DNA from: an uncultured Prevotellaceae bacterium
GTDB taxonomy: Bacteria; Bacteroidota; Bacteroidia; Bacteroidales; Bacteroidaceae
Length of the DNA stretch: 55,312 bases
Assembly: GCA_902785695.1 (NCBI GenBank)
Contig: CACZZQ010000013.1
Coordinates: 1-55,312 of the forward strand
Reading direction: 5' to 3'
Within the stretch, counting starts at the first letter, position 1. The number at the start of each line of letters is the position of its first letter. The notes beneath the pieces were generated by a model, which saw nothing but the letters and a program-made list of their open reading frames with translations, ran no database searches and was not told where the DNA came from. Made by a program: the position numbers and the translations under genes. This document shows, in pieces, positions 1-55,312 of the stretch.

Positions 1-211
1 AGGAAAGAATTATGATTTTAACACTTAATTTTTGGCGTGTTTTTGGCGTGATATTATAAATTGATTTATATCAAATTATCATTATGCTTATATTGATTAA
101 TTTCTGTTTCTCTTGTAATTCAGGCGTTTATGTAAAAGTATAACAAAAATGATAAATTTCAGTCTCAATACATGTTGGCGCCTCATCCCGACATGAACAA
201 AGTCGGAAAGC
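1..211. other. AT-rich stretch without a gene
   Basis: I see no credible coding region here. The visible structure is a perfect 11-bp tandem duplication of TTTTTGGCGTG at 29-39 and 40-50, and a small hairpin (CCGAC...GTCGG) around 188-206. The stretch ends at a strong terminator, so it is probably the 3' untranslated region of a gene lying left of the window. Confidence 0.5.
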
Positions 212-249
212 AAAGAAAGTGGTTGATTTTCAGCCACTTTCTTGTTTTT
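212..249 (+). terminator. Rho-independent terminator of a gene left of the window
   Basis: AAGAAAGTGG (213-222) pairs perfectly with CCACTTTCTT (234-243). The stem can extend inward through G-C, U-A and G-U pairs, and a T run follows (GTTTTTA). It precedes the promoter of the next gene, so it most likely ends an upstream plus-strand transcript. Confidence 0.75.
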
Positions 250-297
250 AATTCCAATAATGTTGTTCGTACTATTGCAAGTTTGGATTTTTTTTTG

Positions 298-305
298 TAG
301 TTTTG
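298..305 (+). promoter_or_regulatory. Bacteroidetes -7 box for the DUF3943 gene
   Basis: TAGTTTTG matches TAnnTTTG. A weak -33 TTG lies about 20 nt upstream (275-277). The predicted transcript start is about 40 nt before the ATG at 353. This argues against the in-frame start further upstream at 242, which would lie before the promoter. Confidence 0.6.
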
Positions 306-352
306 CAAACAAATCGATAAAACTATATTTTGTGACTACAACCACTCTTGTT

Positions 353-2776
353 ATGAAAGAAGAGTTACTCAAGTTAAAACAGATATTCAGCCACCGTGTT
401 GTATTACTGGCTGCAGTCGTTATGATGGCTGCCATGAGTGTACAAATAAAGGCGCAGAATTTCCCTGTGGGCGTTGTAAGCACTCAGGACTCAGTTAAGG
501 GCTTTCAGTTAGGCATCATCTCGTCTGTAGCCCCAGATGGAGGTCGTGGTGTGCAGTTTGCTGGTGTCTCAAACACATCGGTCGGTGTTTTCAATGGTCT
601 GCAGCTTGGCGGTGTCACCAATATCACCCGCGGTATGAATCGTGGTCTACAGCTAAGTGGCATCCTGAATGTGTCATTGGATGAGATGCGAGGCTGGCAA
701 TGGGGTGCCATTAACTATGCCGACACGCTGAACGGTGTGCAGATGGGTGTATTCAACGTAGTGAGCAGGCATCCACGTGGATGGCAGGTGGGTCTGGTTA
801 ACCTGTCGTACGACACCATTGGGCATAAGATTGGTTTGGTGAACGTGAACCCGAATACCGATATTGACCTGATGCTCTTTGGCGGTTCAGCAAACAAGAG
901 TAATATTGCTCTACGCTATCGCAATAAGAGTACTTACAATATTATCGGCTTTGGTACCCACTATATGGGTCTCGATTCTAAGTTCTCAGGAGCCTTGTTC
1001 TATCGTTTGGGACAGTACTATCAACTGTCGCCGAAATGGAGCCTGAGCGCTGATCTGGGTCTCTATCATGTGGAGACTTTCGAGCAAAACAGCAGCGACA
1101 AGCCTGCGCGCCTTTATTCCTTGCAGGCCCGTGTGAATGCCGACTACCAGATAAGCCGTAAGCTGGGTGCTTTCGCTTCAGTAGGATGGGAGGAGACACG
1201 CTATTACAACCATAACGAGAGCTATCATAGCAGACCGTTGGTGGAATTAGGATTGGCATTCCGACAGCCGCGTGACCAGCATGATACGTGGAAGCGTGCA
1301 TGGGAGGCGAAGAGAAAAGCAGTGGTCTATGCTGACTCCACGATGGCACTGCCTGTAGAGAAACGCTATTGGCAGGCCGCTGCCGAGGCTACCGGCATCA
1401 ATGTGGGTGTGCAGTTGTTCGACCGTTATGCGCTGAAATCCGACTTTGCCCAGACCACGCTACGCACCCTGAAGCGCAACTTCACCGACGGCATGGTGTG
1501 GGATAATGATTTCTTCATTACCAACTTGTTTGCCCATCCTTATCATGGCAACCTCTACTTCAACGCCGCACGCACCAATGGTCTCTCGTTCTGGGAGTCG
1601 GGTGCATACGCTCTTGGCGGTTCGCTGATGTGGGAGTTCTTGGGTGAGACTGAGCCACCAGCTATCAACGATGTGATTGCCACCAGCTGTGGTGGTATGG
1701 CTATTGGTGAGATGAGCCATCGTCTGAGCCTCACCGTCCTCGATGATCGCGATATGGGAACCCGTCGTTTCCTGCGCGAAGCTGCTGCTGCCATCATCAA
1801 CCCCATTCAGGGCTTGCATCGTATCTTTAGTGGCGATGCATGGCGCGTGCGTCACGACCACTATCGCTATCATGACTATAGCAAGATACCCGTTGACGTA
1901 TCGCTTAGCGTTGGTTGGCGTTATCTGGCTGACGATGGTGCCCTGTTCCGTGGTGTCCACGCTCCTTATGTCAACATGACGCTGACCTATGGAAACGCTG
2001 TCGATGGTGAGCGTCATTCCATGCCCTACGACTTCTTCGACATAGAGATGAATTCCTCATTTGGAGGTGGACAGCCTTTCGTTAATACTTTGAACATTGT
2101 AGGCCGTTTGTGGAGTACGCCCATCCTTGACAAGACCATCGCCGACGGTCAGGATATGGCAGGTGAGTTTGGTATATACCAGCATTTTAACTACTACGAT
2201 GCCGAACCCATTGAGAATGGCTCTGAGCTGACGCCTTATCGTATCAGCGAGGCGGCAGGTTTTGGTCCTGGCTTCATTCTCTCGTTGCCACATACGGGCC
2301 GAATGTCCAAACTCGAACAACGTGTTTTCCTCAGTGGCATACTGTTAGGTGGTACTAAGAGTGACTATTTTAATGTCATCGAGCGCGACTATAACATGGG
2401 CAGTGGATTCAGCATCAAGTCAAAGACACAGGTTGACTTTGGCAAACTCGGTCGCTTTGTACTCAATGCCAAGTACTTCCGCTTATACACCTGGAAGGGA
2501 TATGAGAATAAGGACTTGCAGCCTTATGCTGACGGTACTGCCGACCTGCATTACCTGAACGTGCAAGGCGACAATAGTAATGCTGCACTGCTTGTGGTGA
2601 ACCCTGTGATGGAATTCCACCTGGCCCGCCAGTGGTCTCTCACCCTCTCTGGTTCATATTATAGCCGTCGTACGCACTACAACTATTATTATGACAAGAG
2701 CCAGGTTCTGCATCAGAATAGTACGGTACATGCTAATACGTTTGAAACTAAAATAGGAATCACCTGTCGCCTATGA
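353..2776 (+). CDS. LA_2272-type surface repeat / DUF3943 outer-membrane protein
   Basis: The protein has about 807 residues. I start it at MKEELLKLKQ (353), because the earlier in-frame ATG at 242 lies upstream of the promoter. A hydrophobic stretch ending near IKAQN looks like a signal peptide. Roughly residues 25-170 carry degenerate repeats of the type G-hydrophobic-Q-hydrophobic-G-hydrophobic-x-N (GFQLGIIS, GLQLGGVTN, GWQVGLVN), as in the LA_2272/LA_2273 surface-repeat family. The central part, with FWESGAYALGGSLMWEF and a conserved VIATSCGGMAIGE block, resembles DUF3943. The C-terminal half is rich in alternating aromatic/hydrophobic strands, which suggests a beta-barrel. It overlaps the next gene by 4 nt (ATGA), so the two are probably translationally coupled. 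The function is unknown; the location is most likely the outer membrane. Confidence 0.75.
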   Translation: MKEELLKLKQIFSHRVVLLAAVVMMAAMSVQIKAQNFPVGVVSTQDSVKGFQLGIISSVAPDGGRGVQFAGVSNTSVGVFNGLQLGGVTNITRGMNRGLQLSGILNVSLDEMRGWQWGAINYADTLNGVQMGVFNVVSRHPRGWQVGLVNLSYDTIGHKIGLVNVNPNTDIDLMLFGGSANKSNIALRYRNKSTYNIIGFGTHYMGLDSKFSGALFYRLGQYYQLSPKWSLSADLGLYHVETFEQNSSDKPARLYSLQARVNADYQISRKLGAFASVGWEETRYYNHNESYHSRPLVELGLAFRQPRDQHDTWKRAWEAKRKAVVYADSTMALPVEKRYWQAAAEATGINVGVQLFDRYALKSDFAQTTLRTLKRNFTDGMVWDNDFFITNLFAHPYHGNLYFNAARTNGLSFWESGAYALGGSLMWEFLGETEPPAINDVIATSCGGMAIGEMSHRLSLTVLDDRDMGTRRFLREAAAAIINPIQGLHRIFSGDAWRVRHDHYRYHDYSKIPVDVSLSVGWRYLADDGALFRGVHAPYVNMTLTYGNAVDGERHSMPYDFFDIEMNSSFGGGQPFVNTLNIVGRLWSTPILDKTIADGQDMAGEFGIYQHFNYYDAEPIENGSELTPYRISEAAGFGPGFILSLPHTGRMSKLEQRVFLSGILLGGTKSDYFNVIERDYNMGSGFSIKSKTQVDFGKLGRFVLNAKYFRLYTWKGYENKDLQPYADGTADLHYLNVQGDNSNAALLVVNPVMEFHLARQWSLTLSGSYYSRRTHYNYYYDKSQVLHQNSTVHANTFETKIGITCRL

Positions 2777-3438
2777 GACTTCTGTTCTTTTTACTCTTCA
2801 CTTTGTTACCCTCGATCACTTGGGCACAGACTGATAGACAAATTAGGATGCGCATAGATAGCACGCTCACGGCAAGATATTATAAGACATCCTATGACAC
2901 AAACTACGTCGCTCGTCCTGAGGGGAAATTGACATTGAAGGTAAAGCTGAACCAAACGGGAAACGACTTCCATGCGAAGGGAACGGTAAACGACATCTAT
3001 TGCAAGGCAGACCTTAAAACGAGCCATAAGACCACGATGAGCTTCGACGTTTCCTATCGTGGCCTTTCAGCCTCTGTGGCCATCAATCCAGCCAAGATGA
3101 GCGGAGCCTACAAGGACTATGAGTTCAATTTCAACTACTACAGCAGCCGCCTGAGCCTCGATTTCAGCTATCAGCGGTCGGAATCGCTGGCTGGCGACAT
3201 CACCCGTGATGATCGTGGGCTACAGACAATGGAGTCAGGCGACCTCACTCTGAAGGTCATCAACCTGGCGGGCTATTATACCTTCAACTACCGCCGCTTT
3301 TCCTTTCCTGCATCGTTCAGTCAGAGTTACATCCAGCACCGTTCGGCTGGCTCTTGGTTGGCAGGCATTAGCTATCAGGGTGGCACTATTGAGACCACCG
3401 ACCAACTGAAAGTCAGGAAATCTGATGCCCCTGACATT

Positions 3439-3444
3439 AGCATT
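3439..3444. repeat. Target-site duplication AGCATT, left copy
   Basis: AGCATT stands directly left of the IS terminal repeat. An identical copy stands directly right of the other end at 5288-5293. Removing one copy and the IS restores the DUF4421 reading frame, which confirms the boundary. Confidence 0.9.
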
Positions 3445-5287
3445 GAGTCCACTTTAAAAAGTAAACCTTTCATCAGTCAACTGTTATTATAATATAAATA
3501 TGTCTTTCTCTGCTGATATGCGGAATATTCTTTGTACCTTTGTAGGGTGAATCAACGACCTGTCCGATATGTTCAAGAAGACCGAAAGGAATCCCCAGCT
3601 CGATATGTTTGCATCGCCCGTGATGCAGCTGTGCAACCGTGCCTCTAAGAAGTACACCGACCCAAAGGCTTGGCAGAACATGTTTTTCCGCCTTGTGACC
3701 TCCAAGATTGACGAGGGTCAGTTTGAGGTTCTGTTCCCTGTTGGCAAGAAGAGCGGCCGCCCCAATGCCTCCATCCGTGTCCTTGTGGCCATGTCCGCGC
3801 TGAAGGAGGGCTTCGGCTGCAGCGACGAGGAGCTGTTCGAGAAGTGCGACTTCGACATGCTCACGCGCAAGGCCCTTGGCCTGGAGCACCTTGACGACGC
3901 GGCTCCCTCGATAGACACTTGGTACCTGTTCCGCCGCCGCATCTGCGAGTACCAGGAGAAGACGGGCATAGACCTGATGCAGCAGGTTTTCGAGCAGGTC
4001 ACTGGCAAGCAGGTGCAGATGCTGAACATCTCCGGCAAGTGCGTCCGCATGGACAGCAAGCTCATCGGGAGCAACATCGCCCGCCAGTCGCGCTATGAGC
4101 TGATACACACGACGCTGGTGAAGTTCCTCAAGGCCAACATCCTCGACAGCCTCCCGAAGAACCTGCGTGAGAAGGCGGAGGCGTACATCAGGGAAGACTC
4201 TTCCAAGACCGTCTACCGCTCGGATTCGGACACCCTGCAAAGCCATATCCAGTCCATCGGTGATTTCATCCATGACATCCTGCAGCATTACCCTAAGGAG
4301 TCAGCCCTGTATGGTCTTCTTGACCGCGTGTTCGGCGAGCAGTACCTTGTCAGCGAGGACGGGAAGGTGCAGCTCCGCGACAAGAAGACCGTCTCGGCCA
4401 ACAGCGTCCAGAACCCCAACGACCCTGATGCCAGCTACCGCGACAAGCACGGCCAAAAGGTGCAGGGCTACGTGACCAACATCACGGAGACCGTGGAGGA
4501 GAGGAACGAGGATGGCAAAATGAAGAAGCCCAGCATCATCACATCCGTGCAGGTGGAGACCGCGACATTCGCCGACTGCCATTTCGTCGAGGGGGCCGTC
4601 GGGAACAGCGAGAGGGTCACGAAGTCCGCCGTGGAGGATTTGTACGCAGACGGGGCCTACCAGAGTCCTGAGAACCGTGAATTTGCAGAGGGTCACGGAG
4701 GCATGAAGCTCAAGACCGGCAAGATGCAGGGAGGTGCCCGCTGGGAACTGGTTCCGCGCGAGCACGACGACGGCCTGACCGTCAGGGAAATCGCCACTGG
4801 CAAGACCTACGAGGCCGTCAAGTCAAAGACGCTAAAAGGTAAGCATGAGCGGTGGAGGATACCTTGGAACAACAAGACGGGCTGGCGGTATTTCGAGGAC
4901 ACGGACATTGAAGCCCAGAAGCTACGAAAGCAGATAGAGAGCCTGCCGTTAGAGGAGCAGCACAAGCGGAACAATGTCGAGGCCGCCATGTTCCAGTACA
5001 GCTTCCACACGCGCAACGGCAAGACCCGCTACAGGGGCTTGCTCAAGCACCGTATGCAGGCATACGCCCGCTGCATGTGGATGAACCTCCGAAGGGTGGT
5101 TATATTCCAATTATCAGCATTTCAAAGAACGATATTTGCCCTTTTCGGGCCTCTCAGAGAGACTTTTGGCTGGCTTGTGATGATTTTTACAAATCTTTTC
5201 ACAGCGAGAGCCGTTTGCCGTGTATCGCCCAGAATAGCCGCATAGACCAGACTGAATCTCAAAAATGCCACTTTTTAAAGCGGACTC
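3445..5287 (+). mobile_element. IS1182-like insertion sequence, 1843 bp, complete
   Basis: The ends are imperfect 18-bp inverted repeats: GAGTCCACTTTAAAAAGT at 3445-3462, and the complement of GAGTCCGCTTTAAAAAGT at 5270-5287 (17 of 18 match). The element is flanked by a perfect 6-bp direct repeat AGCATT (3439-3444 and 5288-5293), read as the target-site duplication. It holds one intact transposase gene. Its coding region is visibly richer in G and C than the surrounding genes, which suggests a different origin. Confidence 0.92.
3569..5245 (+). CDS. IS1182-family-like DDE transposase
   Basis: The protein has 558 residues and a C-terminus close to the right end of the IS. The N-terminal part (GRPNASIRVLVAMSALKEGF, then CSDEELFEKCDFDMLTRKALGL) resembles the DUF772/InsH-type transposase N-terminus. 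Candidate catalytic residues in the expected order are Asp162 in VRMDSKLIGS, Asp361 in LYADGAYQS and Glu471 in NNVEAAMFQY. The frame is uninterrupted, so the enzyme is probably active. Assignment to IS1182 rather than another DUF772-bearing IS group rests on length and architecture and is less certain than the transposase call itself. Confidence 0.88.
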   Translation: MFKKTERNPQLDMFASPVMQLCNRASKKYTDPKAWQNMFFRLVTSKIDEGQFEVLFPVGKKSGRPNASIRVLVAMSALKEGFGCSDEELFEKCDFDMLTRKALGLEHLDDAAPSIDTWYLFRRRICEYQEKTGIDLMQQVFEQVTGKQVQMLNISGKCVRMDSKLIGSNIARQSRYELIHTTLVKFLKANILDSLPKNLREKAEAYIREDSSKTVYRSDSDTLQSHIQSIGDFIHDILQHYPKESALYGLLDRVFGEQYLVSEDGKVQLRDKKTVSANSVQNPNDPDASYRDKHGQKVQGYVTNITETVEERNEDGKMKKPSIITSVQVETATFADCHFVEGAVGNSERVTKSAVEDLYADGAYQSPENREFAEGHGGMKLKTGKMQGGARWELVPREHDDGLTVREIATGKTYEAVKSKTLKGKHERWRIPWNNKTGWRYFEDTDIEAQKLRKQIESLPLEEQHKRNNVEAAMFQYSFHTRNGKTRYRGLLKHRMQAYARCMWMNLRRVVIFQLSAFQRTIFALFGPLRETFGWLVMIFTNLFTARAVCRVSPRIAA

Positions 5288-5649
5288 AGCATTGATGTCG
5301 GTCATATCGGCATTGGCGGCGGTTACGGCTACAACTGGGTGCTCGGCAAACGATGGCTTCTCCACTTCTCTATGCTGCCCACCTTTGTGGTTTATAACCG
5401 CAACAAAATGACGGTCAACGGTGAGCGTAAGGAGGCCCAGCGTATGCGCTTCAACATGATTTTCAATGAGCGTGCCGCCATTGTCTATAACTTCTCACCC
5501 CGCTACTTTGCCGGTGCCACCCTTGTGATGAACAACTCCGTCTTCGATGACGATGTCGTAGTGGTCAATCAGAACAAATGGCATGCCCGCACTTTCTTTG
5601 GGCTGAGGCTATGAACTATATGGAAGGAGGGGGTCTGTCAATGGAACTT

Positions 5650-6360
5650 CTAAAAACAGACGTAGGGCTCTAAGCGTTTGATAGCATCATCAGGAAAATC
5701 GGGAAGCAGGTGAAGGTCGTTTAAAGATTTTAGCGGACCGTGAAGCCTGCGATAGTCAACAATAGCTTTCGCCTGATAATAGTTGATGTATGGATGGCAC
5801 TTCAGTTCTTTCAACGACAACCGGTTGACATTCAACCTACGCACCTGTGATGGCTCTGCGGTGAAGTATTTCTTGGCCTCCTGAGGGAAATTCTCTATCT
5901 CATTGAGCTGGTCGGTGCTGACGAAACCGCCCAGCTGCTGTTCATAGTCTGCTATCTTGCGTGCATAATAGCTGCCAATGCCTGGCACCTTTTTATATAT
6001 AGCAGTATCGTTAATGTTCAGGTTGACTGTCTCACCCTCGGCAATTTTTACTGGATAGCGTAGTGTATCGCGCTGATAAACAATCTTTTCCTCCTTCATA
6101 AGCGCCTGCATAGCTAGAAGATTGTCGCTATATATGAGGCGGTTCATCCAACCATCATCGCCCCCAGCCATATTAAAAGCATTGGGAATCTGCGGCGTAC
6201 TGCCCTTGAACAGTCCGCTTACATCTTTACTTGGCAACACCAGTTCATTAGTTTGCAAACCAATCTGCGTACCACTACTTAGCCGCTCCAGTATCTGTGC
6301 AGCTTCACGTCTGCCCTCACTCACTATACGAGGCAGCTCCTCAATTAACGATTTAGCCAT
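5650..6360 (-). CDS. Chimeric ORF: type III Mod N-terminus fused to a helix-hairpin-helix tail
   Basis: This is an intact 236-residue ORF made of two unrelated parts. Residues 1-86 match the N-terminus of type III restriction DNA methyltransferases (RLSSGTQIGLQTNELVLPSK, then NRLIYSDNLLAMQAL) and stop just before the region where the catalytic motifs would start. Residues 88-236 are a diverged copy of the C-terminal half of the HhH protein encoded at 7493-8392, with about 23 differences by eye. The junction lies in a 59-nt block identical between the copies (6038-6096 and 7881-7939). No methylase motif remains, so methylation is not expected. It may be a dead remnant or a small DNA-binding fusion. 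Confidence 0.75.
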   Translation of the reverse strand: MAKSLIEELPRIVSEGRREAAQILERLSSGTQIGLQTNELVLPSKDVSGLFKGSTPQIPNAFNMAGGDDGWMNRLIYSDNLLAMQALMKEEKIVYQRDTLRYPVKIAEGETVNLNINDTAIYKKVPGIGSYYARKIADYEQQLGGFVSTDQLNEIENFPQEAKKYFTAEPSQVRRLNVNRLSLKELKCHPYINYYQAKAIVDYRRLHGPLKSLNDLHLLPDFPDDAIKRLEPYVCF

Positions 6361-6673
6361 ATCGTCAGCATTAATATTATCAATTTATACTAATGCGTCA
6401 AGCCAATAATCAAAATATCCCTGCAAGCACCTTGCTCATATATAGAAACAAGAAGTGGACGAATCCCCGTCCAACGTTCAAGGTACTTGCAGGAAACCTA
6501 TAGTATTAAAACAGGAAAACGCCCACTATAGCAGTAGGCGTTACCACTATTCTAACACTATGTTCTTTCACCTGCAAGTTTCTGAACGTTTTGAATAATA
6601 GCCAACGCTAATGTTTAACCCACTAAAATCATACCAGCCACCTCCACTGAGGTCCATCGCTGATACTTGATTG
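6361..6673 (-). ncRNA. Candidate structured leader or small RNA upstream of the Mod-HhH fusion
   Basis: About 300 nt lies between a -7 box (6674-6681, minus strand) and the fusion ORF, with no ORF of its own. It contains nested inverted repeats. CCTGCAAGCACCTTG near 6420 pairs with CAAGGTACTTGCAGG near 6480 (one mismatch). The latter also pairs with a CCTGCAAGT...GAACGTT copy near 6571-6590. Within these are smaller hairpins: GGACG/CGTCC near 6457-6472, and ACGCC/GGCGT near 6519-6541. The mutually exclusive pairings suggest a switching leader, a stable RNA or recombination sites. I could not match it to a known RNA family. Confidence 0.35.
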
Positions 6674-6681
6674 CAAAGATA
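6674..6681 (-). promoter_or_regulatory. Candidate -7 box for the structured leader
   Basis: The minus strand reads TATCTTTG, matching TAnnTTTG. Transcription leftward would begin near 6667 and cross the inverted-repeat region before reaching the Mod-HhH fusion at 6360. Confidence 0.45.
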
Positions 6682-6726
6682 AAAAGATTTTCTAAACATC
6701 CAAAATGTTTTATTGGAAAAATTAAA

Positions 6727-6758
6727 AAAACTCCGAATCGGAAGCGATTCGGAGTTTT
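6727..6758. terminator. Strong bidirectional terminator after hepT
   Basis: AAAACTCCGAATCG (6727-6740) pairs perfectly over 14 bp with CGATTCGGAGTTTT (6745-6758), with a 4-nt loop. The A and T runs on either side make it work in both directions. It lies just downstream of the hepT stop codon. Confidence 0.88.
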
Positions 6759-6765
6759 AATATAT

Positions 6766-7155
6766 TTAGTCCAATAGTTGTTCTTTGAAAAACGAAATTG
6801 CTTTCTTTAAAGGATCAAGTTTCTTACTTATAACTTCGAAAACGACGTCAGCATCAACCTCAAAATAATGATGAGCCATGATATCACGTATTCCCATCAC
6901 CTTTTTCCAAGGAATAGTAGGATAAGTAGACAGGAGTTTGCCTTCAGAAACTTTATCCAGATTCTTGATGGATTCGCCTATCGCAATTAACACCATACAC
7001 GCGGCATCAAGTTTCTCCATTCCACCTGGTGTAGATAGGAAATCATCTACAGAACGAATATTCTTCGTTCTTTCTTGAAGCCTGTCAATAGCCAGTTCAA
7101 TTTGGCTAAGCGTATGCAAAACGAGAGGCAGATTCCTTGATGATATCGATTCCAT
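6766..7155 (-). CDS. hepT: HepT-like toxin (DUF86 / HEPN RNase)
   Basis: The 129-residue protein is all-helical and carries RDIMAHHY near residue 95, the R-x4-H-x-Y motif that forms the HEPN ribonuclease active site. In characterised pairs HepT is an RNase toxin neutralised when the partner nucleotidyltransferase adenylylates its Tyr; here the Tyr is present. The gene overlaps the upstream antitoxin gene by about 50 nt, which implies coupled translation. The first dozen residues are less family-like, so a slightly later start is possible. A strong terminator follows. Confidence 0.85.
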   Translation of the reverse strand: MESISSRNLPLVLHTLSQIELAIDRLQERTKNIRSVDDFLSTPGGMEKLDAACMVLIAIGESIKNLDKVSEGKLLSTYPTIPWKKVMGIRDIMAHHYFEVDADVVFEVISKKLDPLKKAISFFKEQLLD

Positions 7156-7429
7156 CTTTTTCTATTTGTTTAAGCAAGAACTCGTTATTGTTACGATGTT
7201 TTCTCACGATATCAACATCGCACCCCAATAAGTTTTCTAAGTATTCCTTCAGGCCTATCAACTGAAAGAGGTCTGGATCCATATCGACAAAAACATCAAC
7301 ATCGCTTGTCTCGTGTTGCTCATTACGCGCAACAGAACCAAACAAGCGGAGCGAGCGTACACCGAAATCTTCTATGATTTCGTCAGCATTCGCCAAAATT
7401 CTGTCTATACATTCTTGTCTTTCTAACAT
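7106..7429 (-). CDS. mntA: MntA-like nucleotidyltransferase antitoxin
   Basis: The protein has 107 residues from the ATG at 7429. A TTG slightly upstream (7441) lies inside the -7 box and is rejected as the start. The minimal nucleotidyltransferase motif is complete: GSVARNEQHETSDVDVFVDM fits G-S-x10-D-x-D with a further acidic strand (DVDIV) later. MntA proteins transfer AMP to the HepT active-site Tyr and so act as antitoxins. Gene order antitoxin-toxin and the overlap with hepT fit the known MntA-HepT architecture. The pair lies in a patch with a methylase remnant, which suggests an accessory defence or stability region. Confidence 0.85.
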   Translation of the reverse strand: MLERQECIDRILANADEIIEDFGVRSLRLFGSVARNEQHETSDVDVFVDMDPDLFQLIGLKEYLENLLGCDVDIVRKHRNNNEFLLKQIEKDGIDIIKESASRFAYA

Positions 7430-7438
7430 ACTCGGTGG

Positions 7439-7446
7439 CAAAGATA
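7439..7446 (-). promoter_or_regulatory. -7 box of the mntA-hepT operon
   Basis: The minus strand reads TATCTTTG. The predicted transcript start is within a few nucleotides of the ATG at 7429, so the mRNA would be nearly leaderless. Confidence 0.5.
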
Positions 7447-7492
7447 AGAAATATAAATGAAACTTCCAAATAATAACAGGAAAAACGTCTTC

Positions 7493-8392
7493 TTAGAAGC
7501 AGACGTAGGGTTCCAGTCGCTTGATAGCTTCTACAGGGAACTCTGGCAGAAGACGCAGGTCGTCCAAAGAATGGAGGGGGCCGTGCAGCCGGCGATAGTC
7601 GGTGATGGCCTTTGCCTGATAATAGTTGATGTAGGGATGACGCTTCAGTTCAGTTAACGACAAACGGTTGACATTTAACTGGCGCACTTGCGATGTTCCC
7701 ACAGAAAAATACTTCTTGGCTTCCTGCGGGAAACCCTCTATCTCGTCAAGTTGATCTATGCTGACGAAACCTCCCAGCTGCTGGACGTAGTCAGCAATAC
7801 GATGGGCATAATAACTGCCTATTCCAGGTACTTTTTTATATAAAGAGGTATCATTAATATTCAAGTCAATGGTCTCGCCTTCGGCAATTTTTACTGGATA
7901 GCGTAGTGTATCGCGCTGATAAACAATCTTTTCCTCCTTGATAATCGTCGATGCCGGCAGATAGTCGGCAGAGATTTGGATATAGGGCTCCAGTTCCCGA
8001 TATTGTTTCACCGTGAGTCCATAGAGCTGTGCGAAGTCCTCCTTTTTACGGTAGATGCCGCCCTTAGCCCTGTACTTATAGATATTCTTCACCTGCCAAG
8101 GCTGTAGGCCCAGCCGGAGCAGTTGTGTACTGTCGGCAGTATTGGGGTCGAAGGCAAAGCGTTCTGCGGGGTGCTCTGGCTGGGCGTAGTAACTGGCTTG
8201 GTGGATGTCTTTAGTTCTAGTATAACTGGTATCACTAGTATCTATAGTGAAACCAGACTCCCCAGAAGGTTCGGGTTCTTTCTCCATGCCCGGAAGCCAC
8301 ATCAACCCGAAAGCCACAGCTGCTATCGAGAGCAGCACCAAAAGGATTCTGCGGTCGTGACGGTTCAGGTAAAACAGGTCGCTGAGTCTCAT
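7493..8392 (-). CDS. Helix-hairpin-helix membrane-anchored protein (ComEA-like)
   Basis: The protein has 299 residues. A hydrophobic segment near residues 15-37 (RILLVLLSIAAVAFGLMWLP) gives a single N-terminal anchor. Three HhH-type modules follow: about 85-145 (FDPNTADSTQLLRLGL), 170-230 (KKVPGIGSYYAHRIADY) and 235-299 (HPYINYYQAKAITDYRR). The second resembles the ComEA DNA-binding signature, so non-specific DNA binding at the cell surface or periplasm is plausible. Codons near 8213-8248 lie in a four-unit nonamer array (CTAGT-type) and encode the TSDTSYT linker. The 3' half is duplicated at 5650-6098. The gene starts 3 nt after the stop of the transporter gene, so the two are cotranscribed. 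Confidence 0.8.
   Translation of the reverse strand: MRLSDLFYLNRHDRRILLVLLSIAAVAFGLMWLPGMEKEPEPSGESGFTIDTSDTSYTRTKDIHQASYYAQPEHPAERFAFDPNTADSTQLLRLGLQPWQVKNIYKYRAKGGIYRKKEDFAQLYGLTVKQYRELEPYIQISADYLPASTIIKEEKIVYQRDTLRYPVKIAEGETIDLNINDTSLYKKVPGIGSYYAHRIADYVQQLGGFVSIDQLDEIEGFPQEAKKYFSVGTSQVRQLNVNRLSLTELKRHPYINYYQAKAITDYRRLHGPLHSLDDLRLLPEFPVEAIKRLEPYVCF
8213..8248. repeat. Nonamer array (AGTTCTAGT type), four units, inside a gene
   Basis: Four consecutive 9-nt units end in AGT or GGT (AGTTCTAGT, ATAACTGGT, ATCACTAGT, ATCTATAGT). The array is in frame in the HhH gene. It resembles the intergenic CTAGT arrays at 51712-51761 and 54912-54957. Confidence 0.6.
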
Positions 8393-8395
8393 GTC

Positions 8396-9793
8396 TTATA
8401 TCACACCAAACTGATGGAGGAAGATAAGCACAATACAGATAGGACATACATAGCGCACCATGAACAGATAGATGCCGAAGAAACGGCCACGCAGGGTGCC
8501 GCCATTGGTGAACTCATCCTTTACGATATGCTTTGGCACATACCAGCCCAGGAACAGACAGGTGAGCAACCCACCCGTTGGCAGGAATATCTGGCCTGTG
8601 AGGAAGTCGAACCAATTGAACATCGACTGCCCGCCAAAGACCAGCCATTCGCGGCTGTCGCCATAGGATAGGGCGCAGAACACACCTATCAGTGCGCATA
8701 ATGCGGTGACCAACGTAGCTCCCCAGCGTCTGGAAATCTTCAGCTCCTCATGGAAGAATGCCGTGCTGACCTCGTGGAGCGACATCAGTGAGGTGAGGGC
8801 AGCCAGCGACAGGAGGGAATAGAACAGCAATGCCACGACTTCGCCCACTAAAGGTACGCTGGAAAAAGCCTGTTGGAACACGTTGGGCAAGGTGATGAAC
8901 ACCAGTCCCGGTCCGGAATACTGGCCTGCAAGTTCCGGGTTGGCCAGCTTGTCGGCAGCATCGGGGTAGCTGACAAAGAAAGCCGGGAAGATCATGAGGC
9001 CTGCCAGAATGGCAATGAGCGTGTCGATGCTCACTATCTGTACTGCCGACTTTGTGAGGTGTGTGTCGCGTTTGAAGTAGCTGGCGTATGTACACAGGCA
9101 GCCCATGCCGAGACTCAAGGAATAAAAGGCCTGTCCCAAAGCACCAAGGAAGGTCTTGCTGTCGACACCCGAGAAATCGGGATTGAACAGGAACGAGATG
9201 CCGCGTCCTGCACCAGGCAGCAGACAAGATGCGATGGCAATGATCACTAGTAGCATAAACAGCAGCGGCATCATCAGCTTGGAACCGCGCTCAATGCCTT
9301 TCTCAACACCCTTCAAGATGATGAAGTGGCACAGCAGCATAAATGCCAGCATCCATACCACCGGCTTCCAGGGGTGCGTGGCAAACGTGTCGAAATAGGT
9401 CTTTACATACGTGGCATCACCGTTCAGATGGCCTGCCACCGAGGCATAGATATACTGCAGACACCAGCCCGACACCACCACGTAATAGCCAGTAATCATA
9501 AAACCCGTAAAGACACCGAATAAACCTATCAGTCGCCAGGGCGTGCCATTAGCCAGTTTCGAATAGGCCCGTGCCGTATTGGCCTGAGCCCTGCGCCCAA
9601 TGATAAACTCGTTGAGCATACAGGGAACACCCAGTATGATGACACACGCCACATAGATCAACAAGAAGGCGGCACCGCCGTTCTGCCCCGTCATATAGGG
9701 GAAGCGCCATACGTTGCCAAGTCCTACGGCAGAGCCTGCCGTAGCCAGGATGATACCCAGTTTGGTTCCAAAATTTGCTCTCTCTGTAGTCAT
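8396..9793 (-). CDS. Sodium-dependent transporter, NSS family
   Basis: The 465-residue polytopic protein has the SNF/LeuT signature at its N-terminus: GIILATAGSAVGLGNVWRFP and then NGGAAFLLIYV, the unwound helix-1 sodium site of the neurotransmitter:sodium symporter family. About eleven hydrophobic segments are visible. The substrate is probably an amino acid or amine and cannot be set from sequence. A -7 box (TAATTTTG, minus strand) lies about 45 nt upstream. The HhH gene follows after 3 nt. Confidence 0.9.
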   Translation of the reverse strand: MTTERANFGTKLGIILATAGSAVGLGNVWRFPYMTGQNGGAAFLLIYVACVIILGVPCMLNEFIIGRRAQANTARAYSKLANGTPWRLIGLFGVFTGFMITGYYVVVSGWCLQYIYASVAGHLNGDATYVKTYFDTFATHPWKPVVWMLAFMLLCHFIILKGVEKGIERGSKLMMPLLFMLLVIIAIASCLLPGAGRGISFLFNPDFSGVDSKTFLGALGQAFYSLSLGMGCLCTYASYFKRDTHLTKSAVQIVSIDTLIAILAGLMIFPAFFVSYPDAADKLANPELAGQYSGPGLVFITLPNVFQQAFSSVPLVGEVVALLFYSLLSLAALTSLMSLHEVSTAFFHEELKISRRWGATLVTALCALIGVFCALSYGDSREWLVFGGQSMFNWFDFLTGQIFLPTGGLLTCLFLGWYVPKHIVKDEFTNGGTLRGRFFGIYLFMVRYVCPICIVLIFLHQFGVI

Positions 9794-9836
9794 TCCTAAA
9801 CTTCAAATTTCATGCCTCAAATCTCTTTTTCGCGTG

Positions 9837-9844
9837 CAAAATTA
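9837..9844 (-). promoter_or_regulatory. -7 box of the NSS transporter operon
   Basis: The minus strand reads TAATTTTG. It is arranged divergently to the vanZ-like promoter at 9889-9896. Confidence 0.6.
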
Positions 9845-9886
9845 AAAAATAATTATGAATTATGAATAGCGAATTGTGAATTATTT
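9845..9886. repeat. Period-7 array (AATTATG type) between divergent promoters
   Basis: The bases read as consecutive 7-mers (AATTATG, AATTATG, AATAGCG, AATTGTG, AATTATT). The array sits exactly between two divergent -7 boxes. It belongs to the same period-7 class as the arrays at 12226-12258, 24336-24370 and 47797-47827. Confidence 0.6.
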
Positions 9887-9888
9887 CG

Positions 9889-9896
9889 TACTTTTG
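9889..9896 (+). promoter_or_regulatory. -7 box of the VanZ-like gene
   Basis: TACTTTTG matches TAnnTTTG. The predicted start leaves a leader of about 25 nt before the ATG at 9928. Confidence 0.6.
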
Positions 9897-9927
9897 CAAC
9901 CTGTTTGAAAGTAAAACCAAGAAAAAG

Positions 9928-10320
9928 ATGCGATTTCTTAAGAATTATCCCCTTTCGTTGCTCTGTATAGCCCTGATATGGTATCTCTCTATTTGGTTCT
10001 TGCCCCCAGATTACATTGAACTGCCGAGCATCAATTTCCTGGACAAATGGACCCATTTCGTGATGTATGGCGGTACGTGTGCCGTTATCTGGATAGAATA
10101 CCTGCGCCATCACCAGTCGCTCAACAAGCAAAAGCTCATCCTATGGGCATGGCTCGCTCCCACGGTGATGGGCGGCATCATAGAAATCGTTCAGGAACAA
10201 TGCACCACTAACCGCTCTGGTGAGTGGCTCGACTTCGCTGCCGATGCTGTAGGCGTTTTGATAGGAGCGGTGATAGGCTTGGTGACGTATGGCATCAAGC
10301 GTAGCTATCGTTCAAAATAA
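9928..10320 (+). CDS. VanZ family membrane protein
   Basis: The 130-residue protein has about four hydrophobic segments. The VanZ-type pattern is visible: an N-terminal helix (YPLSLLCIALIWYLSIWF), then FLDKWTHFVMYGG with the conserved D/K-x-x-H-F, and a C-terminal EIVQEQ...GEWLDFAADAVGVLIGA block. VanZ relatives are inner-membrane proteins, one of which confers low-level teicoplanin resistance; most have no known role. A -7 box lies immediately upstream. The gene stands alone and converges on the glycosyltransferase gene. Confidence 0.85.
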   Translation: MRFLKNYPLSLLCIALIWYLSIWFLPPDYIELPSINFLDKWTHFVMYGGTCAVIWIEYLRHHQSLNKQKLILWAWLAPTVMGGIIEIVQEQCTTNRSGEWLDFAADAVGVLIGAVIGLVTYGIKRSYRSK

Positions 10321-10489
10321 ATTCTGGCTGTTCGACAAAAAATGTGTTACAGCCCATAGGCATCTTTGTTTTTGGGGTTATACTTTATTATCTTTCTCGG
10401 ATTGTAGCAGCCCGAGGAATTCTTGCAGTTTTAAAACGAGAATCTTAGGAAAGTCTATTTCTTTCAAAACATCATAATGCTTATCGTTT

Positions 10490-11605
10490 TTATTTGTAGA
10501 AGTTCTTCTCGAAAGCCGTAAACTCGTCTTGCTTCAAGATGCAACGCTTCCACCACGATACAATGAAGCCTAAGCCATAGCCCATCAACTGCGTAAAGGC
10601 AGCGGGGATAGAGAGCAATCCCACCCAGAGACTGCGGTTGCGAATGCTGGAGTCAATGCAGATGACTGAACAATAGAAGAGTAGGGGCAACGATGCCAGA
10701 ACACAGAATACGAAGCCCACGCCCTGATGCATGTTGTCTGTGGGACGTAGATTGAAGGCATCAAGCAATTCGCCTTCGATGTAGAGGCCTGCTCCTAATG
10801 CGAACAAAAGAATACAGCCGATAACGCCCAGCGTAAAGATGGTGGGAAGCAGGTGGACAAGTTTCAATGTTCCTGGGTGACGCTTCTCAAGGTTGATGCG
10901 GGCGATACCGCTATTATATACCTGACGGAAGAACTTACGGAAGTCAGTGCGACGCTTATGCCACACCCAAGCCTCAGGGATGAGTGCTGTCTTATAGCCA
11001 GCCTCGATGATGCGATAAGAGAAGTCGATGTCCTCGCCAAAGCGCATCTTGGTAAAGCCTCCCAGTTCTTGATAGACCTCACGACGGATGCCCATATTAT
11101 AAGAACGTGGGAAGAACTTGTCGAGAGCCCCCCTCACTCCCCCCGACTTGGGGGAAGAACCACCACGAATGCCACCTGTGGTAAAGAACGAGGTCATGCT
11201 ATAGGAGATGGCCTTTTGAATAGGCGTGAAAGATGGGTGCGAGGCATCGGGACCGCCGAAGGCATCAGTCTTAAGTGAAGAGTGAAGAGTGAAGAGTGAA
11301 GAATTGATGGCTGTGAGGTAGCCTTCGGGCAATACCACATCGGAGTCAAGTACGATGAGCCAATCGCCCTTGGCACGCTCGGCACCATAGTTGCGACTCT
11401 GTCCTGGGCCGCTATTGTCTTTGAAGTAATAATGTAAATCAAGGATGCCTGCGTACTTGTCGCAGACATCCTTGCATGGTTTCTTCGATCCGTCTTCTAC
11501 AATGATAACCTCGAAATCCTTTGCCTCTTGATGGCAGAGGCTTTCTAACAGTTCATCGACCTCATCAGGACGATTGAAGACAGGAACGATAATGGAATAT
11601 TTCAT
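10490..11605 (-). CDS. Family 2 glycosyltransferase with two repeat-derived insertions
   Basis: The 371-residue enzyme has a GT-A fold. The N-terminus MKYSIIVPVFNRPDEV is typical of GT2, the D-S-D metal-binding motif occurs in VLDSDVVLP, and the acceptor block is FGEDIDFSYR. Two or three membrane helices lie at the C-terminus. Two stretches look foreign: [12 protein letters not shown] after residue 107, encoded by a period-7 array (11271-11304), and RGGSSPKSGGVRGA near residue 155, encoded by a C-rich palindromic repeat (11126-11161). Both are in frame and the enzyme remains open. The acceptor sugar is unknown. It ends 2 nt before the start region of efp-proximal DNA and is probably cotranscribed with efp upstream of it. 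Confidence 0.88.
   Translation of the reverse strand: MKYSIIVPVFNRPDEVDELLESLCHQEAKDFEVIIVEDGSKKPCKDVCDKYAGILDLHYYFKDNSGPGQSRNYGAERAKGDWLIVLDSDVVLPEGYLTAINSSLFTLHSSLKTDAFGGPDASHPSFTPIQKAISYSMTSFFTTGGIRGGSSPKSGGVRGALDKFFPRSYNMGIRREVYQELGGFTKMRFGEDIDFSYRIIEAGYKTALIPEAWVWHKRRTDFRKFFRQVYNSGIARINLEKRHPGTLKLVHLLPTIFTLGVIGCILLFALGAGLYIEGELLDAFNLRPTDNMHQGVGFVFCVLASLPLLFYCSVICIDSSIRNRSLWVGLLSIPAAFTQLMGYGLGFIVSWWKRCILKQDEFTAFEKNFYK
11126..11161. repeat. C-rich palindromic repeat inserted in the glycosyltransferase gene
   Basis: The segment has a pyrimidine-rich arm (AGCCCCCCTCACTCC) followed by a short palindrome CCCCCGACTTGGGGG. A similar design appears in argF' (24854-24882) and, with CCCTCCCT arms, around the acyl-CoA synthetase start (30986-31109). 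In frame it encodes a Gly/Ser/Arg-rich loop. Confidence 0.6.
11271..11304. repeat. Period-7 GTGAAGA array inside the glycosyltransferase gene
   Basis: Four tandem copies of the 7-mer GTGAAGA follow TTAA. Read on the minus strand, the array translates in frame to [11 protein letters not shown]. Confidence 0.85.
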
Positions 11606-11607
11606 TC

Positions 11608-12174
11608 TTATTCCTTTGCGCGAGCCAGATAAGAACCGTCGCGGGTGTCAACCTGAATCAGGTCGCCCTCGTTGATGAACAGGGGAACGCGAACCTCAAC
11701 ACCAGTCTCCAGAGTAGCGGGCTTCAGGGTGTTGGTAGCGGTGTCACCCTTGATGCCGGGCTCAGAGTGAGTAACGCGCAGGATGGTCTTCACGGGCATC
11801 TCAGCATAGAGGATGGTACCATCAGTGGTGTCAGAAACAACCTCCACGATGTCGCTCTCCTTCATGTACTCGTGACCGATTACCAAGTCGTTGTCGATGG
11901 GAATCTGCTCGAAGGTCTCCTGATTCATGAAGATACGACCGTTCTGGTCCTCGTACAGATACTGGTAGGGGCGACGCTCGATGACAACGTCCTCCAGCTT
12001 TTCACCGATGTTGAAACGACGCTCCAGCACGCGGCCATCGCTAACATTTTTCAACTTGATGATCATGATGGTGTTACCTTTACCTGGCTTGCGATGCTGG
12101 AAATCGATGCAAACCCAAATGGCGCCGTCCATGCGTACGGCAACGCCTTTCTTAATGTCTTGTGAGTTAATCAT
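11608..12174 (-). CDS. efp: Elongation factor P
   Basis: The protein has 188 residues, the normal length for EF-P, with three beta-domains. The N-terminal domain loop reads HRKPGKGNTIM; the Lys within PGKG occupies the position that is modified in many bacteria to help ribosomes through polyproline runs. The C-terminal domain (VRVPLFINEGDLIQVDTRDG) is typical. A -7 box TACCTTTG on the minus strand (12213-12220) gives a leader of about 30 nt. The glycosyltransferase gene follows after 2 nt. Confidence 0.95.
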   Translation of the reverse strand: MINSQDIKKGVAVRMDGAIWVCIDFQHRKPGKGNTIMIIKLKNVSDGRVLERRFNIGEKLEDVVIERRPYQYLYEDQNGRIFMNQETFEQIPIDNDLVIGHEYMKESDIVEVVSDTTDGTILYAEMPVKTILRVTHSEPGIKGDTATNTLKPATLETGVEVRVPLFINEGDLIQVDTRDGSYLARAKE

Positions 12175-12212
12175 ATAAATATATAAAAGATGTATTTTGT
12201 TATTTTCGGGTG

Positions 12213-12220
12213 CAAAGGTA
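12213..12220 (-). promoter_or_regulatory. -7 box of efp
   Basis: The minus strand reads TACCTTTG, matching TAnnTTTG, about 40 nt upstream of the efp ATG. Confidence 0.6.
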
Positions 12221-12225
12221 CGAAA

Positions 12226-12258
12226 TAATTCTTAATTCTTAATTCATAATTCATAATT
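12226..12258. repeat. Period-7 array (AATTCTT / AATTCAT) upstream of rpmH
   Basis: The stretch reads as ATTCTTA, ATTCTTA, ATTCATA, ATTCATA. It lies between the divergent efp and rpmH promoters, like the array at 9845-9886. Confidence 0.6.
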
Positions 12259-12270
12259 TTTTGAGAAAAA

Positions 12271-12302
12271 CTTGTGTAATTAAAAAGAAATGTGTAATTT
12301 TG
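12271..12302 (+). promoter_or_regulatory. Promoter of rpmH
   Basis: CTTG at 12271-12274 and TAATTTTG at 12295-12302 are separated by 20 nt, matching the Bacteroidetes primary sigma consensus. The leader to the rpmH ATG is about 65 nt. Confidence 0.65.
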
Positions 12303-12371
12303 CAGCCCGAAATATGGTGTACTGCCATGTTTAATAGGTGAATAACAATAAAATAAACAAATAATAAAGCA

Positions 12372-12527
12372 ATGAAAAGAACATTTCAGCCGCACAATCG
12401 CCGCCGCGTGAACAAGCATGGTTTCCGCGAGCGTATGGCCACTAAGAACGGCCGTCGCGTATTGGCTTCTCGCCGTGCTAAGGGCCGCAAGAAGTTGACC
12501 GTATCAGACGAGCACCACGGAAAGTAA
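12372..12527 (+). CDS. rpmH: Ribosomal protein L34
   Basis: A 51-residue, highly basic protein, [20 protein letters not shown] onward, with the invariant L34 N-terminus and [14 protein letters not shown]. It belongs to the large ribosomal subunit. Its own promoter lies upstream and a terminator downstream (12552-12593), so it is a single-gene unit here rather than part of the rpmH-rnpA cluster seen in many bacteria. Confidence 0.96.
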
Positions 12528-12551
12528 ACCATTCCTTGGAACATGAGCGAT

Positions 12552-12593
12552 AAACGGGATGAAGCATCAGACTTCACCCCGTTTGTTCTTTTA
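12552..12593 (+). terminator. Terminator of rpmH
   Basis: AAACGGG (12552-12558) pairs with CCCGTTT (12578-12584). The stem continues after one mismatch with TGAAG/CTTCA. A T-rich tail (GTTCTTTTATT) follows. Confidence 0.75.
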
Positions 12594-12615
12594 TTGGATA
12601 TTTTCAACAAAAACC

Positions 12616-12646
12616 TTTGTGGGGTGAGATATTTTTCGTAACTTTG
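12616..12646 (+). promoter_or_regulatory. Full promoter of the PASTA-rluA-ddl operon
   Basis: TTTG at 12616-12619 and TAACTTTG at 12639-12646 are spaced by exactly 19 nt, a near-ideal Bacteroidetes promoter. A second TAACTTTG lies closer to the gene at 12721-12728 and may be an additional start. Confidence 0.75.
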
Positions 12647-12756
12647 CGAAAAATATCGCGAAGTTACTCCGTCTCGGCAAAAAAAAGAATAAATTCTTTT
12701 GTTTTGCTCTCGACTTTTCGTAACTTTGCCAACAAAACAGAGAAAGTTAGTTTTGT

Positions 12757-13443
12757 ATGGATGATAATAATATTCTGAAATCCGCAGCAAAAAAGAAAGC
12801 GAAGACTGCAGGGGGATGTTCCACATGGATTTTCCACTTGGCGGCTATGGTAGTGGCCGTCGTCGTGTTGTTCTTTGGAGTAAAATGGTGGTTGGATTAC
12901 TATACGCATCAAGGTGAAGGTATCGAGGTGCCCGATCTTTATGGCATGACTCATCAGGAGGCACTTCATAAACTGGATTCTGTGGGTCTTTTGGTGATAG
13001 CCAATGACTCGTCGTATGTGGAAGGTCTGCCAGCCGGTGCTATCATACAGCAGAATCCAGGAACTGGCATGAAGGTGAAGAGTGGTAGGGTAATCTATGT
13101 GACCATCAACTCGCTGACAATGCCGTGTGAGAAGATTCCCGACCTGATAGACAACTGCAGCTACCGTGAGGCCGAGGCGCGCCTGAAATCGCTTGGATTC
13201 ACATTGCTGTCGCCTAAGATGATTGACGGTGAGAAAGACTGGGTCTATGGTATCCAGTATCGTGGACGTAACCTGGTGAATGGCGATGCTGTTCCCATTG
13301 GTTCGGAACTGACCTTGATTATTGGCAACAATGGTACGAGCGAGGAATTGGACTTGGAGGAACTGGGTGAAGGGGAGACTGAAGGAAGCAACGGTGAAAT
13401 CTCTGCCGACGATATTGACGATTTCTTGGAGGTGCTTGAATGA
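12757..13443 (+). CDS. PASTA domain membrane protein
   Basis: The 228-residue protein has a short basic cytoplasmic head (residues 1-22), one membrane helix (about 24-46, FHLAAMVVAVVVLFFGVKWW) and two or three PASTA domains outside (IEVPDLYGMTHQEALHKL and PDLIDNCSYREAEARLKSLG, each with the following LPAGAIIQQNPGTGMKVKSG-type strand). The C-terminus is acidic. PASTA domains bind peptidoglycan fragments or muropeptides. Unlike PknB-type proteins there is no kinase. It overlaps the rluA-family gene by 4 nt and lies upstream of ddl, consistent with a cell-wall-related operon. Confidence 0.88.
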   Translation: MDDNNILKSAAKKKAKTAGGCSTWIFHLAAMVVAVVVLFFGVKWWLDYYTHQGEGIEVPDLYGMTHQEALHKLDSVGLLVIANDSSYVEGLPAGAIIQQNPGTGMKVKSGRVIYVTINSLTMPCEKIPDLIDNCSYREAEARLKSLGFTLLSPKMIDGEKDWVYGIQYRGRNLVNGDAVPIGSELTLIIGNNGTSEELDLEELGEGETEGSNGEISADDIDDFLEVLE

Positions 13444-14534
13444 ACGAAGACGTAGAACTGCTGATTGAGGATGATGACCTGGACTTGCTGGGGGGTGAAG
13501 AACAACCCGCCGGGAGTCAGCCTCTCTATGAGCATCTGCGGATAGAGGTAGACCGCGGACAGGTACCCTTGCGCATTGACAAATATCTGACCGAACATAC
13601 CCAGCATTCTTCGCGTAACCGCATTCAGCAGGCTGCTGATGCCGGTTTCCTGTTTGTCAACGACCGTCCCGTAAAAAGCAATTACAAGGTACGTTCGGGC
13701 GATGTGATTACGCTGATGCTCGACCGTCCGCATTTCGATACCACGATAGAGCCTGAGGATATCTCGCTGGACGTACGCTATGAGGATGACGACCTGATGG
13801 TGATCTATAAGCCGGCAGGAATGGTGGTTCATCCCGGTTGTGGCAATTTCCACGGTACGCTGGTTCATGCCATTGCCTGGCACCTGCGCAATCTGCCCAC
13901 CTATGATCCCAATGACCCGCAGGTGGGACTGGTTCATCGCATAGACAAGGACACCAGTGGGCTGCTTGTGGTGGCGAAGACGCCTGAGGCAAAGTCGAAC
14001 TTGGGAAAACAGTTCTTCTATCATAATACCCATCGCAGCTATAATGCGTTAGTGTGGGGCAACTTCGTGGAAGACGAGGGACGTATAGAAGGGAATATAG
14101 GACGCGACCCCAAGGATCGCCTGCGTATGGCTGTTTTTCCACCAGATTCAGAAACGGGCAAACCGGCAGTGACTCACTACAAGGTGTTGGAACGCTATGG
14201 CTACACCACGTTGGTGGAATGTGTGCTTGAGACAGGGCGCACCCATCAGATCCGAGCCCACATGAAGCATATAGGACATCCGCTCTTTGCTGATGAGCGC
14301 TATGGTGGCGACCAGATTCTGCGAGGTGAGCGCACAGCCTCGTATAAGGCATATATACAGAACTGCTTTAAACTCTGTCCGCGTCAGGCACTTCATGCTC
14401 GTACCCTGGGCTTCGTGCATCCGCGAACGGGCGAGCAGATGGATTTTACCAGTCCGCTGCCCGACGACATGAATGCTGTGGTGGAAAAGTGGCGTAACCG
14501 ATTGAAGACTCAAGAAATAAAAGAAAATATATAA
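13440..14534 (+). CDS. RluA/RluD family 23S rRNA pseudouridine synthase
   Basis: The 364-residue protein has an N-terminal S4-like RNA-binding domain (about 45-105, DKYLTEHTQHSSRNRIQQAA) and a catalytic domain with VHRIDKDTSGLLVVAK, whose Asp in R-I-D is the catalytic residue of pseudouridine synthases. Later conserved blocks (ETGRTHQIRAHMKHIGHPLF) agree. Length and S4 domain favour RluD-like modification of 23S rRNA helix 69, but RluC-like activity cannot be excluded. It is coupled to the PASTA gene by an ATGA overlap and followed by ddl after 9 nt. Confidence 0.9.
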   Translation: MNEDVELLIEDDDLDLLGGEEQPAGSQPLYEHLRIEVDRGQVPLRIDKYLTEHTQHSSRNRIQQAADAGFLFVNDRPVKSNYKVRSGDVITLMLDRPHFDTTIEPEDISLDVRYEDDDLMVIYKPAGMVVHPGCGNFHGTLVHAIAWHLRNLPTYDPNDPQVGLVHRIDKDTSGLLVVAKTPEAKSNLGKQFFYHNTHRSYNALVWGNFVEDEGRIEGNIGRDPKDRLRMAVFPPDSETGKPAVTHYKVLERYGYTTLVECVLETGRTHQIRAHMKHIGHPLFADERYGGDQILRGERTASYKAYIQNCFKLCPRQALHARTLGFVHPRTGEQMDFTSPLPDDMNAVVEKWRNRLKTQEIKENI

Positions 14535-14543
14535 TCATACACT

Positions 14544-15533
14544 ATGCAACAAATAAAACGCACTATTGCCATCGTATGTGGTGGCGACTCCTCTGAGCAC
14601 GATGTGTCTTTACGCTCGGCTCAGGGGCTGTATTCGTTTTTCGACAAGGAACGCTATAATGTCTATGTGGTCGAGATGAAAGGTACCGATTGGCAGGTCT
14701 TTTTGCATGATGGTACCACCACACGCATGACCGTTCATGACTTCTCGTTCAAGGAGAATGGGAAAAAACATACCTTCGACTATGTATATATCACCATTCA
14801 TGGCACACCGGGTGAGAATGGCATCCTGCAGGGCTTCTTGGAGATCCTTCATATTCCCTACAGCACCAGTGGCGTGCTCGTTGAGGCTATGACCTTTGAT
14901 AAGTTCGTGCTTAACAACTATCTGCGTGGTTTTGGCGTGAAGGTGGCCGATAGCGTGCTGGTGCGTCGCGGTCAGGAGAAGAAGATCAGCAAGAAAGAGA
15001 TTATCGACATTGTGGGTATGCCGTGCTTCGTTAAGCCTGCCAACGACGGTAGCTCGTTTGGCGTGTCGAAGGTGGTGAAGCCCGATCAGTTGGCTGCCGC
15101 TATGCGTAAGGCCAGTCTGGAGAGCGACGAGGTGATGATTGAGCAGTTCCTTGAAGGAACAGAGATATCCATAGGATGTTATAAGACCAAGACCAAGTCG
15201 GTGGTGTTCCCTGCAACCGAGGTGGTGAGCGAGAACGACTTCTTTGACTATGATGCCAAGTATAATGGTCAGGTGAAGGAGATTACGCCTGCCCGAATCC
15301 CTGAAGAGACTGCCAAGCGTGTGGCAGAGATAACCAGTCATATCTATGACATCCTGCATTGCAATGGTATCATTCGTATAGACTATATCATCTCGAAAGA
15401 CCAGCAGATCTCAATGCTTGAAATCAATACAACGCCAGGAATGACACCCACAAGCTTCATTCCCCAGCAGGTGCGTGCAGCAGGTCTGGATATGAAGGAT
15501 GTGCTGACAGATATCGTAGAAAATCAATTCTAA
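14544..15533 (+). CDS. ddl: D-alanine--D-alanine ligase
   Basis: The 329-residue ATP-grasp enzyme joins two D-Ala for peptidoglycan synthesis. Visible blocks are the N-terminal VCGGDSSEHDVSLRSA, the substrate loop HGTPGENGILQGFLE, the ATP-grasp lysine region PCFVKPANDGSSFGVSKV, and the metal/phosphate site LEINTTPGMTPTSFIPQQ. It follows the rluA-family gene closely in the same operon. Immediately after its stop codon begins a 40-bp inverted repeat that bounds the next gene. Confidence 0.95.
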   Translation: MQQIKRTIAIVCGGDSSEHDVSLRSAQGLYSFFDKERYNVYVVEMKGTDWQVFLHDGTTTRMTVHDFSFKENGKKHTFDYVYITIHGTPGENGILQGFLEILHIPYSTSGVLVEAMTFDKFVLNNYLRGFGVKVADSVLVRRGQEKKISKKEIIDIVGMPCFVKPANDGSSFGVSKVVKPDQLAAAMRKASLESDEVMIEQFLEGTEISIGCYKTKTKSVVFPATEVVSENDFFDYDAKYNGQVKEITPARIPEETAKRVAEITSHIYDILHCNGIIRIDYIISKDQQISMLEINTTPGMTPTSFIPQQVRAAGLDMKDVLTDIVENQF

Positions 15534-15535
15534 AA

Positions 15536-15575
15536 AATTGAGAATTGAGAGTTGAGAATTGAGAATTATGATTAG
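15536..15575. repeat. Left arm of a perfect 40-bp inverted repeat (period-7)
   Basis: The arm is itself a period-7 array (AATTGAG, AATTGAG, AGTTGAG, AATTGAG, AATTATG, ATTAG). It is the exact reverse complement of 15974-16013 over all 40 nt, and identity ends at both edges. Confidence 0.95.
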
Positions 15576-15616
15576 TTCTGCTCTTTGAGATGCTGCCAAG
15601 GAAAGAAAATGTCATA

Positions 15617-15958
15617 ATGACAAAGGCCGATGCCTTTTCTGATAGGATTCTTAAGCTGTATAAGTATCTTACAGAGGAAAGACATGAATTAGTTATTTCC
15701 AAACAGATATTGCGAAGTGGAACGGGCATTGGCGCAAATGTTTCAGAAAGCAGGAATGCTCAAGGTGGTAAAGATTTCATAAACAAACTTAATATTGCCC
15801 TCAAGGAGTCTGATGAAACAGAATATTGGCTAAAAAAGCTATTAAGTGGTGGATATATTACTCAGAAAGGATATGATTCTATGCATCGTGATAATGAGGA
15901 AATCATTTGTATTCTCACGAAAATAATAAAAACAATGAAGGAAAAAATAAATAATTGA
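15617..15958 (+). CDS. Four-helix-bundle protein (S23 / 23S rRNA intervening-sequence type)
   Basis: The protein has 113 residues starting at MTKADAFSDR, preceded by AAGGAAAG; an upstream in-frame ATG at 15590 gives 9 more residues. The pattern (LYKYLTEERHELVISKQILR, then GTGIGANVSES, then FINKLNIALKESDETEYWLK) matches the TIGR02436-type four-helix-bundle family. That family includes proteins encoded in rRNA intervening sequences and is structurally related to the Avd accessory protein of retroelements. The biochemical role is unknown. The gene is exactly enclosed by perfect 40-bp inverted repeats, interrupting the ddl-acyltransferase operon, so the unit may have moved. Its stop overlaps the next start by one nucleotide. 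Confidence 0.85.
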   Translation: MTKADAFSDRILKLYKYLTEERHELVISKQILRSGTGIGANVSESRNAQGGKDFINKLNIALKESDETEYWLKKLLSGGYITQKGYDSMHRDNEEIICILTKIIKTMKEKINN

Positions 15959-17160
15959 TGTCAATGGAAAAGTCTAATCATAATTCTCAATTCTCAACTC
16001 TCAATTCTCAATTGGACGAATTTAACGAGATTCGTCCCTATGAGCCTGAGGAGATGAATCAGGCATTCAACGACTTGTTGAACGACCGCCAGTTTAGTCT
16101 TATCATGAAGGGATTTGCGCCCTGGCTGCCTAAATTCCTTCGTAATGGTTTGCTGCGCCTGGCTTTCATCGGAGTGAAATCCCCCCTTGACTTCCAGAAG
16201 CGGTTTATGAAGCCTGTGGTGAACTACATCATCCGCAAGCATACGGATGGATGCACGTTCGATGACTCTCAACTTCCTGCGGATAAGCAAGTTCCTCGCT
16301 ATACTTTTGTAAGCAATCATCGTGACATCGTGCTCGACTCTGCCTTTCTGGATCTGCTGCTGTTCAAGAACGGTTATCCCACAACGGTGGAGATTGGCAT
16401 TGGAGACAACCTGTTGATCTATCCTTGGATCAAGCGTCTGGTGAGGATGAATAAAGCCTTTACCGTGCGTCGCGGCCTGACGGCTCACGAGATGTTTGAG
16501 AGCAGTCAGTTGATGAGCCGCTATATCCATTTCGCTGTGACAAAGAAGCGTGAAAATATCTGGATAGCGCAGCGTGAAGGACGTGCCAAAGACTCTGATG
16601 ACCGTACGCAGGAGTCGGTATTGAAGATGATGGCTATGGGTGGTGACTTGAAGGAACTGAATATCGTTCCCTTGACTATCAGCTATGAGTTCGACCCCTG
16701 TGACTACTTGAAGGCACAGGAGTTCCAACAGAAACGTGACAACCCCGCTTTCAAGAAGAGCAAGCAGGACGACCTCGACAATATGAAGACCGGTATCTTC
16801 GGTTACAAAGGACGCGTCAGATACCATTGCGGCACGCCCATCAACCTGTGGATAGAAGAACTTCGCGAGTTGCCAAAGAATGAGTTCTTCGCTCAGTTGG
16901 CAAAGCGTATGGACCAGGAGATTCATCGAGGCTATACGCTCTATCCTTGCAATTACATTGCCTTGGATGAATTGAATGGCAACGCAGAACAGAGCAGTCA
17001 CTATACCGCAGCTGACCGTCAGCGGTTTGAGTCATATCTGAAGGGACAATTGGCAAAGATAAAACTGCCAAATAAGGATGAGGCATTCTTGCGTCATAAG
17101 ATGTTGGAAATGTATGCCAATCCCGCTATCAATAAGGGTAAAGCGGATAGTGAAGAGTGA
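15958..17160 (+). CDS. 1-acyl-glycerol-3-phosphate acyltransferase-like (PlsC family)
   Basis: About 400 residues from the ATG at 15958 (an alternative start is 15964). The acyltransferase block I reads FVSNHRDIVLDSAFL near residue 117, and later blocks include RRGLTAHEMFESS and IWIAQREGRAKDSDDRTQES, the glycerol-phosphate/acyl binding part of PlsC-type enzymes. It is larger than ordinary PlsC (about 240), as in the group of longer Bacteroidetes homologues. Residues 5-19 are encoded by the 40-bp repeat arm and are unlikely to be ancestral. The last codons overlap another period-7 repeat (17149-17175). A role in phospholipid synthesis is inferred from the family. Confidence 0.82.
   Translation: MSMEKSNHNSQFSTLNSQLDEFNEIRPYEPEEMNQAFNDLLNDRQFSLIMKGFAPWLPKFLRNGLLRLAFIGVKSPLDFQKRFMKPVVNYIIRKHTDGCTFDDSQLPADKQVPRYTFVSNHRDIVLDSAFLDLLLFKNGYPTTVEIGIGDNLLIYPWIKRLVRMNKAFTVRRGLTAHEMFESSQLMSRYIHFAVTKKRENIWIAQREGRAKDSDDRTQESVLKMMAMGGDLKELNIVPLTISYEFDPCDYLKAQEFQQKRDNPAFKKSKQDDLDNMKTGIFGYKGRVRYHCGTPINLWIEELRELPKNEFFAQLAKRMDQEIHRGYTLYPCNYIALDELNGNAEQSSHYTAADRQRFESYLKGQLAKIKLPNKDEAFLRHKMLEMYANPAINKGKADSEE
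15974..16013. repeat. Right arm of the perfect 40-bp inverted repeat
   Basis: Exact reverse complement of 15536-15575. It lies within the first codons of the acyltransferase gene and encodes SNHNSQFSTLNSQL in frame, so this enzyme's N-terminus is repeat-derived. Confidence 0.95.
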
Positions 17161-17175
17161 AAAATTTGCTGCCGC
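17149..17175. repeat. GTGAAGA-type repeat with TTTGCTGCCGC tail
   Basis: AGTGAAGAGTGAAAAATTTG followed by CTGCCGC spans the acyltransferase stop codon and the leader of the next gene. The same head-tail design recurs at 19369-19410, 23711-23756, 26612-26658, 30435-30478 and 33162-33199. Confidence 0.75.
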
Positions 17176-17176
17176 A

Positions 17177-17842
17177 ATGAAGAGAAGTCTTTTACTTTTT
17201 TATCTTTTTACCTTTTTACCTTTTCTAATCTCCTGTACGCAGGATGCCTACGAGAAGGGAGAAGGGGAATTGTCTACAGTCGTGGCAGAGATGGCTGACG
17301 GCTTCACGTCATCTGACAAAAAGGTGACGCGATTCATCACCGACGATGGTGAGCAGTTTACGGTCAGCAACCCGTTTTCTTCTGAAATGATGCCCAAGGC
17401 TGACACGGTCTATCGTGCCATCTTCTATTATGCCAAGGATGGTGATAAGGCTGAAGTGAAGGGATTGAACAAGGTGATGGCCTTTTCGCCACATAAGATA
17501 GACAGCATGAAGACAGACCCTGTGAAGTTGGAGAGTGTCTGGATGGGGAAATCGAGGAAATATCTGAATCTCTCAATCTATCTGAGGCAGGGATATACTG
17601 CCGATGATGAGGCTGTCCAAAGGATTGGGTGCAACCGTGACACGTTGTACCAAAACGCTGACGGAACCAAGACACTCCGCCTTACCTTTTATCATAATCA
17701 GGGAGATGTGCCGGAATACTATTCACAACGCACTTATGTCAGCATCCCTCTCACTGGGGTTGATGCCGACTCCCTCTGGCTTACCGTCAATACCTACGAT
17801 GGACTTGTCATCCGGAAACTTATTTTAGAGCAACATGAATGA
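17177..17842 (+). CDS. Lipoprotein, possibly NigD-like
   Basis: The protein has 221 residues from the ATG at 17177. It begins with a lipoprotein signal (MKRSLLLFYLFTFLPFLISC; Cys20 is the likely lipidation site). The remaining sequence is mostly beta and includes GFTSSDKKVTRFITDDGEQF, which resembles NigD-like Bacteroidetes lipoproteins; this family call is tentative. The signal peptide is encoded by a T-rich repetitive stretch. It overlaps the next gene by 8 nt and so is probably translated with it. It is likely an outer-membrane or periplasmic lipoprotein of unknown function. Confidence 0.65.
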   Translation: MKRSLLLFYLFTFLPFLISCTQDAYEKGEGELSTVVAEMADGFTSSDKKVTRFITDDGEQFTVSNPFSSEMMPKADTVYRAIFYYAKDGDKAEVKGLNKVMAFSPHKIDSMKTDPVKLESVWMGKSRKYLNLSIYLRQGYTADDEAVQRIGCNRDTLYQNADGTKTLRLTFYHNQGDVPEYYSQRTYVSIPLTGVDADSLWLTVNTYDGLVIRKLILEQHE

Positions 17843-19364
17843 TACCGAACAAAAGACATGGACTACTGCTGAACTGAGCATCTACTGGCGTGCCGACCGC
17901 CATCAGGAGTACCACAGTATAGAGTTTGAACGGCCTCGTGAGGACAACCCGGAGCCGCAATATCCCGTTGTGGTGGGCGGGGTGCTTTCAGATACTCGTT
18001 TGCCGCAGAGCAATTCGTGGCGACATCTCTTTAGCCGTGTCGTTGTGAAAGCCTTCGACGAACATACGCTGACGGTGAAGTACGGAAATTATGAAATCAC
18101 AGTTCGACCTGGCGAACCCTCGGTTAAACTGGACGAGAACGGCATGGACTATACGAGTTTTGAGCTGTATCTTGGTGTTTTTCATGCGAAGCCAGAGAAT
18201 GCAAGTCTGACGGTGACCCATGACGAGCAATTCCTGCGTCGCTTCCGTACCAAGGAACGCATCATGCGACTGAAAGAAGAAGATGTGGAACTGCTACGGA
18301 AAATGAGCGAAAAGGAAGACCTCTTTGCAGCATATGGCTTGGGGCGTTGGCTGTATTATAACGCACCCACCGGCACCGCCATGCGCGAAGCCGAGCAACT
18401 GTTCCTCTCGACAAAGAAATATATACCCGATGCACTGGCAGCCTATGCGCTGATGTGGCGTTATGGTGAAACGAAGGAAAACATCATGGACCTCGATGAG
18501 TGTCAGAAACTGCTCAAAGCCGCTCTGAAGCGAGGCAGTGAGCGGGCTGCCCAGCAGTTTGCACGCCGACGCATCTATGGTATGTTCTGTGAGCCAGAAC
18601 CAGAGAAGGTCGCACAAGAGATAGAGCAACGCTTGAATGAGTCGGAAGACGTAGATCCTATGTGGTACTCGCTGCTGGCATATGCCTATGAACAGATGGG
18701 CAGAAATGATGATGCCATCAAGCAATATGAACTGTCTACTGCCAAGGGACAGTTGGATGACTATTATTATATGGCTTACCTCTACAAACAACGTGGCAAC
18801 GTAGCCCTACATGACAGTCTGATGGAGAAAGGTATCCTGGAGGGCAGTGGACTCTGTTGTATTTTCGGAGCCGATATGGATGAAGAGGAATTTAAACAAC
18901 TCTCCAACTATCAAGGAAGACGGCATCACGAGGAGGTTGCAGCTAATCTGCACATCGGATTGAATCGTGGCGAAGGGTGGTGTGCTTACTACCTCTGGTA
19001 TCTTACCTACTACGCTCAATTGGCCTTCCATGGAGGTGAAGCTGAATGGTCTGCCTATCTGAAACGGGGTGTTCAGCTGGGACATACTACTTGCTTGATG
19101 AAGGTTGCCGAACTGGCCGAAAACGGTGAGTGGCCAGAGAAAATGAGTCCTTACGATATCGGCGAGTTATGGCTTCGGGCAGCCCGCTATAGTTCTGGTG
19201 ACGAGGATGCATTGCGTGGTTTGCATCGTGTCAACGATCCGGCCTTCTTGTTGCGACACAAGAGGGAGTTGGAGACGTTTTGGATTCCTAAATATAATGA
19301 GGTGATAGGAGAACCGGAAACGACCCAGGACGATGATGACGGACGGTTTGACGCGTGGGCGTGA
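17835..19364 (+). CDS. Sel1/TPR-like repeat protein of unknown function
   Basis: The 509-residue protein has no signal peptide. Residues 1-130 are beta-rich and include YGNYEITVRPGEPSVKLDEN. From about 150 onward there are helical repeats of the Sel1/TPR kind: FAAYGLGRWLYYNAPTGTAM, DALAAYALMWRYGETKEN, MWYSLLAYAYEQMGRNDDAI, DDYYYMAYLYKQRGNVALHD, and TTCLMKVAELAENGEW. Such repeats bind partner proteins. It overlaps the lipoprotein gene upstream and is followed by three further accessory genes on the same strand. A cytoplasmic scaffold or an immunity-type role is possible but unproven. Confidence 0.6.
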   Translation: MNDTEQKTWTTAELSIYWRADRHQEYHSIEFERPREDNPEPQYPVVVGGVLSDTRLPQSNSWRHLFSRVVVKAFDEHTLTVKYGNYEITVRPGEPSVKLDENGMDYTSFELYLGVFHAKPENASLTVTHDEQFLRRFRTKERIMRLKEEDVELLRKMSEKEDLFAAYGLGRWLYYNAPTGTAMREAEQLFLSTKKYIPDALAAYALMWRYGETKENIMDLDECQKLLKAALKRGSERAAQQFARRRIYGMFCEPEPEKVAQEIEQRLNESEDVDPMWYSLLAYAYEQMGRNDDAIKQYELSTAKGQLDDYYYMAYLYKQRGNVALHDSLMEKGILEGSGLCCIFGADMDEEEFKQLSNYQGRRHHEEVAANLHIGLNRGEGWCAYYLWYLTYYAQLAFHGGEAEWSAYLKRGVQLGHTTCLMKVAELAENGEWPEKMSPYDIGELWLRAARYSSGDEDALRGLHRVNDPAFLLRHKRELETFWIPKYNEVIGEPETTQDDDDGRFDAWA

Positions 19365-19368
19365 GGAA

Positions 19369-19410
19369 AGTGAAGAGTGAAAAAGTGAAAGGTGAATAAT
19401 TTGCTACCGC
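19369..19410. repeat. Period-7 GTGAAGA-type repeat with TTTGCTACCGC tail
   Basis: Units AGTGAAG, AGTGAAA, AAGTGAA, AGGTGAA are followed by TAATTTGCTACCGC. The repeat fills the gap between two genes and ends 1 nt before the ATG at 19412, so it also provides the leader and ribosome-binding region. Confidence 0.75.
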
Positions 19411-19411
19411 T

Positions 19412-20005
19412 ATGGACAATAAGAAGAGAGCCGAAAGGATCATTAAGAATGTGGAGCAGATGCGCGAGAACTCACAGGAGATGAGGATGTGGAAAAACAT
19501 CCCGTTGGCCAAGGAGTGCGTACAACTGCTCAAAGACCTTGATGACCCAGAGGAGACACCAATGGGTAAGGCATTGGCCTGCGAGGCCATCATCCAGCAG
19601 TTGCCGGAATATGATGTGCCGCGACTGGTGCTGAGCATCCTTCACTATAAACTGCAACTGGTGAAGGAGTCAGACGAGCATGACTCAGAGCGTTATCCCA
19701 CCGAGGAAGAGGTTGTCAACGACATCCAGCGTCTGTCGGACTATATAGACACAGAGCACGTCAGCAGCGAGTGGTTCCGCAAACTCTATCACCGCCATCT
19801 GGAGTCTGACCCTATTCAGCGTACGCCAAAGTGGGAAGAGAACTACTACGAAGTGGAAAAGGAGTGCGACCGACGGTTGGGCGACACGCCTCGCGGCATG
19901 GGCTTCTGCTTCGGCTATTGGAGCACGTTGCGTCAGGTATTGGCAGAACGAGGCATCATGTGGCGCTCGCCCTCAGAACTGAATCCCAGAGTAATGTTTG
20001 ACTAA
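19412..20005 (+). CDS. Hypothetical protein, helical, accessory cluster
   Basis: The 197-residue soluble protein is rich in charged helices (RIIKNVEQMRENSQEMRMWK, VVNDIQRLSDYIDTEHVSSE). The C-terminal part has CFGYWSTLRQVLAERGIMWR and ends in LNPRVMFD. I do not recognise the family with certainty. It sits between the Sel1-like and MORN-like genes with short spacing on both sides, so it probably belongs to the same transcription unit. Confidence 0.7.
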   Translation: MDNKKRAERIIKNVEQMRENSQEMRMWKNIPLAKECVQLLKDLDDPEETPMGKALACEAIIQQLPEYDVPRLVLSILHYKLQLVKESDEHDSERYPTEEEVVNDIQRLSDYIDTEHVSSEWFRKLYHRHLESDPIQRTPKWEENYYEVEKECDRRLGDTPRGMGFCFGYWSTLRQVLAERGIMWRSPSELNPRVMFD

Positions 20006-20021
20006 TCAATATTTGAGACCT

Positions 20022-21635
20022 ATGGCAACAGCATGTTTCATCAACACCTATAACAGCTACATGGATCGTGGTGCTACGGTGAGCAAGACACCCATCAAGC
20101 ACATTGAAGTGGATGAAGAAGATATCGTGGTCGGCCAGCCCTTGCCCAAATGGTGGAGCAGTGTAGGAGCCCCTATCGTAACCGCCTACGACGGACAGCA
20201 TCTTGAGTTGGAACTGCGTGGCAAGACCATCAATATCAAGGTGGGCGAAGAGGTAGAAATAGAATGCACAGAGACCAATGTGGGCTATGGTGTCATCAGC
20301 CGTGATGTTTACTACGTGAAACTCATCAGCACCGAGCTCGTCTATAAAGGCGACTGGCAGCTGGCCGACACCATTCTTGAGAAGTTGGCAGGGCCTATTG
20401 GCGACGGTGAAGTGTTGTATCCCAATGGTGATCACTTCAAAGGCGCTTTCCACCTGAGCTATGCCAGTATCAACGGACCAGCCTATGCTGCTGACGGACG
20501 CTACGAGTTTGCCGACGGCAGCTACATCGAGCGGGCCTGGATTCACACGTCGAAGGACAAGAAGCCACAATGGTGGGGACTGCACGGCGTGTTTCGCATC
20601 CATCACCCTGAGGGACCAGACTCTATCGCCATGTTCCTGAGAGGTGGCAAGCGCTACGGCTTTGAGTTGTTCCTTGGCAAAAAAACTTGGGTGGAGGAGT
20701 GGTATGCCGGCGACAGCATCGTGCGCTATTCGGGTCCCGACGAGATCTTCCATTATGACGTAGAGGATTTCGAGATTGACGAGACGAGTCAGGAGGACTG
20801 CATGACACTCCGACTGACGCTACGCGACGGCAAGGATGTCTATCGCATCGAACAGCGGGGCGGAAACTACACTGCCAATCAGTATAACAAGCATATCTAT
20901 GAGCTCTCTACCCACGTCACCACACAGTTGCCCAATGGCGATATCCTGGAGCACGATGGCGACGATGTGCGCGACTTCAAGCCGTATGATGGCTATGTTG
21001 AGGTGTATCGTGCCAAGACAGGTAAGTCTCGCAAAGAACACTGGCAGAAAGGCGAACTGACGGATAAGCAAAAATGGCAGCGCGATGTACGTGCAGCGAC
21101 TAAGGTGACGCTGCCAGACCCTACTGGCGTAGATGATGAACTGGAGGCCAACGTATGGAAGGACGGACACATCGAATACAAATATAAGGAATGGGTCTAT
21201 GATGGCGAGGTGAAGAACAACCGCCCCGACGGACAGGGAGTACTCATAGGAGACTGTCGCCACGGCGAACGCCGCTACGAGGGCATCTTTATCGACGGTG
21301 TCTATGTCAGCGACGATAAGCAGCCTGCCGGCGAGATAATGTTGCATGCCAAGAGCGGACACAGTTCATGGAGCATCGGAGGCAGTTCCGATTGGGAATA
21401 CAAAGAGGAAGACATCGTGGCCAAGCTTGGTCGCCTGAATTTCGACGGTTTCTGGAGCTACGAGATTATCAGCATCAAGAAGGACTGCATCACCATTGGA
21501 TACTACAACAAGGAATACGAACTGCGCCCCGACAAGCCCCTGCATCTCTCACATGAAATAGAAGGTCGCGAATACAGTGACGGCTGTGTGTATGATGGCG
21601 ATGACTATTCACTCGAACTGACATGGAAGGAATAA
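20022..21635 (+). CDS. MORN-like repeat protein of unknown function
   Basis: The protein has 537 residues from the ATG at 20022; a TTG at 19998 is in frame but overlaps the previous gene. Several stretches look like MORN repeats: GEVLYPNGDHFKGAFHL, GRYEFADGSYIERAW and WVYDGEVKNNRPDGQGVL, plus EGREYSDGCVYDGDDY. MORN repeats form extended beta-sheets that bind lipids or proteins. There is no signal peptide. It overlaps the DUF1963 gene by 13 nt, suggesting coupled translation. Confidence 0.65.
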   Translation: MATACFINTYNSYMDRGATVSKTPIKHIEVDEEDIVVGQPLPKWWSSVGAPIVTAYDGQHLELELRGKTINIKVGEEVEIECTETNVGYGVISRDVYYVKLISTELVYKGDWQLADTILEKLAGPIGDGEVLYPNGDHFKGAFHLSYASINGPAYAADGRYEFADGSYIERAWIHTSKDKKPQWWGLHGVFRIHHPEGPDSIAMFLRGGKRYGFELFLGKKTWVEEWYAGDSIVRYSGPDEIFHYDVEDFEIDETSQEDCMTLRLTLRDGKDVYRIEQRGGNYTANQYNKHIYELSTHVTTQLPNGDILEHDGDDVRDFKPYDGYVEVYRAKTGKSRKEHWQKGELTDKQKWQRDVRAATKVTLPDPTGVDDELEANVWKDGHIEYKYKEWVYDGEVKNNRPDGQGVLIGDCRHGERRYEGIFIDGVYVSDDKQPAGEIMLHAKSGHSSWSIGGSSDWEYKEEDIVAKLGRLNFDGFWSYEIISIKKDCITIGYYNKEYELRPDKPLHLSHEIEGREYSDGCVYDGDDYSLELTWKE

Positions 21636-22258
21636 AGATTCAGACTCACCCTGCGGATGATGCACTCTTCGGTCAGAGCAAGTGGTGGGGAGAGCCTGAT
21701 ATGCCTGAGGAGCTGGACTATCCGGAGGTAACCGTCTGCGAGGACGGCGACACTTGGGATGACCCGCTGACCTTCGTCTGTCAGATTCGCTGTGAGGATA
21801 TTGCGTCCCTTGACCCCGAGGGATTGTTGCCCCACGAGGGGATGCTCTATTTCTTTGCGGCCCTTGACTACTATCTTGGCGACATTGATGCACCGACTTT
21901 TCCTGGTATGGGATTGTGGCGACCCGAGTATTTCAAAGTTATCTACGCCCCATCGTGCAATGATCTGCATACCCACCACATCGTCAATGAAGACGGTACG
22001 TCAGCCACATTGCCTGCCGAAGCCATCACCTTTTCAGTAGGTAAGGCGTACGATGACAGTACCCGTCTGTTAGGTATCCCTTATATAGAAGAGGTACGTG
22101 AGGAACTGCCCGATATGCGCTCACTTCTTCAGATTGACGAGAATGACCGATGGAACCTCATCTTCCACGATTGCGGTATGTTGAATTTCCTGATAAGCCC
22201 TTCTGACCTTCTTGCCCGCAGGTGGGATAAAGTGTCCTGTTATCTTTTCTCTTTCTGA
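21623..22258 (+). CDS. YwqG / DUF1963 family protein
   Basis: The 211-residue soluble protein shows the DUF1963 pattern: an early WWGEPDMP, then PLTFVCQIRCEDIASLDPEG and LLPHEGMLYFFAALDY, and later DRWNLIFHDCGMLNFLIS. YwqG relatives occur in variable gene clusters of unknown function and sometimes in polymorphic-toxin immunity loci. The final residues after the family core (ARRWDKVSCYLFSF) are shorter than in typical members. It is the last plus-strand gene of the cluster and converges on the threonine aldolase gene. Confidence 0.75.
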   Translation: MEGIKIQTHPADDALFGQSKWWGEPDMPEELDYPEVTVCEDGDTWDDPLTFVCQIRCEDIASLDPEGLLPHEGMLYFFAALDYYLGDIDAPTFPGMGLWRPEYFKVIYAPSCNDLHTHHIVNEDGTSATLPAEAITFSVGKAYDDSTRLLGIPYIEEVREELPDMRSLLQIDENDRWNLIFHDCGMLNFLISPSDLLARRWDKVSCYLFSF

Positions 22259-22269
22259 CAGAGGGATAG

Positions 22270-23301
22270 CTACTTTGTCAGAAAACCCTTGAGGGCTTGC
22301 AAATCCTCATCGGTAGTGGCCCAGCTGGTGACGAACCGACAGATGGTGTGATGGTTGTCGTAGGGTCCCCAATGGGTGAACTGCACCTTTTGTGAGAGTC
22401 TGGTGATCTCCTCGTTAGGCAGGATGACGAACTGCTGATTTGTTGGTGAGTCAAGATAAAAGGCATAGCCATGCTCTTGGAACAGCTGTTTCATCTGCAT
22501 GGCTTTTTCTATGGCATGACGCGCTAAGTCAAAGTATAGATTATCGGTGAATAGTGCCTCGAACTGCAGACCAATCAGAGCACCTTTGGCTATCACTGCA
22601 CCATGCTGCTTCTGGATAGAGAAGAAATGCTTATGGGCATTGCCGTGGGTAAACACGACAGCCTCACCACACAACGCACCAATCTTTGTGCCACCGATAT
22701 AAAAAACATCACAATGGCGTGCCAGATAGGGCAGGGTGATGTCACAACCATCGGCCATCAAACCATAGCCCAGGCGAGCTCCGTCGATATAAAGTGGAAT
22801 ATCGAAGTTGCGACAGACCTGATAGATGGCATCCAATTCGAGTGCGGTGTAGAGCGTACCCAGTTCCGTAGGGAAGGTGATATATACCAAGCCTGGATGT
22901 ACAGCGTGGTTACGGTTGCCGTCAGCCATGAAGTCGTCCAGGTATTTCTTCAGCACACGGGCATCCATCTTTCCCTGCGTATCGGGCAGGGTGATGATCT
23001 TATGTTCCGTAAACTCTACGGCACCCGCCTCGTGCACGTTGATATGACCAGTGCCCACGCAAATAACGCCCTCGTACTGATAGAGCATGGAGTCAATGGT
23101 GGTAGCATTAGCCTGCGTACCTCCAGTAAGGAAGAAGATCTGAGCATCAGGCAGTCCGCAGGCCTGACGGATACGACGCTTTGCATGTTCCGAAAAATCA
23201 TCGAAACCGTAAGGCGTGGGACGTGCATCGTTGTGTTTTACAAGGGCCTCCAACACTAAAGGATGGGCCCCGTTGTCATAGTCGCATTCAAGGGATAACA
23301 T
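22270..23301 (-). CDS. ltaE: Threonine aldolase (low-specificity, PLP enzyme)
   Basis: The 343-residue fold-type I PLP enzyme of the beta-eliminating lyase group. PLP-site features are visible: FLTGGTQANATTIDSML near the N-terminus, YIDGARLGYGLMADG containing the Asp that contacts the PLP ring, and YIGGTKIGALCGEAVVF with the Schiff-base Lys in GGTK. It cleaves threonine or allo-threonine to glycine and acetaldehyde. The gene starts 10 nt after the terC-like gene ends, so it is the last gene of the proB-proA-argF'-terC run. Confidence 0.88.
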   Translation of the reverse strand: MLSLECDYDNGAHPLVLEALVKHNDARPTPYGFDDFSEHAKRRIRQACGLPDAQIFFLTGGTQANATTIDSMLYQYEGVICVGTGHINVHEAGAVEFTEHKIITLPDTQGKMDARVLKKYLDDFMADGNRNHAVHPGLVYITFPTELGTLYTALELDAIYQVCRNFDIPLYIDGARLGYGLMADGCDITLPYLARHCDVFYIGGTKIGALCGEAVVFTHGNAHKHFFSIQKQHGAVIAKGALIGLQFEALFTDNLYFDLARHAIEKAMQMKQLFQEHGYAFYLDSPTNQQFVILPNEEITRLSQKVQFTHWGPYDNHHTICRFVTSWATTDEDLQALKGFLTK

Positions 23302-23311
23302 ATCTGTTTTA

Positions 23312-24334
23312 TTATTTACTCTTAGTGACTACATACGATAATCCCATCGATAGTAGCAGGGTGCCAAAGATGAAGACCAGAGACCAGATAGTCGGTACTT
23401 CGATATGAGGCATATTCAGGTCGAAGCCCAGCCATGCGGCTCCGGCGTTGATGTATTCGTTCATGGCTAAAAGCATCTTGACACCTACAAAGATGAGGAT
23501 GATGCCCAGCCCGTATTTCAGATAAGTGAAGTATTTTGCCACAGCTGCCAGTGCAAAATAAAGTGCACGCAGGCCTAAGATGGCAAAGATGTTAGAAGTG
23601 AGCACGATGAATGGGTCACGGCTCACAGAGAAGACGGCAGGGATAGAGTCTACGGCAAAGGCCACATCGGTGGTCTCAATGACAAGTAGGGTGATGAAAA
23701 GAGGCGTTGCTTTAAGTGAAGAGTGAAGAGTGAAGAGTGAAGAGTTTGCTTCCGCACTTGTTTCTTTCACAAAGAACTTTTCACCATGCATCTGGTCGGT
23801 CACAGGGAAGAACTTCTTGAATAGCTTGACGATAAAGTTCTGCGACGGATCACTTTGCTGTTCATCGCTATGCCCAAACATCTTTCCGCCCGTGTAGAGC
23901 AGGAACAGACCGAATAGTCCTAATATCCATTCGAACTGCTCCACCATCGCTGCGCCAGCAAAGATAAAGATGCTGCGGAGCACCAAGGCACCAAAGATGC
24001 CCCAGAACAATACTTCGTGCTGGTATTTCCGATCTACACCAAAGAACGAGAAGAGCATCAGGAATACAAAGAGGTTATCCATCGAGAGCGATTTCTCGAT
24101 GAGATAGCCAGCAAGGAATTCCATTGCTTTTTCATGAGGTTCAACGGGGTAGAGCAGATAGATGCCAGCACAGAAGATGAGTGATACGCCTATCCAGACG
24201 CCAGTCATCTTCAGCGCTTCCTTGATGCTGACCTCATGTTCGCCTTTCTTGCCGAACATTTTCAGGTCGGCAATCAGCATGATAAATACTAAGACGTAGA
24301 ACAGGATCCACGCCCAGAAAGGTAATATGTCCAT
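23312..24334 (-). CDS. TerC family integral membrane protein with repeat-derived loop
   Basis: The 340-residue polytopic protein is of the TerC/Alx type. Family blocks are EKSLSMDNLFVFLMLFSFFG and IETTDVAFAVDSIPAVFSVS, the acidic membrane motifs associated with metal (Mn or similar) export. The cytoplasmic loop between helices carries [16 protein letters not shown], encoded by a complete period-7 element (23711-23756) that is absent from normal TerC proteins. The frame is intact and the insertion lies outside the conserved helices, so function may be kept. Confidence 0.88.
   Translation of the reverse strand: MDILPFWAWILFYVLVFIMLIADLKMFGKKGEHEVSIKEALKMTGVWIGVSLIFCAGIYLLYPVEPHEKAMEFLAGYLIEKSLSMDNLFVFLMLFSFFGVDRKYQHEVLFWGIFGALVLRSIFIFAGAAMVEQFEWILGLFGLFLLYTGGKMFGHSDEQQSDPSQNFIVKLFKKFFPVTDQMHGEKFFVKETSAEANSSLFTLHSSLKATPLFITLLVIETTDVAFAVDSIPAVFSVSRDPFIVLTSNIFAILGLRALYFALAAVAKYFTYLKYGLGIILIFVGVKMLLAMNEYINAGAAWLGFDLNMPHIEVPTIWSLVFIFGTLLLSMGLSYVVTKSK
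23711..23756. repeat. Period-7 GTGAAGA element inside the terC-like gene
   Basis: TTTAA, four GTGAAGA-type 7-mers and the tail TTTGCTTCCGCA. On the minus strand it is translated as [14 protein letters not shown]. Confidence 0.85.
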
Positions 24335-24335
24335 G

Positions 24336-24370
24336 TTTTAATGCTTAATGCTCAATGCTTAATGCTTAAT
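24336..24370. repeat. Period-7 array (AATGCTT) between argF' and terC
   Basis: Units AATGCTT, AATGCTC, AATGCTT, AATGCTT, then AATTGAT. It occupies most of the gap between the two minus-strand genes. Confidence 0.65.
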
Positions 24371-24382
24371 TGATAGATGTGA

Positions 24383-25369
24383 TTATAAGGCTTCAAGCAT
24401 ACGTTTCAGGACAACTGAGCAACTGATCTCGCGGTTGGCTGCTTCAGGAATCACCAATGAGTTCTTAGACTCAATCACATCATCGGTCACGATAAGGTTA
24501 CGGCGAACTGGCAGACAGTGCATGAACTTACCGTTGTTGGTCCATGACATATGCTCGGTATCTACCGTCCAAGAGCGGTCTTCGCAGGTAATCTTTCCGT
24601 AGTCGGCGGGGTTCGTCACACCTGGATTACTCCAGTTCTTCGCGTAGATGAAGTCGGCGCCATCGAAGGCTTTCTTCTGGTCGTACTCCACACGGGCATT
24701 GCCTACAAACTTCGGATCGAGCTCATAGCCCTTAGGATGCGTGATAACCAAGTCCACATCCTCGGCGGCATTCATCCATTCTGCAAAGCTATTAGGCACA
24801 GCCTGAGGCAAAGCACGGCAGTGAGGGGCCCAGGTCAGAACAACTTTGGGTTTAGCCCCCCCTACAGCCCCCGAGGGGGCTTGCCAATGCTCTTTAATAG
24901 TAATCAAATCGGCAAAAGCCTGCAAAGGATGTACGGTGGCTGTCTCCATAGCGAAGACGGGCTTGCCTGAATATTTGATGAACTGATTCAGCACTGTCTC
25001 GGCATAGTCGTACTCACGGTCGGTGAGTCCGGCAAACGAACGAACACCAATCAGGTCGCAGTAGCAACCCATCACGGGGATAGCCTCGAGCAAGTGTTCG
25101 CTCTTGTCGCCATCCATGATAACACCACGTTCGGTCTCCAACTTCCAGGCACCAGCATTCACGTCGAGCACGATGACATTCATGCCCAAGTTCATGGCAG
25201 CCTTCTGGGTGGAGAGGCGTGTGCGCAGTGAGTTATTGAAGAAAATCATCATCAGGGTCTTGTTCTTACCCAGATGCTGATACTTGAAACGGTCGTTCTT
25301 AATCTCAAATGCCTCAGCCATTGCCTTATCCAGAGGACCGAGGTCTTGTACGTTTATGAAGCTTTTCAT
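24383..25369 (-). CDS. argF': N-succinylornithine carbamoyltransferase (ArgF')
   Basis: The 328-residue enzyme transfers the carbamoyl group to acylated ornithine. Family motifs are FFNNSLRTRLSTQKAA (carbamoyl-phosphate site), HPLQAFADL and HCLPVRRNLIVTDDV. The loop reads EAIPVMGCYCD. As I recall the characterised enzymes, a Pro at this place marks succinylornithine preference (Bacteroides fragilis) whereas acetylornithine enzymes have Glu. GAVGGA near residue 184 is encoded by a C-rich palindromic repeat and looks inserted. It lies 32 nt after proA in a proline-arginine operon. Confidence 0.88.
   Translation of the reverse strand: MKSFINVQDLGPLDKAMAEAFEIKNDRFKYQHLGKNKTLMMIFFNNSLRTRLSTQKAAMNLGMNVIVLDVNAGAWKLETERGVIMDGDKSEHLLEAIPVMGCYCDLIGVRSFAGLTDREYDYAETVLNQFIKYSGKPVFAMETATVHPLQAFADLITIKEHWQAPSGAVGGAKPKVVLTWAPHCRALPQAVPNSFAEWMNAAEDVDLVITHPKGYELDPKFVGNARVEYDQKKAFDGADFIYAKNWSNPGVTNPADYGKITCEDRSWTVDTEHMSWTNNGKFMHCLPVRRNLIVTDDVIESKNSLVIPEAANREISCSVVLKRMLEAL
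24854..24882. repeat. C-rich palindromic repeat inside argF'
   Basis: AGCCCCCCCTACAGCCCCCG followed by AGGGGGCTT. The 3' half forms a hairpin (AGCCCCC with GGGGGCT). In frame it encodes about ten residues (APSGAVGGAK) in a region that is shorter in the B. fragilis-type enzyme. Confidence 0.55.
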
Positions 25370-25401
25370 TGTCGTTATATCGTTATTTCGTTATTACGTT
25401 G

Positions 25402-26604
25402 TTAGGGTCTTATCTGTCCTTCGCCCTCAATCAGCCATTTGTAGGTGCATATCTCTTCGAGGGCCATGGGACCGCGAGGACCTAACTTCTGTGTAGAGAT
25501 ACCAATCTCTGCACCAAGACCGAACTGGGCACCATCGGTAAATGATGTGGGCGCATTCCAATAGACGCAGGCCGCATCGACATGGGCTTGGAACTTGCGG
25601 GCAGCTGCTTCATTCTCGGTGACGATGGCCTCGCTATGTCCGCTACCGTGTTGGTCGATATGATTGAGAGCCTCCTCCAGTGAGTTGACGGTCACGACAT
25701 TCATCTTGTAGTCCATAAATTCTGTGTCGTAGTGACTCTCATCGTTGAAGAAGAACTCCACCTTTCCTTTCATTGGCGCCAGCAATTCGTCCAGTTCACC
25801 CTCCCTGTCTTTGTGGACGAGCAGTGTGTCGAGCGCATTGCATACACTGACGCGGCGGGTCTTGGCATTATTGATGATGGCTTTTCCTTTCTCCAAGTCA
25901 CCATCTTTATCGAAATAGATATGCACCACGCCGGCACCTGTTTCGATGACGGGGATGCGGGCAGTGTTGCGTACGAAGTCGATGAGCTTGCGTCCGCCAC
26001 GAGGAATGCAGAGGTCTACATATCCTACGGCATTCAGCATCTCGCCTGTGGCCTCATGGGTGGCAGGCAGCAGTGCTACAACATCTTTAAGTGAAGAGTG
26101 AAGAGTGAAGAGTGAAGAATATTTTTCCAGCACTTCATGGATAATGGCCACCTCCTCGCGATTAGAACAGTCGGCATCCTTACCGCCTTTCAGCACGCAG
26201 GCATTACCGCTTTTGAAACAAAGCGAGAAGACGTCGAAGGTTACGTTAGGGCGAGCCTCGTAGATCATTCCGATGACACCGAAAGGTACGCTCACACGAC
26301 TAAGACGAAGTCCGTTAGGCAGCGTCTTCTGCTTGGTGATATGGCCAAGTGGCGAGGGCAGGGTGGCTACGTTACGCATATCGCTGGCTATACCTTCCAA
26401 CCGGCTGTCGGTCAGTTGCAATCGGTCGTAGAGCGGATTCGACTTATCCATCTTGGCTAAGTCTTCAGCGTTAGCTTTCAGGATTCTCTCCTTCTGACTG
26501 ATAATAGCATCTGCCACAGCATTCAGTATCTCGTTACGCTGTGTGTCGCTGAGCAATGCCAGACTCTTGCTGGCACGCTTTACCTTTTCAAATATCTCTT
26601 TCAT
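25402..26604 (-). CDS. proA: Gamma-glutamyl phosphate reductase
   Basis: The 400-residue NADPH-dependent enzyme reduces glutamyl-5-phosphate to the semialdehyde in proline synthesis. Recognisable blocks are [51 protein letters not shown] with the catalytic Cys, and [20 protein letters not shown] near the C-terminus. [11 protein letters not shown] after residue 161 is encoded by a period-7 array and is not part of normal ProA. It follows proB by 24 nt and precedes argF'. Confidence 0.94.
26086..26120. repeat. Period-7 GTGAAGA array inside proA
   Basis: CTTTAA and four 7-mers (GTGAAGA), ending in ATATT without the TTTGCTNCCGC tail. The in-frame minus-strand product is [13 protein letters not shown]. 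Confidence 0.85.
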
Positions 26605-26611
26605 CTTATTT

Positions 26612-26658
26612 ATGCGGAAGCAAATTTTTCACTTTTCACTCTTCACTTTTCCCTTAAA
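26612..26658. repeat. Period-7 element at the proB-proA junction
   Basis: TGCGGAAGCAAATTTTTCAC, then TTTTCACTCTTCACTTTTCC and CTTAA: the same element with the head first on the plus strand. It supplies the last codons of proB (KGKVKSEK) and most of the gap to proA. Confidence 0.75.
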
Positions 26659-27414
26659 CTCAGTATGCGGTGTTTGGTCTTTATTTTCAAAGAGGTCTAT
26701 CAGGATGTTTTCTCGCTTGCCATTGGCAATGATGACTCGGATACCTGCGGCCTGAATCTTAGAGGCAGTGGCATATTTCGACTGCATACCTCCACGACCT
26801 GCAGAGCTCTTCTCTGTCTGTATGTACTGCGACAGATCGGTACCTGGTTCCACCTCCTTTATTAGCTGTGACTGTGGGTCAGCAGGATTGCCGGTATAGA
26901 TGCCGTCGATGTTGGAGAGCAGAATGAGCGTGTCGGCCTGCATCATCTGGGCAATGAGCCCTGATAGTTCATCGTTATCGGTAAACATCAACTCAGTAAC
27001 GCTCACGGTGTCGTTCTCGTTCACGATGGGTAATACACCATTCTCAAGCATCACCCGCATACAGGCCTGCTGGTTGCGGTATTGTTCGCCAGGCTGGAAG
27101 TTCTCCTTCATGGTAAGTACCTGCCCTACGTGGATATGATATTCCCGGAAGAGGTCGTAATAAAGGCCGATGAGCTTGGCCTGACCCAGTGCGGAAAACA
27201 ACTGCCGCTGTTCCACTGAGTCCAGCTCATGCTCAATATCCAGTTCACGACGACCGCAAGCTACGGCACCCGATGATACAAGAATCACCTCGCACCCTTT
27301 GGTACGCAACCATGCTATCTGGTCTACCAGTGCCGACATACGTGTCACATCCAGTCGACCATCAGCACGTGTCAGTGCGTTTGAGCCAACCTTTACGACG
27401 ATTCTTCTTTCCAT
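26629..27414 (-). CDS. proB: Glutamate 5-kinase, short form
   Basis: The 261-residue amino-acid kinase catalyses the first step of proline synthesis. Motifs: MERRIVVKVGSNALTR at the ATP site, VILVSSGAVACGRRELD, NENDTVSVTELMFTDNDELS at the glutamate site, and RGGMQSKYATASKIQAAGI. The C-terminal PUA domain found in E. coli ProB is absent, as in many Bacteroidetes. The last residues (GKVKSEK) come from a repeat, replacing or extending the natural end. A divergent promoter dyad lies upstream. Confidence 0.93.
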   Translation of the reverse strand: MERRIVVKVGSNALTRADGRLDVTRMSALVDQIAWLRTKGCEVILVSSGAVACGRRELDIEHELDSVEQRQLFSALGQAKLIGLYYDLFREYHIHVGQVLTMKENFQPGEQYRNQQACMRVMLENGVLPIVNENDTVSVTELMFTDNDELSGLIAQMMQADTLILLSNIDGIYTGNPADPQSQLIKEVEPGTDLSQYIQTEKSSAGRGGMQSKYATASKIQAAGIRVIIANGKRENILIDLFENKDQTPHTEFKGKVKSEK

Positions 27415-27447
27415 TGTTTATCCTTTTTCTCAATAAAATAACAATCC

Positions 27448-27484
27448 GGTGCAAAATTACGAAGAAAAATTGTAATTTTGCACC
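27448..27484. promoter_or_regulatory. Divergent promoter dyad between proB and the AEC transporter
   Basis: GGTGCAAAATTAC (27448-27460) and GTAATTTTGCACC (27472-27484) form a perfect 13-bp inverted repeat with an 11-nt spacer. Each arm contains a -7 box: TAATTTTG at 27473-27480 for the plus strand, and the same on the minus strand at 27452-27459. The symmetric layout makes both promoters mirror images. Confidence 0.65.
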
Positions 27485-27525
27485 CTCATTAAGAAAAAGA
27501 ATGTGAAAGTAGCACTTTTATTTGT

Positions 27526-28443
27526 ATGTTTGAAGTGATGATCACCCTTTTTGTCATTGTCGTAGTAGGTTATGCGGCAGGCAAAATGAATTATATGGGA
27601 GGCGAGTTCGACCGTAAATTATCCAGTTTGGTAATCAACTGGACGTGTCCTGCGTTGATTCTGGCATCTTCTATGGGTGGCGAACTGCCCGACCGTCGTT
27701 ATATCCTGCCCTTGCTGGGTATCAGTGCCTTTACATACTTGGTGCTGACAGCGGCGGCATGGGGCCTTTCACGCTTACTGGCCCGTAACGTAGATGACCG
27801 TGGCGTGGTGGCCTTTGCCTTAGTATTCGGTAATGTAGGGTTCATGGGTTATCCTGTAGTGGCGAGCATCTTCGGACAGCAGGCGGTGTTCTATGCGGCC
27901 GTGTTGAATGTGGTGAACACGTTTGCCGTGTTTACCATTGGCACCATGATGATTACGGGCGGCCAAGGCACCGACCGAAAACGGTTCAATAAGAAGGTGC
28001 TCTACAGCACACCGATGCTCTCTGCCTATCTGTCCATGCTGATTGTGGCTTTCGGTATCGACAATATTCCAGAATACGTCAGTCGGCCCCTCACGATGAT
28101 CGGTAACATCACGGTGCCGGCAGCCCTGTTGATTATCGGTTCGTCGATGTCGCAACTGCCGTTGCGGGCTTTGATGGGGAATATGACGGTCTATGCCACG
28201 ACATTGTTCCGTCTGGCACTATTGCCGGTTGGTGTCCATTTTCTGTGTCTGGCCCTCGGCTTCGACCCCTACGTGACCAGTATTAATACGGTGGTGATAG
28301 CCATGCCTGTAGCAACCTATGGTACTATCCTCTGCTTGAAATACAACCGAGATACAACTCTGATAGCCGAGGTGACGTTCATCACCACGTTGCTATCCAT
28401 GTTCACCATACCCTTGCTGGTATTCTCAATCTTTTCAAGATAA
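27526..28443 (+). CDS. AEC family permease
   Basis: The 305-residue protein has ten hydrophobic segments in two halves, the auxin efflux carrier layout. MITLFVIVVVGYAAGK at the start, GNVGFMGYPVVASIFG in the first half and PVATYGTILCLKYN in the second are typical. Family members export small organic acids or related compounds; the substrate here is unknown. It is monocistronic, with its own -7 box, divergent to proB. Confidence 0.87.
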   Translation: MFEVMITLFVIVVVGYAAGKMNYMGGEFDRKLSSLVINWTCPALILASSMGGELPDRRYILPLLGISAFTYLVLTAAAWGLSRLLARNVDDRGVVAFALVFGNVGFMGYPVVASIFGQQAVFYAAVLNVVNTFAVFTIGTMMITGGQGTDRKRFNKKVLYSTPMLSAYLSMLIVAFGIDNIPEYVSRPLTMIGNITVPAALLIIGSSMSQLPLRALMGNMTVYATTLFRLALLPVGVHFLCLALGFDPYVTSINTVVIAMPVATYGTILCLKYNRDTTLIAEVTFITTLLSMFTIPLLVFSIFSR

Positions 28444-28561
28444 TTCATTTTTCTATTTGTCCATGACGCTTTTAAATGCCCGCACAACCATTCATGTCTG
28501 TTTACGTCAGAATGGTCAAGAAAAATCTTCATATAATATAATGTGAACTAATGTAAGCAAT

Positions 28562-28732
28562 ATGAAAAAGGAATACTTAAAGCCTCAGATGGAGTCAGTG
28601 ATCATCAAAAGCAGTGTGCTACTCCTCAGTGATAGCCTACACAGCGTCAGTGGCAACGTATTCAAATCAATCGTCTCCGGCGGCAGCGGCGATGCCCGCA
28701 GCCGTGGCTGCGACTGGGATGACGAGGAGTGA
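28562..28732 (+). CDS. Small Bacteroidetes peptide ending in CDWDDEE
   Basis: A 56-residue ORF (MKKEYLKPQMESVIIKSSVL at the start) that runs through a short hydrophobic segment to GGSGDARSRGCDWDDEE. The layout recalls the small secreted or processed peptides of unknown function often found near surface-protein genes in Prevotella and Bacteroides: MKK...P...E, hydrophobic LLLSDS, GDARSRG and an acidic aromatic end. That recollection is from general knowledge and is not tested here. It stands upstream of a palindromic tandem array and a surface-protein remnant. Confidence 0.7.
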   Translation: MKKEYLKPQMESVIIKSSVLLLSDSLHSVSGNVFKSIVSGGSGDARSRGCDWDDEE

Positions 28733-28734
28733 GA

Positions 28735-28763
28735 AGTGACCAGTTTTCTGACAGAAATCTGGT
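28735..28763. repeat. Hairpin just after the small peptide gene
   Basis: TGACCAG...CTGGTCA arms with inner TTTCTG/CAGAAA form a nearly complete palindrome of about 27 nt. It begins 2 nt after the peptide gene's stop codon and may act as a terminator. Its GACC...GGTC edges match the units of the following array. Confidence 0.55.
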
Positions 28764-28771
28764 CATCCGAT

Positions 28772-28947
28772 GACCAAGCATTGGTCACTGCATAACCAAG
28801 CATCGGTCACGGCATGACCAGGCATCGGTCACAGCATGACCAGGCATCGGTCACAGCATGACCAAGCATCGGTCACAGCATGACCAAGCATCGGTCTCTA
28901 CTTGACCATGCCGTGGTCTTTGCACGACCGCACCGTGGTCTCTGTCG
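28772..28947. repeat. 22-bp palindromic tandem array, eight units
   Basis: Eight head-to-tail units of exactly 22 nt. The central consensus is GACCAAGCATCGGTCACAGC plus AT. Every unit keeps GACC and GGTC (or AACC) spaced by 7 nt, so each is a small dyad. The first six units are closely similar and the last two diverge. Confidence 0.92.
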
Positions 28948-28949
28948 CA

Positions 28950-29195
28950 TTTTGTTGTTTTGCCTGCCGCGCCTACTTCCAGCTGAACGGACTCAAGGTG
29001 GGTGACGCGAACAGCGGCGTGCGTGCCTTCAAGCTGAACTTCGGAGAAGGGGAGACGACGGAAATACAAACCACGAATTTCACGAATTACACGAATAAGG
29101 CTGGTGCGTGGTTTACGATTGACGGACGCAAACTCAGCGGGGAACCGACAACAAAGGGAATATACATCTTCAATGGTAAAAAGGTGAAGAAGTAA
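28950..29195 (+). pseudogene. C-terminal remnant of a secreted surface protein
   Basis: The frame lacks a sensible start and reads RAYFQLNGLKVGDANSGVRA, then FKLNFGEGETTEIQ, a repeat-derived TTNFTNYTNKAG, and the ending WFTIDGRKLSGEPTTKGIYI plus FNGKKVKK. The last block is the characteristic C-terminus of many Prevotella extracellular proteins. The body of the gene is missing, probably lost by deletion. The linker TTNFTNYTN is encoded by CACGAATTT-type 9-mers (29070-29098). A terminator follows. Confidence 0.7.
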
Positions 29196-29207
29196 GAAAG
29201 GTGAATT

Positions 29208-29244
29208 AAAAATGCCGATTTCCATCGAGGGAATCGGCATTTTT
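29208..29244. terminator. Bidirectional terminator
   Basis: AAAAATGCCGATT (29208-29220) pairs perfectly with AATCGGCATTTTT (29232-29244), with two further G-C pairs inside. It ends both the remnant on the plus strand and the acyl-CoA synthetase operon on the minus strand. Confidence 0.85.
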
Positions 29245-29289
29245 TTGCATCTATTTGAAATGATGCGTTGGCCAAAAATGGAGAGTTGG

Positions 29290-31053
29290 TTACTTGTTGG
29301 AGTCTTTCTGGCGGATTTCCACGCGGCGAATCTTTCCGCTGATGGTCTTGGGCAGCTCATCGACGAATTCGATGATACGAGGGTATTTGTAGGGGGCGGT
29401 CACCTTCTTGACGTGCTGCTGAAGTTCCTTTATAAGGTCATCGCCTGCCTTGTCCTTCCATTCCTTACCCAGTACCACGGTAGCCTTGACCACCATGCCG
29501 CGCACATCATCGGGTACACCTGTGATAGCACACTCCACAACGGCGGGGTGAGTCATCAAGGCTGATTCTACCTCGAACGGCCCGATGCGGTAGCCTGATG
29601 ACTTGATGACGTCATCGATACGACCCTCGAACCAGTAGTAACCGTCCTCATCGCGCCAAGCCATATCACCGGTGTGATAGATGCCGTCGTGCCAAGCCTC
29701 GCGGGTCTTTTCCTCGTCGCGATAGTAGCCCTTGAAGAGGCCCACGGGCTTCTTGTCGCCTACGCGGACCACAATTTCACCCTTCTCACCATCCTCGCAG
29801 GGGGTGCCGTCGGCACGCAGCAGGTCGATGTCGTATTGGGCATTGGGAATACCCATGCTGCCTGGTTTTGGTGTCATCCAAGGGAAGGTGCCAAGGGTCA
29901 TAGTGGTCTCCGTCTGTCCGAAGCCTTCCATGATGTTCAGGCCTATCAACTCCTTCAGCTTATCGAACACGGCAGGGTTCAGTGCCTCGCCGGCTGTGCA
30001 GCAGTACTGCAGTGACGATAGGTCGTACTTCGACAAGTCTTCGCGAATCATGAAACGATAGATGGTGGGAGGTGCACAGAACGAGGTCACCTTATATTTC
30101 TCCATCTGGCGCAGCAGCGTGTCGGCATTGAACTTCTCATGGTCGAACACGAAGACAGTTGCACCAGCAAACCACTGTCCGTAGAACTTGCCCCAAACGG
30201 CTTTACCCCAACCGGTATCTGCTACGGTGAGGTGCAGCGAACCCTCGTGCAGGTTGTGCCAGAACACGCCTGTGGTGAGGTGTCCCATTGCATAGAGGTA
30301 GTCGTGAGCCACCATCTTCGGCTCGCCGCTGGTACCGCTGGTGAAGTACATAATCATTGTGTCTTCGTTGTTGTTGACGAAGGCAGGACGAACGAACTTC
30401 GGTGCCTGCAGCCATTCTGCCTGCCAGTCATGGCAAAGTGAAGAATGAAGAGTGAAGAGTGAAGAATTTGCTGCCGCGTTGGTATGCTCACTCACAACGA
30501 TGACATTCTTCAGCGTCGAGCTTTCTGATATTGCTAAACCAATTTGTTCCGTGACGTAGGCATCGTCCACGCAGATGATAGCCTTCACAGAGGCACGTGT
30601 GTTACGATAGATAATGTCTTTCTTGGTGAGCATATGGGTGGCAGGAATCACGATGGCGCCAATCTTGCACAGGGCCAGCATGATGATCCACCACTCGTAG
30701 CGGCGCTTCAGAATGAGCATTACGGGGTCGCCCTTGCCGATGCCTAATGACTGCAGGTATGATGCGGCCTGGTCGCTCTGCTCTTTCAGTTGCTTGAAGG
30801 TGGCACGAATTTCTTCTCCCTGATCGTTTGTCCAGAGCAGTGCCAACTTTTCCGGAGCCTCTTCTGCCCAAGCATCCATCACGTCGTAAGCAAAGTTGAA
30901 GTGCTCGGGGATGATGAACTCCAGGTTCTTATTGTAATCCTCAACGGACTCGAAATGTGTCTGCTTTAAAAATCTATTCAGCAGACTCACCCCCTGCCCC
31001 TCCCTGTGAGGGAGGGGAGTAGATAGCGTCTGCTTTATCGTCTCTTTTTCCAT
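29290..31053 (-). CDS. AMP-forming acyl-CoA / acetyl-CoA synthetase
   Basis: The protein has 587 residues from the ATG at 31053, which has a GAG-type ribosome-binding site. An upstream in-frame ATG (31089) lies inside a repeat. Adenylate-forming motifs are TSGTSGEPKMVAHDY (P-loop), NIMEGFGQTETTMT, YHTGDMAWRDEDGYYWFEGR and GKIRR with the C-terminal catalytic Lys. It resembles medium-chain or acetyl-CoA ligases. Two insertions derive from repeats: STPLPHREGQGVSLL near residue 11 (C-rich palindrome) and [14 protein letters not shown] near residue 205 (period-7 element, 30435-30478). It ends the argD-proC-DKNYY-XRE operon. Confidence 0.88.
   Translation of the reverse strand: MEKETIKQTLSTPLPHREGQGVSLLNRFLKQTHFESVEDYNKNLEFIIPEHFNFAYDVMDAWAEEAPEKLALLWTNDQGEEIRATFKQLKEQSDQAASYLQSLGIGKGDPVMLILKRRYEWWIIMLALCKIGAIVIPATHMLTKKDIIYRNTRASVKAIICVDDAYVTEQIGLAISESSTLKNVIVVSEHTNAAANSSLFTLHSSLCHDWQAEWLQAPKFVRPAFVNNNEDTMIMYFTSGTSGEPKMVAHDYLYAMGHLTTGVFWHNLHEGSLHLTVADTGWGKAVWGKFYGQWFAGATVFVFDHEKFNADTLLRQMEKYKVTSFCAPPTIYRFMIREDLSKYDLSSLQYCCTAGEALNPAVFDKLKELIGLNIMEGFGQTETTMTLGTFPWMTPKPGSMGIPNAQYDIDLLRADGTPCEDGEKGEIVVRVGDKKPVGLFKGYYRDEEKTREAWHDGIYHTGDMAWRDEDGYYWFEGRIDDVIKSSGYRIGPFEVESALMTHPAVVECAITGVPDDVRGMVVKATVVLGKEWKDKAGDDLIKELQQHVKKVTAPYKYPRIIEFVDELPKTISGKIRRVEIRQKDSNK
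30435..30478. repeat. Period-7 GTGAAGA element inside the acyl-CoA synthetase gene
   Basis: AAAGTGAAGAATGAAGAGTG continues as further 7-mers and ends TTTGCTGCCGC. The minus-strand product in frame is [16 protein letters not shown]. Confidence 0.85.
30986..31017. repeat. C-rich inverted repeat, arm inside the synthetase gene
   Basis: The arm has its own CCCTCCCT/AGGGAGGG hairpin. It is the reverse complement of 31078-31109 with two mismatches in 32 nt. Confidence 0.85.
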
Positions 31054-31077
31054 TCTCTTTTTTATAAGGTAAATATT

Positions 31078-31109
31078 CCCCTCCCTCACAGGGAGGGGTT
31101 GGGGGTGAG
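31078..31109. repeat. C-rich inverted repeat, arm upstream of the synthetase start
   Basis: Partner of 30986-31017. The two arms enclose the start codon (31051-31053) and ribosome-binding site, so the mRNA could fold with the start in the loop. This arm also abuts the stop of the XRE/cupin gene (31114). Confidence 0.85.
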
Positions 31110-31113
31110 TCTT

Positions 31114-31671
31114 TTATTCCACTGTAAATGCTAAGAACTTCACGGCTTTGTCGCCAATAGCCAGCATACCGTGGGGCTTTGTGGCATCGAAATAGATGCT
31201 GTCGCCCTCTTCCAATACGATGGTCTTGCCACCGATGTAGAGTTCCATCTTACCTTCGAGCACCAGGTTGAACTCCTGTCCGGGGTGTGAGTTCTTGTAC
31301 ACCACTTGTGCCTCGGGCTTGGGCTCTACGGTAACGATGAACACGTCGGCCTTATGCCCCACGAAACCACCTACCAGACTCTGGTATTTATACGCTTTCG
31401 TACGCTCGATGCTCATGCCCTGTCCCTTACGTGTGACGTAGTACGACTTCATGTGGGGCGACTCAGCGAAGATCAGCTCTTCGGTAGAGACACCGTATTT
31501 ATGGGCTATCTTCATCAGGTTCGAAATGGTGATGTCCATCTCGCCTGCCTCTATCTTTTCATACTTCTCCGATGAAATGCCGATGGTGTCGGCCATTTCG
31601 CTGACAGGAATGTCGAGCACATCGCGCAGACCGCGCAGACGCTCACCTATCTGTTTCAGTTGTTCATCCAT
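31114..31671 (-). CDS. XRE-family regulator with C-terminal cupin
   Basis: The 185-residue protein starts at MDEQLKQIGERLRGLRDVLD. Residues 8-65 are an XRE-type helix-turn-helix (VSEMADTIGISSEKYEKIEA, then DITISNLMKIAHKYGVSTEE). Residues 110-185 form a cupin (HPGQEFNLVLEGKMELYIGG, then EEGDSIYFDATKPHGMLAIG). Such two-domain proteins sense small molecules and often control neighbouring metabolic genes. Here it lies directly upstream of the acyl-CoA synthetase, its likely target. In-frame codons upstream of 31671 overlap the DKNYY gene in another frame and are not used. Confidence 0.88.
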   Translation of the reverse strand: MDEQLKQIGERLRGLRDVLDIPVSEMADTIGISSEKYEKIEAGEMDITISNLMKIAHKYGVSTEELIFAESPHMKSYYVTRKGQGMSIERTKAYKYQSLVGGFVGHKADVFIVTVEPKPEAQVVYKNSHPGQEFNLVLEGKMELYIGGKTIVLEEGDSIYFDATKPHGMLAIGDKAVKFLAFTVE

Positions 31672-31684
31672 ACTTTTAAACTTA

Positions 31685-32353
31685 TTATATTCGTTCGCCA
31701 TTAAGAAACGAGCCATATTTGTCCACCCCTTCCTCTTCCTTGTCCAGATGGAACGAAGCGGCATCGGCATCCTCCACCAAGTTACCACAGTACCAGACGT
31801 GGCTCTTGTCCTTCGAATAGAGGCCAAGCACCTCGTAGGTGTTCGGGTCGGCATCGGGCAGGATTTCTTCCCGGTAGAACACGTGCCGGTCATCCTTGCC
31901 CTCAAGAAAGTCCAAGATACGGAACGTGGCAGGATTGGCATCCTTCACATGCAGGCTGTCGAAATAGACCGTCTGGCTGTCCTTTGCCCACATACGTATA
32001 TCGTCCAATTCGATGACCTCGAACGAGCGTATATCGGTGATATGCAGCGGTGCGCCTTTGTAGTAATAGTCGTTGGCATCGCAGAACAGCGGATAGTCCT
32101 TGGCCTTCACGGTAGCAGGGTCGGCACCGCTGACGAGTCTCTCCTTGAAATAGACGTGCGCCGCATCGCGCCCCAGCCAGTCCTCCACGCTCTCGAATGT
32201 CGCAGCATCGACCTCCGGCAATTCTTCAGAACGCTGTCCGAAGCTGAACGTCCAATAGGAATAGTACACCGTACCATCCCTTTCCTCATACTTTCCCTCG
32301 CTGCAGCCAGTGAGCAAAATAAGTAGAAAGACAAGACAACCTACGATCCTCAC
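31685..32353 (-). CDS. DKNYY-repeat lipoprotein
   Basis: The 222-residue protein has a lipoprotein signal (MRIVGCLVFLLILLTGCSEG; Cys17). The mature part consists of repeats in which a D-x-x-x-V-Y-F/W-x block follows DPATF- or DANPATF-like segments (DAAHVYFKERLVSGADPATV, DSQTVYFDSLHVKDANPATF, DDRHVFYREEILPDADPNTY, DKSHVWYCGNLVEDADAASF). This is the DKNYY family of unknown function, probably surface- or periplasm-exposed. It sits between proC and the XRE gene in the same operon. Confidence 0.82.
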   Translation of the reverse strand: MRIVGCLVFLLILLTGCSEGKYEERDGTVYYSYWTFSFGQRSEELPEVDAATFESVEDWLGRDAAHVYFKERLVSGADPATVKAKDYPLFCDANDYYYKGAPLHITDIRSFEVIELDDIRMWAKDSQTVYFDSLHVKDANPATFRILDFLEGKDDRHVFYREEILPDADPNTYEVLGLYSKDKSHVWYCGNLVEDADAASFHLDKEEEGVDKYGSFLNGERI

Positions 32354-32377
32354 CTTCTCACCTTTTAACTTTTTTAC

Positions 32378-33157
32378 TTACTTCGCTCCTGCCTTCAGAC
32401 CCCGGATGACGGCCGAGGTGAATCCGGCATGTTCCATTTCGTTCAGTCCCTTGATGGTCACGCCGCCAGGGGTGGTTACCAGGTCGATAGCTGCCTCAGG
32501 GTGCAATCCACTGGCTTCCAAGAGCTTCACGGCACCCAGCATGGTTTGCATCACAATCTCCTTGGCTTGGTCGGCCTTGAAGCCCAGTTCCACGCCGCCT
32601 TCGCTGGCAGCACGGACATAACGCATGGCGTAGGCAATGCCGCAAGAGGCGAGGGTGGTGCCTGCTGCCAGGTGTGCCTCGTCAGTAAACAAGGTATTTC
32701 CCATCGCATCGAATATTGCCTTCACCGTCTCCGTGTGTGACGGTTTTCCCGTCACAGAAACGAGGAACGTCATTGATGCCAGCTGAGCAATGGCGATGTT
32801 GGGGATGCAGAGGAAGAGTGGGGGACACTTTGCGCCCAGCCATTCCTGGATGCTTGCTGACTTCACGCCAGCGGCAATGACGATGAGAATCTGCTTCTCG
32901 GGGTTCAGACTCTCCTTGATGCCTGTCAGCACTTGCTCTACCAGCCAGGGCTTTACGCATACGATGACCACATCGGCCACGTTTGCAGCCTGTGCGTTGT
33001 CGGTCGTGGTGCTGATACCCTGCTCAACGAATTTCTTCAGAACGGCCTCCGAGGGGTCGCTCACGGTGATGTTCTTGTTGTCAAAGTAGTCGGCTTTCAT
33101 CATGCCTTCTACGGTGGCGCCACCCATAGCGCCTGCACCTATCATTGATATTTTCAT
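32378..33157 (-). CDS. proC: Pyrroline-5-carboxylate reductase
   Basis: The 259-residue enzyme catalyses the last step of proline synthesis. The dinucleotide site is MKISMIGAGAMGGATVEGMM, and the C-terminal signature is present (LGAVKLLEASGLHPEAAIDL, then VTTPGGVTIKGLNEME). The protein is of normal length. With proA and proB on the same side of the window all three proline genes are present. It follows argD by about 42 nt, a gap that contains a period-7 repeat. Confidence 0.93.
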   Translation of the reverse strand: MKISMIGAGAMGGATVEGMMKADYFDNKNITVSDPSEAVLKKFVEQGISTTTDNAQAANVADVVIVCVKPWLVEQVLTGIKESLNPEKQILIVIAAGVKSASIQEWLGAKCPPLFLCIPNIAIAQLASMTFLVSVTGKPSHTETVKAIFDAMGNTLFTDEAHLAAGTTLASCGIAYAMRYVRAASEGGVELGFKADQAKEIVMQTMLGAVKLLEASGLHPEAAIDLVTTPGGVTIKGLNEMEHAGFTSAVIRGLKAGAK

Positions 33158-33161
33158 ATTC

Positions 33162-33199
33162 TAAGGTAAAAGGTAAAAGTGAAAAATTGGCTTCCGCAC
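33162..33199. repeat. Period-7 element between argD and proC
   Basis: AAGGTAA, AAGGTAA, AAGTGAA and AAATTGG are followed by CTTCCGCA: a degenerate copy of the element with its tail. It fills the intergenic gap. Confidence 0.6.
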
Positions 33200-34327
33200 T
33201 TACAAAGCTGCTTCTAATCGTTTTACAAATTCGTCGGCCTCGGCCTTGGTGAAAGTCAGAGGCGGCAACAGACGGAGCACATTCTCGCCCGAACAGCCGG
33301 TGAAGACGTGCTGCTCGTAAACCAAGCGTTGACGTACGGGCTTCTGCGGTGTGTAGAGCTCTATACCAATCATCAGACCGCGACCGCGCACCTCTTTAAT
33401 CTTATCATTATTTAATTTTTTAATTTTCTCCATCAGATAGTCGCCCACCTCGCGAGCGTTCTCTACCAGGTTCTCCTGCTCCATCACGTCAATCACCGAG
33501 AGGGCAGCGGTGCAAGCCAGGTGGTTGCCACCGAAGGTAGTACCCAGTTGTCCGTAGACGGGCTTGAACTCAGGCGAGATGAGCACGCCGCTCATGGGGA
33601 ATCCGTTGCCGATGCCTTTTGCCACGGTGATAATATCGGGCTTGATGCCCAGCCACTGGTGAGCGAAGAATTTTCCGCTTCTACCGTAGCCGCATTGTAT
33701 CTCGTCGCAAATCAATACAGCACCATAGCGCTTGCAGGCATAGGCCAACTTCTGAGCAAACTCGGGTGTGGCCATCTGAATGCCGCCCACACCCTGAATG
33801 CACTCCAGAATGACAGCAGCGATGCCGCCGCGAGTCAGTTCGCGTACCCAAGGCTCAATGTCGTTGAGGGGCAGGAAGCGCACGTGATGGTTATCGTTGA
33901 TGGGGGCTACAATCTTCGGGTTGTTGGTCACTTCGACCGCCAGCGAGGTACGTCCGTGGAACGCCTTTTCGCACGACAGCACGCGAATGTTGCCCGTCTT
34001 AAACGATGCCAGCTTCAGTGCGTTCTCGTTGGCCTCGGCACCGCTGTTCACCAAGAATAGCTGATAGTCCTCGTAACCGCTGATTTCTCCTAACCGCTCA
34101 GCCAGTTCCACCTGCAACTTGTTCTGCACTGAGTTTGAGTAGAAGCCCAGCGTCTGCAACTGCTGTGTCATTTTCTCCACATAGTGCGGGTGACAGTGGC
34201 CGATGCTAATCACAGCATGACCGCCGTAGAGGTCCATGTATTCCTGGCCTTTGTCGTCCCAAACCTTGCATCCCTGTCCCTTCACGATATTCACGTCGAA
34301 CAGTGGGTAAACGTCAAATAATTGCAT
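33200..34327 (-). CDS. argD: Acylornithine aminotransferase
   Basis: The 375-residue class III PLP aminotransferase. Motifs: VWDDKGQEYMDLYGGHAVIS, LVNSGAEANENALKLA (phosphate site), VILICDEIQCGYGRSGKFF and IITVAKGIGNGFPMSGVL with the Schiff-base Lys. It converts acyl-glutamate semialdehyde to acyl-ornithine; given ArgF' the acyl group may be succinyl. A -7 box lies just upstream. In this window it is cut off from argC and argG by the restriction-modification insertion. Confidence 0.92.
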   Translation of the reverse strand: MQLFDVYPLFDVNIVKGQGCKVWDDKGQEYMDLYGGHAVISIGHCHPHYVEKMTQQLQTLGFYSNSVQNKLQVELAERLGEISGYEDYQLFLVNSGAEANENALKLASFKTGNIRVLSCEKAFHGRTSLAVEVTNNPKIVAPINDNHHVRFLPLNDIEPWVRELTRGGIAAVILECIQGVGGIQMATPEFAQKLAYACKRYGAVLICDEIQCGYGRSGKFFAHQWLGIKPDIITVAKGIGNGFPMSGVLISPEFKPVYGQLGTTFGGNHLACTAALSVIDVMEQENLVENAREVGDYLMEKIKKLNNDKIKEVRGRGLMIGIELYTPQKPVRQRLVYEQHVFTGCSGENVLRLLPPLTFTKAEADEFVKRLEAAL

Positions 34328-34356
34328 ATTGTTACGTTTTTGTTGTTATCTGCTTG

Positions 34357-34364
34357 CAAAGTTA
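34357..34364 (-). promoter_or_regulatory. -7 box of the argD operon
   Basis: The minus strand reads TAACTTTG, about 30 nt before the argD ATG. Confidence 0.6.
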
Positions 34365-34491
34365 CACTAAAAATTCCATTTAACGAACGAATCTGTAATT
34401 ATTTTTCAGTTTTCAGGCTCTCTATTGACTTTCGTGATGCCTTCCGCTGAAAAAAGAACCCTATTTGTTTGGAAGTTCCGATTTTTTGTCG

Positions 34492-34499
34492 TATATTTG
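34492..34499 (+). promoter_or_regulatory. -7 box of the surface-protein remnant
   Basis: TATATTTG matches TAnnTTTG, about 42 nt before the ATG at 34541. Confidence 0.5.
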
Positions 34500-34540
34500 T
34501 TGCCTGTATCATTACTATTAATCGCATCATCAAAAAAACT

Positions 34541-34855
34541 ATGACCAATATGAAAAGAACAAAACCTCTATTTTTGTTGTTATTGGCAGCCATTCTGTTG
34601 CCATTCACAACCATGAGTGCCCAAGACGTATGGGACGGCACTGTAGCCACAGAGTTTGCAGGAGGTACAGGAACGGAAAGCGACCCGTATCTGATTGAGA
34701 CGGGTGCGCAGTTGGCGTATCTGGCGCAACAGACGAATCAAGGTTATTTTTTGAATTCTGGCCAAAATTTATATCGGAGTGGCACCCTCTCTCTGGGAAA
34801 TTGTAGCTATAATTGCAAAAATTATAGCTATAATCCTTTTTCCTATAAGAAATAG
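34541..34855 (+). pseudogene. Truncated start of a secreted surface protein
   Basis: The ORF starts MTNMKRTKPLFLLLLAAILL and has a clear signal peptide ending near MSAQD. It is followed by VWDGTVATEFAGGTGTESDP and YLIETGAQLAYLAQQTN, the usual beginning of large GLUG- or beta-helix-type Bacteroidetes surface proteins. After about 75 residues the sequence loses family character and stops. A short AT-rich palindrome (TAGCTATAATT/AATTATAGCTA) near 34804-34832 may mark where the rest was replaced by the restriction-modification genes. Confidence 0.7.
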
Positions 34856-34966
34856 TGAATGATCTATTCTATCAGTTGACAGTTCGCAATGTATCTTTTT
34901 GCTTAAAGAATTTGCTAAAAGATGTATATTTTCCGAGGTTGTTTTCTTAGTCTCAAGGATAATTCG

Positions 34967-34974
34967 TACTTTTG
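34967..34974 (+). promoter_or_regulatory. -7 box of the restriction-modification operon
   Basis: TACTTTTG. The predicted start leaves about 10 nt before the ATG at 34991. This excludes in-frame codons further upstream (34922) as the translation start. Confidence 0.65.
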
Positions 34975-34990
34975 TAGCAAATTAGGAAGA

Positions 34991-35992
34991 ATGATGTACG
35001 GCATAGACATAAAAGAAGATGAGCTGTTGGCAATGGGCGGCGGCATACTTGACATGCTGCTCATTGACAGAACCACAGGTGAGAATATCATCTGGGCGAC
35101 GGATGACTATGCTGCATTAGGTGATTCATACACTTTCCACAAACACATTACTCCAGAACTGATTACTGGAGAAAATAATAATGTCATCCAGCCACGAGTC
35201 ATTAAGACGTGGAAAGAGCAAGTGGGACGAACGAAGAGGATGGCTGAGGTGTTCACACCGTCATGGGTATGCAACTCAATGGCAAACCTGCTTGACAAGG
35301 CATGGTTCGGACGTGAAGAAGTATTCAATGTTGAAGATCCTATCCATCACACTTGGATTCCGACCACCGGTCCTATACAGTTTCCTAATGGTAAGACATG
35401 GCAGGATTATGTACGAGCAAATTATCTGGAATTTACTTGCGGCGAGGCACCTTTCCTGACAAGTCGCTATGATACCACTACGGGTAATCCTATTCCTTTG
35501 GAGTGCCGAATTGGAATTGTTGACCGAAAAATGCGCATAGTTTGTGAGAATACAAACGACGATGAAGAATGGCTCCTATGGACTCAAGCAGCATTTAAGG
35601 CTATATACGGTTACGAGTGGCAAGGTGATAACTTGCTTCTGGCTCGTGAATCCATGCTTGCTACGTTTGTTGACTACTATCAAGCCCGTTTTGAAGTGTT
35701 CCCGCCCTTGGAAACCCTACACTTCATGGCTTATATTATCTCGTGGAATCTGTGGCAGATGGATGGCTTAAAGAACGTCATTCCTGGCAGCTGTCACGAG
35801 GAAACCATTGTTAAGGCAGGACTTTTTGAAGATGAGGTCGAACATCGCCCCTGCGAAGGCTGCGCAAAGAAAGATGTTAACAAGCATAATGGTATCTATA
35901 GCATCATCCGTTCCTGGACACCATCGGGAAAGATTAATTGTGATGATGGAGAGACAGGACGTTTTGTGGATATTATTTCAATGCAGAAATGA
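34991..35992 (+). CDS. Restriction-modification methylase subunit, small partner
   Basis: The protein has 333 residues. Two N6-adenine methylase features are visible: a motif X-like segment around residue 88 (EVFTPSWVCNSMANLLDKAW) and a motif I-like segment around 147 (EFTCGEAPF), a variant of the AdoMet-binding D/E-x-x-x-G-x-G. I see no D/N-P-P-Y, so it is unlikely to methylate alone. A C-terminal CEGC may bind metal. Relatives are annotated as 'restriction endonuclease subunit M'. It overlaps the 1310-residue helicase-methylase gene by 4 nt (ATGA), so the two are made in a coupled way and probably act as a complex. Confidence 0.78.
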   Translation: MMYGIDIKEDELLAMGGGILDMLLIDRTTGENIIWATDDYAALGDSYTFHKHITPELITGENNNVIQPRVIKTWKEQVGRTKRMAEVFTPSWVCNSMANLLDKAWFGREEVFNVEDPIHHTWIPTTGPIQFPNGKTWQDYVRANYLEFTCGEAPFLTSRYDTTTGNPIPLECRIGIVDRKMRIVCENTNDDEEWLLWTQAAFKAIYGYEWQGDNLLLARESMLATFVDYYQARFEVFPPLETLHFMAYIISWNLWQMDGLKNVIPGSCHEETIVKAGLFEDEVEHRPCEGCAKKDVNKHNGIYSIIRSWTPSGKINCDDGETGRFVDIISMQK

Positions 35993-38900
35993 TGAAAGAA
36001 GGCTTGGAAATCATAGACGGTAGGATTTATGGTCGGGTAAAACCGTATATCTATGCTTTTAAGACAAATACTGTTCCCAACTTTCTGAAGGTTGGAGACA
36101 CGTACCGTCCGGTGCGAATCCGTCTTGAGGAATGGCGCAAACATTATGAAGGGTTGACACCTGTCTTTGAGCAAGAGGCGATGGTGGATAGCGAAACATT
36201 CTTCCGTGACTACTCTGTTCATGATTTTCTCATAGAAAACGGCCATCGAAGAGCAGAAGAAGATGATTTCGCAGGGGGTGTTTATCGTTCCAACGAATTC
36301 TTTTCTGATGCAGAACGTGAAGATGTGGAGGATGCCATCGAGGACATTCATTTTGATTTTGGTAAGGAGGTTCGTAAATATACATTTTACAATGTAGAGG
36401 ATCGTTTGCCATTGAAGGAAGGTATATATGAACGTAACCAAGATTGGGAACCACGTGATAATCAGAAAACGGTCATAGACAACTTCATGAAAGCTGTAAA
36501 AAACGGCCGCAAGAATCTTCTCATGTATGCGGTGATGCGCTTTGGTAAAAGCTTTACAGCATTGTGTTGTGCCAAGAAGATGGAGGCTCGTTTGGTTGTC
36601 GTGGTGAGTGGTAAGGCCGATGTTAAGGCTGAATGGCAAAAGAATGTACAAAGACCCAAAATTCTGGAAGGTTATTCCTTCTTGAATGCCAATGATCTTA
36701 CAGCCAATCCCGACATTATCTCTCAATCTCTGACCGAGGGGAAAAACCTTGTTGTATTCCTCACTCTTCAAGATTTGCAGGGCAAAACGATAAAGGAGCG
36801 ACATAAAGACCTCTTCAGTTTGAATGAACAGGGAAAAATAGACCTCCTGATTGTGGATGAAAGCCATTTTGCCGCCCGATCTGACGAGACTGGCAAAGTG
36901 TTGAAAGCAGTCGGCGGCAACTATCGTTCAGAGGAGAAAGGCTATGACAACACTCTTGAAGAACTGAATGAGAGCCTTAAATTCTTCACTCCTCGCGTGA
37001 CGCTCCATCTCTCAGGAACCCCATATAGAATCCTTCTAGACGGAGAATTCCAGAAAGAGGATATTATTGCCAATATTCAGTATAGAGACATTATTGAGGC
37101 AAAGCAAACTTGGGATGCTGAAAACCTTGACACGATGGACGAGTGGAAGAATCCCTACTACGGTTTTCCGGAAATGATACGGTTTGCGTTCAATCTTAAC
37201 GAATCCTCGGAACGGTTGTTGAAAAGTATAGCCAAAGACGGTGTGGATTATAAATTGAACGAACTGTTTAAGCCCGTTTCTACTGTGAAAGACAGAGAAG
37301 GAATCAACCACAAGAAATTCCTTCATGAACAAGAAGTATATGATTTGCTGGCTGCTATAGATGGCAGACATGGTGCAGGTGACAAGTATGTAGAAGATGG
37401 CATTTTCAGTTTCTTGGCTTATCCTAAAATCAAGGAAAACAATATGTGCCGTCACATTGTGATGGTGCTCCCCTTCAGAGCTTCATGTGACGCAATGGAG
37501 GAAATGCTGAAGACACGTGGTTTTGATAACTTGAACGATTATGAAATTCTAAATATCTCTGGCTTTGAGTGTCCTGGGAGATATGAAACGTCAACAGAAC
37601 AAGTGGTTGCAGACATCGACAGGTTTGAGAAAGAGGGTAAGAAAACTATCACGCTGACCGTAGGGAAAATGCTCACAGGCAGCACGGTGGAGCAGTGGGA
37701 TACGATGATTTTCCTACGAGACACCTCTTCGGCACAGGTCTATGACCAAGCAATCTTCCGATTGCAGAATAAATACTTGAAGACCATCAGAAGTGCAGAT
37801 GATAAGGGGGAAATTATTCAGAACATGAAACCGCAGACGCTACTTGTGGATTTCGACCCGACACGCGTGTTTGTGATGCAACACAAAAAGACGCTCATAG
37901 GCAACACCAACAGGGATTTGCGTGGGAATGAAAATTTGGAAGACCAGTTGGCCTTTGAACTTCAAGTCTCGCCCATCATATTAATGAATAAAGATAAAAT
38001 CAAGGAGGTCGAGGCTGTTGATATCATCGACTACATCCGTGAATACTCCTCCAATCATAGTCTCCATGATGAGGCAGAGGAATTGACGGTGGATGAAAAC
38101 CTGTTTCGCGATGAAGCCATTCTGAATATCCTAGATAAACAACCGGAATTTGGTGGACAAAAAGGGCTATTCAAACAAAAACCTGTTAAGGGTGATGGAG
38201 ATGACATAGAATTGCCTGACGATGAAGGCACCTCTTCTACCGAAAAACAGACACCCTCTTCAAACGAGATTATTAATGAGCAAGAGGCTGATGCGAAAAG
38301 TGTATTGGTGAAGAAGTTGAAGACCTATCAATTTAAGATTCTTCTCTTTGCCTATCTTACAGAGACTGAAGTCCACTCGCTGGGTGACATCATCCGAGGC
38401 ATTAAAGCAGATAAAGCCAACCAATCCATTGCCTATCATCTTGATATCTCTGTAACGGAGTTGAATCTTTTTAGAAAAGCAATCAATCCGATGGCCTTGA
38501 GTAATCTTGATGGCAAGATTCATAACTCCAACGAGCTCGGGCATGACAATAATGCCGATATAAAGACTGCTCTTAAGCAGTTGACCCGCTTGTCTGCTTC
38601 CGAGGTGACCACGAAGCCTGACATTGCCACAGCTATGGTGAGTCTCTTTCCCGACGATGTGACAGCAGACTCCCGTTTCCTCTGCTTTGCAGGAAAAACT
38701 GGTGAATTTGAATATGCGCTGATACAACGGTTTGGTGACGATGTGAAGTCGAATATTTTCACTATTCCCACATCTGGTGTAACGTATGAATGTACACGTA
38801 AGATGTTCAAACTCATGGGTATTCCAACAGAAAACATCTTATACCCTTATACTTCTTTCGATTTAATAAACCCAAATAAGCAACAAGAAATAACGCGGAA

Positions 38901-39921
38901 AATTATGGAACTGAATTTCACTGCTGCCATTGGCAATCCACCCTATCAGGAGCATGATGGTGGGGCCGGAGAAAGCTCCCGACCGCTATACAATGAGTTT
39001 GTCAATGCTCTTAACGGCTGCCAATTACCCTACTATGTGATGATTATGCCTTCACGCTGGATGACAGGAGGAAAGAACTTGGATGGATTCCGCAATCAGA
39101 TGCTGAACGATAAATGCATACGCGAGCTGCACGATTTCTGGCATCCAGAGGACGTTTTCCCTTATACGAATAATCGTGGCGGTGTCTGTTATTTCCTGCG
39201 CGATAGAAAGTATGATAATATAAAGAATCTTGTCAATGTGGTAACCCATTACAGCAATAATGACATTTACCCATGCCGTCGCCCATTCAAGATGGAGAAC
39301 ATGGATATATTCTTCCGCAATAGTAGGGCGGTGACCATTCTTGAAAAAGTATTTGCCAGTGGTGACGGATTTCTCGATGATTACATATCTGCAGCAAAGG
39401 CATTTGGGTTGAGAACTTTCTTTGTGAGCGATCCACGATTCAAGAACACTCCCGCCGAATGTTCAAATCCTGTCAAATGCTATGGGAATAGAGGAAGAGT
39501 AGGTTACGTTGAAAAAGAATATATTACCTCTCACAAACAGTGGATTGACAAATGGAAAGTCTTTGTTCCTGAATCCAATAATATCGGGACAGAACTTCGT
39601 GACGATAATCAGAATTCATTTGTGGGCGCTCCTGAAACTGTTTGTACTGAATCGTTTTTGGTGGTAGGTGCAGACTTGAACTTAAATGAAGAATCTGCCC
39701 AGCATCTGTCTGATTACCTGCGTACCCGTTTTGCCAGATTCATGCTAAGCTTAGCAAAAATTGGCCAGCACGGAACCAGCAGTACATACTGTTTTGTTCC
39801 TTTGCAGGACTTCACCCATCCTTGGACGGATGCAGACTTATTCAAGAAATACGATTTGACTTCGGATGAGGTTAAGTATATAGAGTCTATGATAAAGCCG
39901 ATGGCAGACGAAAAATTATAA
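35989..39921 (+). CDS. GIY-YIG nuclease - SF2 helicase - Eco57I-like methylase fusion (restriction enzyme)
   Basis: The 1310-residue single-chain enzyme has these parts. Residues 18-105 look like a GIY-YIG/T5orf172 nuclease (YIYAFKTNTVPNFLKVGDTY with Arg after it, FRDYSVHDFL, SNEFF); an Asp stands where Glu is usual. Residues about 155-640 form an SF2 translocase with MRFGKSFTAL as the ATP loop, DESH at about 289-292, HLSGTPYR and QVYDQAIFRLQN. Residues about 890-1100 form a gamma-type N6-adenine methylase with FAGKTGEF at 900-907 and NPPY at 983-986. The rest (1100-1310) may be the target-recognition domain. The order nuclease-translocase-methylase-recognition resembles type ISP enzymes, with GIY-YIG in place of Mrr. 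A terminator follows. Confidence 0.85.
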   Translation: MMKEGLEIIDGRIYGRVKPYIYAFKTNTVPNFLKVGDTYRPVRIRLEEWRKHYEGLTPVFEQEAMVDSETFFRDYSVHDFLIENGHRRAEEDDFAGGVYRSNEFFSDAEREDVEDAIEDIHFDFGKEVRKYTFYNVEDRLPLKEGIYERNQDWEPRDNQKTVIDNFMKAVKNGRKNLLMYAVMRFGKSFTALCCAKKMEARLVVVVSGKADVKAEWQKNVQRPKILEGYSFLNANDLTANPDIISQSLTEGKNLVVFLTLQDLQGKTIKERHKDLFSLNEQGKIDLLIVDESHFAARSDETGKVLKAVGGNYRSEEKGYDNTLEELNESLKFFTPRVTLHLSGTPYRILLDGEFQKEDIIANIQYRDIIEAKQTWDAENLDTMDEWKNPYYGFPEMIRFAFNLNESSERLLKSIAKDGVDYKLNELFKPVSTVKDREGINHKKFLHEQEVYDLLAAIDGRHGAGDKYVEDGIFSFLAYPKIKENNMCRHIVMVLPFRASCDAMEEMLKTRGFDNLNDYEILNISGFECPGRYETSTEQVVADIDRFEKEGKKTITLTVGKMLTGSTVEQWDTMIFLRDTSSAQVYDQAIFRLQNKYLKTIRSADDKGEIIQNMKPQTLLVDFDPTRVFVMQHKKTLIGNTNRDLRGNENLEDQLAFELQVSPIILMNKDKIKEVEAVDIIDYIREYSSNHSLHDEAEELTVDENLFRDEAILNILDKQPEFGGQKGLFKQKPVKGDGDDIELPDDEGTSSTEKQTPSSNEIINEQEADAKSVLVKKLKTYQFKILLFAYLTETEVHSLGDIIRGIKADKANQSIAYHLDISVTELNLFRKAINPMALSNLDGKIHNSNELGHDNNADIKTALKQLTRLSASEVTTKPDIATAMVSLFPDDVTADSRFLCFAGKTGEFEYALIQRFGDDVKSNIFTIPTSGVTYECTRKMFKLMGIPTENILYPYTSFDLINPNKQQEITRKIMELNFTAAIGNPPYQEHDGGAGESSRPLYNEFVNALNGCQLPYYVMIMPSRWMTGGKNLDGFRNQMLNDKCIRELHDFWHPEDVFPYTNNRGGVCYFLRDRKYDNIKNLVNVVTHYSNNDIYPCRRPFKMENMDIFFRNSRAVTILEKVFASGDGFLDDYISAAKAFGLRTFFVSDPRFKNTPAECSNPVKCYGNRGRVGYVEKEYITSHKQWIDKWKVFVPESNNIGTELRDDNQNSFVGAPETVCTESFLVVGADLNLNEESAQHLSDYLRTRFARFMLSLAKIGQHGTSSTYCFVPLQDFTHPWTDADLFKKYDLTSDEVKYIESMIKPMADEKL

Positions 39922-39950
39922 ATGGAGTTGGACTTTGTGAAAGAATAAAG

Positions 39951-39998
39951 CTAAAGAGGTCTTCATATAGCCTTGAGGCTACACGAAGACCTCTTTAG
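39951..39998. terminator. Bidirectional terminator between the RM system and argC
   Basis: CTAAAGAGGTCTTC (39951-39964) pairs perfectly with GAAGACCTCTTTAG (39985-39998). A second inner stem TAGCC/GGCTA (39968-39981) sits in the loop. It serves both the RM operon and the argR-argC operon. Confidence 0.85.
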
Positions 39999-39999
39999 A

Positions 40000-40965
40000 T
40001 TAGAAAGCACTGGCTTTCAGACGTAGTCCTGAAGTCTCGTCGATGCCGAACATGATGTTCATGTTTTGCACGGCCTGACCAACGGCACCTTTTAGGAGGT
40101 TGTCGATGGCAGAGGTAATGAGGAGCTTATTGCCAAACTTCTCGCAATGCACCAAAGCCTTGTTGGTATTTACCACCTGCTTCAGGTCGATGGGCTTGTC
40201 GGTATAGTGGGTGAAAGAGGCATCGGCATAAAAGTCCTTGTAGGCCTCGATGATATCCTCAACTGGGGCAGGGGTCTTAACCACAGCGGTACAGAAGATG
40301 CCGCGGGCGAAGTTGCCACGATAGGGGATGAAATCGATAGAGGCATCGAGATAGCCCTGTACCTGAGCCAGCGACTGACGAATTTCGGCGATGTGCTGGT
40401 GCTGGAAGGGTTTGTAGATGCTCAGGTTGTCTACACGCCATGAGAAATGAGTGGTGGCACCCGGCTTCTGTCCGGCACCTGTAGAGCCGGTGATGGCGTT
40501 GACGCTAACATCTTCTTTTAGAAGGTTGAGGTTGGCAGCAGGGAGCAGAGCCAACTGGATGGCTGTGGCAAAGCAGCCGGGATTGGCAATGTGCTGTGCC
40601 TTGGCAATCTCGGCCTTGTTGATCTCAGGAAGGCCATAGACATAGTCGTGGTTGCCCTTGATGCGGAAATCCTGTGCCAGGTCGATGATTTTCACGTTCT
40701 CGGGGATGGTGTGCTCCTTGAGGAAGGCCTCGCTCTTGCCGTGGCCGAAGCAGAAGAACACCACATCAACCTGGTCGAACGGCATCTCGTCGGTAAAGTG
40801 CAGGTCGGTTTCCCCGACCAATCCCTCATGGATGTCGCTGACGGGATTGCCAGCATTGCTCTCAGAGTTGGCAAAGACAATCTCTGCCTCAGGGTGGTTG
40901 AGCAGCACACGGATGAGTTCACCACCCGTATAGCCTGCAGCACCAAGAATACCTACTTTTATCAT
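40000..40965 (-). CDS. argC: N-acyl-gamma-glutamyl-phosphate reductase
   Basis: The 321-residue NADPH-dependent enzyme starts MIKVGILGAAGYTGGELIRV (nucleotide-binding). The catalytic Cys is in HIANPGCFATAIQLAL. It reduces the acylated glutamyl phosphate to the semialdehyde in arginine synthesis. It overlaps argG by 4 nt and is the last gene of argR-GNAT-argG-argC. A bidirectional terminator begins 2 nt after the stop. Confidence 0.94.
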   Translation of the reverse strand: MIKVGILGAAGYTGGELIRVLLNHPEAEIVFANSESNAGNPVSDIHEGLVGETDLHFTDEMPFDQVDVVFFCFGHGKSEAFLKEHTIPENVKIIDLAQDFRIKGNHDYVYGLPEINKAEIAKAQHIANPGCFATAIQLALLPAANLNLLKEDVSVNAITGSTGAGQKPGATTHFSWRVDNLSIYKPFQHQHIAEIRQSLAQVQGYLDASIDFIPYRGNFARGIFCTAVVKTPAPVEDIIEAYKDFYADASFTHYTDKPIDLKQVVNTNKALVHCEKFGNKLLITSAIDNLLKGAVGQAVQNMNIMFGIDETSGLRLKASAF

Positions 40966-42167
40966 CTCTTCTCGTCTTTGTGAATGCCGTAATAAACACG
41001 GAGTGGGGTAGAGCTGACCTTGATGAAGCCCTTGGCCTCGTCAGCAGTCCATCCGGTCTGGGTCTCGCCATACTCGCCGAGCTTAGACTTCGTGAGGTCG
41101 TTGGCAGAGTCGATGCCTACGGTCTCGAAACCATAAGGACGGAGTTTAAGGATGGCGGTACCGGTGACGTTGCGCTGTGAAGAGGTGAGCATAGCCTCGA
41201 TATCGGGCATGACGGGCTCCAGGTACTGACTCTCGTGGAGGAACATACCGTACCAGTTGGCCACCTGATCCTTCCAGTACTGCTGCCACTTAGAGAGGGT
41301 TGACTTCTCCAGCAGGCGGTGAGCCTCGATGATAAGCTTTGGAGCAGCGGCCTCGAAGCCTACACGACCCTTGATACCGATGATGGTGTCGCCCACGTTG
41401 GCATCGCGACCGATGGCGTAGCTGGCACCAATCTCCTCAATCTTCTGGATGGCTTTGATGCGGTCGTCGAACTTCTCGCCGTTCACGGCTACTATCTCAC
41501 CTTTGTCGAAGGTAATCTTCAGCAGAGCCTCGTTCTCCTTGGCTGTGACGTGCTTCAGGTAAGCCTCCTCGGGCAGACCCTGTGTGGGGTCAAGCAGCTC
41601 GCCACCGCAGATACTGGTGCCCCAGATACCTACGTTATAAGAGTACTTTAGCTTGGTGAAGTCAGCGAAGAAACCGTGCTCATTGAGGAAGTCAACCTCC
41701 TCCTTACGGGTGAGCTTCTTATCTCGGGTCAGCGTGATGATTTCCACACCGGGAGCCATCACGAGGAAGGTCATATCGAAGCGGATTTGGTCGTTGCCAG
41801 CACCCGTAGAGCCGTGTGCGATAGCATCGGCACCAATCTCGTTGGCATAGCGGGCAATGGCGATAGCCTGGAAGATACGCTCGCTGCTAACAGATATGGG
41901 ATAGCAGTTGTTACGCAGCACATTGCCGAAAATCATGTATTTCAACGACTTGGCATAGTATTCCTGCGTCACGTCGAGGGTCACATATTTCACAGCACCC
42001 AATTTATAGGCGTTTTCCTCGTTCTTCTTCAGCTGTTCAGCACTGAAACCGCCGGTATTGGCGCAGGCTGCATATACTTCGTACCCGTCTTGGGCCAGTT
42101 TCATCACGGTGTAGGAGGTGTCGAGTCCTCCAGAGAATGCTACAACGACTTTTTTCTTGTTACTCAT
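40962..42167 (-). CDS. argG: Argininosuccinate synthase
   Basis: The 401-residue ATP-dependent enzyme joins citrulline and aspartate. The N-terminal ATP loop reads VVVAFSGGLDTSYTVMKLAQ. IAHGSTGAGNDQIRFDM and GRVGFEAAAPKLIIEAH are further family blocks. It lies between the GNAT gene and argC in the arginine operon. Confidence 0.94.
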   Translation of the reverse strand: MSNKKKVVVAFSGGLDTSYTVMKLAQDGYEVYAACANTGGFSAEQLKKNEENAYKLGAVKYVTLDVTQEYYAKSLKYMIFGNVLRNNCYPISVSSERIFQAIAIARYANEIGADAIAHGSTGAGNDQIRFDMTFLVMAPGVEIITLTRDKKLTRKEEVDFLNEHGFFADFTKLKYSYNVGIWGTSICGGELLDPTQGLPEEAYLKHVTAKENEALLKITFDKGEIVAVNGEKFDDRIKAIQKIEEIGASYAIGRDANVGDTIIGIKGRVGFEAAAPKLIIEAHRLLEKSTLSKWQQYWKDQVANWYGMFLHESQYLEPVMPDIEAMLTSSQRNVTGTAILKLRPYGFETVGIDSANDLTKSKLGEYGETQTGWTADEAKGFIKVSSTPLRVYYGIHKDEKR

Positions 42168-42206
42168 TTTTTTATTTTTTTTACTTTTTTACCCTTTTAC
42201 TCCTTC

Positions 42207-42827
42207 TTATCCCTTTTGCTGCTCTTCTAATTCTTGTAAGTATTTGATGCGCGACAGTACTTCGTCGGGCAACTTAACAGGCAGATGTTCTGTGGGGTCG
42301 AAAAGCATGGCAGTGCAGATGCAGAACTTACGGTTGCGTTCGCGCAGAACGGGGTAGTTGACACATCCCTCACAACCCTTCCAGAAAGCTTCATCGTCGG
42401 TCAGGTCGGCAAAGGTGACGGGCTGATAGCCCAGTGCAGTGTTCATCTTCATCACGGCAGCACCACTGGTCAGCGAGAAGATCTTGGCGTGAGGCCAACG
42501 GGTGCGAGCAAGCGTGAAGGTCATGTCCTTGATACGCTTGGCGATGTGCAGGCCGCGGAAATCGGGATGGACTATCAGACCTGATGTCGTGACGTACTGC
42601 TGGTTTTCCCATGTCTCTATGTAACTGAAGCCAGCAAAGCGTCCGTCTTTCGTCAGTGCGATGACGGCCTTGGCCTCGAACATCTTTTTCGCCAGGTATT
42701 CATGGGTTCGCTTGGCTATACCTGTGCCGCGTACTTTCGCTGCTTCTGCAATAGTTTCTAAAATGGTATCTACATATTTCTCGTGCTCAGGACACGCAAC
42801 GAGGACTTCTATATCTTCTTTCTCCAT
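42207..42827 (-). CDS. GNAT acetyltransferase of the arginine operon
   Basis: The 206-residue protein has a GNAT core: AVIALTKDGRFAGFSYIE, then LIVHPDFRGLHIAKRIKDMT with the R/Q-x-x-G-x-A-like acyl-CoA loop. A C-terminal extension carries several cysteines (CEGC and CICTAM). It lies between argR and argG. In Bacteroidetes the usual ArgA is missing, and GNAT proteins in this position are candidates for the N-acyl (acetyl or succinyl) glutamate synthase; that role is inferred from context only. Confidence 0.8.
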   Translation of the reverse strand: MEKEDIEVLVACPEHEKYVDTILETIAEAAKVRGTGIAKRTHEYLAKKMFEAKAVIALTKDGRFAGFSYIETWENQQYVTTSGLIVHPDFRGLHIAKRIKDMTFTLARTRWPHAKIFSLTSGAAVMKMNTALGYQPVTFADLTDDEAFWKGCEGCVNYPVLRERNRKFCICTAMLFDPTEHLPVKLPDEVLSRIKYLQELEEQQKG

Positions 42828-42834
42828 ATTCTTT

Positions 42835-43311
42835 TTATTTCATATTAGGAATGACTGCTTTCAGAGCTTCGGTCACTTCCTTGTGGCTCACACCTTCTTT
42901 TATCACGATAAAGATATTGTCATCGCCGGCTATGGTTCCTAATATCTCAGGGATGTCGCTGCGGTCAATGTTCCAGGCTATGGCACTGGCGTAGCCCGGA
43001 CGGGTCTTGATGACACCCATATTGCCGGAAAAGTGAATGCTGATGAAGCCAGGAATCTGCATCATTTCTCGGACAGAAGAGTGTGTGCTCACCCGTTTGT
43101 ACATCGACTCGTTGGGCAGCACATAGACATAGTTGCCGCTCATGGTGGCTGCCTTGGCTACCTTCAGTTGTTTCAAATCGCGGCTCAGCGTGGCTTGCGT
43201 GAGGTTGAACCCTTCGTTTTGCAGGGCATTCAAAAGCTCTTCCTGGCTGCCCATCTGCTGGCTTGAGATAATCAGTCTCAGAGCTTCTAATCTATTCTTC
43301 TTATCCTTCAT
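42835..43311 (-). CDS. argR: Arginine repressor
   Basis: The protein has 158 residues from the ATG at 43311. Upstream in-frame codons lie beyond the -7 box and are not used. The N-terminal winged helix reads LIISSQQMGSQEELLNALQN and LTQATLSRDLKQLKV. The C-terminal domain has GTIAGDDNIFIVI with the GTIAGDD motif that binds arginine and forms hexamers. It represses arginine genes when arginine is abundant and is first in its operon, so autoregulation is likely. Confidence 0.93.
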   Translation of the reverse strand: MKDKKNRLEALRLIISSQQMGSQEELLNALQNEGFNLTQATLSRDLKQLKVAKAATMSGNYVYVLPNESMYKRVSTHSSVREMMQIPGFISIHFSGNMGVIKTRPGYASAIAWNIDRSDIPEILGTIAGDDNIFIVIKEGVSHKEVTEALKAVIPNMK

Positions 43312-43339
43312 CTTGGTATATTTATTCAAATCTGCGGTG

Positions 43340-43371
43340 CAAAAGTACAAAGATTCTTGCATATAACCAAA
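43340..43371 (-). promoter_or_regulatory. Promoter of the argR operon
   Basis: On the minus strand TTTG (43368-43371) and TACTTTTG (43340-43347) are separated by 20 nt. The leader to argR is about 25 nt. Confidence 0.7.
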
Positions 43372-43383
43372 TTTTTATGCATA
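43358..43383. promoter_or_regulatory. Candidate ArgR operator
   Basis: TGCATA (43358-43363) and TATGCA (43376-43381) form an AT-rich dyad overlapping the -33 element. ARG boxes are AT-rich palindromic half-sites of this kind, so this is a reasonable site for ArgR autorepression. The Bacteroidetes ArgR motif could not be checked here. Confidence 0.35.
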
Positions 43384-43403
43384 TTCTTTGGCGTTGTGTA
43401 TAA

Positions 43404-43437
43404 AAAAAGATGTGCTCCATGAAGAACACATCTTTTT
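43404..43437 (-). terminator. Terminator of the rpoBC operon
   Basis: AAAAAGATGTG (43404-43414) pairs perfectly over 11 bp with CACATCTTTTT (43427-43437). It lies about 25 nt downstream of the rpoC stop. Confidence 0.82.
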
Positions 43438-43461
43438 CGTCGTATTTTAAGTAATAAAAAC

Positions 43462-46400
43462 TTATTTTTCTTCGATTACAGGCTCGTTGGCAAAGTCGAG
43501 CACGTTCTTGCGGTTGGCTTGCATTCGCTCGTAGTCTTCCTTTGAGCCAACGATAATCTTTTCGAACTCGCGCAGACCGGTACCGGCAGGAATCAGGTGA
43601 CCGCAGATGACGTTCTCCTTCATACCCTCCAAATAGTCCTGCTTACCGCGGATAGCAGCCTCGTTGAGCACCTTCGTGGTCTCCTGGAACGATGCAGCCG
43701 ACATGAACGACTTGGTCTGCAGAGCTGCACGGGTGATACCCTGCAGAATCTGAGTTGACGTTGCGGGTACAGCATCACGCACCTGAACGGTACGCAGGTC
43801 GCGGCGCTTCAGTGAGGTGTTCTCGTCGCGCAGACGGCGGGCGGTAACAATCTGACCCTTCTGCAGTGTCTCAGAGTCACCAGCATCGGTAACCACCTTC
43901 TTACCCCAGATACGGTCGTTCTCCTCAGCGAAGTCGAGCTTGTCGATGATGTCGTTCTCGAGGAATGATGTGTCTCCTGGGTCGTTGATCATCACCTTGC
44001 GCATCATCTGACGTACAATAATCTCGAAGTGCTTGTCGTTGATCTTGATACCCTGCAGACGATACACGTCCTGAACCTCGTTGACGATATACTCCTGAAC
44101 AGCGGTGGGACCCTTGATGGCGAGAATGTCGCTCGGGGTGATAGCACCGTCAGAGAGAGGTGTACCGGCACGTACGGCATCATGCTCCTGTACCAGAATC
44201 TGCTTAGACAGTGAAACGAGATATTTGCGCTGGTCGCCTGTCTTGGAGGTAACGATAATCTCACGGTTACCACGCTTAACCTTACCCATGGTGACCTCAC
44301 CGTCGATTTCACTGACGATAGCGGGGTTGGATGGGTTACGAGCCTCGAAGAGCTCGGTAACACGAGGCAGACCGGCGGTAATATCACCACCCTTGGCAGC
44401 TGCACGAGGAATCTTGACGAGGGTCTCACCAGTCTTCACGGTCTGGCCGTCCTCAACTACTACGTGACCACCCACAGGGAAGTTATAGGTGCCTATCTTC
44501 TCACCGTTAGCATCGATGATGTCGCAGGTAGGAACCTTGGTCTTATCCTTAGACTCGGTTACGATCTTTTCTGTCAGACCGGTGGTTTCGTCGGTCTCGG
44601 CACGGAAGGTAACACCTTCGATAACATCGTTGAACTTCAGCGTACCGGCATACTCGGTAACGATAACGGCGTTGAAGGGATCCCACTGGGCAATCTTCTC
44701 GCCCTTGCTGACTACCTCGCCATTCTTAAAGTAGAGTGAAGAACCGTAAGGCACGTTGACCGTTGACAGAACAATCTTGGTGTTGGGGTCAACGAAACGC
44801 ATTTCACCCAGACGGCTCACTACCATCTCGCAGTCGCGACCATCCTCGTCGAACGGAACGGTACGAACCTCTTCCATCTCGATGCGGGCCGACTCGTATT
44901 TGCAGACGATGGTGGCATTGGCAGCTGCGTTGGCAGCCACACCACCGGCGTGGAACGTACGAAGAGTAAGCTGAGTACCTGGCTCACCGATAGCCTGAGC
45001 GGCAATAACACCAACGGCCTCACCCTTCTGTACCATGCGGCGGGTAGCCAGGTTGCGACCGTAGCACTTACGGCAAACACCCTTCTTCGACTCACAGGTG
45101 AGCACTGAGCGAATCTCAACCATCTCAATCTCGGCCTTCTCAATCTCCTCAGCCAGAGGCTCTGTGATTTCCTCACCGGCAGGTACAATTACCTCACCAG
45201 TCTTGGGGTTCACCACGTCGTGAACGCTGACACGACCCAGGATGCGCTCAGCGAGAGAAGAGATTACCTCGTCGCCGCTCTTTAGAGCTGTGCACTCCAA
45301 ACCACGCAGTGTACCGCAGTCTTCCTCGTTGATGATCACATCGTGAGAGACATCAACCAGACGACGGGTCAGATAACCTGCGTCGGCGGTCTTCATAGCG
45401 GTATCGGCAAGACCCTTACGAGCACCGTGAGTAGAGATAAAGTATTCGAGCACTGACATACCCTCCTTAAAGTTAGAAAGGATAGGATTCTCAATAATCT
45501 GGTGTCCCTCGGCACCGGCTTTCTGAGGCTTGGCCATCAGACCACGGATACCTGACAACTGCTTAATCTGGTCCTTACTACCACGGGCACCGGAGTCTAG
45601 CATCATGAATACAGCGTTGAAGCCCTGGTCGGCCTCGGTCATCTCCTTCATCAGGATGTTACCAATATCATTATTAACGTGGGTCCAAGTATCGATAACC
45701 TGGTTGTAACGCTCGTTGTCGGTGATGAAACCCATATTATAGTTGTCGGTAATCTGCTGTACCTCTTCATTACCCTTGGCGATAAGCTCGGCCTTCTCCT
45801 TAGGAATAATAATATCGTCGAGGTTGAACGACAGACCGGCCAGATAAGCCATGCGGTAACCCAGGTTCTTGATACCATCGAGGAACTCGCAAGCCTCGGC
45901 GAAACCTACGTTCTTAATAACGTCGGCAATGATGTCGCGCAGACTCTTCTTAGAGATGACCTTATTAACAAAGCCTACCTCCTTAGGAACGATGCCATTC
46001 ACGATGACACGACCTACAGAGGTCTCTACCTGATGACGAACCTTGATGCCATCCACCACGTCGTCGATCATCACTTTTACTTGGGCGTGCAGGTCGCACT
46101 TACCCTCGTTATGGGCAATGATAGCCTCCTCAGGACCGTAGAATGAGAGTCCCTCACCCTTGGCACCTGGACGAATCTTGGTGATATAGTACAGACCGAG
46201 CACCATATCCTGTGAAGGAACGGTGATAGGTGCACCATTGGCTGGATTCAGAATGTTATGGCTCTGGAGCATCAGCAGCTGAGCCTCGAGGATAGCCTCA
46301 TTTGACAAGGGGAGGTGAACAGCCATCTGGTCACCGTCGAAGTCGGCGTTGAACGCGGTACATGCCAGTGGGTGCAGCTGAATAGCCTTACCCTCGATGA

Positions 46401-47793
46401 GCTTAGGTTGGAAGGCCTGAATACCCAGACGGTGCAGTGTTGGTGCACGGTTCAGCAGTACGGGATGACCCTTCATGACGTTCTCCAGGATGTCCCAGAT
46501 AACTGGCTCACGACGGTCAACGATCTTCTTGGCACTCTTCACGGTCTTCACGATGCCGCGCTCAATGAGCTTACGGATGATGAATGGCTTGTAGAGCTCG
46601 GCAGCCATCAGTTTAGGCAGACCGCACTCACCCATCTTCAACTCAGGACCTACGACGATAACCGAACGGGCTGAGTAGTCCACACGCTTACCGAGCAAGT
46701 TCTGACGGAAACGACCCTGCTTACCCTTCAGTGAGTCAGAGAGTGACTTCAAAGGACGGTTGCTGTCGCTCTTCACAGCACTTGACTTACGGCTGTTGTC
46801 GAAGAGTGAGTCAACGGCTTCCTGAAGCATACGCTTCTCGTTACGCAGAATCACCTCAGGAGCATGAATCTCCATCAAACGCTTCAGACGGTTGTTACGG
46901 ATAATCACACGACGATAGAGGTCGTTCAGGTCGGAGGTGGCGAAACGACCACCATCCAGGGGAACGAGAGGACGCAACTCAGGAGGAGTTACGGGCAGTA
47001 TCTTCATAATCATCCACTCAGGACGGTTGATTCCTTTCTCAACTGATGAACGGAAAGCCTCTACTACCTGCAGGCGCTTCAGAGCTTCGTTCTTACGCTG
47101 CTGTGAAGAGTCGGTGTTGGCGCGGTCGCGCAGTTCGTATGACAGTGAGTCGAGGTCGAGCTGCTGAAGTAGGTCATAGATGGCCTCGGCACCCATCTTG
47201 GCAACGAATTTGTTGGGATCGCTATCCTCCAGATAGTAATTGTCTTCCGACAGCTGGTTATCCAATATGTCGTTGTACTCTTCCTCTGAGAGCAGATCGA
47301 ACTTCTGCGAACCCAGCAGAGGATTGCCCTCTGCATCCTTGCGACCCTCGAGCACACCTGGCTGAATCACCACGTAGCGTTCGTAGTAGATGATTGCATC
47401 AAGCTTCTTGGTGGGAAGTCCCAGCAGGTAGCCAATCTTGTTGGGCAGGCTGCGGAAATACCAGATGTGGGCAATGGGCACTACCAACTCGATGTGTCCG
47501 CTACGCTCACGACGCACCTTCTTCTCAGTTACCTCAACACCGCAACGGTCGCAGACGATACCCTTGTAACGGATGCGCTTGTACTTACCGCAGGCGCACT
47601 CATAGTCCTTGGTAGGGCCAAAGATACGCTCGCAGAACAGACCGTCGCGCTCGGGCTTGTAGGTACGGTAGTTGATGGTCTCAGGCTTGGTGACCTCACC
47701 AAATGAACTCTCAAGGATCTGCTCGGGTGAAGCAAGTCCGATGGTTATCTTGGTGAAGTTATTCTTTGTCTTTGAATCTTTCTTGAAAGCCAT
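43462..47793 (-). CDS. rpoC: RNA polymerase beta' subunit
   Basis: The 1443-residue protein. The N-terminal zinc site [20 protein letters not shown] and the catalytic magnesium motif [14 protein letters not shown] are present. A second zinc-site pattern ([17 protein letters not shown]) lies near residue 890. The bridge-helix/trigger-loop block ([16 protein letters not shown]) is intact. Together with rpoB it forms the polymerase core. The gap to rpoB (85 nt) consists of repeats. Confidence 0.97.
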
Positions 47794-47796
47794 ATT

Positions 47797-47827
47797 TCAA
47801 TTCTTAATTCTTAATTCTTAATTCTTT
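47797..47827. repeat. Period-7 array (AATTCTT) between rpoB and rpoC
   Basis: Three to four AATTCTT-type 7-mers. A different hairpin-rich stretch follows up to 47875 (CGGCGTTCCGCC, then GCGGCAAAGCCGAGCGC). Confidence 0.7.
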
Positions 47828-47878
47828 TAGTCGGCGTTCCGCCTTTGTAAAAGCGGCAAAGCCGAGCGCTTAATTTCA

Positions 47879-50800
47879 TCAGTCGAGAGTTACGCTTAGT
47901 CCGAGACCACGCAACTCGTGCAGCAGCACGTTGAGTGACTCGGGGATGCCTGGGGTTGGCATGGGCTCACCCTTAACGATAGCCTCGTATGCCTTTGAGC
48001 GACCTACGGTATCGTCTGACTTGATGGTCAGAATCTCCTGAAGCACGTGGCTGGCACCAAAGGCCTCCAGTGCCCAGACTTCCATCTCACCAAAACGCTG
48101 ACCACCGAACTGGGCCTTACCACCGAGAGGCTGCTGAGTAATCAAGCTGTACGGACCGATGGAACGGGCGTGCATCTTGTCCTCAACCATGTGACCGAGT
48201 TTCAAGAAGTAGGTGATACCTACGGTAGCTGGCTGGTCGAAACGCTCACCTGTCTCACCATCATAGAGGTGGGTAGAGCAGAGACGGGGCAGACCGGCCT
48301 TATCAGTCCATGCTGCGAGGTCATCAAGCTTGGCACCGTCAAAGATAGGTGTTGCGAACTTCACACCGAGACGCTTACCAGCAGCACCGAGGATGGCCTC
48401 GAAGATCTGACCGAGGTTCATACGAGAAGGCACACCTAACGGGTTCAGTACCAAGTCAACGGGACGTCCATCCTCAAGGAACGGCATATCCTCCTGACGT
48501 ACCACCTTAGAGACGATACCCTTGTTGCCGTGACGACCGGCGAGCTTATCACCCACGCCAATCTTACGCTTTTTGGCAACATATACCTTAGCCATCTGTA
48601 GGATGCCTGAAGGCAGCTCGTCACCGATGGTGATGGCAAACTTCTTACGCTTCATCTCAGCATCGAGTAGCTTGAATTTCTTCATGTAATTGATGATGAG
48701 TTTACCAATCAACTCGTTCTTGTGCTCATCGTTGGTCCACTTGCTGGTCTGGATATCACCGTACTCCAGGTTCTTCAGTGCCGTTATGGTGAACTTGGAT
48801 CCCTTAGAGATAATCTCTGCACCTGTGTAGTCCTTCACGCCCTGTGAGGTCTTACCCTTGGTGAGTTCCATCAGCTTGTCTACCAGAATATCCTTCAGGT
48901 CGTCTACCTTTGCCTGGTACTCCTCGTCGATCTTAGCCAGCACGATCTTATCCTGCTGCTTGGTCTGACGGGTCTTGATAGCACGTGCGAAGAGTTTCTT
49001 GTCAATGATGACACCGCTCAAAGAGGGGTTGGCCTTCAGTGAAGAATCCTTCACGTCACCAGCCTTGTCACCGAAGATGGCGCGCAGCAGCTTCTCCTCT
49101 GGTGAGGGATCGCTCTCTCCCTTAGGTGAAATCTTACCAATCAGGATGTCACCGGGTTCTACGCGGGCACCGACACGGATAACACCGTTCTCGTCGAGGT
49201 CTTTGGTAGCCTCTTCGCTGACATTAGGAATATCAGAAGTGAACTCTTCCATACCACGCTTGGTCTCACGAACATCGAGTGAGTACTCATCGACGTGGAC
49301 AGAAGTCAGCACATCCTCACGAACGATACGCTCGTTAAGCACGATGGCATCCTCGTAGTTGTAACCCTTCCAAGGCATATAAGCCACCAGCAGGTTACGA
49401 CCCAGTGCCAGTTCACCGTCTTCAGTAGCATAACCCTCAGTCAGGATGTCTCCCTTCTTCACGCGCTGTCCCTTGTTGCAGATAGGACGCAGGTCGATGG
49501 TCATGTTCTGGTTGGTACGACGGAACTTAGGAATACGGTATTCCTTCATGGCGGGTTCGAAGCTGACGAACTCCTCGTCTTCCGTGCGATCGTAGAGGAT
49601 ACGGATTGTGGTAGCGTCAACATAGTCAATCACACCGTCACCTTCGGCGGTCACCATCGTACGTGAATCTTCACATACCTGCTTCTCAATACCAGTACCT
49701 ACGATAGGTGCCTCGTTGTGGAGCAGAGGAACAGCCTGGCGCATCATGTTCGATCCCATCAGTGCTCGGTGAGCATCGTCGTGCTCCAAGAAAGGAATGA
49801 GCGATGCAGCGATAGAGGCAATCTGTTGGGGAGATACATCCATGAGGTTGACATCAGTGGGAGGCACCACGGGGAAATCGGCATCCTGACGGCATTTTAC
49901 AACCGGACGGATGAACGTACCATCGTCGTTCAGAGGTGCGTTACCCTGACCGATAATGTAGTTCTCTTCTTCCTCAGCCGTGAGGTATACGATACCGTCA
50001 TCATTCAGGTTGGCTATACCGTTCTCCACCTTACGGTATGGTGTCTCGATGAAGCCCAGCTCATTGATCTTTGCATAGACACAAAGAGAAGAGATCAGAC
50101 CGATGTTAGGTCCTTCAGGACTCTCAATAGGACACAGACGACCGTAGTGTGTGTAGTGTACGTCACGAACCTCGAAACCGGCGCGTTCACGACTCAGACC
50201 GCCAGGACCCAGTGCAGAGAGACGACGCTTGTGGGTTACTTCGGCCAGTGGGTTTGTCTGGTCCATGAACTGTGACAGCGGGTTGGTGCCGAAGAACGAG
50301 TTGATAACACTTGAAATCGTCTTGGCGTTGATCAGGTCCATCGGGGTGAACACCTCGTTATCACGGACATTCATTCGCTCGCGGATGGTGCGGCTCATAC
50401 GGGCCAGACCGATAGAGAACTGATTAGACAGCTGCTCACCCACGGTGCGTACACGACGGTTCGACAGGTGGTCGATATCGTCAACGGCAGCCTTCGAGTT
50501 GATCAGCTGGATGAGATACTTGATAATCTCAATGATATCTTCTTTGGTCAGGACACGGACATCCATTTCGGTGTCAAGTCCCAACTTCTTATTAATACGG
50601 TAGCGGCCTACGTCGCCCAGGTCGTAACGCTTGTCAGAGAAGAACAGGTTCTGGATTACCTCACGTGCGCTGGCATCGTCGGCAGGGTCTGCATTGCGCA
50701 GCTGGCGGTAGATGTAGAGCACAGCCTCCTTCTCAGAGTTACTGGGGTCTTTGGCCAGGGTGTTGAAGATGATACTGAAGTCCTGGGCCACTGCTTCGTC

Positions 50801-51691
50801 CTTGTGAACAAGGATGGTGGCTGCACCGCTCTCCAGAATGTCCATGAGGTTGTCCTCGGTAATCTCGGTCTCACGGTCCATGATGACCTCGTTACGCTCA
50901 ATAGACACCACTTCACCGGTATCCTCATCAACGAAGTCCTCGTTCCAACTCTTCAGCACACGGGCGGCGAGCTTGCAGCCGATGACTTCTTTCAATGCCT
51001 TCTTGTTGACCTTTACTTCCTCGGCCAGGTCGAAGATCTGCAGAATGTCCTTATCGGTCTCGAAACCGATGGCACGAAGCAGGGTTGTTACGGGCAACTT
51101 CTTCTTACGGTCGATGTAAGCATACATCACGTTGTTGATGTCCGTTGCAAACTCAATCCACGAACCCTTGAAAGGAATGATACGGGCAGAATAGAGCAGA
51201 GAGCCGTTGGCATGAACGCTCTGTCCGAAGAATACACCGGGTGAACGGTGCAACTGTGATACCACAACACGCTCGGCACCGTTGATGACGAATGTGCCGT
51301 TAGCCGTCATGTAGGGAATGGGACCGAGGAATACGTCCTGAATCACTGTACCGAAATCCTCATGGTCGGGGTCTGTGCAATACAGTTTCAGTTTGGCCTT
51401 CAGGGGTACACTATAGGTCAGGCCACGCTCCAAACACTCGTCAATGGTATAGCGTGGCGGGTCGATATAGTAATCCAGGAACTCAAGCACGAAGTTATTA
51501 CGCGTATCGGTGATAGGGAAGTTCTCGGCGAACACCTTATACAGACCGTCGTTCTTGCGTTCTTCAGGCGGTGTGTCCAACTGTAGGAAGTCTTTGAAAG
51601 ACTTTAATTGCACATCGAGGAAATCTGGGAGTGGCATGGGATTCTTGACACTGCCAAAGTTTACTCTGTTGTCTATTACTTTTGAAGTCAT
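47879..51691 (-). CDS. rpoB: RNA polymerase beta subunit
   Basis: The 1270-residue protein. The rifampicin region reads [20 protein letters not shown] and [20 protein letters not shown], with Asp, His and Ser at the classical positions, so no common resistance change is visible. [20 protein letters not shown] and [18 protein letters not shown] are further family blocks. The start [13 protein letters not shown] fits the family. An attenuator-like hairpin precedes it. Confidence 0.97.
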
Positions 51692-51711
51692 ATATATTTT
51701 GTTTATTATTC

Positions 51712-51761
51712 CTAGTGATTCTAGTCGTACTAGTCAGACTAGTAGAACTAGTTTTGACTAG
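51712..51761. repeat. CTAGT nonamer array between rplL and rpoB
   Basis: CTAGTGATT, CTAGTCGTA, CTAGTCAGA, CTAGTAGAA, CTAGTTTTGA, CTAG: five to six units with a 9-10 nt period. Confidence 0.75.
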
Positions 51762-51776
51762 AAAAGACAAAGAAAA

Positions 51777-51809
51777 GGTTAGGAACCCTCTACTGGAGAG
51801 TTCCTAACC
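51777..51809 (-). terminator. Attenuator-like hairpin between rplL and rpoB
   Basis: GGTTAGGAAC (51777-51786) pairs perfectly with GTTCCTAACC (51800-51809), with an inner TCT/AGA. On the transcribed strand it is followed by CCTTTTCTTTGTCTTTT. Partial termination in this gap, which sets the ratio of ribosomal protein to polymerase mRNA, is known for E. coli rplL-rpoB; a similar role here is inferred. Confidence 0.7.
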
Positions 51810-51832
51810 AAATGTTATTGTTGGTTTCTGAA

Positions 51833-52210
51833 TTACTTCAGCTCAACTACGGCACCAGCAGCCTCGATAGCCTTCTTCAGGTTCTCAGCCTCTTCCTTGC
51901 TCAGACCTTCCTTCACGGTAGCGGGAGCACCGTCAACCAGATCCTTAGCTTCCTTCAGACCAAGACCGCAAGCTTCCTTAACAGCCTTTACTACCTGTAG
52001 CTTGTTTGCGCCAGTCTCCTTCAGGATTACATCGAAAGAAGACTTCTCTTCAACTGCCTCAGCAGCAGCTGCAGCAGGACCAGCAGCTACAGCAACGGCT
52101 GCAGCAGCAGGCTCAATTCCGTACTCGTCCTTCAGGACTGTTGCCAACTCGTTAACTTCTTTTACAGTAAGGTTTACCAACTCTTCTGCAATAGCTTTGA
52201 TATCTGCCAT
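51833..52210 (-). CDS. rplL: Ribosomal protein L7/L12
   Basis: The 125-residue stalk protein has an N-terminal dimerisation helix, an Ala-rich hinge ([20 protein letters not shown]) and the C-terminal domain ([20 protein letters not shown]) that recruits translation factors. It lies after rplJ. Confidence 0.97.
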
Positions 52211-52262
52211 TTTTATTTAAATTTTTTAATTGTTTTTAATGTTAATGTTATTTACTTTTCGC

Positions 52263-52778
52263 TTATTTGTTACGCTCAGCGATAGCGTCAAGCAGACCGT
52301 GGATCTTGCCACCGGCATTCAAGCCAGAAACAATATTCTTGATCGGCGACTGCAGCAGAGCCACAACATCGGCGATAAGTTCGTTCTTGCTCTTGATAGC
52401 AACCAACTCGGCAAGTTTGTCAGCACCAACGAAGATGCTTTCCTCGGCATAGGCACCCTTCAGTGCGGGGATACCTTCCTTCTCATATTCCTTGAGGAGT
52501 TTGGCGGGAACATTAGCTGTCTGTGTGAACATCACAGCAGTATTGCCCTTCAAGCAGTCATACAGGGGAGAGAAATCAATCTCAGAAGCCTCGAAAGCCT
52601 TGTGGAGAAGGGTATTCTTCACAACAACCATCTTGATCTCGTTCTTGAAGCACTTGCGACGCAAGTCGCTGGTCTTCTCTGCATTCAGTCCGGTCAGGTC
52701 AACCAGATAGAAATGAGGGAACTGCTTCAGTTTCTCTCCAAGTTCTACGATAATAGTATCTTTTACTTCCTTTTTCAT
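52263..52778 (-). CDS. rplJ: Ribosomal protein L10
   Basis: The 171-residue stalk base protein starts MKKEVKDTIIVELGEKLKQF and includes LRRKCFKNEIKMVVVKNTLL. Its C-terminal helix holds L7/L12 dimers. It lies between rplA and rplL with 20- and 52-nt gaps. Confidence 0.96.
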   Translation of the reverse strand: MKKEVKDTIIVELGEKLKQFPHFYLVDLTGLNAEKTSDLRRKCFKNEIKMVVVKNTLLHKAFEASEIDFSPLYDCLKGNTAVMFTQTANVPAKLLKEYEKEGIPALKGAYAEESIFVGADKLAELVAIKSKNELIADVVALLQSPIKNIVSGLNAGGKIHGLLDAIAERNK

Positions 52779-52798
52779 TTGTCTAATCTTTTAACGAG

Positions 52799-53491
52799 TT
52801 ATTCAACTGATTTAGGATCTATCTTGATACCCTTACTCATAGTGCTTGAAAGGAAGATACTCTTGATATAAGTACCCTTAGCAGCAGCGGGCTTCAGCTT
52901 TACGATAGTAGCAATGAATTCCTTTGCGTTCTCGAAAATCTGTTCGGCATTAAAAGACACCTTACCGATTGACGTGTGCACGATACCTGCCTTGTCAACC
53001 TTGAAGTCAATCTTACCCTGCTTCACTTCCTTCACTGCTTTAGCAACATCCATAGTAACAGTGCCGCTCTTGGGGTTAGGCATCAAACCACGAGGACCGA
53101 GCACGCGACCCAAGGGACCCAACTTACCCATGCATGAGGGCATCGTAATGATTACATCAACATCAGTCCAACCGCCCTTGATCTTTTCGATATATTCGTC
53201 CAGACCAACATAGTCGGCACCAGCTTCCTTGGCGGCAGCCTCCTGATCAGGAGTACAGAGGGCGAGCACGCGAGTTACCTTACCAGTTCCGTTCGGCAGC
53301 GACACAACGCCACGAACCATCTGGTTAGCCTTACGTGGGTCAACGCCCAAGCGTACATCGATATCCACAGAAGCATCAAACTTGGTGGTGGTAATTTCCT
53401 TCACCAATGCGGCTGCTTCCTTCAAAGAGTATGCTTTCCCTGCTTCAACCTTATCAGCTACCAACTTTTGATTTTTTGTCAGTTTACTCAT
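52799..53491 (-). CDS. rplA: Ribosomal protein L1
   Basis: The 230-residue protein of the L1 stalk. Motifs [20 protein letters not shown] and [20 protein letters not shown] are typical. It binds 23S rRNA and in many bacteria represses its own operon. Confidence 0.97.
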
Positions 53492-53514
53492 TGTCTTAAA
53501 ATTGAAGTTATTTG

Positions 53515-53955
53515 TTATTCACCAGGGAAATCCCCTTTTACAGTAATACCCATACTACGTGCTGTACCGGCAATCAGTTTCATTGCGGACTCAACAGTGA
53601 AGCAGTTGAGATCGGCCATCTTGTCCTCGGCAATAGCACGAACCTGATCCCAGGTTACAGATGCCACCTTCTTACGGTTGGGCTCTGCGCTTCCGCTCTT
53701 TACCTTGGCAGCCTCGAGCAACTGAACAGCTGCGGGAGGAGTCTTGATGACAAAACTGAATGACTTGTCAGCGTAGTAAGTGATAACGACAGGAAGAATC
53801 TTACCTGCCTTATCCTGGGTTCTGGCGTTGAACTCTTTGCAGAATCCCATGATATTAATACCCTTTGAACCCAGTGCAGGTCCTACGGGAGGCGAGGGAT
53901 TCGCAGCGCCACCTTTAATCTGTAATTTGATTAATCCAGCAACTTCTTTAGCCAT
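53515..53955 (-). CDS. rplK: Ribosomal protein L11
   Basis: The 146-residue protein includes [20 protein letters not shown] (N-terminal domain, thiostrepton region with Pro-rich loop) and ends in [14 protein letters not shown]. It precedes rplA by 23 nt. Confidence 0.97.
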
Positions 53956-54045
53956 TTCTGTTTGTTAATTTTGAATGATTTTCATATAAGCCTTAGAGTG
54001 GAAGCCTCCTCAGCCGTATACTAGAATAGCGCACGTAACTACGCC

Positions 54046-54591
54046 TTATTCTTTCTCTACTTGGTTGAACCCAAGCTCCAGTGGGGTCTTGCGTCCAAAA
54101 ATCTTTACTGTTACCTTCAGCTTGCGCTTCTCGGTGTTTATCTCTTCAATCACTCCGCTGAATCCGCTGAACGGACCGTCGGTCACCTTCACTGCCTCGT
54201 CGAGCGTGTAAGGTACGGCAACCTCCTCGGTGCGAATTGCAGTGTCTTCTGCGATTCCCAATATGCGATTGATGTCTGACTGACGTACGGGGCTGGGGTT
54301 ATCCATGCCACCCAGGAAGCCGAGGACGTTAGGGATGAAACGCAGCGTGTGTGCTATCTCACCGTCGAGACGTGCTTCAACGAGTACATAGCCAGGGAGG
54401 AACAATTTCTCCTTGACTACTCGCTTGCCGTTGCGTAGCTGGGCATATTTCTCTGTTGGCAAGAGAATCTGACCGACAGCGTCAGCCAGAGCCTGATTAT
54501 TTTTCATTAATGCCTCCAGATACTCCTTTACCTTACCTTCTTTTCCGCTAACAGCTTTAAGGACGTACCATTTCTTTCCTGTTTCTGCCAT
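54046..54591 (-). CDS. nusG: Transcription elongation/antitermination factor NusG
   Basis: The 181-residue protein has the N-terminal NGN domain (WYVLKAVSGKEGKVKEYLEA, then FLPGYVLVEARLDGE) and a C-terminal KOW domain (VKVTDGPFSGFSGVIEEINT). NGN binds RNA polymerase and KOW contacts partners such as ribosomal protein S10. It lies between secE and rplK. Confidence 0.95.
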   Translation of the reverse strand: MAETGKKWYVLKAVSGKEGKVKEYLEALMKNNQALADAVGQILLPTEKYAQLRNGKRVVKEKLFLPGYVLVEARLDGEIAHTLRFIPNVLGFLGGMDNPSPVRQSDINRILGIAEDTAIRTEEVAVPYTLDEAVKVTDGPFSGFSGVIEEINTEKRKLKVTVKIFGRKTPLELGFNQVEKE

Positions 54592-54606
54592 CTCTTTCCT
54601 ATCTCA

Positions 54607-54795
54607 TCAACCGGGATAAACCAACGACATGACTTTTTCAAATGCGAAGTCCATACCGAAGACAACTAGCGCGATAATCACTGATGCTGTAAGAACCAAC
54701 ACAGCACTACCAGTTAGTTCCTTGACTGTTGGCCAAGTTACCTTGTGTGCCAACTCGTCGTAGCACACTTTGCAATAGTTGAAAAATTTCATCAT
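54607..54795 (-). CDS. secE: Preprotein translocase subunit SecE
   Basis: The 62-residue protein has a basic amphipathic start (CYDELAHKVTWPTVKELTGS, with the conserved W-P) and one membrane helix (AVLVLTASVIIALVVFGMDF). It is the short single-helix form common in bacteria outside the enterics. It lies between tRNA-Trp and nusG. Confidence 0.93.
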   Translation of the reverse strand: MMKFFNYCKVCYDELAHKVTWPTVKELTGSAVLVLTASVIIALVVFGMDFAFEKVMSLVYPG

Positions 54796-54814
54796 CTTCT
54801 ATTCTTTCTATTTG

Positions 54815-54887
54815 CACGGGAAGGAGGACTCGAACCCACGACCCTCGGTTTTGGAGACCGATGCTCTACCAACTGAGCTATTCCCGT
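54815..54887 (-). tRNA. tRNA-Trp (anticodon CCA)
   Basis: On the minus strand the 73-nt cloverleaf has acceptor arms ACGGGAA and TTCCCGT plus discriminator G. The D-arm is AGCTCAGTTGGTAGAGCA. The anticodon stem-loop TCGGT-CTCCAAA-ACCGA carries anticodon CCA, and the T-loop is GTTCGAGTC. The 3' CCA is not encoded. The position between tuf and secE is conserved in many bacteria. Confidence 0.97.
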
Positions 54888-54911
54888 AAGTAAGCCCCCA
54901 CCCATGAAATC

Positions 54912-54957
54912 CTAGTTTGAACTAGTTCTCACTAGTCTTACTAGTTTCCTAGTCTTA
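54912..54957. repeat. CTAGT array between tuf and tRNA-Trp
   Basis: CTAGTTTGAA, CTAGTTCTCA, CTAGTCTTA, CTAGTTTC, CTAGTCTTA with 8-10 nt spacing. The last unit overlaps the tuf stop codon. Confidence 0.7.
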
Positions 54958-55312
54958 ATCTTCGTATACCTCTGTGATCTGGCCAGAACCTACAGTACGA
55001 CCACCCTCACGGATAGCGAAACGCAGACCCTTGTTCAGAGCAACGGCGTAGATCAACTCAACAGTAATCTCAACGTTGTCACCAGGCATTACCATCTCAA
55101 CACCCTCTGGCAGAGTGATCTCACCGGTGCAGTCCATGGTACGGAGGTAGAACTGAGGACGATACTTGTTTCCGAATGGAGTGTGACGACCACCCTCTTC
55201 CTTCTTCAGTACGTAGATAGAAGCCTTGAACTTCTTGAAAGGCTTGATCTGTCCGGGATGGCAGAGCACCATACCACGCTTGATCTCGTTCTTGTCGATA
55301 CCACGGAGCAGC
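54955..55312 (-). CDS. tuf: Elongation factor Tu, C-terminal part (cut by the window)
   Basis: Only the last 118 residues are inside the window. They read [20 protein letters not shown], then [20 protein letters not shown] and end with [20 protein letters not shown] plus D. These are domains 2-3 of EF-Tu. The gene starts beyond the right edge. It opens the minus-strand tuf-tRNA-secE-nusG-ribosomal-rpoBC block. Confidence 0.96.

Follow-up and report, generated by a model that had tools for sequence, protein, structure and literature searches.

The 55,312-nt stretch of DNA analysed here (the window), from a rumen Prevotella, contains members of what is probably a family of short dispersed Prevotella repeats, copied into chromosomes and phages and then filtered by selection; we put the probability of this reading at roughly 0.6. 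A single element would have some four 7-nt units that are almost identical, in many cases with a constant 11-nt tail, TTTGCTNCCGC, behind them. Arrays are found within genes and at their junctions, next to promoter-like boxes, and also in viral contigs. An earlier note on this DNA had taken the repeat for a spreading element, and its dispersal, its patchy presence among orthologues and its in-frame reading all support that interpretation. Similar heptad repeats are known elsewhere, but the Prevotella element appears to be new, as do its tail and its turnover at fixed sites.

Seven-base arrays in the window

With up to two mismatches allowed, the window has 20 GTGAAGA double units, compared with a mean of 0.55 and a maximum of 2 in shuffles. 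Ten period-7 arrays are present and at most two of any other period among 4-15, the clear excess of short 7-nt arrays that characterizes heptanucleotide tandem repeats as a class. All eight repeat places named in the earlier note were read and confirmed. Four are forward-strand arrays inside reverse-strand genes. A family 2 glycosyltransferase gene (10490-11605; Pfam Glycos_transf_2) holds A(GTGAAGA)4AT with no tail (11271-11304, 12-residue peptide); a TerC family membrane protein gene (23312-24334; Pfam TerC) holds an array with tail TTTGCTTCCGC (23711-23756, 15 residues); proA, encoding gamma-glutamyl phosphate reductase (25402-26604; weak Pfam Aldedh and a match to solved gamma-glutamyl phosphate reductases), holds a tailless array (26086-26120, 11 residues); and an AMP-binding acyl-CoA synthetase gene (29290-31089; Pfam AMP-binding) holds an array with tail TTTGCTGCCGC (30435-30478, 15 residues). 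Four exact units stand at each of 11275-11302, 23716-23743 and 26091-26118; one of the four at 30438-30465, in the synthetase gene, is ATGAAGA. A single 11-residue peptide had been reported for all four genes: all are indeed in frame and three give that peptide, but the synthetase copy differs and ends in LC.

The remaining four places lie at or between gene ends. A short array with tail (17149-17175, forward strand) sits at a gene junction, contains the TGA stop of the upstream frame (17158-17160) and is followed by an ATG; another (19367-19411, forward) occupies the gap from a stop at 19364 to an ATG at 19412; a third (26612-26660, reverse) lies upstream of the proA start in the sense direction; and a degenerate array with the variant tail TTGGCTTCCGC (33162-33199, forward) is found in an intergenic gap. 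Many of the gap copies had been said to share a tail: the exact tail is present at five of the eight places (starting at 17165, 19400, 23745, 26614 and 30467), but the 33162 copy has the variant and those at 11271 and 26086 have none. Rfam returned nothing at gathering scores for window positions 9000-35000.

The window also has period-7 arrays of other units, absent from the earlier list. These comprise an ATAATTC array adjoining a TANNTTTG promoter-like box (12225-12258, strand not assigned), AATTGAG arrays in opposite directions at a gene junction (15536-15567, forward) and near a gene start (15982-16013, reverse), a GCATTAA-type array immediately upstream of the TerC start (24338-24370, reverse) and an AAGAATT array adjoining a GC-rich stretch (47799-47826, reverse). 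Arrays with flanks similar to those at 12225 occur in seven loci of relatives (L015, L022, L032, L060, L061, L076 and L081).

Distribution in the genome, its relatives and phages

A genome-wide search, which the earlier note had proposed, found copies dispersed across the genome. The 2.48 Mb assembly, which is 78% complete, contains 80 exact double units and 58 exact tails (the reversed patterns occur 3 times each), and 40 of the 58 tails stand behind a period-7 array. Tail and boundaries are shared at dozens of unrelated places, and tails form inverted pairs at three (L090, L097 and L120). The dominant unit is GTGAAGA. Own-genome stretches were picked around matches of two patterns, so their counts are not a genome-wide sample; among the 38 runs in them, only 15 have exactly four exact units, 13 two, 9 three and 1 five. 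In 80 loci from relatives (1.41 Mb) there are 117 arrays of period 7, 26 of period 8, 14 of period 9 and at most 26 of any other period among 4-13. The 117 arrays have 46 different units, which are more alike within a genome than between genomes (p = 0.03 and 0.02, on the 101 arrays kept after dropping those less than 600 bp from another). Viral contigs yielded 51 stretches with three exact units, and the exact tail is present in 21 of these; a 41-nt query hit 7 records in a phage collection and 2 in a plasmid collection, with 71-80% of the query matched and the tail unmatched.

As a 7-nt unit runs through all frames in 21 nt, the element can enter genes with one strand left open. Of 112 own array rows, 41 are inside open reading frames (ORFs), and 32 of these are antisense. 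The strand bias claimed earlier is thus real but incomplete: sense copies also exist inside conserved domains of CobT-like and TMEM260-like proteins, where variant units avoid the stop. The single stop-free strand is likewise present but ordinary for heptads (68 of 90 own arrays, against 64.2 in composition shuffles), and we discarded it as a special property. Codon phase is strongly one-sided in the own genome (20:4:0) and less so in relatives' loci (5:2:1) and viral stretches (8:2:3); stops at the ends of the element itself account for part of this bias.

Inserts in conserved enzymes

In-frame copies occur in conserved TerC, AMP-binding, glycosyltransferase, ProA, PurL and CbiJ-CbiD hosts, and alignment with orthologues, also proposed in the earlier note, places the inserts as missing from most of those examined. 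At the glycosyltransferase site, relatives L032, L034, L060 and L081 have other heptads; at the TerC site, ten aligned relatives show GTKRL or other loops; and where ProA in the window has its 11-residue insert, most relatives have YGVS. The inserts may form surface loops, to judge from sequence: the sole pointer is that the ProA insert coincides with an alignment gap against one solved ProA. A predicted ProA structure was set aside for its mean pLDDT of 54.2.

ProA offers the closest view of turnover. Arrays are present in 6 of 81 sequences at site 1 (6 changes on the tree) and in 10 of 81 at site 2 (9 changes), with units GTGAAGA, GTGTAGA and GGTGAGA plus decayed forms. The decayed inserts (L012 and L073) stay in frame and differ through codon changes, and one sequence, L237, has two adjacent arrays in site 2, both in frame. 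Because 7 of the 10 site-2 carriers have a common divergent upstream segment, allele exchange accounts for part of the species scatter, and a separate insertion in each carrier becomes a weaker proposal; this shared allele nevertheless bears different units. The unit at ProA sites tends to match the stock of its genome (p = 0.0016 for the ten arrays chosen first, which leaves out five of the fifteen, and p = 0.009 for all fifteen), although a stricter measure on the fifteen gave 9/15 and was not significant (p = 0.14). Residues are replaced at the two sites. No target duplication was seen there, a point against the copying reading, but the flanks have diverged.

Candidate movers and parent elements

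No copying enzyme for the element was found among the Y1_Tnp and RVT_1 proteins of the 78% complete genome, which also counts against the copying reading. A RAYT transposase was rejected as mover: no RAYT gene flanked by the heptad element was found, and the only Y1_Tnp match belongs to a 905-aa frame that also has cobalamin domains and is flanked by a different repeat, the palindrome GGGAGCGCGGACGTC. The next gene contains a heptad array, about 0.9 kb from this match. A reverse transcriptase was set aside as mover as well: the genome's one RVT_1 protein, which we take from its motifs to be retron-like, is on a contig (C16) with no exact double unit or tail. A VapE-type element with GTGAAGAGTGAAGAG inverted ends, seen in the G042 and G045 stretches, was dismissed as parent, as the double unit there belongs to that element's own ends; own contigs with VapE homologues (C5, C8 and C33) have no exact double unit. 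Terminal inverted repeats of the MITE type were not seen: a single copy consists of direct heptads and the tail, and inverted pairs occur at a few places.

Discussion

We propose that new copies would be written into chromosomes and phages, replacing a few target bases, and that selection would then keep copies of three kinds: those at gene junctions, where the sense direction is commoner; those adjoining promoters; and genic copies that leave the frame unbroken, which are mostly antisense, share one codon phase and add a loop to an enzyme. Copies in proteins would later diverge by codon changes, pass between species and change unit. Copying is the probable source of the arrays, and the inserts are probably nearly neutral.

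Local slippage, in which replication slips by 7 nt at a time, any 7-mer can expand and nothing moves, was proposed by Mrazek and colleagues, as quoted in PMC4679880, which also describes heptads as the most abundant long-repeat class in most genomes studied. The prominence of period 7 and the variety of units among relatives speak for it, but we consider it unlikely given the tail and boundaries common to unrelated places, the predominance of a single codon phase and the absence of entire inserts from most orthologues examined. Somewhat less probable again is that the arrays are translation or transcription signals selected at junctions and promoters, with genic copies as strays. Co-directional junctions do carry 39 sense and 15 antisense arrays (p = 0.0015); an ATG with 40 open codons begins within 12 nt after 9 of 40 array-borne tails, compared with 980 of 12,300 random places; and TANNTTTG stands beside 10 of 90 own arrays, compared with 114 of 16,400, although both controls are random positions rather than gene junctions. 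Purging of harmful insertions would leave the same junction bias, one promoter and the junction after proA carry different units in different species, and more than a third of own array rows lie within ORFs.

It is very improbable that the arrays are old, have no present activity and merely move across species when recombination transfers their host genes. The upstream allele common to most ProA site-2 carriers and the presence of the acyl-CoA synthetase insert in relative L027 speak for such exchange, but the different units on that allele, the tendency of units to match the host genome and the 15 separate runs of exactly four identical units in one genome speak against it. Hardly more probable is a telomerase-like activity that would add 7-nt repeats from a short template at breaks or junctions in Prevotella and its phages, with a genome-dependent unit, a length set by the activity and template read-through as the tail. 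If so, the enzyme loops would be a running record of that activity.

If the copied element is still mobile, it provides core enzymes with a natural supply of new loops, and empty, fresh, doubled and decayed versions are visible at one codon across species. In a major rumen genus it can also lead protein alignments, gene callers and assemblers astray, and the question it raises is which agent copies such arrays into chromosomes and phages.

Several known systems invite comparison. Cyanobacterial STRRs are tandem heptanucleotides, some of them translated; their units differ from those here, and we know of no TTTGCTNCCGC tail among them. Rickettsia palindromic elements are also short repeats inserted in frame in conserved genes, but they are longer and palindromic, whereas the Prevotella arrays are direct heptads. 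REP elements with RAYT transposases are, like the Prevotella element, short and dispersed, and its three inverted tail pairs add to the likeness; the palindrome around the genome's only Y1_Tnp match sets it apart. The closest parallel is the TAACTGA heptamer repeat of Beggiatoaceae, cyanobacteria and some Bacteroidetes (MacGregor 2015, PMC4679880), which has a patchy distribution and a mechanism described as not known. Forward copies there precede start codons and have stops in all frames, and reverse copies are translated inside ORFs. The earlier note knew of no description of its repeat; this asymmetry had already been described, with another unit, and the two repeats share it along with short 7-nt arrays, copies before start codons and a patchy distribution. 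Neither the own genome nor the relatives' loci have TAACTGA among their 12 commonest listed units. In that paper one unit dominates, direct repeats of similar units are rare and most copies within genes are found in short hypothetical proteins or at the ends of proteins; the Prevotella element has many units, several with one tail, and unlike TAACTGA places several copies within conserved enzyme domains, with residues replaced at fixed sites and a unit that varies by species.

Structure and distribution of the element

The eight repeat places that the earlier note had listed are all real, apart from small corrections, when the window is read at each. The window (contig C13) belongs to a 2.48-Mb genome in 61 contigs (78% complete), and its ProA shares 92% identity with the Prevotella ruminicola KHT3 protein. 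With a fixed array test applied to all periods (18 of 21 matches), the window has ten arrays of period 7, two of period 8 and one of period 15. Among 382 related loci, the best 80 (1.41 Mb; titled Prevotella, Prevotellaceae, Xylanibacter and a few Bacteroidales), many of them from rumen metagenomes and some from isolates, including one complete genome (L034), gave 117 arrays of period 7 (falling into 46 canonical units), 26 of period 8, 14 of period 9 and at most nine for each remaining period up to 13; arrays of periods 14 and 21 are largely the period-7 arrays counted again. Period 8 is also in mild excess in these loci. Twenty further Prevotella stretches (312 kb) held 15 period-7 arrays, ten of them from one genome (L152), and a single one was present in 20 stretches (262 kb) belonging to the order's other families.

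Across the window and 40 other stretches of its genome, two or more exact GTGAAGA units occur in 38 runs, with four units in 15, two in 13, three in nine and five in one; many of the shorter runs go on as near-units (GTGAAAA, ATGAAGA). Runs are followed by the dinucleotide AT in 26 cases, GT in 11 and AG in one, and the exact 11-nt tail follows directly in 11 of the 38. Conversely, 40 of 58 exact tails have a period-7 array ahead of them (test: 15 of 22 matches), the others including chance matches (for example, L104, L106 and L116) and degenerate arrays. Tail and unit are separable, as in stretch L105 the tail stands behind an AATTGAG array, not GTGAAGA. Inverted tail pairs lie about 20 nt apart at three places (L090, L097 and L120).

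Placement in genes and codon phase

By crude ORF calls, 41 of 112 array rows from this genome's stretches and the window lie within ORFs, 32 antisense and nine sense, with two of these nine rows belonging to a single array. Co-directional junctions hold 39 sense and 15 antisense rows, and the remainder are divergent (eight), convergent (six) or at edges (three). Hosts include TerC, a glycosyltransferase, acyl-CoA synthetase, ProA, a formyltransferase, an epimerase, PurL (three arrays) and a CbiJ-CbiD fusion (two). In several, a Pfam domain spans the insert: the TerC domain (75-289) encloses one near residue 198, an AMP-binding domain (72-456) one near residue 209 and an E1-E2 ATPase domain (168-346) one near residue 304. 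The proposal that in-gene copies take the stop-free, antisense orientation survives as a tendency but fails as a rule, because sense copies sit at residue 118 inside domain 7-358 of a CobT-like protein and at residue 121 inside domain 50-236 of a TMEM260-like protein.

For codon phase, we counted GTGAAGA-type arrays of this genome that have a single open frame across 120 nt to either side, excluding 31 without an open frame. Twenty share one phase and four take another. Among the four, L114 joins the majority register if its opening near-unit is included, L094 and L125 sit at junctions, and L113 stands as a genuine exception. The twenty also include at least one junction copy, at window position 26625. 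The phases stand at 5:2:1 in the relatives' loci and 8:2:3 in viral stretches. Part of this bias comes from the element itself, since its TTAA head and TTTGCTACCGC tail leave only the common phase without a stop. Tailless copies in this genome (for example, L089, L102, L107 and those in the window's ProA and glycosyltransferase) also keep the common phase, which stops at head and tail do not fully explain; in viral stretches, tailless copies L183 and L211 are off it.

Ten of 90 arrays in this genome and 7 of 117 in relatives have a TANNTTTG box, presumably the Bacteroidota -7 motif, no more than 15 nt away, compared with 114 of 16400 and 182 of 32000 random positions, respectively. The relatives' seven cases are not independent, as their flanks look like one orthologous promoter, at which three different units occur.

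Insertion sites in ProA

At site 1, the window's insertion point, most of 81 ProA sequences read YGVS or similar, and six carry an insert (window, L011, L012, L031, L033 and L073). Those of L012 and L073 are decayed, with silent and replacement changes, and that of L033 holds a GC-rich, in-frame 14-codon insert (42 nt; LRPSEQASPNVAER) nested within the heptad array. At site 2, arrays replace the DGKYPYLE or similar of other sequences in ten of the 81, with GTGAAGA/GTGTAGA forms in six, GGTGAGA in three and a decayed form in one. An eleventh carrier outside this set, L237 (genome G034), has a 27-residue reading that comprises two consecutive arrays, both in frame. The ten carriers are dispersed over the ProA tree, implying at least nine changes, with many forks weakly supported. 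Seven of the ten, however, have a divergent upstream segment in common, whereas the 180 nt downstream mainly track the nearest species. Allele exchange therefore accounts for some of the spread, and on the shared allele the unit has changed. The site-2 loop may be a hotspot. L082 has an insert of another kind there (TKGTVPFV), likewise in frame and just a few residues away from where the heptads lie.

Counting three units in 20 genomes, we found that the ProA-site unit tends towards its own genome's stock (p 0.0016 for ten arrays picked first; p 0.009 for all fifteen), but the stricter commonest-unit measure gives 9 of 15 (p 0.14). Unit likeness within a genome is slightly above chance (p 0.03 and 0.02; 101 arrays, 54 genomes). 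Support for genome-specific unit stocks is therefore moderate.

Viral contigs and plasmids

IMG/VR yielded 51 viral-contig stretches with three exact units, several from one contig; the exact tail directly follows the run in 21, and the longest runs reach 18 units. One array lies within the matched part of a gene matching DarB-like antirestriction proteins and another, in an ORF matching the terminase large subunit, precedes the best-matching segment by about 20 residues; no PHROG matched three further proteins that were tried. The viruses carrying arrays probably infect rumen Prevotella. Seven gut phage records, along with plasmids of Segatella hominis and Phocaeicola massiliensis, match part of the array but not the tail. 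In two small viral-contig proteins that look alike (L175 5753-6085 and L184 3191-3568), the heptad peptide is found at almost equal positions (58 and 60), the tail being present in one only.

Other repeats and enzymes

Stretches L220-L233 (genomes G045 and G042) contain a transposon-like element with inverted GTGAAGAGTGAAGAG ends, in forms of about 1.5 kb, with one VapE/DUF3874 gene in L220 and L229, and in gene-less forms of roughly 160-400 bp with internal inverted motif copies. In L122 (6900-7860), a Y1_Tnp (RAYT-like) domain shares one 905-aa frame with CbiG and tetrapyrrole methylase and is flanked by translated GGGAGCGCGGACGTC palindromes. Another translated in-gene repeat, of CCCTCCCC/GGGGAGGG type, whose peptides include TPLPHREGQGVS and SLGEGSGVGF, occurs at window 29290-31089 and L122 ~8870. 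The window also holds a 22-nt tandem repeat, ATGACCAAGCATCGGTCACAGC, at 28770-28896 (5.8 copies, 93% matches) and ~9-nt repeats containing CTAGT or ACTAGT at 8217, 51721 and 54921. The sole reverse transcriptase (RVT_1) found in this 78% complete genome, at L245 853-2298, is one that we take to be retron-like.

Discussion

We judge the element to be genuine and widespread among Prevotella; odd as it is, it belongs to a known general kind, and its copying step is something we infer. A literature search found no paper on the GTGAAGA element in Prevotella. The closest published case is that of the TAACTGA repeats (MacGregor 2015, PMC4679880), for which a stop asymmetry between the two strands, proximity to start codons and translation of reverse copies are already described. 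The novelty lies in the fixed tail, the large number of units, insertions that replace residues within conserved domains, differences between species at the same site and copies in viral contigs.
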